A stretch of 64,000 nt of DNA from contig OY992537.1 in NCBI GenBank assembly GCA_963921195.1, positions 16,765,125 to 16,829,124 of the forward strand, in the 5' to 3' direction. The notes under the pieces are model-generated. The model had not been told where the DNA came from. It was given only the letters and a program-made list of their open reading frames with translations, and did no database searches. The translations under genes were made by a program, and so were the position numbers. Numbering within the stretch: position 1 is the first letter of the stretch; each line of letters opens with the position of its first letter. Below are positions 1-64,000 of this stretch, one piece after another. Origin of the DNA: Pegoplata infirma. Its lineage: Eukaryota; Arthropoda; Insecta; Diptera; Anthomyiidae.

Positions 1-210
1 AGGTATTTTTGAAAAGTGTTCTTTTGCACTTTGAAATTTTATCAAAATATAATTTTATATTTTGAGTTTTATATAAAAAACCTTAACAAAAAATTTATAT
101 TTTTCCCCTTACTTTTACTGCATCCTCAAGAGCGCTCTTTGGATGCGCTTCGGTATGCTATAAAAAGATGCTGTGTCGCCAAAATTTCGATGTATTTGTG
201 CTGGGTATGA

Positions 211-395
211 TATTCTCATAGAATAATTTTTAAGCAAAATTATTTTTCTGTTTTAAATTTATTTACGTTGATCATTTTTGCAAGACTTAGTCGACACGTG
301 TTTCAGAAGTTGTCAGATTCCATTGTCAAGACTATTTAGCAAATATAAAAATCTTATACTACAAGTAGCAAAGGAATTTAAATGACAAATCGCTT
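211..395 (+). repeat. Diverged, uninterrupted copy of the CTCGAG foldback interior
   Basis: The stretch reads closely like 8690-8834 joined to 9116-9140: shared blocks include GATATTCT, AAAATTATTTTTCTG, CCATTGTCAAGACTA and AAGTAGCAAA. The copy at 8.7-9.1 kb is interrupted by a 281-bp palindromic MITE and this one is not, so bases 363-364 (AA) mark an empty site. The CTCGAG terminus is not preserved on this side. Confidence 0.6.
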
Positions 396-635
396 ATGTT
401 GAAACAAAAATATTACGAGAAATATACGTTGATCGTCGTACAAATTTCTTTTCAGTTTCATATTCTTCAACTATCTCTTAAAATTTTCCACTATACTTAC
501 TTATTTCTCCAAACTTACATAATTTTAAAGAAAACGTTTAAAATATTTTAAATTTTACTTACTGTTTTAATGAAAAGTGTTCCCCAATTTCTCATACCAG
601 ATATTTTTTAACATTATTTTTTTAAAAATATATTA

Positions 636-915
636 ACATATCGCTCATTTACTTGTATAGTGTCATAACGCAAAATGTTTGATTTTACAGAAAACCTGTT
701 GAAAGTTTACAATTGAAACTTGGTTTTCATTGCAAAAGACCCGTACATAGAAAATGTCATAATGGCGTGTTCTCTACTCAAACGGTGAGTTTGGAAGATA
801 TTAATACGAATTTTTGACACAATATAAAGCAGTATATAACAAATAATTCTGTATAGTTTACCCAAAAACGACATATTTTGAGTTATGACACTATACAAGT
901 AAATGAGCGATATGT
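636..915. mobile_element. 280-bp MITE with 34-bp inverted ends and TA flanks
   Basis: Bases 636-669 and 882-915 are perfect inverted repeats beginning ACATATCGCTCATTTACTTG. TA stands on both sides (634-635 and 916-917), the duplication expected of Tc1/mariner-type insertion. The roughly 210-bp middle has no long open frame, so it is a non-autonomous element; superfamily is inferred only from the TA target. Confidence 0.75.
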
Positions 916-917
916 TA

Positions 918-1920
918 TTGTTTTAATAAGTAAGAAGAAACAAAAACAACCACAAAAAAAATTCAAAAGAATTTTAATAATTCCAAGTTTTACAAAAACA
1001 ATGAAAGAAATCCCTGTGATACTTAGTAATATTTAATTTTTATACTGTCGCTTTATATATTTTTTTAATACGCTTCGTTACAAACATTAGCATAAACTTA
1101 TGATACCCTCGAGCTATAAATGTGTTTGTAGGGTATAACATCATAACAATTTGCCATTTGTACGAATTCTCATAAGTTGCAAGTTGTTGGTTGCTGGCTG
1201 GCTTGGTTACAACAGATCTGTAGTGGGATGGAGGGATGGTATATATCGTGGTTATTGTAGATATAAACTCTTTAAACAAGCGGAGCCGCCACCGCTTTAA
1301 GCAATATATATGGAAGCTGTTTTTTGTTGTTTTTTTTTGGTTAAATAATGCAAACATTTTAACCAGTGTTAAATTCTATTCAGTTTAATATTTTCATTTA
1401 TATTGGGGGTTTTTTTTTTTTGAACATATGGAATTTATATGAATTTGATTTCAATTCGCAAAAGTACTGCAAAAAGTATAAAAAAATATAAAATAAATAA
1501 ACAGCAAAATAAGACAAGTCGTTTTATGGTTTTTCAAATAAAAAACATTCTTAATTTACACGCAACAAAATTGTATACATAAGAAATAATTTAAGAAAAA
1601 AAAAAATATCAAAAACTGGCATGTGAGCAATTAAGTCAACAATGTTCTATTAACCAAAAACATATTTAACAACAAAATTGTAAATTACAAAGAAAAACAT
1701 AAATGAAATAAATAAAATTACAAATCATGGTTATTTATGAAATAATACTTCATAGATATTGAATACAGAAAATTATTGTTGATGGAAATTGTTAAAAATT
1801 CTTTTTGTAGAAACTGTTAATAGACAGCAGTAAAGGAACACAAAACGACTACTTGTCTTAGCATTTCCTCTCAATGTAGTGGCTGTGGCGTATAAGGTGA
1901 TGACCAGCCTGTTTTGTTAG
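918..1920. other. No gene recognised; AT-rich spacer
   Basis: Poly-A and poly-T runs dominate. A minus-strand open stretch at 1040-1357 lacks recognisable motifs, and no splice pattern supports it. Probably intron of the gene whose first coding exon lies at 12384-12813. Confidence 0.4.
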
Positions 1921-1923
1921 TTA

Positions 1924-3487
1924 CACCGCTCAACACTCATTTTCCGGCTTGAATTATGATGATAAATTTTAATAGTCTTTGGTCTCCTGATTCCAAAACT
2001 CTTCTCCAAATTTTCCCAACACGTCAAGATTTTTAGTTATTCACGGTTGAAAATACGAAAAATGGCGATTTTTGCATTATTTGAAAGCCTGCACAGAAGC
2101 CATTCAGTGGAATTCAAATCTGGTATAAAGCGCAGTAGTAGAATTTGGATATAGTCCCCAACATAGGAAACAATTTTTTTCAAACTATTTCGTTTGGAGA
2201 GGTTACACTTTTAGCGTTTTAAAATGATACTGTTAAAATTACTATTTTTCAAAAATTTACCTTAGTTTTTTGATATTTTTTAAAGAAAAACTAGAAAAAA
2301 ATAAATATTTTACAAATTTAAGTTTTCTGTGCTATTTTTCGTATAAACCGGAAGATATCTTTAGTGGTTTAAAAAGTCTATAGGAAAGAATGAACTTTGG
2401 CCTAAATTTTGAGCTCATCACAGAAAAGATTGATCATCCGGTTTTTGTTTTAGAGCCTTCTAAAAATGGTGTTTTATCTAATTTTTTTCACAGTGTTTTT
2501 GAAAAAATACAAGTGAGATTGTTAAATTCGGCTGTGCCGAATCTATAATACCCTCCAACAGATTAACAAAAAAATTTAAAAAAAAAATGCAGGGGCGTTT
2601 TTTTTTGGGGCGGTCAGAAGGGATCATTGGGGGACACATAAACCATTGCGATAAATGTTTGAAAATTGATTTATTATACTTTTTGAGCTTAAGTAATACA
2701 ATTTTATCATTACTTAAAAACATTTTTAAAATCCACGCCCACAAAAGGGGGGCGGGCAAAAAAAAAATATTTTTTTTATTTCCCAAGTCCAAGTGCAGGA
2801 CCTTGAACTTTTTCTGGCATCAAATTGTTTCATTTGCTTAACAAAAATACAAAAAAACCTGAGAAAATATGGCCTTTTTCAGAGGTTAGTTAAGTTCTTC
2901 AGAGGGGAACTTTTTTCCCCCTGGTCCGATTTTGCCCATTTACGAACTTAAACTGCCTAGGACCAAAAGACATATTCCTGCCAAACTTAACGAGTCTATC
3001 TCTTTTATTTTGGACTGCATCGTGTCTTATACAGACGGACGGACGGACATACGGACATTCTAGAAAAGTCTTAGAATCAATCATAGATCAATAATATATA
3101 TACTTTATAGGGTCCCCGATCGATATTTCGATGCGTTACAAACGGAATGACAAAGTGAGTATACCCCCATACTGTGGTTGGAGGGTAAAAAAATTTAGCT
3201 CAATAATGGTGCAAACAAATTTTTTTTTAATCCTATTTCTGAGATCATAGTTCAATTTTACTCTGACGCTTAATACCAAATTTTTATTTCACTCAATGGC
3301 TGCTGTGAAGGCTTTTAAAAAAGGCAAAAATCGCGCTTTTTTTTCTCATTTTCAACCGCGAATAAAAAAAATCTAGACGTAATGGAAACATTTGGATCAC
3401 AGATTTGGAATCAGCGAGCCAAAATCTTTAAAAATTTTGTATTAAACTTCAAACCGGAGCCAAAAACCTTCGATTTGTTGAGCGGTG
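1924..3487. mobile_element. Foldback element, CACCGCTCAACA ends, TTA duplication, interrupted
   Basis: The ends are CACCGCTCAACA and TGTTGAGCGGTG, with TTA on both sides (1921-1923 and 3488-3490). The arms are long inverted repeats: the block with TTCACGGTTGAAAATACG near 2045 returns inverted near 3360. A full-length relative without insertion lies at 10346-11240. Here a head-hairpin repeat (2508-3190) sits at the centre. The TTA target suggests the PIF/Harbinger type; there is no transposase frame. Confidence 0.7.
2508..3190 (+). repeat. Head-hairpin repeat, subfamily I
   Basis: It starts ACAAGTGAGATTG, followed by the hairpin ATTCGGC-TGT-GCCGAAT and ATACCCTCC. It ends with CGATATTTCGATGCGTTACA, GAATGACAAAGTGAGTATAC and GGAGGGTA. 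GACGGAC direct repeats lie near 3035. It is inserted in an A-rich stretch of the foldback element; the relative at 10346-11240 shows the site without it. The transposition class is unknown to me. Confidence 0.75.
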
Positions 3488-3861
3488 TTACCCTTGATTT
3501 GATTACCGGCTGGGGTAGATTTTAACAAAAATACCGACATTTAACATCATACTGGGGACAACACTTTAACTAGAAAGTTTAAATCTGGTATGGGAATGTC
3601 AGAAATGTCTATAATTTTTAGAAATGAAAATTTCTTCTGCATTTTTAAACATAAACCATTGGAAAAGAAATTGTGTTTTGAAGATAAGCCAGCTAAATTT
3701 AAAATAAGTCCCCTTTAATTTCTAAAGAGAATTAAATAAACTTATATTTAAGAACATACAAAATAGAGTGCTTTGAGACAAATCGATTTTTAAAAGTAAT
3801 TTTAATAATCTTGGCAATGTTCTGAATTTTTTCAACAAACAAGTAATGTCAACCGATAGCC

Positions 3862-4111
3862 CACACACAGAAAACACTTTTACTAATTTCATACAGCAAG
3901 TTAGTTGATGCAACAAAAAATCAGTTAATGCATTTGCATTAAGGTTGACACAATTCAATATTGATAGTCACAACTAAATTTAGTTTATATAATTGGCTTT
4001 TAATTACAAAAACTACAAAATTCGGTTGTCACAGTTGCTTTTAGTAGCAACATCCGAATTTAGAGTTAATACAACTAAAAAATTAAGTTGGAAATTTATT
4101 TTTTTTTGTGC
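3862..4111. repeat. Small interspersed element, ACACACAGAAAA type
   Basis: This is a diverged relative of 45722-45968. Both have an ACAGAAAA end, internal alternating AGTTGATG, GTCACAACT and GTAGCAACA motifs, and close with a GTTGG-AAATTTATTTTT block. The inverted ends are poorly preserved here, so the borders are approximate. Confidence 0.5.
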
Positions 4112-4649
4112 CCACAAAATTCTAACAAAGAATGAAATTTAATTTTAAAATATTTTAAAAATAATAAAACAGGCATGTTTGAAAAAAAAAATCAATTTTT
4201 ATCCGAAATTTAAAAAATTCAGGACCAGTTTTGAATTTTTTTCCAAAAACAAGTAGTGACAATCAGTGGCTCATAACAAATTTGTTAAATAGTTTTGAAA
4301 TTTAAGAATCATTGTCGATTAAGCGATGTCCACGTGTCCGTCCATGTTAACGTTGTATACATTATACTGGTCGCAATTACACTATTTAACACGATTTTTA
4401 AGTCTGGTTAGAAAACATAATTTTTCAATTATTTTTACCGAAAAAAACATCAAAAAACTTTACTTCCCTGCAAAACCGTTGTTTTTAAGATTTTTTGATT
4501 TTAGGGTCAACAAAAACGTCAGCTTTAACTTTTGCTTCGGAAAGCTTAGGGGGAAAATCGTCTTTCTTAAAATTTTTTGGTGACATCGCCCACCAAAAGG
4601 AACGGTGAAAAAAACAATGCTTTTTCTTTTACCCATTTCCAAGTTTTTA
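4112..4649. other. No gene recognised
   Basis: AT-rich sequence. A GTCCGTCCATG stretch near 4338 looks like the GTCCGTCC core of the head-hairpin repeats in reverse, but neither end is recognisable. Short open stretches on both strands overlap one another and carry no domain motif. Confidence 0.35.
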
Positions 4650-4825
4650 TGTTTGATAGAAAGTCAAATCTACAAGGGGGGAATTGCGTCGGATCTACAA
4701 GGGGGAAATTTTTGACCCACGACCGATTTTTCCCGTTTACAACAATAAAAGGAAAACTATCTTTTCTTTTATTTAGACTTCATCATGTTTTCAACAGACA
4801 GACGGACGGCCAGACATAACAAAGT
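4650..4825 (+). repeat. Diverged fragment of head-hairpin repeat
   Basis: It contains the ordered landmarks of the family: an AAGGGGGAAATTTTTGACCC block, CGATTTTTCCCGTTTACAA, CTTTTATTTAGACTTCATCA, then CAGACAGACGGACGG. The head hairpin and tail are missing, so it is an old internal fragment. Confidence 0.5.
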
Positions 4826-5319
4826 TTTAGCCACAAAAACAAAGTCACAGGGGCGTGACTGCATTTTTCTTATTTTTTTTTTTGAGATATTTAACAGAAA
4901 CAAATAGGAGCGACCCAGAACTTTTTTAAAACATTTTTACATAATGTTATCAACCGATTTGGCTGAAATTTGTAACTTAAGCTTCCTTTGCCCCAAGGAT
5001 GAAGCCTATTGAAATTGTAAAATCGGTAAATTTATACCTAGCCCTCTTACAAACGTCCCCTTTGACTCAAGTGACTCTTATTTCCGTATTATAATAGGTA
5101 TCCTTTCGAAAGTTGGCAGGTAATCGTATTTTATATTTACAAATCATCATTAAAATTCTTCATTCCCATGCAAACGACCCTCCAGATATTCACATAAATC
5201 TCTTAAAATTAATGAAAGTAGGAAATATTTGATAAATATTTTGCTTGTAGGTGTAAAATGTGCACTTTAGTAACTTAATTTGATATATTACAAAAATTTT
5301 GTCCGATATTCAGTTAAGT
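4826..5319. other. No gene recognised
   Basis: Contains phrases resembling head-hairpin interiors, such as ATCAACCGATTTGGCTGAAA near 4950, so it may be degraded repeat. No ends, duplications or coding signals are visible. Confidence 0.35.
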
Positions 5320-6110
5320 CGATCTATTGGTAACATTAATAAGCCAATTGCACTCAAATGTGTTTTTTTTTGTTTTTTCTACACTAGTTAAAGATCTAAC
5401 AAAAGATAAATCCATTCGGTCCAAATTTGGGGCCCATTTTTCGGAAAATATTGGTAGAGGATATCATATGGTCGCCTTGACCAACTATTTATCTTTTTTA
5501 TGGTCCTAGATTTAAGATTTCGAGTTAATAGGTAATTTATTTTGGGAAATCTAAGAACTAGAAATTTCTAAAAGTCTTATATTCAGAGTTTATTCTTTCG
5601 ATAGAGGATCCCATATTTAAAAAATCATGTTTTTATGATAGTCCATAAGATCGAAAAAGTACCAAAGTACAATTTTTTACCCACTATACATCAAAGTTTT
5701 CTAAAAAAGACATTTATCAGAACGTTTTTTTGTTTGACACTTTTTTGTTTGACATTTGTTTGACATTTCAAATTTCTAAAACCATTATTTCAGCGGACAG
5801 AAAAAGTTTGCGGCTGGAGGATCTCATTTATAACATTCAAGTTTTTTTGACCATTATTTCAGGAGAAAGTACCAAACTACAATTTTTTCCCCTATTTTCC
5901 CCTAACAGAATGTTTACATTCGAAATTGTAAGTTTATAAGACCATTTTTTCTGGAAATATACAAAAGTACCAGAGTACACTTTATTACCACCTTAGAATC
6001 AGAAATTTAAAAAAACTCAGCCTTAGTGGATTTATTTTCCAAATTTGAAGTCTCTAACTTGAGAAGTTTGGGCTGAGCGATGAAGAATTTGTGAGTCAGT
6101 CCCCAACTCT
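5320..6110 (-). repeat. Inverted relative of the Helitron-like interior
   Basis: Read on the minus strand, the sequence just left of 6110 runs AAAGAGTTGGGGACTGACTC, then a CATCGCTCAGCCCAAAC block, then GACTTCAAATTTGG and CCACTAAGGCTGAG. This is the order seen at 15340-15500 in the Helitron-like element. Repeated phrases about counts such as CCATTATTTC and AGTACCAAA recur every 100-150 bases. It is diverged and fragmentary. Confidence 0.5.
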
Positions 6111-6400
6111 TTTATAAAAGAACCATCTTTAAAAGTATAATTTTAAAAAGTACCATTTTAAAAAGTACCGTTTTAAAAAGTACCATTTTAAAAAGTATTA
6201 TTTTAAAAAGAGCCACTTTATAAATATTATTTTAAAAAGTACCATTTAAAAAAAAGTACATTTTTAAAAGGTACAATTTAGAAAAGGACCATTTTAAAAA
6301 GTACAATTTTAAAAAGTACCATTTTAAAATGTACCATTTTAAAATGTACCATTTTAAAAAGTACCGTTTTCAAAAATATCATTTTTTTAAATTTCTTTTT
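6110..6400. repeat. 16-bp minisatellite, AAAAAGTACCATTTTA type
   Basis: About 15 degenerate copies of a 16-base unit (AAAAAGTACCATTTTA). The unit differs by a few bases from the CTTTTATAAAAAGTAC unit of the large array at 16561-17313. Both arrays neighbour Helitron-like sequence, so the two minisatellites probably share an origin. Confidence 0.75.
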
Positions 6401-6803
6401 ATAGTTTCATTAAGTACCATTCCATAAAAGATTTGTATTACAAAAATATATTTTTTGTTTGAAGTACCATTTTATTTAATAATTTTGCACCCTTTTCAAA
6501 AATTTGAATGTTAGATCTTTAAAGTGGGTGCACTAGCACTTAATAATAAAAGTCTGCATCCGAATTTGAACTGTGTTGAATACCTTAACGAACAAAATAA
6601 GCCTTGTTATCACTAATATTATTAATAACCAGTTTAAATTTTTTACCTTACCCACATACTTCATAGTGTAATCTTACAACTCATATATCTTTTCAATCAT
6701 TCATAGACGTCCGGTTGTTATTTTATTTAGTATTTTGAAAATATTTTTTTAATTTTTTATTTTGCTGAAAATAATCTTTTTTGAAGTACATACAGTACAA
6801 CAT

Positions 6804-6821
6804 ATCATTCACGTGAATGAT
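6804..6821. other. Perfect 18-bp palindrome centred on CACGTG
   Basis: ATCATTCACGTGAATGAT reads the same on both strands and contains an E-box core. A partial match, CATTCACGTGAAT, occurs near 49719. It could be a bHLH-type binding site or coincidence; nothing nearby decides it. Confidence 0.4.
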
Positions 6822-7455
6822 TTTCATACTTGGATGAAAAACAAAAACTAAATCGATTTCATCCAATACGCATAGATTCAATTCACATAAACAAATATTA
6901 AAAACAATGTATCGTCATTTTTATCGTTTTTTTTTTCTTTTCAAACAAAAATATTTGATGTTTGTTTCTCTTTGTAGATTTGTTCATTTAACACCTTGAG
7001 GTGTTTATATTCTAATAAAAATCTTTAAATAATTTTGTACATATATTGACCAAATGCTTTTAGCGACGTCTGCCTCTCTTCTAATACTATTAAGCTAAAT
7101 TTACTAATTCTCCTTTACAGATTTATGAACTGTAGTATATTCGTTTTACGTCATGTGTGTGTGTGAACACCTGGTACTCGATGTACAACGGTATATTTGA
7201 ACTTCTAGAAAATCATTTTGTTAAATATAAAAATATTTTCAATTATTTTTTTTATTGTTTTAATTAAAAACGTAGTCAATAATGAAAATATCACAATTAT
7301 TTCATTTATCAACGCTAATTTAAATAATTTTTTTGAAAATTACCATAGTGATTAATATTTTAATTGAATAAATAAAAAAATTATTTAATAAATTTTTTTT
7401 AATTCAATAACAGAATTCGCTTTCATTTGCGATTTTCTCCAAAATTGATTTTTGT

Positions 7456-7487
7456 CCATATTTCAGCGATTTTTCGCTGAAATATGG
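7456..7487. other. Perfect 13-bp stem, 6-base loop hairpin
   Basis: CCATATTTCAGCG pairs exactly with CGCTGAAATATGG across the loop ATTTTT. It stands in otherwise non-palindromic sequence and is not matched to any mobile element in the window. The stem is short for a microRNA precursor. Confidence 0.5.
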
Positions 7488-7849
7488 TCGTCGAGGAATT
7501 GGTGCTGTCTGGTCAGAGTGTGTTCGGTGTTAATTAATATTTATTTATTTTCTAATTTCCAAGTTAATTTTTACGTTTTAGCTTATTAACCATAAAATCG
7601 AAATATAATATTATTAGTAAAACTAATTATATTGTCACATTTATAGACTGGGGGTTTTGTGGGAAACTATTAGTGTGGTTTGTTTTATTATCGTCATAAA
7701 TTTTGTAAGAGTAAATAAAAATAAATTGACAGATGATGTTATTTCGTCAAAAGGAAAACTTATATACTTACTAATAACAGTAATAGGATATATACAATTA
7801 GCACGAAAACGATTTTTGACAGCGAAAATTTAATCGCATAAACAAAACT

Positions 7850-8560
7850 CCATCTTTAATCGAAAAGTTTAAAAATAATCACGATTAAAATCAAAAAGTT
7901 TTAATAAATTACGATAACAATCAAAAAGCTATCATAAAGCTGTATTTAAAGCCAAAAAAATTAAATAAAAAACTTTCTTTCCATATTAAAAAAAAAAATT
8001 AAATACGATTATAAAAATCAAAAAGCTTTGTTAAAACTGCGATTAAGACAAAAAAAGTTAAGAAAATAATATAAAATTCGAAAAATCAAAAAATCACGTT
8101 TAAAGTAAATTTTTAGTAGAGCTACGATCATAGAATTAATACGTGCTACGATGTTAACAAAACTTTAATCACCCATGATTCCAATCGAAATGCTCTTATC
8201 AAAATAAACACAGAAAGCTTTACTTAATCTTAAAAGCTTCCCATGTTAAATCAAAAAGGTTAAAAAATTATATTAAAAATCAAAAAGTTTTTTTAAAACT
8301 GCAATTAAAATGGAAGGCTTTATGAATCCCGTATTAAAATCAAAAGCTCTCATAGAACAAAGTTAGAATCATAAATTCTAGTTTTTATGAAAAAAAGTTA
8401 CAATTTAGAATGTTTAAAAAAAGTTACTAAAAACCATCAAAAGTTAAAATAAAATTTTAATTATACATCATTAGTTTAAGCACGATAATAATTAGAAAGC
8501 TCTTCTAAAAATATATCTTAAATCAAAAAGCGTTAATTTAATTTCATTCAGAGTTAAGCA
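7850..8560. repeat. Degenerate tandem array of CGATTAAAATCAAAAAG
   Basis: More than ten loose copies of a unit near 30-40 bases, with core CGATTAAAATCAAAAAGYTT followed by an A/T spacer. The copies are strongly diverged, so this is an old array. A related phrase occurs at 12016-12050 (AAATCGAAAAGCTTTT). Confidence 0.5.
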
Positions 8561-8661
8561 TTTTCAGTTGAGCCAAATTAAAAAAAAAAATTTAATTAAA
8601 AAATAAAAATTGTTTTTTTTTCAACCATCAAAATATTATATTTTTGAGAAGGTTGATGCTA

Positions 8662-9376
8662 GCTCGAGGTAATTTTTTCTTACTAATTAAAACTTTGATA
8701 TTCTAATAGAATGATTTTCAAGAAAATTATTTTTCTGTTTTAAATTTATTTGGTAATATTTGCAAGACTTAACCGACAAGTGTTTTGGAATTTTTCAGAT
8801 TCCATTGTCAAGACTATTTAGCCATATATCACAACCCAGTCGGCAAAATAAATCACACCTGACATACTGCTGACTCTCCCTTTATAAAATTGCTGACATC
8901 TTCATACAATTTTTCAAAATGTCATCAATGACATGTCAGCAGTTGGTCAGCACATGTTTAAACGAATTGTTAGTGGCCACTGATACTGGTGGACATTGCT
9001 GACCAACTGCTGACATGTCATTGATGACATTTTGAAAAATTGTATGAAGATGACAGCGATTTCATAAAGGGAGAGTCAGCTGTATGTCAGGTGTGGTTTT
9101 ATTTTGCCAACTGGGAAGTAGCAAAAGGAATTAAGTAACAAGTAGTTAAAAAAAAAAATAATGCATATTCAACTAAGTATTCCCTAATTGAGAATTAGAA
9201 GAAGAAAATTGTAAATAGTCTTGACAATGTAATCTAACAAATTCCGAAACTGTTGTCGGATAAGTTTTTCAAAAATTACCAACATTAATAAATTTAAAAC
9301 AGAAAAATAATTTTCTTGAAAATCATTCTATGAGAATATCATATTTTTAATTAGTAAAGGAAAAATGACCTCGAGC
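8662..9376. mobile_element. CTCGAG foldback element with TA flanks, carrying a MITE
   Basis: The termini are inverted (GCTCGAGGTAATTTTTTCTT on the left, its counterpart AAAAATGACCTCGAGC on the right) with TA at 8660-8661 and 9377-9378. The arms continue inward as inverted repeats (TAGAATGATTTTCAAGAAAA near 8710, its reverse complement near 9315). The 281-bp MITE 8835-9115 interrupts the left arm. Other ends of this family are at 12180, 15112 and 36841. Confidence 0.65.
8835..9115. mobile_element. CCCAGT MITE copy 1, near-perfect palindrome, AA duplication
   Basis: The arms run CCCAGTCGGCAAAATAA inward and CCCAGTTGGCAAAATAA in reverse, each about 125 bases with few mismatches, so a single strand could fold into one long hairpin. 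AA flanks both ends (8833-8834 and 9116-9117). The related uninterrupted sequence at 361-370 has AA only once, which shows that two bases were duplicated. No coding capacity. Other copies: 39860-40135 and 40677-40957. Confidence 0.85.
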
Positions 9377-9450
9377 TAAAACAAACCTTTTTTTTTAATA
9401 AAAAAAAATAAAAGTTTAAAAAATTTCCTGTTAACAAAATTTATTTAAAA

Positions 9451-10116
9451 ACAAGTAAGAGTGTTAAATTCGGCTGTGCCGAATCTTTTATATCCTTGGA
9501 GGATATAAAAAAAATTGCAGGGGCGTTTTTTTGGAGGGGGGGGGGGGTCGGCATAGTTGGAGGGACACCTGTACCACCTCTATATATGTTTACAAATTAT
9601 TTGTTTATGGTATTTACCCTTAAATAATAAATTTTTATCGTTAATTTTAATTAATTTCTCTAACCACGCCTCTAAAGGGGGGCATCCTGAAAAAATTTGA
9701 ATTTTCTAACCCCCTTGGTCCAAGCGCAGGTCTATGAACATAATATGGCATACAAATGTTACATATGTTGAGCAAAAATTAAAAAAATCTTGTGAAAATA
9801 TCGTATTTTTCAGGGGTCGTTGTAGTTCTTCAAGGGGGAACTTTTTTTCCCCCTGATCCGATGTTGCCCATCTTCGAACTTAACCTTACCAGTAACATAA
9901 GAGATATTCTTGCCCAATTTCAGGGGTCTAGCTCTTTTGGTTTGGACTGCATCGTTATTTCTACAGACGGACGGACGGACATCGCTAGAATGTCTTAGAT
10001 TCTATCATGGATCAATATTATATATACTTTGTGGGGTGCCCGACCGATATTTCGATGTGTTACACACGGAATGACAAAGTGAGTACACCCCAATACTGTG
10101 GTTGGAGGGCATAAAA
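9451..10116 (+). repeat. Head-hairpin repeat, subfamily I, full length
   Basis: Begins ACAAGTAAGAGTGTTAAATT, then ATTCGGC-TGT-GCCGAAT, a G-rich run near 9535, the block AAGGGGGAACTTTTTTTCCC, GACGGACGGACGGACATCGC, CGATATTTCGATGTGTTACA and GGAGGGCATAAAAA. It is one of the most complete copies. A frame over 9792-9998 stays open, as in other copies, but contains no known domain. Confidence 0.8.
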
Positions 10117-10345
10117 ATTCCGTTGAAAAAAATTGTAGTGACAAAAATGTTTCTGAAAAATTTTTGTAAAAAAATATGTTTGTACTTGTTTAAATTCACT
10201 GTGCTAGTCACAAAAATTAACAAGCCGGTCCCCTTGCTTGTAAAGATAATTCCGGTGCATGGAATTCAATGGTGATAGCCGTTTTTCAAAGTTAGCACTC
10301 GTATTCTCGATTTAAAATTTTGAAGCTAAAGTACTACAAAAATTA

Positions 10346-11240
10346 CACCGCTCAACAGTCATTTTCCGGCTTGAATTCTGGTGATCAATTTTAGTAGACT
10401 TTGATCTCCTGATTCCAAATCTGTACTCCAAATTTTTCCATCACGTCCAGATTTTTAGTTATTCACGGTTAAAAATGCGAAAAATGGCGATTTTTGCATT
10501 ATTTGAAAGCCTGCACAGCAGCCATTGAGTGGAATACAAATCTGGTATAAAGCGCAAAAGTATAATTTGTCTATGGTCTCCAACATAGAAAACAATTTTT
10601 TTCTAATTATTGCGTTTGGTTGGGTTACAATTGCGTTTTAAAATGACTCTGTTAAAATGATCATTTTTGTAAAAAAGATAAGGTAGGTAGGTACCTTAGT
10701 TTTTTTTGATATTTTTCAATAAAAAACTAAAAAAAATAAATATTTTACAAATTTAAGTTTTCTGTGTTATATTTCGTATAAACCGGAAGACATCTTTAAT
10801 GGGTTTAAAAGTCTATAAGAAAGAATGAGATTTTGTCTAAATTTTGAGCTCATCACACTAAAGATTGATCATCTGGTTTTTGTTTTTGAGCCTTTTAAAA
10901 ATAGTGCTTTTTCTAATTTTTTTCACAGTGTTTTTTAAAATACGTGTTTGGCCAATAATAGTGCAACAACTTCAAATTATTTTGATCATATATTTGAGAT
11001 CATAGTTCAATTCAACTCTAACGCTTTATACCAGATTTTTATTCCACCCAGTGGCTGCAGTGCAGGCTTTCAAAAATGGCAAAAATCAAGTTTTTTTGCA
11101 TTTTCAACTGCGAATAATTAAAATTCTAGACGTGATGGAAAAATTTGGAGCACAGATTTGGAATCAGCGAGTTAAAATCTTTAAAAATTTTGTATCAAAC
11201 TTCATACCGGAGTCAAAAACCTTCGATTTGTTGAGCGGTG
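10346..11240. mobile_element. Uninterrupted CACCGCTCAACA foldback, TTA duplication
   Basis: It is bounded by CACCGCTCAACA and TGTTGAGCGGTG, with TTA at 10343-10345 and 11241-11243. At 895 bp it is the intact-length counterpart of 1924-3487. The two halves are inverted repeats with conserved blocks (TCACGTCCAGATTTTTAG near 10442, its inverse near 11120). The short open frame at 11051-11278 is only an arm read through. PIF/Harbinger type is inferred from the TTA target. Confidence 0.75.
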
Positions 11241-11784
11241 TTATTTTTTTTCGCTTTTGGAATAGTTTTTATATATAAATTTAGAAAATTCATCGTTTTT
11301 TCGCGAAAAAAAATGTACGCGATAAAAATTTAAATTCCGCCAATTTTTTTTTTTTTTAATTTTGTGTCTGTAGTGTATCATATTCTATACATTTTCATAA
11401 ATTAAAAAAATTTCGCAAATAAAATATTCAGTGATATATATTTTTCTATATTTCTCTTCACATATGTCAACCAGCAGCTGAATTAAAGCATTTTGTATTT
11501 TAGGTTATGTAGAATGTGCTAAAATTTTCGAGGTTTCCTTACATTTTTGTTCATTACTTTTGAACCGTTAAGCCGATATCACTCAAATGCAATGACAAAC
11601 TTGTCAAAACAACATTATATGTTAAGTTATAGTAATATCTGTGTAATATTTTTGTCATGATCGCTTGATCAATTATTTTTTATTTATTCTTTCCATTAAT
11701 TTACAACTCATTTTTAATAAATTCACCCTAACCGAGAACTGGTAACAATGACCGTCGTCTCGTTGTAGCGAAAAAAAACAAATG
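11241..11784. other. No gene recognised
   Basis: AT-rich sequence containing a phrase resembling the interior of the TATACCC-type repeats (CTTTTGAACCGTTAAGCCGA near 11558), so it is probably degraded repeat ahead of the SINE-like piece. Confidence 0.35.
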
Positions 11785-11856
11785 TTCTGGCGGGAATCGA
11801 ACCCACAACCCCCACGTTGAAAGGCTAGCACGCTACCAACTAGCCTACGGGGGCCC
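11785..11856 (-). mobile_element. tRNA-like SINE head with A and B boxes
   Basis: On the minus strand the sequence holds a good RNA polymerase III A box (TAGGCTAGTTGG, 11836-11847) and B box (GGTTCGATTCC, 11793-11803), about 33 bases apart. The T-arm pairs (GTGGG with CCCGC), but there is no 5' partner for an acceptor stem and the anticodon stem does not pair. This fits a tRNA-derived SINE or tRNA pseudogene, not a working tRNA. Confidence 0.55.
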
Positions 11857-11872
11857 CCCCGTCGCCATTTCA

Positions 11873-11945
11873 ACAGATATATTGACAGACGGACATCGCC
11901 AGAATGACTTACAATCGATTACTGATCAAAAATATGTATACTTTA
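11873..11945 (+). repeat. Tail fragment of a head-hairpin repeat
   Basis: ACAGACGGACATCGCCAGAA, then CAATCGATTACTGATCA and TATACTTTAT follow the order of the family's 3' half. The closing GGAGGGTATA is absent. Confidence 0.5.
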
Positions 11946-12383
11946 TATTCACTTAAATAAAATAAGAATTACAATTAATTTAAAATGAAAAATTTTTAAG
12001 TAAGCCCGTTTTAAATCGAAAAGCTTTTCAAAAAAGCTTTTAGTAGAAGTTTTAATTTAAAATTTGATGCTACAATTCTTGAATTAAACTGTACACAATT
12101 AAAAAAAAAAAAAAAGTTTTCATGTTTAAATTAATAAAAATTATTTATTTTGAGAAAGATTTCTCTCGATTTAGATTTAGCTCGAGGTCACATTTCTTTG
12201 CCAAACATTACAATGATATTGTCAAGGTAAACTGGTTTGGTCATTTTGCACCACTTATTCAACACGTGTTTCGATCTCGAAAAATTAACAAAATTATTGT
12301 ATCAAATCATATATAATTGTATAAAAATATTTTTTTTTCTCTAAAAAAAAAATTCATTCATAATATTCCTTAACCTAACTTAC

Positions 12384-12813
12384 CTATAACATACGAATAG
12401 CCATCTAAAGTTAAAACACATTTTCTTGTGGTAGTACCACCAGCCACACTGGATAAACGCATTGATCTACCCATTATAGATTTTGTAAATGCACTCTGAC
12501 CACTGGGACTAGTATCATCATAATTAAGACTTTCTCTGCGCGGACAACTATCATTATTATCAAATTCTGGAGCCGTTTTTATATTAGTTGTTGTCGTTGT
12601 GGTCATTACACCATCCGAAGAATGATCGCGAATATTACGAGTATCGGAGCCGCGGGAACGAGTACGAGCTAAACGTATATCCGAACCACTACAATTAATC
12701 GAAGGATCTGAACCTAATGACTCATTTAAAGATTTTGTAGCTTGTATACCGTCAAGAGTTTGGGATTTTTCACGACGCGGCGATGGTTTTATGGCATCCA
12801 TTTTTTCACTCAT
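12384..12813 (-). CDS. First coding exon of an unrecognised host gene
   Basis: The exon opens at ATG (12813-12811), giving MSEKMDAIKPSPRREKSQ. An in-frame TAA 12 bases upstream (12825-12823) makes this Met the natural start. It runs 143 codons and breaks after one base of the next codon at ATAG|GTAAGT, a textbook 5' splice site; reading on past it gives only three codons and a stop. The protein is hydrophilic and rich in Ser, Thr, Asp and Arg, with a run of six Thr near residue 70 and Arg-Ser patches, and looks disordered. The last 16 residues (RKCVLTLDGYSYVIG) look like the start of a folded domain continuing in exon 2. Base composition is much richer in G+C than the surroundings. I do not recognise the family. 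No later exon is visible down to base 1, so the first intron would exceed 12 kb. Confidence 0.75.
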
Positions 12814-13141
12814 ATTTTGTATTTATTGTTTTTTTAAAGGAAGATACGCGGAAAAGTTATTTTAACCGATTTTTTGTCTATTTAAAATCCATTTTAACGT
12901 TACGAATTTGGCGAAGCGTTGAAGTTTTTGTAGAAATTTTGCTGTCGATAACACCTGATGAAGTTTATGTTATTTATATTATTTTTTCACTTTTTTATGT
13001 AAATTATCTGTTATTGTTTTTCATATTTTTCTTTGAGTGTATAAACTAAAGTTTTAATAAAAATTAAATAAAAAACTTAATAAAAAACTTAATAAAAGAT
13101 TTAAAATAAACACCACTAAGGTTTTTTGTTCACTAAACTGA
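12814..13141 (-). promoter_or_regulatory. Probable 5' leader and possible initiator for the exon
   Basis: The leader is AT-rich with stops in all frames. A TCAGTT motif on the minus strand (13141-13136) matches the arthropod initiator TCAKTY and would give a leader of about 325 bases. A clear downstream promoter element is not present. Just beyond it, at 13205, lies a transposon, so the transcription start could also be farther away. Assignment rests on motif match only. Confidence 0.25.
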
Positions 13142-13253
13142 TTTTTAAATTCTATGGAATTCCAAAAAAAAAAAATAAAAAAGTTCACACTTTTTAACAA
13201 ATTACACAGTGCAACAAACAAAATCGGAATGGAATGAAACCAAAAGCTAATGA

Positions 13254-13913
13254 GAACTTGCAGATGCAGTGTCTACACAACCGGGTTAATTTATTATGGG
13301 TACCAGGACACAACGGAATACATGGAAATGAAAAGGCAGATGAACTCGCAAAACTTGGAGCTGATGGTTTAGGTACCATGGTGCCAGTTTTACCACCACT
13401 TCAACACTATAAACTTAAACGGAATTCCATCAATGTTGCAAAGGCAAACAGGAGGTGGAGAGAACTGACAACATGCAAAATCAGCAGAACTTTGTGGCCA
13501 ACTTATGATCAAGGGAAAACTCAATATCTACTATCACTTACGAGAAGGGAATGCCGAGCTCTGACTGGGATAATAACTGGTCATTGTCTTATCGGCATCC
13601 ATGCCAAGAATATTGGACTTACTTCAGACGCTAGTTGTAAAAGATGCGCTTCACCAGGAGTAGATGAAACGATAGAACACATACTTTGTCACTGCCCAGC
13701 TGTGGCAAGGAGTCGCCGATCCATTACCGGTCAGATAAGTTTCGGTACTTTGGAGGATATAACGCAAATGGATCTTAGGATATTGAAAAGATTCGCAATG
13801 ACTTTGAACGTGTTTAACTTGCACCGCTAGCGGAAAAAAAGTTTTGTGGTACCGCTATGGACCAAGAGGTCTATGCGAGGTGTCAATCGGACACCGCCAC
13901 CCTAACCTAACCT
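13254..13913 (+). mobile_element. 5'-truncated LINE insertion ending in CCTAA repeats
   Basis: AAAAGCTAATGA occurs at 13242-13253 and again at 13914-13925, a 12-base target duplication. Between them lies the 3' end of a non-LTR retrotransposon: RNase H end of the polyprotein, a short 3' untranslated part with GGACACCGCCACC, and a tail CCCTAACCTAACCT instead of poly-A. The upstream ATG at 13234 belongs to flanking DNA. Tail repeats of this kind are known from RNase-H-bearing LINEs. Confidence 0.8.
13255..13830 (+). pseudogene. C-terminal RNase H and zinc-knuckle piece of a LINE polyprotein
   Basis: The frame is open for about 190 codons to TAG at 13828-13830, but lacks its beginning (reverse transcriptase and endonuclease are absent through 5' truncation). 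Near its start is the RNase H signature WVPGHNGIHGNEKADELA, with the conserved His and the final acidic residue. After it comes a Cys/His cluster, CKRCASPG...EHILCHCP, typical of the C-terminus in RNase-H-bearing LINE clades (I, R1, LOA and relatives). The first part of the RNase H fold is missing, so the product could not be active. The intact frame suggests a recent insertion or little decay. Confidence 0.75.
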
Positions 13914-15183
13914 AAAAGCTAATGAAAGTTGATATTTTTCATAACAAAACCTTCACGGCTTTTTTTTAGTGCAGCGCTAGATTTTTTTTACACGCATTTG
14001 AAGTTGGTGAACTTTTATTATAATTATAATAATAATTACTTGAAAGCAGTAAAAGTGGCGTATACTTAATTTTGTAATTGCCATTAAATAACAATCATAC
14101 GCAACGATGCACAGTGTTTTATTCTTAATAATTTGGCAATTCAGTAAGTGGGTACTGGACTGATTGCAGCGAAATTCCTACCGGTTATTGATAACGTAAT
14201 TTCGAGCTTAAGTTTGGACGCTGGACCCCACATGTCCAATAACATCACCACCACGGTCCCCTTACTTAAGACATATTTAGTATACAAACACCTTAAATGT
14301 TTTAAAATCACCAACTTCAAATGCGTGTAAAATTTCAACTTGTATTTGCTTTTGGTTTCATCCAATTCCGATTCGGAAAGTTCGATTTTGTATCACTGTG
14401 TTATTGAAAGAGTTCAATAATACTGTCAAATAAAGACATTGTTACACTGTGCAACACGATTTTGTAACTTTAATGGGACCAAAATAAAATAAAGTTATAC
14501 CAGTAGTAGAACAGAACCCTTGAAGGTTTTGAAAACTTAGTTCGAGTTTTTTATGGCCCACCGAAATTTTAAAATTTTTTTAAAGACGTTTTGAATAAGT
14601 CAAAAAAAATTATATACATAATTCTGAGGTAAATAATGTTTAAAGATGTCTTCCGAGAAATTTAATGGGGGTTCTTTTCGAGGAACATATTAACCCTCTA
14701 TCTCCTACTTTTTGAGGTAATTTTGGTCCTTATTTCAAATATTCTCATTTAACATGCGTTTAAAGGGTTAAAATGTTCTAAAAAAAATTTCTGCATCAAA
14801 TTTCACGGGGTAATCAAGCGCCAAAATTTCGTTCGAAAAGTCCAAAATGTTAAAAAAAAATCAAAACTGTAAATAATTACATAGGGTATAGAGGGGCACA
14901 TTCGCAAGTGGGGCACATTCGCCAGTGGGACACATTTGCCACCCACTTATCTCTTTTTTTTTCATCATCAGGGCCGCTTTAAGGTATGACGGAGCCCTGG
15001 ACCCACAAGAATTTCGCATGACAAAAAAATTTTTTTTACAAATTAAACTCATGTTATTACATGTTTTAAGACAGCGAAATTAAAAAAAATATTCTGAGTA
15101 GGAATATTCTAGCTCGAGGTCATTTTTCTTAGCTTACTAAAACCATAATATTTGTGAACAATTTGGTTTTAATTAGACCTTTT

Positions 15184-15309
15184 CTATCTCAGAATCTGAG
15201 ACTTTTCCTATACGAAAAATGTCTCAGAATCTAAAACTTTTTTTATACTCTCTGAATCTGAAACCTTTTCTATACAAAAAATATCTAAAAATCTGAATTT
15301 TTTTCTATA
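15184..15309. repeat. CAGAATCTGA array, left part
   Basis: About four diverged units with core TCTCAGAATCTGAAAC-TTTT-CTATACGAAAAA. The array resumes at 21641-21720 once the 6.3-kb element 15310-21638 is removed, so the two pieces were one before that insertion. The same unit builds the arms of 24372-27780. Confidence 0.65.
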
Positions 15310-15357
15310 CCCGGTGAAAAATGATACAAATCTATATATATAAAAGAGTTGGGTGAG

Positions 15358-15412
15358 TGAGTGACTGACTGACTGACTGACTGACTGACTGACTGACTGA
15401 CTGACTGACTGA
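15358..15412. repeat. (GACT)n microsatellite
   Basis: About 13 perfect GACT units, 27 bases after the 5' end of the Helitron-like element. Such runs near the 5' end are common in this type of element. Confidence 0.9.
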
Positions 15413-15439
15413 TTCATCATCGCCCAGCCCAAACCGCTG

Positions 15440-16540
15440 AAGCTAGAGACTTGAAATTTGGACTGTAGGTTCACCTCCCGGAATATAGATCCACTAAGGC
15501 TGGATTTTTGCCAGTGTTGATTCTAAGGGGGTAAAAAGGGTAAAAAACTGTACTTTTGGTACTTTTTATATCTTCCGAAATAATGGTCATAGAGACTTGA
15601 AATTTGGACTGTATGTTCACCTCCCGGAACATAGACCCACGAAGGCTGGACTTTTGCCAATGTTGATTCTAAGGGGTAAAAAGGGTAAAAAACTGTACTT
15701 TTGGGGTACTTTTTATACCTCCTGAAATAATGGTCATAGAGACTTGAAATTTGGACTGCATGTTCACATCCTGGAATATAGATTCAGTAAGGCTGGATTT
15801 TTGCCAGTGTTGATTCTAAGGGGGTAAAAAGGGTAAAAAACTGTACTTATGGTTCCTTTTATATTTCCTTAAGTAATGGTCCTAGAAACTTGAAATTTGG
15901 AATGCAGATTCACCTCCCGGAAATCAGGTTCACTAGGGCTGGGTTTTTGCAAATGTTGATTCTAAGGGGTAAAATGTGTAAAAAAGTGTACTTTTGGTAC
16001 CTTTTATATTTCTTTAAACAATGGTCTTAGAGACTTGAAATTTGGACTGTATGTTCACCTCACGAAATATAGATCCCCTAAGGCTAGACTTTTGCCAATG
16101 TTGATTCTAAGGGGATAAAAAGGGTAAAAAACTGTACTTTTGGTACCTTTTATATTTCCTTAAATAATAGTCCTAGAAACTCGAAATTTGCAATGAAGGT
16201 TCCCCTTCCGAAAAAAAATCCACTAATGCTGGGTTTTTGGCCAATGTTGATTCTACGGGGGTAAAATGGGTTAAAAAGTGTACTTTTGGTACTTTTTTTT
16301 ATTTATTGAAATAATGGTCATATAAACTTGAAATTTGGAATTTAGGATCCTTTGCTAAAAAAACAATATGGAAAGATACGATTTGAAAATTTTGATTCTA
16401 AGGGGGATAAAAGAGGTAAAAAGTGTACTTTTGGTACTTTTTTTTATTTCTTAAAATTATGGTCATAGAAACTTGAGACTTGGAATGTAGACTCCTTCGG
16501 TAAAAAAACATTCTAGAAAAAGTAATTTTTGGAAAATGCG
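15440..16540. repeat. Tandem array of about 147-bp units
   Basis: Seven to eight units, each with GACTTGAAATTTGGACTGTA, TTCACCTCCCGGAATATAGA, AAGGCTGG-TTTTTGCCA, TGTTGATTCTAAGGGG and CTGTACTTTTGGTACTTTTT. Successive GAAATTTGGA phrases start near 15451, 15599, 15746, 15892, 16036 and 16182. Divergence rises toward the right end, and weaker units continue past the minisatellite to about 18250. Confidence 0.85.
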
Positions 16541-16560
16541 TTTCTTAGGGGGAACCTTCC

Positions 16561-17313
16561 ATAAAAAGTACCTTTTATAAAAAGTACCTTTTATAAAAAG
16601 TACCTTTTATAAAAAGTACCTTTTATAAAAAGTACCTTTTATAAAAAGTAACTTTTATAAAAAGTACTTTTTATAAAAAGTACCTTTTATAAAAAGTACC
16701 TTTTATAAAAAGTACCTTTTATAAAAAGTACCTTTTATAAAAAGTACCTTTTATAAAAAGTACCTTTTATAAAAAGTACCTTTTATAAAAAGTACCTTTT
16801 ATAAAAAGTACCTTTTATAAAAAGTACCTTTTATAAAAAGTACCTTTTATAAAAAGTACCTTTTATAAAAAGTACCTTTTATAAAAAGTACCTTTTATAA
16901 AAAGTACCTTTTATAAAAAGTACCTTTTATAAAAAGTACCTTTTATAAAAAGTACCTTTTATTAAAAGTACCTTTTATAAAAAGTACCTTTTATAAAAAG
17001 TACCTTTTATAAAAAGTACCTTTTATAAAAAGTACCTTTTATAAAAAGTACCTTTTATAAAAAGTACCTTTTATAAAAAGTACCTTTTATAAAATGTACC
17101 TTTTATAAAAAGTACCTTTTATAAAAAGTACCTTTTATAAAAAGTACCTTTTATAAAAAGTACCTTTTATAAAAAGTACCTTTTATAAAAAGTACCTTTT
17201 ATAAAAAGTACCTTTTACGAAAAGTACCTTTTATAAAAAGTGCCTTTTATAAAAAGTACCTTTTAAAAAAGTACTTTTTATAAAAAGTACCTTTTATAAA
17301 AAGTACCTTTTAC
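16561..17313. repeat. Homogeneous 16-bp minisatellite, about 47 copies
   Basis: The unit is CTTTTATAAAAAGTAC, repeated with only about ten single-base changes over 750 bases. Each unit is nearly self-complementary around GTAC and TATA. The unit resembles ACTTTTGGTACTTTTTAT in the neighbouring 147-bp array, from which it may have grown by slippage or unequal exchange. Confidence 0.95.
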
Positions 17314-18774
17314 AAAAACTAAGGTACTTATGGTACTTTTTATTTATCCTGAAATAATGATCATAGAAACTTGATATTTGGAATGTAGGAAGTGAAAACA
17401 AATTCTGGAAATAGTAATTTTTGAAATTTCCTTTTCTTACGGGGTGGAACGGGTAAGAATTTAAGCTTTAGGTACATTCTAATTTCCGGAAGTAATGGCC
17501 CTAGACTCTTGAAATTTGTAATGTAGGATCATTCGGTAAAAAATATTCTGGAAAAATACTTTTTGGAAATTCCGCTTCTTAGTAGGGTAAAATGGCAAAA
17601 AAAAAGTGTACTTCCGGTAATTTTAATTTTTCTGACGTAATGGAAACTTAAAATTTTGGATGTAAAATTCTTCTGTGAAAACTAAAATTTTGGGAAAAAT
17701 ACTTTTTGGAAATTCCGTTTCTTAACGGGGTTAAAAAGTATACTTTTTGTACTTTTAATATTTGCTGAAAAAATATTCCTAGATAATTGCAATTTGTAAT
17801 GTAGGATCCTTCGGTGAAGAAAAAACATTCTGGAAAAAGTACTTTTTGGAAATTCCGTTTCTAAGGGGGTAATAATGTGTAATTTTGGTACTAATTTTTT
17901 TTTTCTATAATAATTGTCTTAGAAGCTTGAATTTTGGAATGTGTCTTTCGGTGAAAAAAAAAAACAATCTGCTATGCTAAAGTATTTTTAAAAGATTCCG
18001 TTTCTAGAGGTGTATAAAAGTGTGTTTTTTTTATCCTTTTTATACTTCTTGAACTAATGATCCTAGGCAGTAAAAATTTGAATGATGCATTCTTTAGTGA
18101 AAAGATATTTTGGAAAAAGTACTTTTTGGAAATTATGTTTCTAAGAGTCTTAAAGGGCATAAATAAGTGTAAGTTTGGTACTTCTTATATTTCTTGAAAT
18201 AACGGTTCGGAAAAAAAAGGTTTTTTGAAAATTTAATTTTAAGTAGTAAAGGTGGCAAATGGGTATTTCTACCTATCTAACTATTAAAGCCTACACTTAA
18301 AATAATTACTCTGTTAAAAACTCTGTAAAATGACTGTAATCTTAATTCGACAGACATTTGACAAAGTTATCTGTCGAAATACAGATTTTAAGAATATACT
18401 TTGTATTTTCTTGTAACCGAAAAACAAAATTTTATCTGTAATTTTAGTTTTTACTTTGTAATCTCTATTTTATAGATAATAAACAGAGTTTTTTGGTAAA
18501 ATACAGATTTTATACATTTTCTCGTAACCAAAATACTAAATTTCAACTGTAATTTAACTTAGTGCTCTGTAATTAGGGTTGCCAGATACTAGAATTCAAA
18601 TAACTGGAAAATGGAAAAAAATCACCTGGATTTTAAAAAAATAACTGGATTTTTTTTTTTAATAACTTAAAACAAATCGACCGATTTTCAAAAGTAAGAT
18701 ATTTTGGACTACTTTTAGAATAAAACATCAATCAAATGACTGCATTTATTGGCCACGGCAAATTGTGCCCCTTT

Positions 18775-18935
18775 TTAAGCATTTCCGCTACATATTCGAT
18801 CATCTCGAAATGTTGATGTTGACGTCAATGGTCTAAGATTGATAGCGTAGATTTTTCTTTTCAAATGACCCCACAAAAATAAGTCCGAAGTGATAAAATC
18901 GGGAAATCTAGTTGGCCAGTTGAAATCCCCGGGCG
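18775..18935 (-). pseudogene. Mariner/Tc1-like transposase remnant, left mirror copy
   Basis: On the minus strand a short stretch reads NWPTRFPDFITSDLFLWGHL then KRKIYA. This corresponds to the WP-R-SPDL--DFFLWG-LK--VY segment around the last catalytic Asp in mariner-like (IS630 family) transposases. It has lost everything upstream. It meets its mirror copy near 18930, at TGGCCAGTTGAAATCCCC. Confidence 0.55.
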
Positions 18936-19190
18936 ACAATAACTGGCCCTTATCTGCAGGTTTGACCGCTCCAGACTTATTTTTTGGCTTTATTTGTTCA
19001 GCAAAATGTTCATCAAACAATTCTCAGATCATCGAAGATCTCAAGGAAAACATTCATGATTTCAGCACCACTAGAATGCGATATGCTCGAAAAAGTTATA
19101 AAAAAAAGTAGTGAAAATGCAGCAAAAAGGGCACATTTAAAAGTAGTGAAAAGATTTATGTTTTATTCAAAAAGTAGTCAAAAAAAATTA
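18936..19190 (+). pseudogene. Mariner/Tc1-like transposase remnant, right mirror copy
   Basis: On the plus strand the same segment appears again: NWPLSAGLTAPDLFFG, then, after a degraded stretch, QIIEDLKENIHD, and in another frame LECDMLEKVIKK and AAKRAHLKVV. These match the C-terminal tail expected after FLWG-LK. Frame changes occur near 19050-19070. The two remnants are head to head on opposite strands. Confidence 0.5.
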
Positions 19191-20556
19191 AAAATTTATT
19201 AAATAAATAAAAATATTGTTAAAATTAAAGAAATCTTTTTTAACTGGATAAATTATACTTTAACTGGAAACTGGACCAGACCCAAAATAACTGGAAAATC
19301 CAGGCCATTCCCGGCCGTCTGGCAACCCTTAATATAGTTTTTAAATAATAACTATATTAATACAGTTTTTAAATAAAAGCTCTTCAAAAAACTCCCAAAT
19401 ATTTCAACCGCTCTTTAAAAAGCGTCTTAAATTACAATAAAACCTGGTAAATTTTACGAGGATGTCGGTTAAAATTGGAGGTACTCGTAAAATACATCGT
19501 AATTTTCACAAAAATAAAAAAAGTAAATTTACAATTTGGAAGCATTAAAGCGGGCAAATTTACTCGGTGGCATTTTCCAATTGTCAACACTACTTACACA
19601 TTAAGGAAAGAGAAATTGATCAGAAACAAATAGTAAATAAAATAGTAAAATTCTGGTCGCTTTTATCAATATTTTACAGATGATTCTGTAAATTTACAGG
19701 TTTTTTTTTTATCGAAATCATTTTACAGAGTTTTCTTCGTAAAATAACAAAAAATCTTGCTGGTTGGAAATCTATGGTATTTTCTGCTGGCTCAGCAGAG
19801 TATCTCTGTAATTTAACAGAGTGATTATTTTGAGTGTAGAAACTCAAAATTTGACGTGCAGTATATATAAGATAAATACAAAAGCACTTTTCATTTCTGT
19901 ATCGCATATTATATGGAGAGGAATGAAACTTGCATGGGGATTGAATTGGAAATGAAGTGGAGTAGAACGGGGAACGAAATGGAATATAGCGGGGAACAAT
20001 ATAGAATGATACTTTTTACTAAAATTTTCGTATTAAACTTTTTAACTCCATATTTTTTCTCTCCATATGTTTTTTTACCCAAAATTTTTTTATTCCAATT
20101 TCTTTTTTCACTGAAATATTTATTCACTCAAGATCCAAAATCCCGACATAAGGGCTCGAAAATTGTCAACATTTTTTTCACAGGAACGTACATGACAACG
20201 TACCACCGAAATTATTCAAATTTTATTGTTTAAGTTATTCAATGAAATATTATTTTATGAAAGACTTAAACGTCCACAATTAAATACAACAAAGACTACA
20301 TATGAGTCATTTTTTGAAATCGGTAGGGTAATCCTGATCTTTCTATTATCCGGTATTCAATATAACCGGTAACGAAGTGCCGGCGGGCGAGCTAGTATGA
20401 TCATATATGAGTTCATACAGCGTCATGTATGTCCATATATGGAGCATATATGGATATATATGACACTGTATGAAGTCATATATGATCATATTTGCAAAAT
20501 GAGGGCATATGAACATATATGACATATATGCTCCATATATGTCCACGTATGGGCAT

Positions 20557-21481
20557 CCCGAGTAAAAAAAAAGTTATATGACGCAATATTTAATTATATA
20601 TGAACAGATATGCTTTTATGTAAATCCATATTAATTTTGATCCGAAAATTGGTGGATCGAATATTATACGATTATATCAAATTCTATTATTTTTGATAAA
20701 ATAATATCAAATTTGATTAAGTTTGATCCCAAAAATGGGTCTATCTAATTGTATTAAATCATATCTTATATGTTAAAATTAGATAAATTTTTATATAATT
20801 AGATGAAATCTGGTAAAATTTTTTGAAATTTTAAACGTTAAATTAGAAATTATTTTATCAGATTGGATACATTATCAATTAGAAGATTTTTTATTACATT
20901 CTTCGGAATTTTTTTCGCGACTTAGCAATTTATTAAAAATTTGTAAAATTTTTTTCTAAAACAATTTTTAAGGGATTTAAAAATTCCAAAAAATGTTTGT
21001 GTCTTAGAAAATTTAAAAACATTTTTTCGAAACTTAAAAATTTTTCAAATAAATAAAATAACTCCTAAAAACATTTTCAATGATTTTTTTAGTCCAAAAA
21101 AAAATTGCCAAAAAAATTTTATGTCCGGGACTTTAGAAAATTTTTATAAAATTTTTAAGACTTGAACATTTTTAATTTTTTTTTTAATTGTATGGGCTTA
21201 GAAAATTTTAAATTTTTTTGCGGGATATAATTATAAATAAAATCATATATCTTTTTATCTGCCATATCTAAAAATTTCAGAACTTATATGTCATATCTAA
21301 TTTCATATAGATCGGTATATAAATAGATATAAATATGTATGTTATCATATTAAAAAATAAGGAAAAATACAATGCTATATATAAACTTATATGTCCATAT
21401 CAAAGTTCATGCATAACCATATATAAATATAAATAATTATATACTAGCATATATGGTTATATCAAATCTTTTTTACTCGGG
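20557..21481. mobile_element. CCCGAGTAAAAAA MITE, AT duplication
   Basis: CCCGAGTAAAAAA opens it and TTTTTTACTCGGG closes it, with AT on both sides (20555-20556, 21482-21483). Removing it restores the palindrome GGGCATATGCCC, the centre of the host element 15310-21638. The interior is AT-rich (GATTATATCAAATT, ATAAAATTTTTAAGACTT), with no coding frame. Confidence 0.7.
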
Positions 21482-21778
21482 ATATGCCCTCATTTTACGT
21501 ATATGGACATATATGTTGCAAATATGATCATATATGACTGCATACAATTTCATATATGACGATATATGCTCGTATATCCACATATATGCATCCATATATT
21601 TACATATATGTATCCATATATGCTCATTTTTCACCGGGTATTAAAAATATCTTAAACTCTCTGACAATTTCTTTACGAAAAATGTTTTAGAATCTGAAAA
21701 TATTTTTAAACGAAAAATGATCATCATAATTTTACTGTTAAATTGTTTTTCAGCAAGTCGTGTGAAATAAGTCAAAAA

Positions 21779-22575
21779 CAAGTAGAAAAATTAAATTCGA
21801 CTTGGCCGAATCTATGAATACCCTTCACAATGCTCTTTTTAGGTGATAGTAAATTTTCTAACGTGGAAAAATAAAATTTTATGTAAATAAACTTTTTTTC
21901 AAGCAATTTTTGAAAAAAAAGAAATAATTTACTAATTTTTTTTGAGTGTAAAATTTTTTTCGAGTGTATTTTTTTTTCTTTTTTAGCGAAAGAATATTTT
22001 TGAGAGACAAAAATACGTTGTAAAATATTTTTGTGACTTACCAATGTTTTTAAAACATGTTTAACGGGTTTTCAACACGTGAATTTAAGGTGAAAATAAT
22101 CTGAAATTCACGGTTTTGCCAATAACTTTTGAACCACTAGACCGATTTGGCTAAAAATCTATACGATCCAGCTCAGGGAAACGATAAATATATATGCCAA
22201 GCTTCAGCATTCTTAAAATTGTCTTTCGCAAGTTAGCGTGTTTTTTATCTCGTAAATTCAAGAAAAATCCTTGCCGAAATTCAGTCTTTTGCTCATAACT
22301 TTTGAACGACTGGACCGATTACGCTAGATTGCATTACCAACCTGCCCAACATATATTTATGCAAGACTTCAGGAGCCTCTGTAAAGTCTTTCAAAAGTAA
22401 GAGTTTTTTCTACAGACGGACAGACAGACGGACGGACATCGTTAGATCGACTTAGAATCGATCAAGGATCATGAATTGAAATACTTTATGGGGTCCTAGA
22501 CCAATATTTCGTGGTGTTACACACGGAATGACAAACTAATATATCCCCTTTATCACTAGAGTGGAGGGTATAAAA
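21779..22575 (+). repeat. Head-hairpin repeat, subfamily II, full length
   Basis: The head is ATTCGACTTGGCCGAATC instead of ATTCGGCTGTGCCGAATC. Typical inner phrases are GAGTGTAAAATTTTTTTCGA, CTTTTGAACCACTAGACCGA, CAGACAGACGGACGGACATC and CCAATATTTCGTGGTGTTAC; the tail is CTAGAGTGGAGGGTATAAAA. It splits an A-rich stretch (AATAAGTCAAAAA / AAAATTATA) that is uninterrupted at 14595-14615. Confidence 0.75.
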
Positions 22576-22739
22576 AAAATTATAAGTCTGCTTCTGAGCT
22601 AAATAATTTTAACAAATAACTTCAGTGAAATTTGATGTAGGTTCTTTTTTTTTAAACAAATTAACCCTCTTTCTCCCGTGAGCTAAAAGGCTAATATGTT
22701 TTACAATTATTTTTTGCATCAAATTTCACTAACAATAAG

Positions 22740-23250
22740 TGAAAGTGCAGAAAATGCTTGTAGAGTATTTTAACCCTTCAAACGCACGCTTTAGTGGTGT
22801 TTTATTAGAATATTTGAAAGAAGGAACTAACTAATCCCTAAAAATGGGAGATAGAGGGTTAATAAGTTCTAAGAAAAGAACCACCATCAAACTCCACGTA
22901 TGATACCTATTAACGTTATATAGTTCAGAAGTATAATTAAAACGTTGTTTCACACGACTTTGGTCAAAAACAATTTATCAGTAGGTAGTAATTTACAATT
23001 TAAAATTTTTTTTTGGATTTTTGCTTATGTCCCACGAACTTTTCTGTATCAAATTTCCCATAGTGAAATTTGATGCAGAAAATTGTATACAACATATTAA
23101 CCCTTTAAACGCGCGTCTTAGTGGCATTTTATTTATGTTTTCGTTACGTCCAACAAACTTTTGGTCATTTACAACTGCTAGTGAAATTTGATGCAGAAAA
23201 CTATATATAACATTTTAACCCTTAAAACGCGCGTCTTAGTGGTTTTTATG
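22740..23250. repeat. Three diverged units with AAACGCGCGTCTTAGTGG
   Basis: TTAACCCTTYAAACGCGCG followed by TCTTAGTGG occurs near 22772, 23100 and 23217, each preceded by GTGAAATTTGATGCAGAAAA or similar. The GC-rich CGCGCG core stands out in an AT-rich setting. The units belong to the right arm of the 9.2-kb foldback. Confidence 0.5.
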
Positions 23251-23639
23251 AGGATTTTTGAAAAAAGGAACAATAGAGTTTATTTGTAAGTTCCAAGAAA
23301 AAAAGCCATTAAATTTTACATAACCCATCTTAAACAAAGATTCAATTTCATTTTTTTTTTTTTGAAAAAGGTACTTTCTTAGGGTAATTATCACCGGCTG
23401 ATCTCAAAAATCTTGTCAAAAAAATGCCGTTATCCCAGAAAAGCCTGCATTCCTCGACCAGAGGATTGAAATGGGCTATGACATCATTTCACATTAGTTT
23501 CCTCAGAATAAGATTTAATACTTTTTTTGACTTTTTCCAAATGTTTTTTTTATTGGCATACCTTTATTATTTTTGATCCCATTCAAAATACATTCGGTGA
23601 CCCCAAATTTGTCGCACAGTGTTATGAAAGTATATTTAT

Positions 23640-24365
23640 GAAATAATTTACAATAAACTTTTTTATAAAATTTTTCAATATTTTCCAGGAAATTCAAATT
23701 GTATTAAAACTGTTAAAACTTTCTTTTGTTGAAATTATTATTCCACAAAGAAAAGTTTTTGCTGTTGTCAGTTTCAATAAAATTATGAAATAAACCAGGT
23801 AAAGTAACACACACACTGGAGCAATTCAATTAATTTAACATAAAAATGGCAGGAAACTTAAAATTTAAAACAAATTATAAAAATATTTGAAATTTCAATA
23901 CAGAATAACAAAAAATAAAAAATTCTCAATTCTCAAAATTTTAAATAGGCGCCATTTTTTGTTTAAAATTCCCCTATATTTTTTTTTTTTCACTAGTGCA
24001 CGTAACAATATCGTCATTGATACCCAACGAATGCACATTGCAAATAAAATTTTTGCAAATATTTGTTTTTCACACTACGTTACGCTTCTCGAGAACTTGT
24101 AAATACAATATTGCTTTTATTGTTTCACAAAAAAAAAAAAATAAAAAAAAAATGTGTTTAGGCATCTGGAACTCAATCAATAAACTGTCATTTGATTGAC
24201 AGTGTACAAAATTCTCAATATATTTTGTTTTAAGCGGTGATGGTGGCATGAAAAACTTTTTAATATTTAACTTGTTACTAACAAATTTTTGAAGTGAACT
24301 AACTCTGAAGATAAATAAAGAATTATTGATAAAAATGTTAATAAATTAAATTTATACAACATTTT
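23640..24365. other. No gene recognised; non-repetitive
   Basis: This is unique-looking sequence between two repeat complexes, with poly-T and poly-A runs, a CACTAGTGCACG phrase at 23991 and a small hairpin CTGTCA-TTTGAT-TGACAG near 24186. Overlapping short open stretches (23887-24199) have no motif. Confidence 0.35.
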
Positions 24366-24371
24366 TGGTAA

Positions 24372-25245
24372 AGAAAGAATCTCAGATTCTAAAAATTTTT
24401 CATATAGAAAAAGTCTCAGATTCTGAGCCATTTTTCTTATAGAAAAAGTCTCAGATTTTGAGACATTTTTCTTAAAGAAAAAATCTCAGATTCTGAGACA
24501 TTTTTCTTAAAGAAAAAGTCTCAGATTCTGAGATTTCTTCTGATCTGGCAACTATTTTTCTTTTGGCGCGTTATATTAGCTTTCTCTCTCTAACCTAATT
24601 AGTAGAATAATTTGAAAAAATTAACCATATGGTTAAGTACTACTTTTTTAACACCTGTCAGTTATGTCGATCCTGTATTAGTCTGTGGTCTCAGATTCTG
24701 AGACCTTTTTCTAATAGAAAAAGTCTCAGATTCTGAGGCACTTTTCTTATAGAAAAAATCTCAGATTCTGAGACATTTTTCTTATTGAAAAATTCTCAGG
24801 ATCTGAGACATTTTTTCTACAAAAACAGTCTCAGATTCTGAAACCTTTTGCTTATAGAAAATGTAAAGAAAAAGTCTGAGACATTTTTCCTTTATGAAAA
24901 GTCTTAGATTCTGAGACATTTCTTGTATAGAAAAAAAAAACTCAAATTCTTTAATTTTTTCGGAATAGAATAATTTGTAGATTCTAGTATATTTTTCGTA
25001 AATTAAATTTTCAGATTTTCAAAAAGTCTCAGATTGTGAGACATTTTTGTATAAAAAATTCTCAGATCCCTAAACATTTTTCAGATTTTAAGATATTTTT
25101 AGAATTGAAAAATTCTCACACTATGAAAGATTTTTTATGTATCGGAAAATTCTTAGATTCTGAAACATTTTTATTTTTTAAATTCTGAGATTTTAAGACA
25201 TTTTTCGTTTAGAAAAAAATCTCAGATTCTTAGACATTTTTATCA
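24372..25245. repeat. Left tandem array, about 35-bp units
   Basis: About 22 units of AGAAAAAGTCTCAGATTCTGAGACATTTTTCTTAT type (unit split as AGAAAAAGTCTCAG / ATTCTGAGACATTTTT). The core CTCAGATTCTGAG is itself palindromic. Interrupted by unique sequence near 24545-24685. Confidence 0.85.
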
Positions 25246-26166
25246 AAGCTACACCATTTTCATTTATGTTATAGAAATTATGTTTTGTGTTTCCTAAGAT
25301 ATAAAATTTATTTCAAAATTTTGAAATAACATAATTGTTATGTTGATGGCAAATCTGGTGTCCAAAAAATAATCCTCTTAAAATATGAACATTTCCTTTT
25401 TATTTATTTAATTAAAAAAATTGATTTTCAAACGTTTCAAAGGCAAAAGTTTTTATTAACACGTCAACACCTGTCTTAGAATAAAATCTTAAATATTAAG
25501 ACAAAAATCTCGTATGACTGCTAATAACAATTACGAAAAATTTAAAAATTTAGTTAAGTTAAAAATTTTAAATTTAAAAACAGTAAGTTGTTAGACAAAT
25601 AATAAAAACTAATTTATATCATTTACAATTGTGATTACATGAACAGAAAAATCTATTATATTGTATAAAATTTTGAAAAAAAAAAAAATACAATTATAAA
25701 CATTTAGCTAAGATTTATGGCTTTTTAAATGTATTTTTCAGCACGAATTGTACAAAAAAGCGACAATAACTTTAGAATCTAAAGTTTAGATTTATTAAAG
25801 AAGATTACTATTACTACAATTTATTGATATTTAAATATGAATGGCAATATTTTTTGCAACAATTTTCAAATAATAGTTGAGAAAATTTAATTTTCAAAAT
25901 TTAAATAAATTGATACTAAAGAAATTTTGATTCTAAGAAGTTATATTTAAAATGGAACAAATTTTATAAATCTCACTTATTATAAAAAAACTTATTCAAT
26001 AAATCTGGTAGTCATTTACCGAAGTACTGAAAGAAGAATTTTCATTGTTCGATAAGAAGTCAGCCATTCGTGACTAATTTCGATAGCTATCGATTCCGGT
26101 TACGAGTATAAAAAATATTATGGTTGCTACAAACAAACTATGGTACAATCATAATATTTTGTAAAT

Positions 26167-26208
26167 AAATAGTCGAGCTCGAGTCTTAAGACCTCGAGCT
26201 CAACTATT
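26167..26208. repeat. 42-bp near-perfect palindrome with two CTCGAG ends
   Basis: AAATAGTCGAGCTCGAG, then TCTTAAGA, then CCTCGAGCTCAACTATTT. It consists of two facing copies of the terminus of the CTCGAG foldback family (8662-9376) with only a few bases between, as if an element had lost all its interior. It lies in the middle of the Foldback-type element. Confidence 0.6.
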
Positions 26209-26689
26209 TTTTTTTATATGGGTTTAAGTTGAAAAAAGTCAGAAGAAAAATTGAATTGCGAAAAATTATAGACATTTCTGGTATTCCCATACAGGTTTCA
26301 AAAACTCCAGTTAGTGTTATCATCAGTAGGATTTAAAATGTCGGTTTTACTTGTTTTTTTTTTTTTTTTTATTTCCACGAAATTTTATAACACTAGTTTT
26401 ATGAAGTAAAACTAGAGTTTAATTATTTCTTTTTCTAGTTCTTTTCTAAAAATTTCTCCAAATATGTTACAAAAGTGCTTAAACACTTGTTAACTTAATT
26501 TCTGTCCCATTCAAATTAATGTCAGTTTATCTTGTTTATAATGACACTTGAGAGTACAATAACAAAAAGCATAATACTCTCCCACAACTAAATAATGTTT
26601 ATATTTATATAAAAAATAATCGATTTATATGGGGATAAATAAAATAAAAGCTAACTAGAAAGGAAGGAAACCCAAGTGGCATAAACCGA

Positions 26690-27780
26690 TTTTAAAAAAG
26701 TTGTTCTATACGAAAAATATCTCAGAATCTGAAAATTTTTTTAAACGAAAAATGCCTCTTAATCCGAAACTTTTTCTATACAAAAAATTTCTCAGAATCT
26801 GAAACATTTTCTATACGAAAAATGCCTAAGAAACTAAGATTTTTTCTATGCGACAATGGCTCAGAATTTGACACTTTTTCTTTTACAAAAAATGTCTCAG
26901 AATCTGAAATTTTTTCTATACAAAAAAAAATCTTAGAATCTGAAACTTTTTGTAAACGAAAAATTTAAATTTGTCTATACAAAAAATATTTCAGAATCTG
27001 AAACATTTTTTATACGAAAAATGCGTCAGGATCTATTACAAAAAAAGTCTCAGATTCTTAGACTTTTTCTATAAAAAAATGTCTAAAAAACTAAAGCCTT
27101 TTCTATACGAAAAATGTTTCCGAATCTGAGTGTTTTTTATACAAAAAATGTCTCAGAATCTAAGACTTTTTCTATACATAAAATGTCTCAGAATCTGAGA
27201 CTTTTTCTACAAGAAAAATGTCTCAGAATCTAAGAGTTTTTCTATAAGAAAAATGTCTCAGAATCGGAGACTTTTTCTACAAGAAAAATGTTTCAGAATC
27301 TGAAACTTTTATTATACGAAAAATGTATCAGAATATGGGACTACTTCTATACGAAAAATGTCTCTGAGGTTTTGTGTATAAAAAATGTTTCGAAATCTGA
27401 AAAATGTCTAAGATACTGAGACTTTTTTTAATACGAAAAATTTATCAGAATCACAAACTTTTTCTATACGAAAGATGTCTCAGAATCTGAGACTTTTTCT
27501 ATACGAAAATTGTCTCAGAATCTGAAACTTTTTCTAAACGAAAAATGTCTCAGAATCTGAGACTTTTTCTATACGAAAAATGTTTCAGAATCTGAGACAT
27601 TTGCTATGCGAAAAATTTCTCAGAATTTGAGAATTTATCTATACGCAAAATCCCTCAGAATCTGAGAAATTTTCTACACGAAAAATGTCTCAGAATCTGA
27701 AACTTTTTTCTATATGAAAAATATCTTGGAATCTGTGACTTTTACTATACGAACAATGTCTCAGAATCTGAGTTTTTTTT
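26690..27780. repeat. Right tandem array, inverted units
   Basis: About 30 units of CTATACGAAAAATGTCTCAG / AATCTGAGACTTTTT. Unit spacing is 33-36 bases. It is the inverse of the left arm. Unit-to-unit identity is highest near 27160-27560. Confidence 0.85.
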
Positions 27781-28415
27781 TTCTCTGTTTAAAAAGAGTT
27801 GAAATTATCATTTAACAATTTTTAAAAAAAAAAACAACTAAAATATTGGTTGAGTCAATTAAAATATTTAAAACAACATTAAGGTGGACCTCATTTGGTT
27901 TTTTTATTCGATTTTCCATCGGAGACCAGTTTTGTGAGGCAAGGGTAAAAAAATGTTGGCAAAAATATGTGCTCGATCGGTTCAAAATTTCCGTGAAATT
28001 GTTGCTAAATGGAAAAAAATATTATGTCTTGCGATACATCATCTTGTTTATCAATTTTGATGCGTAAAACACGTTATTCGAGATATCAATATTTTAAATT
28101 TGTAAAAATTGCGTTTTCCTTCCTTTGTTTATGGATTTAAACAAATATTTTTTAATTTACTTTCCTCTACAATTTCATAGAGCTTGAGACGAACTTTTAT
28201 TTAAACTTAAGTTAAACCCAATCGAAAAATTATAATCCGTAGCGCCCTTCGATTAAAATTAATCAAAATTGAAAAAATCCGAAATTTCGGATTTTACTCA
28301 AATAAAGTTTAAATAAAAGTTCCTATAAAAGTGTCAAGGGAACACTCAAAAAATTATGTCATTAACTGTTTGTAGTTTATTTAAAAAGTTTTACGTTTTG
28401 TCGTTTTTAAAAGAA

Positions 28416-28955
28416 ACAAGTGAGATTGTTACATTCGGCTGTGCCGAATCTTTTATACCCTCCAAAATGTAAAAAAACAAACAATATAAGAAAAAATCCA
28501 GAGGCGTTTATTTTTTTGGGGGGGAGGGGTTGGGAGGCGTTAGGGGGCACCTTCCCCTTGCGATTTTGAACTTCTACTAAGATAAAAATGTTGCATTTGC
28601 TTGAAAAACTACAAAAACCCATTAAAAAAATGCGGTTTTTCTTAGGTTGATTTAGTTCTCCAAGGGTGAACTTTTTTCCCCCTGTTCCGATTTTGCCCAT
28701 TTCCGAACTTAACCTGCCTAGTAATATAATACATATTCGTGCCAAACTTCGGAAGTCTATCTATTTTATTTTGGACTGTATCGTGTCCTCTACAGACGGA
28801 CAGACGGACGGACGGACATCGCTAGAATGTTTTAGAATCGATCACTGATCAACAAAATATATACTTTATGGGGTCCTAGACCGATATTTCGATGCGTTAC
28901 ACACGGAATGACAAAGTGAGAATACCCTCATACTGTGGTTGGAGGGTATAAAAAG
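28416..28955 (+). repeat. Head-hairpin repeat, subfamily I
   Basis: ACAAGTGAGATTGTTACATT head, ATTCGGC-TGT-GCCGAAT hairpin, a G-run near 28517, CAAGGGTGAACTTTTTTCCC, CAGACGGACGGACGGACATC, and tail GGAGGGTATAAAAA. The junction with following DNA (ATTTGTTCAATGTTCAG) is identical to the junction of the minus-strand repeat at 63545. Confidence 0.8.
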
Positions 28956-29358
28956 ATTTGTTCAATGTTCAGTTTTATTAAATGACTACTTCTGTTCTTT
29001 GTTTCAAAAATAACAACATAAAAAATTAAGACTTTCATTAGCATTCAATTTTTAAAGTCATTTATTTTTGTTCTGTAAGTAAAAATAAGTGATTCTTCTT
29101 TAGTTTTTAATGTGAACGTTATTATTTTTTAAATTGTTGGCATTTTTTAAAGAAAAACCATTAGTTTCCACCTACTTGTGTTGGTTATTTTTTTGAAAAT
29201 TCAAAAAATTATTTATAGAAATATAAAACATGTTTGTATCAAGTGACTTTGGCACGATGGGTAGACAGAATGTAGTTGATTAAGGGGTTGATTCCCCAAA
29301 AATTTTATTAACATTTTTTTTTAAATAAAATTCAATAGAAAAATTTTAAAAATAACCT

Positions 29359-29456
29359 ACAAAATCATTAATTTTTAATGTTTTTGTAGATACATTTTTT
29401 GTTCATTTGTTGGTAAAACTAACACAAAAATCATTAATTTTTAATGTTTTTGTAGG
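29359..29456 (+). repeat. Direct repeat of a 30-bp palindromic phrase
   Basis: ACAAAATCATTAATTTTTAA followed by TGTTTTTGTAG appears twice, 64 bases apart. Each copy is partly self-complementary (CATTAATTTTTAATG). It lies inside the TTAA-flanked element. Confidence 0.65.
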
Positions 29457-29984
29457 TTATTTTTTTCGAATTTGTTGGTGAAAAAAAATGAAAGTGACGT
29501 TATTTTTTAATGTTCAATGTTATTTATTTTAGAAAATTTTATTAACAGTTAAAAATAAATGTTGATGTTGGTTAAAACAACTAAATAATTACTGGAATGG
29601 TTTTCAAATATTTTATCACTTTTTTAAGTAAATTTTTATTCGCTTTTGCCTACAAAATATTTTGAGTGAAAAAAAATTTGAGATTTTTTTTTTTTTAATT
29701 TAAAAACGCCATTTTTTACAAATTTCAAATAGCAATATTTCAAAAACCGTTCCAAAGATTTTAAAAAAAAATTATTATTCGTGTTCAGTGCATTAAAACT
29801 GAAAAATATGATTTATCGAAAGACCTATTATTTTTTCTCTTCATTTTGCACCAATTACGTTCACAAACTTCAATGCACTTGCTGCACGAGTTCATAATTT
29901 TGTCCACCATTTTTTACACAAAACTGGGCTCCGATTTTGAAAATCGTTAAAAGCTAAATAAGGTCCACCTTAATACAACGTACT

Positions 29985-32280
29985 AAATTACATAAATATG
30001 AAATAAATGTGTTATTGATAGTTTTTGATCCAAATCTGAAAAATTTCGACCCAAATTACCTGTTTTTCATATAAGTGCGTTTCGTTTTCCGAAAATTGTG
30101 TATATGTTAATGGGTTGATAGGTGGCACTAGGGTGAATTAATTTTGAAACGAGTTTTAGCCAAATTGAAATGGCGATATCATGAAATCCGTTTCAACGAT
30201 TTCAAAAATATTTTCAGATTTTTATAACAATGTAAAACTGGATTTTTTGGCAATTTTTTTTTTGATTTAAATCGAAAGCTTTAAACAGAATCAAAGCTGA
30301 CCTTTCAAAAACAAAAAATCGAATGGAAAAATTCTAGTATTGTGTACATTTAAATTATATAATTCATCAAATTAAAGGTTTACTTGTTAGCACACCTTCC
30401 CAGTTTATTAAAATCAATACCAATACGCCTCAAATACCTAAACCATCACAATAAATAACAATTTGAAAATGCTATTAAAAGTCCCCCCAAAAAAAAGAGA
30501 TATAAAACAGCTTATCAAAAACAAATGATTGTTTTGTTTGAATTTTTTACAATAATTTTTTGTTATCATTGAAATTATAGGAAATTATTAAAAGGAAAAT
30601 AATTTCCGAATATTAGTATATGCCATACAATTCAAATACAGCCAATAAAATGTATACAAGAAATTTTAAACTCAGAGAGACAATATAAACAGAAAGATAA
30701 TTTTGACATCCCTTCCACAGAAAAAAATATGGGCAAACAAAATTTTGAGTTATCACTTGTTTAAATGTCAAAAAAAAAGTTGAATAATTTTTTAATTGAA
30801 GCAATTAAAAATGTACTCAAAAGTAAATAATTATAATTTAATAGTTTTTCGTTGTTTTTATTCTCTTAGTTTTTTTGAATTCTCATTAATTTTATAGTTT
30901 TTTGTATATATATATAAAAGTTTGAATTCATTTTTATAAAAATTTTTTATGTCTTTAAAATATTTGGTAAAAGTTTGAAATTTTTTTTTTTTTTTTAAAT
31001 GTGAAACTTTTTTAAACGTTAAAAATATTGATAAATTTTAAGTAAATTTTTACTTGGCACAATTAAAAAAACAACAAATTTTGAGTAAAGTTGTAATTGT
31101 ATCAATTAAAAATTTACTAAATTTTTTGGCATACATATAATAAATTTTTATTAAAAGTTTACTCAATACTTTTAAATGGTTTAGTGAAAAAATTTACTCT
31201 ATTTTGGTTTTTAATTTTTTTCTGTGCTCTTCTTACCTCCCTCCAATAACAATATAATTTTTTTTTATAGCCACCTAAAAACAATCAGTGACAATATATT
31301 GTACAAAAAAATATAAAAATAAATATTTTCCAAATAATAACAATACTGATAGTCTTTTGTTAGCAGATGGATGCCACAAGCAAAACTAATTTTTTTTTGT
31401 TTAGTTTTTCATTCTTATGTTCATGACATTGAAGGGGGGCCCGGCATTTTTTTAAAACAACAAAAAATTAAGATTTTATTAATATTTAACAAATTTCAAA
31501 AAAAACTGTGGTGTTTATTTTAAGAAAATAAATAACTAAATAAATAGGAAATTATTCAAAAATATAAATAAAAATATTCATATGAGCAAAAATTTTAAAA
31601 ACAAAAAAGGCTAAATAGGTCAAACTTTAGAAAATAATATAGGGTATTGAAAATTTGCGAAGGCAGCCAATTAACCAATTAGGTATTTAAATGATCACTC
31701 TGTGATTTTCATAATATTTAGAATTTTTTATATGGTTTTTACCGTCCCCATTTTTTTAAGTGGGGTTCACAAAAAGAATTGAAAATTAATTTCAATCACG
31801 ATAAACGCGGTTTCAATAAATTTTTTCGATTGCAACTCCTCCGATAAAGAAAATTGTAATACCAATCACCAAATTAATAGGTGATTAATTGATTATTTTT
31901 TCAAGCAAACATTTTTTGATTTCTTTCACAAATTTGATCAATAAAAAACGTGAAACCAGATTCTTTTGTATATTTTTTCAATTAATGTACTGTTCAAAAA
32001 AAGTTAAAGCAAAAAATCTGGTATGTTGAAAAATTGTAATTCGACAGTAAAAGAAAATAATAAAAATATTGATCAAAACAATGATTGATTCATTTAATTT
32101 TGTTGATTAATAGATTTAATTGAAAATTTTTAGCCAGTAACTTTTTGTGTGTTCGTTTGTATTGAGGGTATTGAGCATTTTTTAGAATATTTACGATTTG
32201 TTCCTCCCTGTATTAAATAAACTTGGTCAATTTCTCTTCAACTTCTAATTTTTGCAAATGTCTGGGCAAATTTTTATTCT
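29985..32280. other. No gene recognised; AT-rich
   Basis: Apart from a small element at 30716-31226 I see unique AT-rich sequence without coding frames, splice-framed exons or RNA genes. Confidence 0.4.
30716..31226. mobile_element. Small CACAGAAAAAAAT-ended MITE
   Basis: CACAGAAAAAAATA at 30716 and ATTTTTTTCTGTG at 31214-31226 are inverted ends. The interior has repeated inverted phrases such as AATTAAAAATTTACTNAA. No clear duplication flanks it. The ACAGAAAA terminus recalls 45722-45968. Confidence 0.45.
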
Positions 32281-32565
32281 TCTAGACTTAAAAATTATGT
32301 GGATCAAATTTGAGGCCAATCAGATTAAATTAGCCTGGCGATCAATATTGTAGATTTTTTAAATTAAAAAAAAATTAAAAAAAACTCAACTGGTCGGAAA
32401 ACGAATATCAAACAAATTAAAATCGATAGAACGGTTTTCGAGATTTCGCTGTTAAAAAAAAAATCTATTTTTTTTCCTTCGCCCTTTCATAGAGCTTTCC
32501 CCTTGGAGCCCTTCGATCAAAGTTTTTTTTGAAAATTTTCACCAAAATCTCTAACCTTTAAGCAA

Positions 32566-33190
32566 ATGGCGCCATGGGTTAAAATTTACAATTCGTCATG
32601 GCTTCGCCATTCTAGTCATACGACTGCCGAGGGCTTATATGTTGAGCTTTTCGCTGCACACAACCACCTTGTGCAACTTGTGAATGAACCAACACATATT
32701 CCGTGTGTTGATGGGCAGTTTCGTAATACCCTCGACCTTTTTCTCACTTCGCTTCCTGACAAATACGAAGTCGAGACCCTTGCGCCTCTCGGAAACTCGG
32801 ATCATAACATCATTTCTGCATCCTTTTCATTTTCTGACCTTCATAGTACTTCAAAACCAGCAACGAAGCGCTCTACTTTTGTATATGAAAAGGCTCGTTG
32901 GGCTGAGCTTAACGTGTTCTTCCAGCATTTTAATTGGAAACTCTGTTTCCTAGATGACAATGTTAACGCTGCTGCAGAAATGATAGTAAATGGGATAATG
33001 CTTGCAATGAAATTATTCATTCCATTGAAGCAAATTTCGACTTAACCAAAACATAAGAGCTGGTTTAATCAGACGTGCCGGAATGCAGTCAGATCCAGAG
33101 AGGATGCGTTAAGTAATTGGCGTAATGATAAAAACTCAGTTACTGACACGTTACGTAAACAGGCGAGAAATGAATGTGCAGACGCGAAAA
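32566..33190 (+). pseudogene. LINE endonuclease C-terminus and linker
   Basis: The frame gives LVNEPTHIPCVDGQFRNTLD, then LFLTSLPDKY and PLGNSDHNIISASF. NTLDL and the SDH motif are the last conserved blocks of AP-endonuclease domains in LINEs; the catalytic N-terminal half is absent. After an in-frame TAA (33043-33045) the same frame continues with HKSWFNQTCRNAV, the usual linker to the reverse transcriptase. A frameshift near 33185 moves reading to the frame of 33174-33497 (TFWPFVKWVKNN, then KANLFADMFA). Confidence 0.8.
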
Positions 33191-33466
33191 GTTTCTTTAC
33201 GAGCAGCGTCTGCGTGCTAAGGTCCTTGCTGCTCCGCGGGGTAGTAAGACCTTTTGGCCATTTGTTAAATGGGTAAAGAATAATACTAGTTCATCCATTC
33301 CAACCCTTATAATGAATGACCAAATATTCACAGACCCGGTTGATAAAGCCAACCTTTTTGCTGACATGTTTGCAATAAATGCGTACTTGCCGGAAAGCAA
33401 TCAACCTCCGCCCGAGCTCGAAAGGGTATCCTCTACTATGTCCAAGATTTTTTTCGAGCGCGTGCA

Positions 33467-34201
33467 GTTAAAAAGGTACTTGAGGATATCAACATAAACA
33501 AGTCCAAGGGGCCGGATGGTATTACGGCTGTTGTCCTAAAACGGTGTGCTTTGTCTCGTCCTTTGGCAATATTATTTAGCTACTCGTACCGGGTAGGAGT
33601 TTTTACCTCTTGCTGGAAGGTGGCCAACGTCCAGCCAATCCCAAAAAAAGGAGAGGCTACAAACCCTGAAAACTACCGCCCAATAGAAATTTGTTCTACG
33701 CTCTCGGAAGTCATGGAGAGCATGATGAATCACCACCTGGTAAATTATCTGGAGTATAATTCACTTTTGTGCGATCGACAGTATGGCTTTCGTAGAGGTC
33801 GTTCTACGGGAGAGCTTATTGCGTTTGGTGTCGGTAGTGATTTCTCTCGATTTATATCGAGTTTTCTTAGAGACCGCTCTATACGTGTTGTTAAAGATGG
33901 GTTCTCATCAGATGAGTTTCATCTGAATTTAGGGGTGCCGCAAGGTTCTGTTCTATATCCTACACTTTTTCTTATTTTTCTTAACGACCTTCTGGGTCTA
34001 ACTTCCAATCCTATCTATTCTTTTGCACATGACAGCAACATTTGTCATTCATTTTCATTTAATCATAGACCAAGCCTTACTGAGGTTGATGCTATAAAGC
34101 AGAACATGAATGACACACTCAATATGACCTTGCGAAAATCTCAGAGTGGGGTCTTGCGAATCAGGTCGATTTTAATGCTCGTAAAACCCAATGTTGTATG
34201 C
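33467..34201 (+). pseudogene. LINE reverse transcriptase with catalytic block deleted
   Basis: Recognisable in order: SKGPDGITAVVLKRC, VANVQPIPKKGEATNPENYR, QYGFRRGRSTGEL, then directly SSFLRDRSIRVV, GVPQGSVL and FLIFLNDLL. The block between GEL and SSFL, which should carry the first catalytic Asp (the AFD motif), is missing in frame, about 50-60 residues. The second active-site box reads FAHD where FADD/YADD is expected, so an essential Asp is His. The frame is lost at 34201. Clearly inactive. Confidence 0.85.
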
Positions 34202-34889
34202 TGACCCACAGACGGCTTGTGGAATCAGCGTCATCTGTATCCATGGGTTGTATAGCTATTGAGGAATCAAACACTCTTCATGTTCTAGGCATGAAAGTCC
34301 AATGTGATGTTCGATGGAACCAACATGTTTTTCAGGTGTCGAAAGAAGCATTCAAGTGTCTTGGTTTTTTAAAACGGTGCAAGAAATACTTCACCCCGTC
34401 TGATCTCACTATTTATACCGCCTATATCCGACCGAAAATGGAATACAACTCCCATATCTGGGCAGTTGCTTCAAGATCTATCTTGAAGCTTCTGGACCGA
34501 TACAAAGGAGTGCGTTGAAGCTCATCAATGACAGTAGGGTATCCAGCTCTATTGACTCATTGGAACATCGTCGGAATGTGGGTTGTGCGTCATTGTTCTA
34601 CCGATATTACCACGGTAAGTGCTCAGCTGAGATGGGTGAACTCATCCCTGAGACGCGGGTGCATACCCGTAGTACTCGCCTTTCCCGCAACTCACATCCG
34701 TTTGTTGTCGACTCTCCAATGTATCGCACAACGCATTACAGAGAAAATTCGTTTCTCGGTCGAACTAGCCGTATGTGGAATAAACTCCCCGCAGAAATCT
34801 TTCCAGTAGGCTATAATTTAGAAAAGTTCAAATTTAATGTCCACAAAAACTACTCCCTCTTTCCTTCTCCTCATAACCTATTTTCCTAA
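34198..34889 (+). pseudogene. LINE C-terminal region in two frames
   Basis: The first piece (34198-34515) reads HVLGMKVQCDVRWNQHV, FLKRCKKYFTPSDL and YIRPKMEYNSHIW, the thumb region after the reverse transcriptase. A change of frame near 34510 leads to LEHRRNVGCASLFYRYYHGK and TSRMWNKLPAEIFP, typical of the jockey/CR1-like C-terminus. The original stop is at 34887-34889. The 3' part GAATCCCCTGAGTGTTGGCT and poly-A follow. Confidence 0.8.
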
Positions 34890-34957
34890 TACCAAAACAA
34901 TGCATTGCATTAGTAGGGGGAATCCCCTGAGTGTTGGCTCAAAGTAAAAAAAAAAAT

Positions 34958-35807
34958 CGGTACAAATTTAAGGCAAATCGGATAAAATTTACCGTCGCGC
35001 CAGGCGATAAAAATTTTGTATTATTGAAAATTTAAAAAATGAATATGCCTTGCGATATATATAATTTATAAATTTTAATGCCCTGAGCACGAATGTAAAA
35101 TGAAACAAAACTTAAAATCTGTCGAAAGCTTTTCGAGACATCGCTATTTAAAATTCCCCAAAAAAAAATTCAGTTTTCCTACGGTCAAAATTAAAAAAAA
35201 CTAAACTTTTTATCTTGACTCTTTTATTGGGCTAAATAAAGCTTTCATTAAAATTAGTTTGAGCAAAATCCGTTAATTTTAACCCGTAGCGCAATTCGAT
35301 CAAGTTTTTAGTTTTTTTTTTTTTTTAAATTTTCACGAAAAACTATAAACTTTGATCGATCAGACAACTTGAACAATTTGAAACCGTCTGATGTGTCTAA
35401 AAATAGGTTTAAAGAAAGTTTTTTTCTCGAGCTCTATAAAGAAGTAAATAGAAAATGTTGTTGATATTCTTTAAAAAAAAAATTAACGTAGGAAAAACTA
35501 AAATTTTTTGGAAATGTTTTGACAAATTTAAAATGGCAATATCTCTACAACCGTCCGACCTATTTAAAAAAAATTTTGATGTTCTTATTCAACATTACAA
35601 AAAATAACACGGAGAAACACAAAAAATGCTCAGCCTACGAATCTGCACACCAAATTTAAAAGTTAGCTTTAGTTTTTGAGATATTTGCAAATTTATTTTT
35701 ATGAAAAATTCCACTTTTTCAAAATTTTTTTTAAATGTTACTCTCACTCTTTTAAAATATTACTCTCACTTTATATTATTTTCAAGTACGGACCTTGGGT
35801 ATTATAA
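34958..35807. repeat. Diverged repeat related to the TTAA element interior
   Basis: Phrases such as CTTGCGATATATATAATTTA, TTTTCGAGACATCGCTATTT and CCCGTAGCGCAATTCGAT recall 28030-28260 and 32400-32515. The LINE at 32568-34957 therefore sits within such a repeat. No borders found. Confidence 0.4.
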
Positions 35808-36820
35808 CACTGTGCTACAAAAAACACAAAATCGAATATACTTTTGAAATGAGGTAGTTAAGGTTGTAGGTGTCGTCGAAATTACCACAAAAATGCCAAT
35901 CAAACTTGCCAGACACCCTCAAATTTGAAAGTTATTGTCAAAAAACGATTTTTTGGGACTTTTCTCACTAAACCACGTGTAACTTAAACATTTTTCAAAC
36001 GATAAAAAGAAAATTAAGAGTTTGCTTTAAATTGCCTTTCGGATAACCCAGGCAAAAAAAAATAAAAAAAATAAACGAACATACTAGGAGGTCGCGTATC
36101 ATTATTTTAAAGGTTTTTGGCCTCCTGAATTCGAATTTGACGTTGAAATTGCGCTATCTTATTAAGTTTTTGATATATCAGTTTATGTTAAATATCTCAA
36201 AAACCTGAAGAGATAGAGCAATTTAAAGGCCCGATTCGGATTCAGAGCGCCAAAAACCTTTAAAAATATTGTATATGACCTCTTATGATAAAATTATTTT
36301 TTTTGCCTGGGATATCTGAACGGCGATTTCCTGCAAAATCTTAATTTTCTTTTTTAGAAAAATTATCACAACTCTGTCAATTGTTATCCGATTTCTTCAG
36401 GATAAAGCTTTTCGTATTCAGAATCAAATTTTCTTTAAAAATGCGTTTATGAATATAAAGGTTGTTAAACGATCTATAGCAGAAAAAAATCAATAAACTC
36501 GAAAAATTTTTAAAAAATAACAAAAAAATTAGATTTAATAGAAAAAATCAATAAATATATTTTTCATATGTGACCAATTCACACACATGGAAAGCCCCAT
36601 CCTTCTTCTATCAAAAACAGTTAAAAAATTTAAAATCGGTTGAAAATTTTCTGAATTACAAAAGGTTTAGTGAGAAAAGTCACAAAAAAACGTTTTTTGA
36701 CAATAACTCTAAAATTTGATGGTCTCTGGCTAGTTTAATGTGCATTTTTGTGATCTACTCGACAAGACCAACAACCTATACTATGTCACGTCAGAAGTAT
36801 TTTTTCATTGTAGCACAGTG
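35808..36820. mobile_element. CACTGTGC foldback, about 1.0 kb
   Basis: CACTGTGCTACAAA and GTAGCACAGTG bound a long imperfect palindrome: AGGTTGTAGGTGTCGTCGA (35870) faces AGGTTGTTGGTCTTGTCGA (minus strand, near 36765), and the centre lies near 36170. TTA follows the right end, TAA precedes the left, so the duplication is degenerate. Its ends match those of 14445-23621. Confidence 0.65.
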
Positions 36821-36850
36821 TTATTAAAGGAAATAATTACCTCGAGCTAG

Positions 36851-39312
36851 ACTAAACCTACTCAAAATATATCAAAAATCTAATTTTTTCTTAGGAAGAT
36901 GACAAAATTTTACCAAAATTGTTACAAAGGATTGAAGAACTGTGCTAGAAATATGTATTCTTGCAAAAAAACAGTGTTTTCCAAAAGTTCGCTCTTATTT
37001 GCGTTGACTGTTTATTTATCGCGTGGGAAGTGTCTAAAACGTCTTCGAAATATTTTTTTAATATTTGAAATATATAATACATTTGGCAAAGCACAATGCA
37101 ACACTTTCACTAGTTATTCTATAGGATTTCCCCCCTAAAATTCAATTTTCTCAATTTCTTCTGAATTGCAATTGGACATTTCTGAATTACAGTGGGGCTT
37201 TCTGAATAAAAATTCGGATTTTTTAAATTTAAATTTTCTTTCGAAATTCAAATTGTAAAGTGTGTAAGCAGATAAAAAATTATATACATTTAATTTATAA
37301 CTAAATTAATGTTAATTAATTTGTTAAATAGTTATCCCCAATAAAATTATATAAATAAAATTTTAAAAGTTCACAAACTTGAAAAAATACAAGGCGTGCA
37401 TTCTGTCGTTTGATTGTTTAAAAAATAAACACAAAAAAAAAAATAATAATAATAAAATAAAAATTGATAAATTTAAATAAATAAACAAAAAAAAATAAAA
37501 TACATGAGATATCTTTTGTTGTTGTTTATTTAAACAAAATCACAGCATGAATATTTACTTTTTGATAATTTTTTGTTATTATAACTTTTTTATAAACAAA
37601 TTAATATCATTTCAATTTTAATTAATTATACGAGTATTATTAGGCATAATAAAACTTTAAAACAGTTTAAGATTTGAATAAATATTTTTTTGTTTATGAC
37701 GGTTCAATTATTTATAAAAATTATGGGTTTTGAAATAATTTTTGAGTTTTATTTAATTTATAAGGTGGTTATTTTTTTTAGTTTTTTTATGTTTTTTAAG
37801 ATTGAAATATTTACAATTTTTGTAACATTTATAATTTGTATAATGGATTTACTACTTTAACATTTATTTTTTTAATTTGTTAATAATTTTTTCATGTATT
37901 TTTTTTTTCAATTTTTAAAATTTATTACTATTTTTATGTATTTCTGAGTATTTTTTAATTTTTTAGTTATTTTCAAAATAGTTTTTAGTTTTTGATTTAT
38001 CAGTTTTTATATTTTTTTCGATTTAAAATTTATAAAAAAGATTTTGTAATGTGCAATTTTATTATAACACTTGTTTTAAGAATTTTTTAATTGATTAATG
38101 ATTTAAAATAATTAAATTTTGTAATTTTCAGTATTTTGTTGTTACTTGTATTAGTTAACTTTTTCCACTAATATTATTATTATTTTTTCTCAGTTAGTTT
38201 AAATTAAACTGTTAAATTATTATTTTTTTTTTAATTTATACATTTGTCTTAATTTCAGTCGATAACCGTTTAATTATTTGTTTGTTTTAATTTTATTCTT
38301 GTTTAAAGATTTATTTATTTGATTTTAAATATACTTTTTGTTTTCCAATAAATTCATTAAATTTATTTTAATATATTTTTAAATAAATTCATAAATTTTT
38401 TATTGAAATTTATTTTTAAAAATTTATTACATTTTTTATAATTAATACATTTTATTTAAAAATTTTTTTTGTGTGTCACATTTTGTTTAACAAAATTTAT
38501 TTACAATAAAATATTTTTTTCAAATCATTAATTATTTTTTCAACTTTTTGAAATTTAAATTTTTCACTTGATTTTTTATTTGATCATAAAACATTTAGTC
38601 ATGCTTTAAACCCGTTCGTAGCGCGTTGCAATATTTTTTTGAAGTTTAAAAAAAACTCTGAATGTTTAATTAATTAATTTTATTTATTTTTTGTTCAAAA
38701 TGCAATTTGTTTTTTATTTTTTAAAAATTAGCATTTTACTGCAAAATAAAATCTAAAATCTGTTATGTTTTGTTTTTCAAAATCTCAGCGTTTTTTACGT
38801 GTATCGGCTGTCGAAGGCTTTAACCGTTAAAAACGTCCGCACATTTTGCCTTCTTGGGATAAACTGGATTTTCGGAGTTTGCCAATTTGCTGGCTGGCAA
38901 TGCGTAAATAAAAACAGACAACAAAACAAAAAAAAACACTGGCACAAAAAAAATATAAACAGAACAGACTAAACGTATGATGGAGCTAAATCAACTAACT
39001 AACTGAAAAGAGAAACAGACAAATTTTTGTTATTGAGCAGACGACCAGCAATAACATGCAGACTGGGCTAACAGACAACAACACACAAGTGAAAAAAGCA
39101 GCCAGTACCATTAACAAGCTTGCCATGTTAGCGTTGTAGTGATTTAGCTAGCAGTTTTTAGACGTATTTATAAATGCTTATTTAATTAATTTTTTAGTAA
39201 TTGAAAATTTTTACCTTCTTTTTCACCAATATAATTTATCTCTTTCTTTCTCTTTCCGATAAGGGGAAAAATTATAAAAAAAAATTTCAAGGTCACTGTT
39301 AGTCCTCTGCTA
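36851..39312. other. No gene recognised; mostly non-repetitive AT-rich DNA
   Basis: A very AT-rich block (37200-38750) is followed at 38760-39135 by more balanced sequence with GTGTATCGGCTGTCGAAGGC, CTTCTTGGGATAAACTGGAT and GCAGACTGGGCTAACAGACA. I see no open frame or RNA gene in the latter; it is the best stretch of apparently single-copy DNA in the window. Confidence 0.4.
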
Positions 39313-40386
39313 GCGGTTTTACACCATTTTCAATTGTATTTTAAAAATTTCCAAATGTATTTTAAAATTGTCCAAATGTATTTTAAAACTGTCCAAATAT
39401 ATTTTGAAATTGTCCAAATTTATTTTAAAATTGTCAAAATATATTTTAAAGTTGTCCAATTAAATTTTAAAATTGTCCAAATGTTTTTTAAAGTTGTCCA
39501 AATTAATTTTAAAATTGTCTGAATATATTTTAAAATTGTCCACAAGTATTTTAAAATTGTTTAAATGTATTTTAAAATTGTCCAATTGTAGTGTAAAATT
39601 TTTCAAATGTATTTTAAAAATTTCCAAATGTATTTTAAAATTCTCCAATTGTATTTTAAAATTGTCAAAATGTAGTTTAAAATTGTCCAAATGGATTTTA
39701 GAATATTCCAAATGTATTTTCAAAATTGTCCAAATGTATTTTAAAATACAATTAGACAATTTTGAAATACATTTGGATAATTCTAAAATCTATTTGGAAA
39801 ATTTTAAACTACATTTGGACAATTTTAAAATACAATTGGAGAATTTTAAAATACATTTGCCCAGTTGGCAAAATAAAATCACACCTGACATACTGCTGAC
39901 TCTCCCTTTATGAAATCACTGACATCTTCATACAATTTTTCAAAATGTCATCAATGACATGTCAGCAGTTGGTCAGCAGTGTCCACCAGTATCGTTGGCC
40001 ACTAACAATTCGTTTAAACAACCGCTGACCAACTGCTGACATGTCATCGATGACATTTTGTAAAATTGTATGAAGATATCAGCAATTTTATAAAGCGAGA
40101 GTCAGCAGTAGGTGTGATTTTTTTTGCCGACTGGGTGGAAATTTTTAAAATACATTAGGAAAATTTTAAACTACATTTGGACAATTTTAAAATACATCTG
40201 CACAATTTTAAAATACATATGGAAAATTTTAAACTACATTTGGACAATTTTAAAATATATTTGGGAAATATTAAAATACATTTGGACAATTTTAAATACA
40301 TGTGAACAATTTTAAAATACATTTGGACAATTTTAAAATACATTTGGAAATTTGTAAAAAACAATTAGAAATGGTGTAGTTTGCGG
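39313..40386. mobile_element. Foldback-type element of 20-21-bp tandem units
   Basis: The left arm (to about 39742) repeats ATTTTAAAATTGTCCAAATGT about 20 times (unit shown split: ATTTTAAAATTGTCC + AAATGT). The right arm repeats its inverse, ACATTTGGACAATTTTAAAA. The ends GCGGTTTTACACCATTTTCA and, inverted, CGCAAACTACACCATTTCTA match. The CCCAGT MITE copy 2 interrupts the right arm. Long open frames on both strands are by-products of the repeat. Confidence 0.75.
39860..40135. mobile_element. CCCAGT MITE copy 2, TG duplication
   Basis: The same palindromic MITE as 8835-9115, from CCCAGTTGGCAAAATAA to GCCGACTGGG, with TG at 39858-39859 and 40136-40137. The host is a tandem unit, so the original ATACATTTGGAAATTTTTAA can be read from neighbouring units and contains a single TG. 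Confidence 0.85.
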
Positions 40387-40663
40387 TTTTTGAAAAAAAA
40401 AATATTTGTAAAAAAAATATTAATTTTAAAAATTTTGTAAAATGAAGCCAATTAAAAAAAAAAAAAATTAGCTGATCTATTTTGGTCCATGGATGCATTT
40501 CAAAAGCCAGAAAAGTTAGATTTTTATATATAAAAAAATATATTTTATTTCAATGGTGCATAAGGCCGATTTAAGTACAGGAAAACTAATAATAAAAAAT
40601 TGGTGGGTATTTATAACTATCCGCGAAGTGCAAAAAAGCAATTTGCCATAAAAATCAAAATTG

Positions 40664-41287
40664 CCCAATAAGCACACCCAGTTGGAAAAATAGAATCACA
40701 CCTGACATACTGCTGACTCTCCCTTTATGAAATCACTGACATCTTCATACAATTTTTCAAAATGTCATCAATGACATGTCAGCAGTTGGTCAGCAGAGTC
40801 CACCAGTATCTGTGGCCACTACCAATTCGTTTAATCAACCGCTGACCAACTGCTGACATGTCATTGATGACATTTTGAAAAATTGTATGAAGATGTCAGC
40901 AATTTTATAAAGGGAGAGTCAGCGGTATGTCAGGTGTGATTTTTTTTGCCGACTGGGCATTTAAAATTCAAGTGCAAATCAAGTATAAATCAAGTGTAAA
41001 TCAAGCCCTTATTTCCAGTCTATGCTTGATTTATACTTGAATTACACTTGAATTCAATAGCATTCTCCAGCAAAACGGATACTTGAATTCAAGCGCTGTT
41101 TTTACGCTTGAAAACCAGGGAAAAGGCTGTAAAAACAGGGCTTGAATTCCAGTGTCCGTTTTGCTGGAGTATGCTATTGAATTCAAGTGTAATTCAAGTA
41201 TAAATCAAGCAGGGGCTGGAATTTAGGGCTTGATTTACACTTGTTTTATACTTGATTTGCACTTGAATTTTAAAGTTGCTTATTGGG
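40664..41287. mobile_element. CCCAATAAGC MITE, TG duplication
   Basis: CCCAATAAGCA and inverted TGCTTATTGGG bound arms rich in TTCAAGTGCAAATCAAG and AAATCAAGTGTAAATCAAG. TG occurs at 40662-40663 and 41288-41289. The arms are good inverted repeats with GAATTCAAG phrases at the centre. The left arm holds CCCAGT MITE copy 3. Confidence 0.75.
40677..40957. mobile_element. CCCAGT MITE copy 3, CA duplication
   Basis: Runs from CCCAGTTGGAAAAATAG to GCCGACTGGG with CA at 40675-40676 and 40958-40959. The opposite arm of its host MITE reads, inverted, CCCAATAAGCAACTTTAAAA, and the interrupted arm restores CCCAATAAGCACATTTAAAA with a single CA, confirming the two-base duplication. Confidence 0.85.
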
Positions 41288-41631
41288 TGGTATCAAAAAT
41301 TTGGTAAAATAAAGCGTATTAAGAAAATAAAATCAAAAAATATGTATCGAATTTGTATGGTTCTTGGATACATTTTAAAAATTTGTAAAGTATAAAATGC
41401 GTTTACTGACCATACCGATCAGCCAACTTTTATTTTTATTTTATTTTCTTAATACGCTTTATTTTTCCAAATTTATGACGGCCATTTCGAGTTTTTTAGC
41501 TAATTTTTTGCACTTCGCGTATAGCGACAAGTACCCGCCAATTTTTTTATTTTTCCAGTACTTAATTTGGCCTAAAAAAAATCAATTGAAAATTATAAAG
41601 TTTGTTTTTTGTGAGTAATTTGTTTTCGTTT

Positions 41632-41861
41632 TTTACTTTGAGCCAGCACTCAGGCTGAGGGTAGAGGGAGTAGTTTTCATGTATATTTATTTTCCACTTT
41701 TCGGGATCGTAGCTGACTGGAAACGCCTTTGCGAGGAGTAAATTCCACATTCAACTAGTTTGACTGAGTAACGAATTTTCTCTATAATGCGTTGCGCGAT
41801 TCATTGGTCAACCGACAACAAACGGATGTGATCTACTGGACTGACGCCTTTTACGAACATA
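41632..41861 (-). pseudogene. LINE tail fragment, same family as 32568-34957
   Basis: Minus-strand text gives FPVSYDPEKWKINIHENYSL against FPVGYNLEKFKFNVHKNYSL of the larger copy, plus HPFVVD-like and TSRMWN-like remnants. The nucleotide tail GAGTGCTGGCTCAAAGT and A-run end at about 41632. The fragment continues at 42937-43036 after a Tc1-like insertion. Confidence 0.75.
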
Positions 41862-42936
41862 CTGTGAGCCTCAAAAGAAAGTGTACAGGTCTTAAATTGA
41901 TGTAATTCGTTAACGACAAAGATGACAAAAAAAAACCCTTATTATCAATCGACTAACATTTAAAAATACGCTATAAAGGAAATTTTCCAAGCTTTAATTA
42001 AAGCCTAAAAGAGTCCAGATTGAGCAAATATTAAATGAGATACGGGGGTCGCGCTGGAAATTAAAAATTTTTGTAGACGTTTTTTAAAAAATTTGTAAAA
42101 AAAATATTTCTAATTTTATAGGTTTCAAGTTCAAACATATAAAATTTAAAAAAATAGTACAATAGTTTAAATTCAGTTATCAACTTATTTTTCTAACGAC
42201 CCAAACAAAAATCAAAATTTTTTAAATGCAGTAAAAAAATATGCATTTTTGTGACCTCAAACTCTTTTGACCAACAATTTTTTCTAAACAAAGAAAAGAT
42301 TTCATTGTTTACTAATTTAAATACATCTAAGTGTATAGTAAAGAGATATGAAAATAATTAAAAATTTTCTTTGCTTACAAAAAATTGGTGGTCAAAAGAA
42401 TTGGAGGTCAAAAAAATGCATATTTTGTTACTGCAGTAAAAAAATTTTTGTTTTTGTTTGGGTCATTGGAAAAATGAGTTGATAACTGAATTTAAGACAT
42501 TTTACTATTTTTTTTTAAATTTTTAATGTTTGAACTTGAAACATATAAAATTAGAAATATTTTTTACAAATTTTTTTTAAAAACGTCTACAAAAATTTTT
42601 AGTTTCCAACGCGACCCCCGTATCTCATTTAATATTTGCTCAATCTGGACTCTTTTAGGCTTAATGTTTGAACTTGAAAAAAATCAAATTAGAATTATTT
42701 TTTTAAATTTTTCTAAAAAATGTCTACAGAAAATTTCATTTTTCAGCTCGAACCTTGTATCTCATTTAATATTTGCTTAATCTGGACACTATCAAGCTTA
42801 AATTAAAGCTTGGAAAATTTCCTTTACAGAACGTTTTTAAATGATAGTCGATTGATAATAAGGGGTTTTATTGTCCACTTTTTCGTTAGGGATTACATCT
42901 ATTTTAGACCTGTACACTTTCTTTTGACGCTCACTG
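41862..42936. mobile_element. Tc1-like foldback, CAGTGAGCGTCAAAAG ends, TA target
   Basis: The left end CTGTGAGCCTCAAAAG and the right end, inverted, CAGTGAGCGTCAAAAG continue as AAAGTGTACAGGTC in both. TA flanks both ends (41860-41861, 42937-42938). The whole 1.07 kb is an imperfect palindrome (TCTCATTTAATATTTGCT, ACGTCTACAAAAATTTT and ATGCATATTTT blocks mirrored around 42330). Part of the right arm is duplicated (42526-42660 and 42662-42800). It splits a LINE fragment. Confidence 0.75.
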
Positions 42937-43036
42937 TATACCCGAGTCTCTGTGATATGTTCAACATGATGCACAACCCACATTCCAACGATGCTCCAAA
43001 GAATTATTATAGTTGGATACCCAACTGTCATTGACA
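42937..43036 (-). pseudogene. LINE fragment, continuation
   Basis: Minus-strand GTCAATGACAGTTGGGTATC and CATCGTTGGAATGTGGGTTG match 34523-34590 of the larger LINE (ATCAATGACAGTAGGGTATC, CATCGTCGGAATGTGGGTTG). With 41632-41861 it forms one LINE tail whose sequence is continuous once the Tc1-like element is removed. Confidence 0.75.
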
Positions 43037-43719
43037 AACTCAAAAGAAAAATCTCTCAAAAAATCTGTAAAACGATTTTCAACTTGATTTAGCAAACTTT
43101 CAGCATACTTTTCTGCTAAAAAATATATTTTTATTTAAGTCCTTCAGTTCTACATACACTTACAGGGTTTTTACTGATTTTGTTTGCTGAATTTCAAAAT
43201 ATTTTTGAACGTATTTAAGGTAGACTATTTTTTAATTATACAGAATTAGTTTGCTGTCATTCTCTTTTTCAAGAAAATTATCTATATTTTTTTTTCAAAG
43301 TGTATTTTTTTTTGTGTTTTTTATGCAATCAAAACGATATTTTTTGCAGATTATTTTGTAATTTTACAGAAATAGTTTGCATAATTGAAAGACAATTGGT
43401 GCTCCAAGGGTTAAGGGACTGCATCTTAAGTAGAAATGTAGAAGCTTTACCCTTGACTTATTTTGAAGTCGTTATCCCACAACGACTTCATCCGCTATAA
43501 TTTTCCAAAAATTCCCAAAACGGCAATTTTTTTAAACTTTGACTTTAATTTTCTCAAAAACCTGATGTGATGGAAATGTTTGTAGACCGAATTTTTGACT
43601 AGCGGAACTGTTGTAATGAAGTGTATTAGGTCGCGTTCCGGTCGCATTTTCGATGTTTAGTAGTGTAAGTAAAAAATAAAATCAGAAGATTATACATTAG
43701 GGCCGATTTTTTTTGTCAA
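43037..43719. other. No gene recognised
   Basis: Contains CTGCTAA phrases like those in 46137-46300 and 48775-48935, and a block (CAACGACTTCATCCGC to CTAGCGGAACTGTTGT, 43481-43616) distantly like the TTA foldbacks. Probably degraded repeats. Confidence 0.35.
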
Positions 43720-44160
43720 AAATCGTATAGCAAAAACATAATCTACAAGAAATTCTAAGAACATTTCCCAAAGAAACCATGTTTCTAAAATCAAACCCTA
43801 TACCGCGCCTAACGACATGAAGATTTGTCCGTCCGTCCTTTTTTCATAAGCAAAACATAGAACTTGACTCTTTTTTGGTGTTCGTGTTAATTTTTGGGCT
43901 TTGGTGTGCTTTGACGTATATAGTAAAATTTTATTGGCAACATTTTTGTAGAACATTTCATCCCCACCCTACCCCTCTTTCGGGGTGTTTTTTGCGATTT
44001 GTTAAAATAGAGCCAAAAAATACCGTTATGAGAGGGAGTTAGAGGGTTAATATATTTCACAAAAATATTTGCCATAATATTTTCTACAAAGTTGCTAAAG
44101 ATACCCTACACCTCAGATGTTAAGAAAACATAGTTTTATATACCGATATGCTGCAAGAAC

Positions 44161-44199
44161 ATATCCAGCGGCAATGCTTTACTAATTGCCGCTGGATAT
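44161..44199. other. Perfect 15-bp stem hairpin, GC-rich
   Basis: ATATCCAGCGGCAAT pairs exactly with ATTGCCGCTGGATAT across a nine-base loop (GCTTTACTA). The stem is markedly richer in G+C than its setting. A related phrase without the hairpin (GCAAGAACAGGCC) occurs near 47089 inside the hAT-like element. Confidence 0.6.
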
Positions 44200-44394
44200 A
44201 ATTCGCACAATTTTTGGGATTATGACCGGCAAGTATAAAATTATGTTTGGAGAAATAAATAGTAAGATTGATTTGTAATGAAAACTCCACAGACGAAAAA
44301 TTATAACAAGAAATTTTAACAATAAATCGCTGCTGTTATCGTTAATCCACGGTAATTTTACTCCATTATTTATTTTATATTGGGCTGCAGTATA

Positions 44395-44465
44395 TTAACA
44401 TGTTGCGTGATACTCTGAACGTAAGTGCAAGGGTTGTGGGATCGATTCCATCCAAAGCATTTGTA
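44395..44465 (+). mobile_element. Weak tRNA-like SINE piece
   Basis: A B-box match, GGATCGATTCC (44439-44449), stands in GGGTTGTGGGATCGATTCCA. The upstream A box is poor and no cloverleaf can be drawn. Could be chance or a decayed SINE. Confidence 0.25.
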
Positions 44466-45329
44466 TGTATTTACAGAAGGAAGCTGGTGCAGCGGATTTT
44501 TCTTAGTAAATAAAAGTATGTAATTGAGGATCATAATGATATTTCGTCAAAAAAAAAAAACACATAGATACTTTTGTGGGATGAAACTGGAGAGTTGCGG
44601 TGTTCGATAAAAATTTTTGATAACTAAATATTTTTTTTTACATCAGTATTTGGTTTATTTTGAGTAAATTTTTTTTTTTAATTTCTGTAAATAAAAACTT
44701 TCGAGTGTAAATTTTTTTGAGTGTATTTTTTTTTTTGAGTGTAATATTTTTTTTAGTTTTTTTGAGTGACAAAAATAGTTTCTAAAATATTTTTTTTGGC
44801 TTACCATTCCTTTTCAAAGCGTGGTTAGCCTTTTTTTTAACACGAGAGTTCGGGTTAAAACCCATCTGAAATTCCCCATTTTGTTAATAACTTATGAACC
44901 ACTGGACAGATTTCGCTCAAATTTAGTATTAATCTGACCGGAAGTATAACAAATATATACGCCATGCTTCAGCAGCTTGCCGCATGTATTTTTTATTCTT
45001 CCGCTAACATTTGAAAGTTAGCGTGTTTCACACAGACAATAAAAAAAACAGACGGACGGACAGATTTTCATGTCGTTAGGCGCGGTATAGGGTTTGATTT
45101 TAGACCAATGGTTTCTTTGGAAAAGTTTCTTAGAATTTCTTGTAGATTTTGTTTTTGCTATAAGATTTTTCAGTTTTTTTCGATCCATACAAATCGACCC
45201 ACCCTATTATACATACATATTGCTAATTTTACAGAAACATTTTTTTAAGTTTATATTAAAAAAAACTATTAAAGTTTTCATAAAAACGAAGTTTCTTAAA
45301 ACAAAAATTTTCTAGAAAAATTCTTACAA

Positions 45330-46152
45330 GGAAGGTCTTTCACAGGGCACCAACGGATTGTCCTGATACTTTAATATGGGAATAAGGGGGAAAAAATAAG
45401 AGTTACCTGTATTTTTAGCTGCCCAATCTCAAATTTAAAAAAGCGTTGCCACCTTATGAAAAAATAAGGTCTTTCGGGAAAATCCGTATAACAGCCGAAC
45501 TAGCAGGAATTTCGCCAAACGAAAAAATACGGGTCTGCTTAATTTAGATAGAGATTATTATATATGATTTTGGCAGTCGTACTTATATTTATCTCCATAT
45601 AAACTGCCCCAACGATTTTACATTTTTGACAATAACGAACTTAATAAGGCCGAATTCGGACATGACTGACACCATTGGGTAGCCCTTAAAAAATCCTTTC
45701 GATCTGCATAAAATAATGTTACATACAGAAAACAAATTTGCCAATTTCCAACTGAAAGTCAGTTGATGTAACTAAAATTAGGTTGAAGCACTTACAAATG
45801 GGTTGTCGCAATTGAATATCGGTAGTCACAACTGAATAACGTTGATATAACTGACTTTTAGTTGAAGCAATCATAAAATATGTTAGTCACAGCATATTTA
45901 AGTAGCAACAACCGAATTTGGAGTTGCTGCAAATGAAAAATTCAGTTGGCAATTTATTTTTCTGTGTGTAATATAGTTTATTTTGAAAAAATGGGAAAAA
46001 TCCTCAAAAACGAAAAAAATACCGTTTTTCCCCTTTGACCCGCTAAATGTGAGATTGGGCAGCTATAGAAAACAGGTAACTCTTATTTTGCTCTCCTCTT
46101 TCCAGTATGCAAATTTCAGGACAATCGGTGGGTGCCCTGTAAAAGACCTTCT
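45330..46152. mobile_element. Foldback with GGTCTTTCACAGGGCACC ends
   Basis: GAAGGTCTTTCACAGGGCAC on the left and, inverted, GAAGGTCTTTTACAGGGCAC on the right; GGATTGTCCTGA and AATAAGAGTTACCTGT, GCTGCCCAATCTCA follow in both arms. A smaller element (45722-45968) lies in the middle. Target duplication not evident. Confidence 0.65.
45722..45968. mobile_element. CACACAGAAAA MITE, TA flanks
   Basis: The left end CATACAGAAAACAAATTTGC and inverted right end CACACAGAAAAATAAATTGC stand between TA dinucleotides (45720-45721, 45969-45970). The interior alternates AGTTGATGTAACT, GTCACAACTGAA and GTAGCAACAACCGAA phrases. A relative is at 3862-4111. Confidence 0.6.
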
Positions 46153-46300
46153 TTGCTAGCAGATTTCTCTGCTGATTTCACACAGATAATAACAGATTTT
46201 CAAACCGTGTCTGCTAAAATTAGCAGATTTATCATATGGCTCAAAATAGGTGCATTTGTAGCAGATTTTTCTGCTGATTGTACAGTTAATTTATTTATGT
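46137..46300. repeat. GCTGATTT repeat copy 1
   Basis: TTTCTCTGCTGATTTCAC, GTCTGCTAAAATTAGCAGAT and GCAGATTTTTCTGCTGATTG recur in the same order at 48775-48935. The palindromic core CTGCTAAAATTAGCAG is notable. Class unknown. Confidence 0.55.
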
Positions 46301-46449
46301 GCAAGCACACTGCTTGCACCGGGTCCAAATGCTTTGAAATAGATCTTGAAGTAAAATAATAAATTGAGAATATTATCGTAACCTTTTTGATCAACTAAAT
46401 ATGAAAGTTCGAAAAAAAACAAAAAAAAAATATTTTTTATCCAGACAAC

Positions 46450-46673
46450 ATGGCAGCACACGAGTGTGTTTTGAAAATTGATTTAGTTCCCTCTAACTTC
46501 TACCTGTTCCCAAATCTAAAAAAAAAATCATTGCTGGCAAGCGTTTTACCTCAAATGAAGATGCAATTGCAGCTGTTAACAATTATTTTTTAACTTTGGG
46601 AAAGTTATTTTAATTAAGGTATAGATTTGCTAGAAAAGCTTTGGTCTAACAATAAGTGTATTGAAGTTTAGGT
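46450..46673 (+). pseudogene. Mariner transposase C-terminal relic
   Basis: Read with frame changes, the text gives NMAAHE, DLVPSNFYLFPNLKKK, GKRFTSNEDAIAAVNNYF and GIDLLEKLWSNNKCIEV with stop. These match, in order, the HDN-A-H, DLAPSD-xLFP-LK, and W-KCI segments at the end of mariner-family transposases. The Asp of the last catalytic motif (PSD) reads Asn here, and the stretch between the HDN and DLxPS blocks is mostly deleted. Only about a quarter of the gene remains, so it is inactive. No inverted ends were found. Confidence 0.65.
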
Positions 46674-46866
46674 TTTTCATTGTTAGACTAAGAACATTTC
46701 TAACAGCACTCGACGAAATTTTGCAAAAGTAATATCTCGATATATGAATAATCATACGCACCCATGTACCATAATTTACGATTATATTAATTTTGGCCAA
46801 CAGTGCGTATGGTTGTCTTATTATTTTAATTACTGGCGCTTGATGCTGACCCAGCATAGTCATTAC

Positions 46867-47535
46867 CAGGGAAACCAAAAATATGCTCTAAAAAACACGT
46901 TTTATGCGCTTAAAAAATGCCCTTAAAAACGGAAAATATGCTCTAAAAACAATAAAAATATGCCCTTAAAAAATATTTTATGTGGTGTTTTTTACAATTT
47001 TTTAGAGAATAGACCCAAAAAAATACCATTATGTGGGGTAGTTAGAGTCAGATCGAAAGAAAACATAGTTTCATACGCCAATATGAGGCAAGAACAGGCC
47101 AAAAAAGAATCAATCGCCCGAAATCCCATAATTTTGGGAAAAGTTTGAAATTGTTGTTCAATGTAATGAAAAATTAAAAAAAAACCTACCACAAAAATGA
47201 AAAAAAATTTTAAAAATAAATGTTGTTATAAAAAAATTGGAAAAGAATGCTCTAAAAATTGACAAAATGCTTAAAAAATTTAAAAAAATGCTCTAAAAAG
47301 TGAAAAAAATGTTCTAAATATGGAAAAATGCTCTAAAAATATGCTTTTATGCTAAAATATGCTCTTAAACCTAAAATATGCAAAAATATGCTCTTAAGGC
47401 TAAAATATGCAAAAATATGCTCTAACAAATCGATGCCAGATTTCTTAAAATCTTCTGAAACGGATAAATACCTCACCCATTGACCAATACAATGCGCAGG
47501 AAAAAACATGATACTGCATATTTTTGGTTTCCCTG
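46867..47535. mobile_element. hAT-like MITE with 8-bp duplication
   Basis: CAGGGAAACCAAAAATATGC opens it and its exact inverse closes it. GTCATTAC occurs directly on both sides (46859-46866 and 47536-47543). CAGGG termini plus an 8-bp duplication are hallmarks of the hAT superfamily. The interior is mostly AT-rich repeats of ATGCTCTAAAAA type around a block shared with 43985-44165 (AAAACATAGTTTYATA). No transposase frame. Confidence 0.85.
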
Positions 47536-47543
47536 GTCATTAC

Positions 47544-48774
47544 TATAATTTAACAACGTTATAGTTTTTAGCGCATAATTTATTTTTAAAATATCTTATA
47601 TTTTTTCTAGTTATTTAGCACCTTAAAATTATGGCAACCCTGCTTAAGTACCAAATTTGCAAAAGCATAGAGAGTAAAAAAATCTATAATGTAAAATAGA
47701 TACTCACATGTTATAAACAACAACAAAAAATTGTATACTCTTCTGTGACAGAACAAATAACACATCCAGAAAAATAACAAACTCCCCTAACCACCCACTA
47801 CTACTGCAGGACTAAAAATTTAGAAAATAAACAGGCCTACTCACAAAACATATGAATAACACCTGGTAATTTTATACACCTATGGCTATAACATATGTAA
47901 GACACCAATCAAAACACCCAAAAGAGGGTTGCTTGATGTACTTTAAAAGTAACTAATTGTCTCTCAAATCCCTTTTTTAAAACCCAGAGAATTTTATTTT
48001 GGACTTTGTTTTCCTTGAACTTGTGGAGGTGTATTTTAATGTGTTCAAATTTCTTTATAACGATTTATAGATATAGATTTTTATTTAAACCACAAATGTT
48101 ATTGTCAAAAATATTTCTATAAATTTTCTTTGTCTCATTTTAAATCATATTAATGTTTTTGTTTTTATTATGAATTTTTCATTTGTATATGTTTACATTT
48201 GCAGAATTTGTATTTGTTATCTGTTATCAGAGAGAAATCGAAAAAAATCACAACTTTTAGATTTTTTACGTTTTCCCGCTATTTTTGTGCTCTCTTTTGG
48301 ATATCTCACATTTTCATTTTTTTTTCTCGGCCATTAGCTGTTAAATTTTTAACAGAAAGCTTTGTGTGTTAAAGCTTTTGTACTCAAACACTCAGCGAAA
48401 AGTAAATGGTTCCTTTATTAAAACCTGTTGTCAGATTGTGTGTTGTAAACAGTGTTTCTAGATAAATTGTTAGTCGTGTCCCAATTTAGGAAATTTCAAT
48501 ACCTTAAAAACTCTCAAGCAAAATCCAAAACACTTTACTGATTCTTTTTGCTAATTCAAAATATTTTTGTGCAAATTTTTAGCAGATTAATTTGTTATAT
48601 TACTGAAAAATTCTGTTCACTTTTTTTCAAAAAATGTTCTAATTTTTTAAAGATGCATTTTCTTTTATTAAATTTTTGTGAAAATTAAAATTTTAAAATT
48701 AAAAATTTTTTAAATTAAAAAATATCAGCATATTGTTTTGTTAATTTTATAGAAATATTAGTTATATTATATTT
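47544..48774. other. No gene recognised; largely unique
   Basis: Includes balanced stretches such as CAAACTCCCCTAACCACCCA (47787) and a phrase around 48330 (GGCCATTAGCTGTTAAAT). No coding frame or RNA structure found. Could be host intron or intergenic DNA. Confidence 0.35.
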
Positions 48775-48935
48775 TTCTGCTGTCTCGACAGATTTCTTTT
48801 CTAATTTCACTTAGATAATCAAGACCGATATGTCGCGTTTTGAGTCTGCTAAAATTCGCAGATTTCTCATAGTGCTTAAAATGGGTGTATTTTCAGCAGA
48901 TTTTTCTGCTGATTGGACAGAGAATTTATTTTAAG
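48775..48935. repeat. GCTGATTT repeat copy 2
   Basis: Shares with 46137-46300 the order CTGCTAAAATTCGCAGATTT, CTTAAAATGGGTGTATTT, GCAGATTTTTCTGCTGATTG and GACAGAGAATTTATTTT. Borders uncertain. Confidence 0.55.
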
Positions 48936-49131
48936 TGAAAATTTATCATGAAAATTGTGAAGAGCAGTTAAATTTCACTAAAGTAAAGAATTTTATAAAT
49001 AACTTTACCCCTGCCCCATTTAGCGGGTCCAAATTTTATCAGAAAACTTATTTTAGTTTAATAAATATATATTATGAATTTGAGCCAAATCGAACCATAA
49101 ATTTTATTTTGAGTAAGATACTTTAGTAAAA

Positions 49132-49497
49132 ACAAGTGAGAGTGTTAAATTCGGCTGTGCCGAATCTTTTATACCCTCCAAAATGTAAAAAAATAAAAAT
49201 TTCAGTGGCGTTTTTTTTTCGCTGGTGGGGGGGGGAGTGATGGGGGTCAGTGAGGGACTTTGAGAGCACCTTCCCATCGCGATAAATATACCAAATATTT
49301 TATTTATTTAACAAAAATTAAAAAAAACATGTAAAAAAGTGTATTATTTCAAAGGTTTGTTTAGTTCTTCAAGGGGAACTTTTTACCCCCTGGCCTGATT
49401 TTGCCCATTCACGAACTTAACCTGCCTATTAACATAGGACATATTTTTGCCAAACTTCAGGAGTCTAGCTGTTTTATTTGGACTGCATTGTGTTATC

Positions 49498-49528
<31 letters not shown>

Positions 49529-49669
49529 GGACATTCACAGAATGTCTTAGAATCGATCATGGATCAATAATATATATACTTTATGGGGTCCCCGACCGAT
49601 ATTTCGATGCGTTACAAACGGAATGACAAAGTGAGTATACCCCCATACTGTGGTTAGAGGGTATAAAAA
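49132..49669 (+). repeat. Head-hairpin repeat, subfamily I
   Basis: Full copy: AACAAGTGAGAGTGTTAAAT, the ATTCGGC-TGT-GCCGAAT hairpin, a G-run, CAGACGGACGGACGGACAGA, CGATATTTCGATGCGTTACA and GAGGGTATAAAAA. It faces the minus-strand copy at 49885-50369 about 215 bases away, forming a large potential hairpin. Confidence 0.8.
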
Positions 49670-49884
49670 CTAATTTTTGTAATTTTTTTTGATATGTGCA
49701 CCAACTATGTGATTATCGTCATTCACGTGAATTACATATAATTTTTTTTATACTCATGTGAGCGTACATGAGCGTGAGAAAATAACAGTTGGTTTGTAGT
49801 AAATTTGTTGAGTGAATTTTTCGTGATTTCTAAGAAATTTCAGATTTTTTACAACTAATTTTGCGTTTTTTTTTACTTTTTCTC

Positions 49885-50369
49885 CTTTTTATTCCCTCCA
49901 ACCACAGTATGGTGGTATACTCACTCTGTCATTCCGTTTGTAACGCATTGTGATATCGGTCGGGGACCCCATAAAGTATATATATTATTGATCCATGATC
50001 GATTCTAAGACATTCTATGAATGTCCGTTTGTCCGTCAGTCCGTCCATCCGACTGTCTGTAGATAACACAATGCAGTCCAAAATAAAATAGCTAGACTCC
50101 TGAAGTTTGACGCAAATATGTCTCATGTTCATAGGCAGGTTAAGTTCGTGAAAGAGCAAAGTCGGGCCAGGGGGAAAAAAGTTCCCCCGTGAAAAACTGA
50201 ACCAACCTCTGAAAAGATACACTTTTTTTACATGTTTTTTGTATTTTTGTTTAATAAATGAAACATTTGGTATATTTATCGCGATGGGAAGGTGCTCTCA
50301 ACGCCCCCCACTAACCCCATCACCCCCCCCTCCCCCCAAAAAAACGCCTCTGACATTTTTTTTTTATTA
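49885..50369 (-). repeat. Head-hairpin repeat, subfamily I, headless
   Basis: Complete at the tail (CCCTCCAACCACAGTATGGT on the plus strand) and through a C-run near 50325, but the head hairpin is missing: at the TATACCCTCC point it passes straight into the tail of the subfamily II copy 50367-52064. Confidence 0.75.
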
Positions 50370-52064
50370 TACCCTCCACTCTAGTGAAGAGGGTATATAT
50401 AAGTTTGTCATTCCGTTTGTAACACCTCGAAATATTGGTCTAGGACCCCATAAAGTATATATATATTCATGATCCTCGATCGATTTTATGACGATCTAGC
50501 GATGTCCGTCTATCCTTTAGTCCTTCTGTCCTTCTGTCTGTCTGTTAAAAACACGCTAACTTTTGAAAAAATTTACGGACTCTCCTGAAGTTTTGCATAT
50601 ATGTTTGAAATTTACCTGGTCAAGTTGATATTGCATCCAGCGAAATCGGTCCATTGGTTCAAAAGTTATGAGCAAAAGACTGAATTTCGGTAAAGGTTTT
50701 TTCGTGAATTTTCAAGATAAAACACACGCTAACTTTCGAAAGGCAATTTTGAGGATGCTGAAGCTTGGCATTTATATTTGTCGTTCTCCTGGTCTGGTTC
50801 GTATTGAGTTTCAGCCAAATCGCTCTAGTGGTTCAAAATTATTATCAAAACCGTGAATTTCAGATTAGTTTCACCTTAAATTCATGAGCTCAAAACCCGT
50901 TAAACTGGTTTTTAAAACATAGGGAAGTCACAAAAATATTTTACAACGTATTTTTGTCACTCAAAAATATTTTTACACTAAAACAAAATACACTCGAAAA
51001 AAATTTTACACACAAAAAAAATTTTACACTCAAAAAAAAAATTTTGTAAAATATTTTTTTTTTTATAAAATTACTAAAAAAAGTTGTTTACACAAAATAA
51101 AATATTTCAAAAATTTAATTTTTTCACGTTAGATAACACAGCTCAACAAGAAAATGCGTTTTGGATTTTGGTTAGTGATTTGGATAGTGTGTGTTGCGCT
51201 GATTCCAAATCTGGAGCCCAAATTTGTCTATCACGTCAGTATTTTGAGTAATTCGCTGTTAAAGTGCCGAAAAAGGGCATTTTTGACCCTTTTTAAAAGC
51301 TTATAAAATAAGAACCTGACATGCAAGTGACTTGATATCAAGCTCATTCGGAAGCCTGTAATTTTCTCTAAAGATAAGATAAAATGTTTTAAAAATTTAA
51401 TTTTCTAAAATGATAAAAACATCATTAGCAAAAAACCTTCCATTTTTTCAATATTTAGTTTATTTACATACAGCCTTACCACAAGAAAATAAAATAAATT
51501 TAAAATGAGCTTTTAATTTTATTTCCATACAAATTGTTTTTGTTTTTAAAATCGACTTTCAAAAAATGTATTGAAAATTTGAAATTTAAAATAAAACTTT
51601 TGTTAAAATATACTTTTTGTTTTCTTGTGGTAAGGGCCATAGTGTTTTTTAACAAATTTCCGTACAAATTCATACGTAAATTTTAGATTTAAAGCACTTG
51701 TAGCAAATGATTTTTTTAGCATTTTAGAAAATTAAATTCCAAGAAGATTTGATCTTGTCTGAAAGAGAAAATTACCCACTTCCGAATGAGCTTAATACCA
51801 AGTCATTTGCATGTCAGGATCTTATTTTATAGGCGTTCAAAAATGGTCAAAATGGGCCTTTTTTGACACTTTAACCTCGATTTTCTCAAAATTGTGACGC
51901 GATAGAAAAATTTGAGTGACCGTTTTGGAGTCGGGGCACCAAGCCTTATCAACTTTTTTTGGTTTCATCCAAAACGCAGCGACCAACCTTAGATTTTAAA
52001 GGACATTGTGGAGGGTATTCATAGATTCGGCCAAGTCGAATTTAACTTCTCTACTTGTTTGTCT
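50367..52064 (-). repeat. Head-hairpin repeat, subfamily II, with nested foldback
   Basis: On the plus strand it starts TACCCTCCACTCTAGTGAAG (tail) and ends GATTCGGCCAAGTCGAATTT with CTTGTTT (head hairpin). Typical phrases include CCGTTTGTAACACCTCGAAA and GCTCTAGTGGTTCAAAA. A separate foldback sits at about 51130-51990, explaining the unusual 1.7-kb length. Confidence 0.7.
51130..51990. mobile_element. Foldback distantly related to the CACCGCTCAACA family
   Basis: The left end resembles CACAGCTCAACAAGAAAA; inside, GATTCCAAATCTGGAGCCCA, GCATGCAAGTGAC-type and AGCTCATTCGGAAG phrases face their inverse on the right (CTTCCGAATGAGCTTAATAC near 51780, CCGTTTTGGAGTCGG near 51921). The right terminus is eroded, so its duplication cannot be read. 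Confidence 0.5.
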
Positions 52065-52239
52065 TATCTTTGGCAATATGGGCTTCATTTTGAACTAAAA
52101 CGATTGTTATCTTGTACTTTTTTTCATTATCTTGTTAGTATGGCAGCATTTTGTCAAAAAGGGTCGGTGCTATTACTCTTTTAATGAGTGGATTTTTTGT
52201 AGAAGGTTTTGTTCCAAAGGAGAATACATCATTTTAAAA

Positions 52240-52600
52240 AATAATTTTAATGTCCATTACTTCCGTATATCAAAAAAGTACCTAAATTTACTTTTTATCA
52301 TCTTGGCATATTTCTAGACAGATTTTCTAGACAGTTTGCAGGAAGATCCTACATTTCTCATTTCATGTTTCTAGAACCATTACATCCGGAAATATCAAAA
52401 TTATCAAAGTACATTTTTTTTATCCTTTTCATCACATTAAAATCTTAACTATCAAAAAGTACTATTATAGATTTTTTTTGGCTGGAGGATCCCAGATTTA
52501 AAATTTTAAGTTTCTATGTTTATTTTTTCATAAGAAGGGGGAAAAAACTACCAAAATAACAAGTCCTGCAGAATGGTGTTATGTATATAAATTATAAGAT
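52240..52600 (-). repeat. Diverged Helitron-like interior, inverted
   Basis: GGAAGATCCTACATTTCTCA, TTTCTAGAACCATTACATCC and ATATCAAAATTATCAAAGTA correspond to the inverse of the units at 17340-18250. Ends not recognisable. Confidence 0.45.
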
Positions 52601-53779
52601 TTCGAGAAACATTTGGATTTTCTTTAGAAATTTATTAACTTAAAATATTTTTAAAAAACATTTTTCAAAAATCATCTGGATTGATTAAATTTTTATTAAC
52701 TTTAATTTTCTAACTTACCAAGTAAATCTTAGTTAATATTGTATCAAGGAATAGCAAAACCATTCATACGTACCTAAAAGAAAAAAAAAATGAAAAAATT
52801 AGTCATATAATGATCAATTAAATTTTAGTCTTGTAATAAGTTGTAAGTTTATGCTGAAATATCATATTTTTTTCAGTGTAGCTAAACTTCAGCTATGTTA
52901 AGAAAAGCTTTTTTCTGTAGTAACAACATTTTTCGTTTCAATTTTATTCTCTCTCAATTAAATAACAAAATCTGCCTAAATTTTTTACAGTTTACTTTTA
53001 GGCGTATCTGCTAAATCTCCTGCATATTAAAAATAGTCAACAGGTAGAATTTTTTTGATTTTTCCCAGGAGTACAAACAGAAATATGTTAATTTTCTTTA
53101 AAGTAGAAGGAAAAGTCAACTGCAGATGCTGGTGGTTGATGTATAGACAAAAAAAAAAAAAAAGTGAAAGCAAACATATGAGTACAAAAATAAATTTTAA
53201 GGTAAATAAGGTACTTAATGCACACACATATACATAAACAGTTTACAGTTTCCTATTTTAAAGTAGGCATGTGTGTGTGTGTATACGTGTGACTGTGTGA
53301 AGTAATTAAAAGAAAATCAAGTAATTAAAGTGTAAATTTTTGAGAAACAACTTTGCATATAGAAAAAAAGTACATGTTTTAACAAGGAATTGTAGAAAAA
53401 TTATTGAAGTAAAAAATTGTGTTTTGCTTGAAAATTACCACATACAATTTTTTTATGGTAAGAGACTGCAAAAAGTTTTGTTGTAACGTAATGTTTTTAA
53501 AGTATCATACACACTTACACACACATTTTTATACATATCATTTAACACAGATAATGAAAAACCGCTTGATTACGTGAGCTAAATTTACAGAAGCGTAATT
53601 CCTTATGAGTAATTTCGTTTTTATAAAATTGAAAAAAGCGAGGAAGTGTTATATATTTGGCTATAAAGAATATTTGAATGCCCTTCGCACAATAGGATTG
53701 CAAAATTAAAAAAAAAAAAAAAAAAAAACAATGGCTGTGCCAAATCTCTTAATACACTTCACAGTGTTAACCAATGTAA
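52601..53779. other. No gene recognised; GT/CA microsatellites
   Basis: Unique AT-rich DNA with a short GTGTGTGTGTGT run at 53270-53282, an ACACACACA phrase near 53520 and poly-A near 53708. No coding signal. Confidence 0.4.
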
Positions 53780-54305
53780 AGGGTGACAGCACATAGTCCC
53801 CACGGACATTACCCCATAACGGATATAGGGATTATGACCGAATTCATCACGGTCATAATCCCTATACTAGTTGTGGGGACTATGACCGTTTCCAAAACGG
53901 TCACAATCCCAATGGGGATAATGTTCGTTCCCTGTTGGAATTACGACCCATTTACATTATGGGGATTAAGTCCAACGTAATCTTGGTTATAATCCCCGTT
54001 TTTTGCAGAGAGTGTGTGTTTAGCGAAGCCGCTTAATTAATTTATGGAGTTTGTAATCCCTGCACAGAAAAACTTTTAAGACAAAAAAAAAAAAATTTTT
54101 TTGGGATTATGACTAACTAGTATAGTGGACATGATCCCTGTAATGTGGATTATAGCCATTTGGAACGTGGTCATTATCGCCATAAATCTGGTAATTATAT
54201 CCGTTTTTTATTGGAATTATGTCCAAATTATTTTCGGTCATAGTCCCCACTGCTATTATGGGGATTATGATCGAAATGAAATGGGTCATAATCCTCATAA
54301 CGGAA
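53780..54305. repeat. Cluster of facing GGGATTATGACCG motifs
   Basis: At least ten copies of GGGATTATGACC or its inverse GGTCATAATCCC alternate in both orientations, spaced 25-50 bases, e.g. GGGATTATGACCG and CGGTCATAATCCC at 53828-53863. TTACCCCATAACGGATAT on the left faces CATAATCCTCATAACGG on the right, so it may be a small foldback element. Family unknown. Confidence 0.6.
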
Positions 54306-54699
54306 ATTTAAAGATTTAAAATTTTTTTGTTTAAGTTTAGGGATTTCTTAATTTATATTTTTTTAGGTTTTTTAATAGTTTTATTATAATCTTCTTCATT
54401 TTCTTCACAGCTTATTAATTTATTTGTTTATTTTGTCGACAAGTGTATGTACACGTATTTTTTACTTTTAATAATACAAACCAACAACAAATTTTCCAGC
54501 ATAGACACAAAAACACACAACAACTACAAAATACACGCATGTACACAAAATGGCGTGGTTGTTTATATTGAGACACATCTCAATTGCTTATAGCTTCTTA
54601 ACCCCTCGATCAATTTTGCCATACTTAATACCAAGATAACCAGATTTATGTTCAGAATAATTATATATTAACCTATTTAAAATTACGTTCTAATATGGT

Positions 54700-55190
54700 A
54701 ACCATGTGCCCAGAAAAAGCATTTTAAAATATTGACAGGTGCCACGCCCGATTGTAAAATTCCTCCCAATTTTTTTTGTGCGAGTTATAAATGATAAAAT
54801 AACAGCCTGTACCAAGTTTCGTTTACACTCATTGAACAGTTGTCAAGTTATAGCATTTTTATTGCGTGAAATACTCTAAAATTGTAGATTTTACTTTACA
54901 TTTTTACTCATTACTTTTGAAATACTTGACCGATTGAAAAACAGATATATTAGCCATTTAACCAGGACAATTGCGCAAGTTTTGGTATCTAAAGTGTTTA
55001 AATCGGATTATTGTCAAAAACATTCTTTTAACAAACGGACTGACGGACAGACAGACGGACATGGCAAGATATGCTTAAAATCGATCGAGGATAATTAATG
55101 CATATACTTTATGGGGTCCTAGACCAATATTTTGAGGTGTATAATACGGAATGACAAAATTATATGTACCCACTTTATGGTATAAAAAAT
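54700..55190 (+). repeat. Head-hairpin repeat relative, subfamily II, headless
   Basis: Landmarks: CTTTTGAAATACTTGACCGA, CGGACAGACAGACGGACATG, ATACTTTATGGGGTCCTAGA, CCAATATTTTGAGGTGT and a GGTATAAAAA tail; the head hairpin is missing. Diverged more than other copies. Confidence 0.6.
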
Positions 55191-55379
55191 TAAAATAAAT
55201 CGGTCGAATGTTTTTCGATATGAATTTTTCTTTAAAAAACAACAAAATGTAAATCTTTTTAAATAAACTACAAGCAGTTAATGGCATAATTTCTTGAGTG
55301 TTGCCTTCCCTTAATGTAAAAATTGCCCTGTTATTATCTTTGTTAGCAAAACTCGAATTAAGCGCACGAGTTAACTGGT

Positions 55380-55462
55380 GCTATTGTGGTGCAGAGGATA
55401 TGTTGTGGCATGTAACGCTGGAGGTCCAGGGTTCAAATCCCGGTAAGGCCAACAACTTTTTT
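55380..55462 (+). mobile_element. tRNA-like SINE head
   Basis: A box TGGTGCAGAGG (55387-55397) and B box GGTTCAAATCC (55430-55440) are well placed. The T-arm has one mismatch; acceptor and anticodon stems fail. Followed by a T-run. Best read as a tRNA-derived SINE or tRNA pseudogene of a different type from 11785-11856. Confidence 0.5.
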
Positions 55463-55719
55463 GTATTCCGTTAAATTTTTTAATCAATTATGTATTAGTT
55501 TTTGTTTAATTATATTTTTTTTTGTGTTTTTATCCGCGTATGTCATATCTGTTTGTTATTAAGGGTTCGCACACCCCTTAATTAATTTTCACATTTTGGA
55601 GAGCATAAAAGATTCGGCACCGAAGAATTTAACACTCTCAATTGTTTTTTGTACACCTGTTAAACAAATGAAACATTGTTATGTCAAAAGTTTAGACTTG
55701 GCGAAAAAGTAGATTTGGG

Positions 55720-56800
55720 AAACAAAATGGATAAAAATTATTTTTTTTACGAAAAACAAAATTGTGATAAAAAAAAATTGATGAAAACAAAATTTTTGGG
55801 GAAAAAATTTTTTTTGATGAAAATACAATTTTTGATGAAAAAAAAATTTTTTTTGATAATAAAAAAAATAGAAATAAAAAAATTGGAAAAAAAATTTTGA
55901 TAAAAAAAAAAATATAAGAAAAAACAATTTGATAAAAAAAAATTGATAAAAAAAAAATTTGATGAAAAAAAAACAAGTAAGAGTGTTCAATTCGGCTGTG
56001 CCGAATCTTTTATACCCTCCAACATGCAAATAAATAAAAAAAATTGCAGTGGCGTCTTCTTTTTTTTTGGGGGGGGTCGGTAGTGGTAATTGGGGGGGGC
56101 ACATTTCCTCTAGAATAAGTGTTAAACAAATTAACTCTTATGCTTTTTGCACTAAAGGAATACAAATTAATCATTATTTAAAAAAAAAATAATTTATTCC
56201 ACGCCCATAAAAGGGGGCAGACCGAAAAACGATATTTTCTAATTCTGTGGGCCCAAATGCAGGATTATGAACTTCTTGTAGCATAAAAAGGTTGTATTTG
56301 TTAAACAAAAACACAAGACATCAATTAAAAATATGGTATTTTTCAGAGGTTGGTTTTGTTCTTCAAGGGGGAACTTTTTCGCCCCTGGTCCGATTTTGCT
56401 CATTTACGAACCTAGAATGCCTTGGAATATAAGACATATTTGTGCCAAATGTCGGGAGTGTAGCTCTTTCATTTTGGACTGCATCGTGTTAACTACAGAC
56501 GGACAGACGGACGAACGGACATTATGGGGTCCTAGACCGATATTTTGATGCGTTACACACGGAATGACAAAGTGAATGTATGAAAACAAATGTTTTTGAT
56601 GAATAAATTGATAAAAAAAAAAAATTATGAAAAAAAAAATTTATAAAAAAAAGTTTTATGAAAAAAAATAATTGATGAAAAAAAAAATTGTGAAAAAAAG
56701 AAAAAATTTAAAAAAAAGAATTTGATAAAAAAAAATTTATAAAAAAAAAATGTTGATGAAAATAAAAAATTTGATAAAAACAAAAAAAAATTTTGTTGAA
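55720..56800. repeat. GATAAAAAAAATTT simple-repeat tract
   Basis: Irregular runs of TTTGATGAAAAAAAA and GATAAAAAAAATT fill 55720-55972 and 56580-56800, with a head-hairpin repeat inserted between. Minus-strand Phe-rich open stretches here are by-products of the poly-T bias. Confidence 0.7.
55973..56578 (+). repeat. Head-hairpin repeat, subfamily I, tail-deleted
   Basis: ACAAGTAAGAGTG head, ATTCGGC-TGT-GCCGAAT, G-runs near 56070, CAAGGGGGAACTTTTTCGCC, CAGACGGACAGACGGACG. An internal deletion joins GGACATT directly to ATGGGGTCCTAGACC, and the GGAGGGTATA tail is absent. It lies in a simple-repeat tract. Confidence 0.75.
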
Positions 56801-57354
56801 AATTAAGTATGTTACTTTTTATTCACCAGCTGATGAAAAACGAGCTTATTCACTATCACGTGAGTTAGTATTCAAGTTACAAATCGAAGTTACAAAACCT
56901 TTTGTTTTTAAGAAAATGAAAAAAGTAATTCTTATATTCTTTTTTGTTAGTCGGTAGCTTATATGGTGAAACTGAGGTGGAGGAGTCCTGCATCATTTTA
57001 AAAATTAGACACCAGCCTAAAAACATTATCATGTTAAAAGTAAAAAAAAAAACAACAACAAATTCCGCACATTTGGGTTCCACCGTTATGTTGCGTTCAA
57101 CAAAAAGGACTTGATTTCATATAAATTGAACCTCCTGATTCCAAAACTGCAATACAAATTATTTTAGCATGTTCCGTTTTCGAGATATTCGCGATGAAAA
57201 TTTTTGAATTGTTTCAAATATTTTTTAAATAATTTAATAATTTAAAAAAAAAATTAGATTTTAGTATAAAATCGGATAAATTTGTTTATTTTTTGGTATT
57301 TTTTTTTTCAAGGTTTAAAATATAAAAAAAAAATTAAAAAGCAAAAAAAAACTG
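56801..57354. other. No gene recognised
   Basis: Contains a phrase like the TTA foldback arms (CTCCTGATTCCAAAACTGCA near 57131) followed by AT-rich sequence. Probably a decayed foldback arm. Confidence 0.35.
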
Positions 57355-57425
57355 TGATGACGATTGCCGGGATTCGAACCTTAGCTGCCAACATCATAAG
57401 AGAGAAACACAACCATCGAACCAAA
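57355..57425 (-). mobile_element. tRNA-like SINE piece
   Basis: On the minus strand a B box GGTTCGAATCC (57370-57380) follows GGCAGCTAA; the A box region (TGGTTGTGTTTC) is a weak match. No acceptor pairing. Probably a SINE head or tRNA pseudogene. Confidence 0.4.
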
Positions 57426-58554
57426 AAAATCAGGACAATTTGGGTACAAAACAGCATTTTTTGTGTTTTATTCTAACAATAAGTGTAAAAAATGCTACAT
57501 CGTTTCAGGGCCATGTCAACATTTTAAAAGTACTCATTTTAACAATACAAATTTTTTTATTCAAAAAAGAAAACACCATTTGAATAAATTTTGACAATTT
57601 TAAAATATATTTGGAAAGCATTTACACATCGGATGACTATACGAATATCGCTTAATCGACACCGAAAGTTTTTCTGAATCAATTGCTATTCAAAATGTAT
57701 TTAAAAGGCATTTTTTTTTAGTTACAAACATCAGCCCAAAGTTAATATACCCAGTAAAACTTGATGTAGGGTATATAAAATATAATAAGAAAAGCCTTAA
57801 ATAACCCTGAACAATTTCATCAACTTAATTTGGATTATAATGACGTATTAAATGTCAAATGTTATTAAATATAAAATGAAATTCTGGCTAAAGTTTATGG
57901 GATTTTCAATTTAATTCTATTAGGTGCCAGAGGACCAATGTTCAAAGTTTATAAGTGCTGCTATAATAAATACAATTTAACATTCTTTCGTCGAAATCTG
58001 CCAAACAAACTTAAAACAAAAATTCCAATTAGGCATATTTATTTGATATCAACAATGTATTTTCAATCAGTTTGTAAAGTAAAATAAAAATAAAACTTGT
58101 AATTTATTTAAAAGGCGTTAACCCTTCAATGAATTAAAGTGTTTTTTGAAGATAATGCCATATTAGCTATTCATAATAAAAAAAATCAGACATCATGAAA
58201 CAAATTAAAAAGTAGATAAGAATTTTTTGAGCTTTTTATGAAACTTTTTTAAATTTTAGTCAACTTTTTAAAAAATGTGAAAAAATATTTCATATTATAT
58301 ATGAAATATTTCATAAATTTTATGAATTAGTTAAAATCAAATAACTTTTATATAGCTTTTTCTTTTACTAAAGTTCAGTAGTAGGCCCCCTTGCAGGGTT
58401 TACACGTGTTTCAGAGTTACTTTCGACCCTTTTGAAGGGTTAACAAGTTTTCGTTTAACTTCTTGTTTGAATTTTGTATACTATTCCTGCCCGTTCGTGG
58501 GTTAATTATACCAAAAGGCATGTACTGTTAATTTGTAGGCATTTATGTAGTTTC
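57426..58554. other. No gene recognised
   Basis: Unique AT-rich sequence with an ATATTTGGAAAGC phrase near 57607 like the 39-40 kb tandem units. Around 58385-58500 a more balanced stretch (GTAGGCCCCCTTGCAGGGTT) shows no frame or RNA structure that I can support. Confidence 0.35.
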
Positions 58555-58632
58555 TAGTGTCAATAATTTGTTTATGCTGATAGACAGTTTTAGGCTAAAT
58601 TGTCTCATGTATTTTGACTATTATTGACACTA
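58555..58632. repeat. 78-bp inverted-repeat unit
   Basis: TAGTGTCAATAAT (58555-58567) and ATTATTGACACTA (58620-58632) are perfect inverted 13-mers. Too short to classify; could be an element reduced by internal deletion. Confidence 0.5.
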
Positions 58633-58748
58633 AATTCTGATTGAAATTTAACAAGATAAATAACAGAATATACAAATACAAATTAGCGTTTTAAATTTTT
58701 AGTAACAACATAAAATTTTTTTGTGTGGTTAGACAGAATTTAAATATT

Positions 58749-59130
58749 AGGCTTGTTTTTTGCAGACCGGATTAAGATTAGGATTAACTCTATATAGTTA
58801 AAAATGGGTCAAATCAAGTCCAGAATTTTTTTTTATATTTTTTTTCTGAATCAACTTCCAATTGGTTAATATAAACAGGAAAAAAAAAATTAAGCGTTGT
58901 CCAAAACGTAAAATGGTATAAATAAATCTGAATTAATCCTAGGATTTAACTAAATTTATTTTTCATTCTTTACATTTTGGACAAAGCTTAATTTGTTTTT
59001 CTGTTTATATTTACTAATTGTATGTATTATTAGAAAATAATTATAAAAAAAGTTCTGGACTTGATTTGGCCCATTTTTTAACTAAATACAGTTAATTCTA
59101 ATCTTAATCCGGTGTGCAAAAAACAGGGCT
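58749..59130. mobile_element. 382-bp palindromic MITE
   Basis: AGGCTTGTTTTTTGCAGACC on the left and, inverted, AGCCCTGTTTTTTGCACACC on the right. The arms continue with GGATTAAGATTAGGATTAAC, AAATGGGTCAAATCAAGTCC and AAAYTAAGCKTTGTCCAAAA in both halves, with the centre near 58935. Flanked by ATT on both sides. No coding. Confidence 0.75.
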
Positions 59131-59338
59131 ATTGTAATATACTATGGGTCATAAGAAAATTTTAGGTGTAAAAAAAATAATACATATCCGAGGCGTTGTA
59201 GAACAAACAAATATGACATACCAAAATTTTCAAATTCCCAAAGACAACATAATTGCAAGCATTTTTGAGTAAAGAAATTCACTAAAAATGATTTAAGGAT
59301 ACAAAAATTTTGAAAAATTTTCCGAGTTCAGAATTTTT

Positions 59339-60064
59339 CTTTTTATACCCTCCAACTACAGTATGGGGGTATACTCACTTTGTCATTCCGTGTGTAACGC
59401 ATCGAAATATCGGTCTAGGACCCCATAAAGTATATATATTATTGATCAGTGATCGATTCTAAGACATTCTAGCGATGTCCGTCTGTCCGTCCGTCCGTCC
59501 GTCTGTCCGTCCGACTGTGGAAGACACGCTACGGTCCAAACTAAAAGTGATAGACTCCTGAAATTTGGCACATATATGTCTTATGTTCATAGGCTGGTTA
59601 AGTTCGGAGATGGGCAAAATCGGACCAGGGGGGAAAAAGTTCCCCCCTGAAGAACTAAACCAACCTCTGAAAAATATCATGTTTTTACATGTTTTTTTGT
59701 GTTTTTGTTTAACAAATCCAAAATTTTTATGCTACAAGAAGTTCAAGGTCCTGCATTTGGACCCACAGAATTAGAAAATATCGTTTTACGGTCCACCACC
59801 GCCTCCCCCCCCCCCCCCATTTATGGGCGTGGAATAAATTTTTTTATTTTTATATAATGATAAATTTGTATTTCTTTAGTGCAAAAAGCATAAGAATTAT
59901 TTTTTTTAACACTTTTTCGAGAGGAATTGTGCCCCCCAATTACCACTACCGACCCCCCCCAAAAAAAAAAAAAAAATAAGACGCCCCTGGAATTTTTTTT
60001 TATTTATTTGCATGTTGGAGGGTATAAAAGATTCGGCACAGCCGAATTTAATACTCTTACTTGT
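59339..60064 (-). repeat. Head-hairpin repeat, subfamily I, full length
   Basis: On the plus strand it begins TATACCCTCCAACTACAGTA, has GTCCGTCCGTCCGTCC, GGGGGGAAAAAGTTCCCCCC, a C-run near 59808, and ends GATTCGGCACAGCCGAATTT then CTTACTTGTT. Minus-strand frame 59459-59680 stays open as in the other copies. Confidence 0.8.
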
Positions 60065-60139
60065 TTAATTTCAAAAGTCCCAGACACAATTTTTTTTTTG
60101 ATTTTTTTTGCGTTTTGAAGATATTGTGTAAAAAAAACT

Positions 60140-60820
60140 TTTATTTTTAAGTAATTTTTGAAAAAAAAAATAATTTACAAAATTTTTTTTTTGAGTGTAA
60201 AATTTTTTTTGAGTGTCAAATTTTTTTCGAGTGTATTTTTTTTTTTTTTTGTGTAAAAATATTTTTTAGTGACCAAAATACGTTTTAAGATATTGTTGTG
60301 TCCTACCAATATTTTTAAAACATGTCTAATGAGTTTTCAACACGTGAGTTTAAGATGAAACTAATCTGAAATTCACGGTTTTGCTAATAACTTTTGAACC
60401 ATTAGACCGATTTGGCTGAAATTCAATACGAATTAGGCCAAGGTAACGACAAATATACATGCCAGCATCCTCAGAATTGCCTTTCGAAAGTTACCGCGTG
60501 TTTTATCTCGTAAATTCGCGAAAACCCCTTGTCAAAATTCACTCATATGTTTATAACTTTTGAACCACCAGACCAATTTCGCTGGATTGCAATACCAAAC
60601 TAACCAGGTAAATGCCAAACTTCAGGAGCCTTCGTAAAGTCGTTCAAAAGTTAGCGTGTTTGCAACAGACAGACGGACGGACATCGCTAGATCGTCTTAA
60701 AATCGATCGAGGATCATAAATATATATACTTTATGTTGTCCTAGACCAATATTCCGAGGTGTTACAAACGGAATGACAAACTTATATATACCCTCTAGCA
60801 CTAGAGTGGAGTGTATAAAA
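60140..60820 (+). repeat. Head-hairpin repeat, subfamily II, headless
   Basis: GAGTGTAAAATTTTTTTTGA, CTTTTGAACCATTAGACCGA, CAGACAGACGGACGGACATC, CCAATATTCCGAGGTGTTAC, tail CTAGAGTGGAGTGTATAAAA. The head hairpin is missing, and it lies just after the minus-strand copy 59339-60064. Confidence 0.7.
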
Positions 60821-60880
60821 ATCGTGTTTTTTAATTGAGATTTCATTTTGTATTTTGGCATAATATCGAAATTATATTAA

Positions 60881-61056
60881 ACACAGCTCTGGTTGAAGCA
60901 ACCGGCAATGCGGTTGCCACAACCGGCAAATGCCGTTATTTGTCGTTGTTGCAACCGGCATTTGTTGGTTGCCTCAACCGTAATTTACCGGTTGACTGAA
61001 CCTCAATTTGAGGTTTCAACCTTGTATGGTTGTCACAACCGTATTTTTATGTGAGT
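60881..61056. repeat. Cluster of facing CAACCGG motifs
   Basis: Within 175 bases CAACCGG/CCGGTTG or close variants occur about ten times in both orientations (e.g. GCAACCGGCAATGCGGTTGC). The layout resembles 45722-45968 in style, ending TATTTTTATGTGAGTG. Probably a small MITE with internal subrepeats. Confidence 0.5.
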
Positions 61057-63540
61057 GTTGGCATTTTTTAAAGAGCAATCAAAAGTTTTTACATACTTCA
61101 AAAAATTATTTATAGAAATATAAAGACATGTTTGTGTTAAGTGACTTTGGCACGATGCACGTTGGGTTGAAATGGATCAAAAGTGGCGCTTTATTCAAAA
61201 CTGAAATTTTTTTTTTTACAAAAATTATTAATTTAGGGTTAAAGTACATAAAATTACACTAAAAAATCTGTCACAACTATTATTCTGAGTTGTTTACTTT
61301 TCTTGCAATCTGCCGTCAAAATCAAATAAATTTTTGTGTTTTTGAATATGGTGCTAAAAATTGAAAATCAATTTATTTCTAGAATTTTTTGTTGGTATTT
61401 ATTCATTCAAAGGTAATTTTTTTATTATGGAACCATCAACTTCAGGCATTTTCAAATACTTTTCTGTTTTTTTGTTTTTTGAAAATTGTTGTAAAAATAT
61501 TTTTGAAATTTTTTTGTAAAATGTTCCAAAATTGGAGCATTTTTAATACTTGATGGAATATAAAAAAAATGTAAGAGGTTGTTATTGCTTATACATTGTG
61601 ATAATAAAGCATATAGTATAAGCTTTAATTTAAAAGAAAAAAAACGTCCGCGCTTAATGCCGTTATTTTTTTATTTAAGATTTTATGAAAAAAATATGGT
61701 GGCTTCAATAACACTTCATCACAAAAAAACAAAAAAGTTTCTGACCCAGAAACAAGACCCACTTATCCTTATGTATTTTGACCTTCTGAAATCGATTCTA
61801 CCATCAGAATCGAATTCTTTAGTTGGTGTTTCCTGTGATTTACAAGGAAAGTCCGCAAAGTGAACCCACATAATATCCTTGTGAATTTGACAAAGTTACA
61901 AATTTTTTTAATTTTATGTCTGTATGTAAGGTTCAAGTCTGATTTATTACGTAGAAAATATGAGTATTTTAAATAAAATCCGTAAAAAATTGCAGAAGTT
62001 ACATGCATTTGAACAAAAACGCGTTATTTCAATTTTATACAAAAACAGTTGTACATATGTATGTTGTGAATTAATGCATTTTTGTTCAAATGCAAGTAAC
62101 TTCTGCAATTTTTGATTGATTTTATGAAAAAACCTCTTGTTTTCTTCGTAATAAATCAGAAAAACCCAACTGTAGAATTTAATTCTGATCGCTGAATTGA
62201 ATTTAGAAGGTAAAAATATATAAGTATTAGTGGGTCTAGACCTTTTTTTGTGGGTCTTTGTAGTCTATATATAAACAAGTAAGAGTTTAAAATTCGGCTG
62301 TGCCAAATCTTTGATACCCTCCAACAAGCAAAAAAATAAAAATGACAGGAACGGTTTTTGTGGGAGTGGGAAGTGGGGGGCGGTGTACGCAGATGTCTCT
62401 GGGTGGTGTAACATAATATCTTACAAAAACATGCATGATGTTAACTTTATTTATTATGAATAACGCAGCTGATTTAAGTTTTTTTTTTTCAATTTTCAAG
62501 GCTTAAGATAAAAAAGGTAAATTTAAACACTCAAGAATTTTTATGAAAAAATTAGGTTTCTTAATAAATTTAGTACTTATATGAGAGCACATAATTTTTG
62601 TTTAACGTTTATAATAGCATTTGACATAAACTTTAATTTGCTATTTGTTTCAAAATATTGTGTTTTTTAATTTCACAGATACAGTAAAAATTTTAAATTT
62701 AGTTTTTTCACGAAATAAAGCATAACCACGCGCCTAATATATTAATTTTTTTCAAAAATGGTGGTATTTTACTTATTAATGATTAGGTTCCAATAAAAAA
62801 AAAAATTATAGTTCCAAATTACAACTTTCCTGACTTTTTTAAGGAAAATTTAAAAAAATTTAAAATTTTGTGAAACACAAAAAACCGACTTTAAACAAAT
62901 TTTATGCAAGTATTAACACATATTTATTTTTTATTGTTTTAAATTTTTATTATCGCATTAAAAATACTTTAATTTGCAACTGTATTCATTAAATTATCGC
63001 TTTTGGCTTAAAAGTTACAGCTTAAATTGTGAATCAAGTTCAATTTTCAAGAAACACTAAAAAAATTCTGACAGGTTAAAAAAAAATAAAAAAAACATGT
63101 TTTATCTTTAAAAGGGTGCTTTCTAATGTATTATTCATCATTCATCAATCAAAAAATATTATATGTTAAAATTACTGCTTCCCTGAATAAAGCGCCACTT
63201 TGCCTCTCATTCAACCCAATGTGCATCGTGCCAAAGTCACTTGATACAAACATGTTTTTATATTTCTATAAATATTTTTTTGAATTTTTTGTCTACAAAA
63301 AAATAACCAACACAAGTAGGTAAAAACTAATGACTTTTCTTTAAAAAAATGCCAACAATTAAAAAAAAATAATGTACACAAATCATTAAAAATTAAAGAA
63401 GAACCACTTGTTTTTACTTACAGAACAAAAATAAATGACTTTAAAATATGAATGCTAATGAAAGTCTTTATTTTTTATGTTGTTATTTTTGAAACAAGAA
63501 CAGAAATATTCATTTGAAAAAACTGAACATTGAACAAATG
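61057..63540. mobile_element. 2.5-kb foldback with GTTGGCATTTTTTAAAG ends
   Basis: GTTGGCATTTTTTAAAGAG (61057) and the inverse of CTTTAAAAAAATGCCAAC (63339-63356) open arms that share AAAGACATGTTTGTGT, GTGACTTTGGCACGATGCAC and GTGGCGCTTTATTCA. The centre, near 62045, is flanked by inverted AACTTCTGCAATTTTT and CATTTGAACAAAAACGCG. A truncated head-hairpin repeat lies at 62275. The right arm beyond 63356 matches 28956-29125. Confidence 0.6.
62275..62420 (+). repeat. Head-hairpin repeat, 5' fragment only
   Basis: ACAAGTAAGAGTTTAAAATT, hairpin ATTCGGC-TGT-GCCAAAT and GATACCCTCCAACAAGC, then a G-rich part; everything downstream is missing. Confidence 0.65.
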
Positions 63541-63544
63541 TTTT

Positions 63545-64000
63545 TATACCCTCCACTCTAGTGATAGAGGGTATATATAAGTTTGTCATTTATAACACCT
63601 CGAAATATTGGTCAAGGACCCCATAAAGTGTATATATTCTTAATCCCCGATCGATTTTAAGACGATCTAGCGATGTTCTTCCGTCCGTCTGTCCGTATCA
63701 CGCTAACTTTTGAAAGACTTTACGGAGGCTCCTGAAGTTTGGCATATATGTTGGGCACTTACCTGGTCAAGTTGGTATGTAATCCAGCCTAATCGGTCTA
63801 GTGGTTCAAAAGTTATGAGCAAAAGACTGAATTTCGGCAAGGGGTTTCGTGAATTTAAAAGATTAAAAACACGCTAACTTTGCAAAGTCAATTCTAAGGA
63901 TGCTGAAGCTTAGCATATATATTTTAAGTTCCCCTTGCCTGGTTCGTATTGAGTTTCAGCCAAATCGGACCTGTAGTTCAAAAGTTATTAGCAAAACCGT
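63545..64000 (-). repeat. Head-hairpin repeat, subfamily II, cut by the window end
   Basis: On the plus strand: TATACCCTCCACTCTAGTGA, CACCTCGAAATATTGGTCAA, GTCCGTCTGTCCGTATCACG, CTAGTGGTTCAAAAGTTATG. It continues past base 64000. A GAATTTCGGCAAG phrase and the missing CCGTTTG near 63588 show modest decay. Confidence 0.7.

Follow-up and report, generated by a model that had tools for sequence, protein, structure and literature searches.

A palindromic MITE that occurs three times in a 64,000-nucleotide stretch of the Pegoplata infirma genome (the window) very probably represents, in this dipteran genome, a non-autonomous TRC family, TRC being a branch of the cut-and-paste transposons known as CACTA/EnSpm (CMC). 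Its ends start with CCC, it is flanked by a variable two-base target duplication, and the genome encodes many transposases of the family that TRC elements carry. As we found no coding element with the end of the MITE, its filing under TRC rests on the ends, the duplication, and the fact that the genome encodes this enzyme family. TRCs ('Transposons Related to CACTA') were described in animals by DeMarco et al. in 2006, with a proposed CCC core and a Transposase_21 domain, and their 2-bp direct repeats were backed by paralogous empty sites (PMC1636069). A TRC is thus recognized by CCC ends and a variable 2-bp duplication, which explains both features that had puzzled an earlier sequence-only reading of the window. 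That reading had offered CMC-type (CACTA) elements as the nearest known case and guessed correctly, the relevant branch being the animal TRCs. The novelty it implied does not hold, because 5'-CCC ends with variable 2-bp duplications have marked animal TRCs in print since 2006 (PMC1636069). The family itself is new, and we found no description of it in the literature. It belongs to a group that is already described, and its existence is not surprising.

The MITE is an inverted repeat of about 281 bp, in which two arms of about 118 bp enclose a non-palindromic middle, and its length leaves no room for a transposase gene. Its consensus ends are CCCAGTCGGC on the left and CCCAGTTGGC on the right. 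We searched the whole assembly (1.384 Gb, 813 contigs) for the 16-base end motif CCCAGTYGGCAAAATA and counted 732 + 693 = 1425 exact occurrences, against 0 for the reversed control motif. A DNA search for copies gave 1358 first-look candidates, and the best 40 of these were scored; all 40 are full-length. Adding two further window copies resulted in 42 distinct copies, since window copy 1 is itself among the 40 (L001) and was counted once. These copies differ from the consensus by 0.9% on average, in a sample biased toward full-length copies near window copy 1 (the best-scoring 40 of 1358). All 42 near-consensus copies have CCC and GGG at their extreme ends. The terminal 6-mers are CCCAGT/ACTGGG in 41 of them and CCCAGT/TCTGGG in the other. 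Subterminal repeated motifs are a feature of CACTA elements, and CTGAC is found five times in each 118-bp arm of the MITE. This repeat could be a binding site, which is only suggestive because some 5-mer was counted at least five times in 35 of 1000 dinucleotide shuffles. A scan of viral contigs with the 34-base end of the MITE gave 0 matches.

The three window copies lie where the sequence-only reading had placed them, with CCCAGT...ACTGGG ends and the dinucleotides AA, TG, and CA each present on both sides. The same reading had paired each copy with an unfilled site inside the window, and this stands for copies 1 and 2 and, for copy 3, in length only. Copy 1 (281 bp, 8835..9115, plus strand, arms of about 118 bp) is flanked by AA at 8833..8834 and 9116..9117. 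When its flanks are fused with a single AA, they align to the paralogous region at 201..560 (plus strand) as ACAAGTAGC, with AA once at 363-364; the upstream part of the alignment is gapped. Copy 2 (276 bp, 39860..40135) lies within a 21-bp tandem array and is placed on the minus strand by its best hit, the element being palindromic. In plus-strand letters, TG precedes it at 39858..39859 and follows it at 40136..40137. Its flanks fused with a single TG match, with 0 mismatches across the junction, the array around 39600-39660 read on the opposite strand. This counterpart (39600..39660, minus strand), where the array is inverted, has TG once, and neither of the other two empty sites in the window is as good. 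Copy 3 (281 bp, 40677..40957, minus strand) sits in an arm of another inverted-repeat element, between CA at 40675..40676 and CA at 40958..40959 (plus-strand letters). Its flanks fused with a single CA align to 41129..41290 (minus strand), where the host repeat has its opposite arm and the flank outside it. That unfilled arm reads AC where copy 3 has CA, and therefore supports a duplication length of two but not its letters.

The surroundings of copies 2 and 3 have a structure of their own. The 21-bp array (approximately CAAATGTATTTTAAAATTGTC) extends over 39331-40371; its units run in both directions and make up a large inverted structure, which copy 2 breaks. The host repeat of copy 3 spans 40594-41547, with outer arms at 40594-40637 and 41504-41547 and inner arms at 40960-41105 and 41129-41274. 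Elsewhere in the window, a 16-bp tandem array of ATAAAAAGTACCTTTT occupies 16561-17318 (47 copies, 97% matches), and a similar 15-bp unit is repeated at 6110-6385. Broken pieces resembling a non-LTR retrotransposon, with reverse transcriptase, RNase H, and a weak endonuclease match below the cut-off, are found at 32566-34889 and 13234-13830. A 147-aa frame at 12370-12813 on the minus strand has fly relatives without a named function (Ceratitis capitata, Drosophila persimilis, Drosophila arizonae, and Polypedilum vanderplanki are the four named among 53 hits) and, at E up to 0.1, matches no Pfam domain.

Genome-wide, an exact 2-bp match between the flanks was found in all 42 sampled copies, while a 3-bp match and a 4-bp match were each found in 1 of 42. 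Two copies (L032 and L033) share their flanks and were counted once, leaving 41 independent insertions. An exact 2-bp duplication is thus present in 41 of 41 independent near-consensus insertions and involves 11 different dinucleotides: TT (12), TA (7), AA (5), AG (4), AT (4), CA (3), TG (2), and GA, TC, CC, and CT once each. For comparison, random pairing of left and right flanks gave a mean of 6.5 matches in 41. Among five more diverged or rearranged copies, in L060, L061, and L066, three have an exact duplication (AC, TT, TA) and two have none, their flanks being TC/AT and CT/TT. The earlier proposal of a CCCAGT-ended MITE with a variable two-base duplication is borne out by these data. A longer duplication, a fixed motif, or ends extending further, which it had listed as outcomes against itself, do not occur among the 41 insertions.

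The genome also carries the enzyme. We found nine matches to Transposase_21 (PF02992) in this genome and none in 14 control genomes. With one TRC protein as query, and 55 of 1252 candidates scored, there were at least 61 match rows, 17 of which cover 700 or more query residues in a stop-free open frame of 740 aa or longer. Of four TRC proteins scanned, three pass the Pfam cut-off and the fourth is a fragment (23.8 versus 28.6 bits). Named relatives, among the 120 of 310 that were listed, include proteins from Haematobia irritans, ants, braconid wasps, thrips, and a damselfly. We aligned eight transposases, three from this genome and five chosen among the 120 listed relatives. The residues D154, D242, and E494 and the pairs C261-C264 and H470-H474 (numbering of the L042 frame) are invariant in all eight. 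The signature of CMC-type transposases is D-D-E with C(2)C and H(3-4)H (PMC12730594), and the TRC proteins of the host match this published signature with D-D-E, C(2)C, and H(3)H (8 of 8 aligned).

One of these transposase frames lies in an element with CCC ends. A stretch of C5 (C5:6993252-7005725, assembled from L050, L042, and L051) contains, at its positions 4465-11725, a 7261-bp element with a Transposase_21 frame. It ends in CCCGAGTAAAAA/TTTTTACTCGGG (CCCGAGT type) and lies between two AA dinucleotides. On C4, a second copy starts from this CCC as well, preceded by different DNA, and its right end lies beyond the stretch examined. The C4 copy (C4:118306449-118318922, L052, L043, and L053) holds a 1400-bp insert at 6623-8022 of the reverse complement, which ends in CCCAGC/GCTGGG and is flanked by AT left and right; the C5 copy provides the empty site, with AT once. 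This insert is another CCC-ended non-autonomous family. Hence, CCC ends and 2-bp duplications characterize more than one family in this host, and at least one of these families is tied to Transposase_21. Inside the C5 element, at about 10290-10523 of the C5 stretch, lies a sequence related to the window MITE but diverged from it (78-87% in pieces); the C4 copy has it too.

We looked for an autonomous element with a CCCAGT[C/T]GGCAAAA end and a transposase gene among transposase flanks, motif pairs, and atypical ends, and did not find one. The long transposase-coding copy with the same ends that the sequence-only reading had proposed to seek was therefore absent from the loci examined. Four transposase loci outside the L042/L043 family, namely C (L044), D (L047), L058/L059, and L062/L063, have no MITE-like ends in flanks of 3.25-4.5 kb. 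Locus C has unpaired CCCGAGTAAAAA ends, and the other three have no convincing CCC pair. Around two less closely related transposase loci (46-48% identical), both in the part of C1 that the listing covers, no exact 16-base motif lies within 10 kb, among the 100 of 1425 motif places listed. From the same 100 places, motif pairs 3.2 kb and 0.8 kb apart were considered as long copies and turned out to be neighboring MITEs. A pattern excluding the usual continuation of the end returned 43 ends, many of them by eye MITEs with small indels, and three of the 43 were examined (L064, L065, L066). L066 holds a MITE, one arm of which is shortened, and L065 is a solo end beside a host gene that we take to be chibby-like; both were rejected as long copies. 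L064 (C1:322697108-322700157) contains, at 763-3000 on the minus strand, a 2238-bp element with matching 10-bp CCCAGTTGGC ends and an AA duplication. It holds an unrelated high-copy repeat of about 495 bp and gave no transposase match at E up to 0.01.

Other origins for the MITE have to be weighed against this evidence. It might come from another CMC-type lineage with 2-bp duplications (Mirage, Plavaka-like, or classic 5'-CAC EnSpm) and have drifted to a CCC end. The animal CACTA elements ENS1_Cis and CMC-NA also duplicate 2 bp (PMC6004678), as does PlavakaA (PMC12730594), and two of the four TRC proteins scanned have a sub-threshold match to Plavaka. However, those lineages have 5'-CAC or TGT/CATCA ends, while the first seven bases of the MITE are those published for the Aedes TRC (PMC1636069) and the host has many TRC transposases. 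We thus regard such a drift as improbable. In their unmodified form, classic CACTA/EnSpm and Chapaev both have 5'-CAC ends, and Chapaev in addition has a 3-4-bp duplication (PMC4079192, PMC6004678). The canonical CACTA end is absent from the MITE, and with its CCC ends and 2-bp duplication we rejected both classic CAC-type CACTA/EnSpm and Chapaev.

The autonomous partner was not found at the loci examined, as might be expected if an undescribed transposase superfamily with variable 2-bp duplications mobilized the MITE. Yet its end features already fit a described group present in the genome and nothing requires another enzyme, so that we consider this very improbable. It seems just as improbable that the autonomous partner belongs to an undescribed, non-TRC lineage of transposases in which CCC ends and a variable 2-bp stagger evolved by convergence. 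Two further groups can be set aside almost with certainty. An ISL2EU/PHIS element would also duplicate two bases, but in ISL2EU the duplicated bases are AT, set in A|AT|T (PMC4482050), while AT accounts for 4 of our 41 insertions; the dinucleotide spread refutes this assignment. A Tc1/mariner-type element would duplicate TA, as seen in 7 of the 41 insertions, and is refuted by the other 34, where the duplication is not TA.

For a TRC family, the anatomy of the MITE and what is known of the group suggest how it may move. The TRC transposase of an autonomous relative, acting in trans, would bind the arms of the MITE and excise it. The MITE would then be joined to the target at two points offset by 2 bp, and filling in this offset would leave the two-base duplication. 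No fixed motif would govern the choice of target. An inverted duplication that copied one end of a longer element is the probable source of the palindromic shape.

In animals, a CCC end together with any two duplicated bases thus points to TRC-type CACTA elements. Our analysis adds an abundant MITE family to this group, with 41 insertions that have exact 2-bp duplications, compared with 7 of 14 SmTRC1 copies in 2006 (PMC1636069). It also adds a fly genome in which many Transposase_21 frames are long and open, which is of use for annotation.

Among known systems, the closest are the TRCs of Aedes aegypti, Tribolium castaneum, and Schistosoma mansoni (SmTRC1), which, as described in PMC1636069, all start with CCC and have variable 2-bp direct repeats like the MITE. 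The Aedes aegypti end is given there as CCCAGTCAAC; the left end of the MITE agrees with it in 8 of 10 bases, the first seven being identical. The published TRCs are coding elements of 4.5-9.2 kb with the Transposase_21 transposase (PMC1636069), whereas the MITE is a palindrome of about 281 bp, with arms of about 118 bp, whose own coding partner was not found; for the MITE, the Transposase_21 transposase is in the host genome. Spongebob of Hydra (EnSpm-4N1_HM, CCCAGCCAACATTGAC) resembles the MITE in its 2-bp duplication and was likewise assigned to TRC; its Hydra end is reported as CCCAGCCAAC, and it has non-autonomous relatives in insects (PMC4298943). Its TIR differs from that of the MITE beyond the first five bases, and we liken the two by their end features. 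The MITEs CMC-NA_1 and CMC-NA_2 of wasps and polydnaviruses, and ENS1_Cis, are CACTA-type with 2-bp duplications as in the MITE, but have 5'-CAC ends where the MITE has CCC (PMC6004678). Finally, ISL2EU (PHIS) shares with the MITE a duplication of two bases, but has AT only and uses another transposase (PMC4482050).
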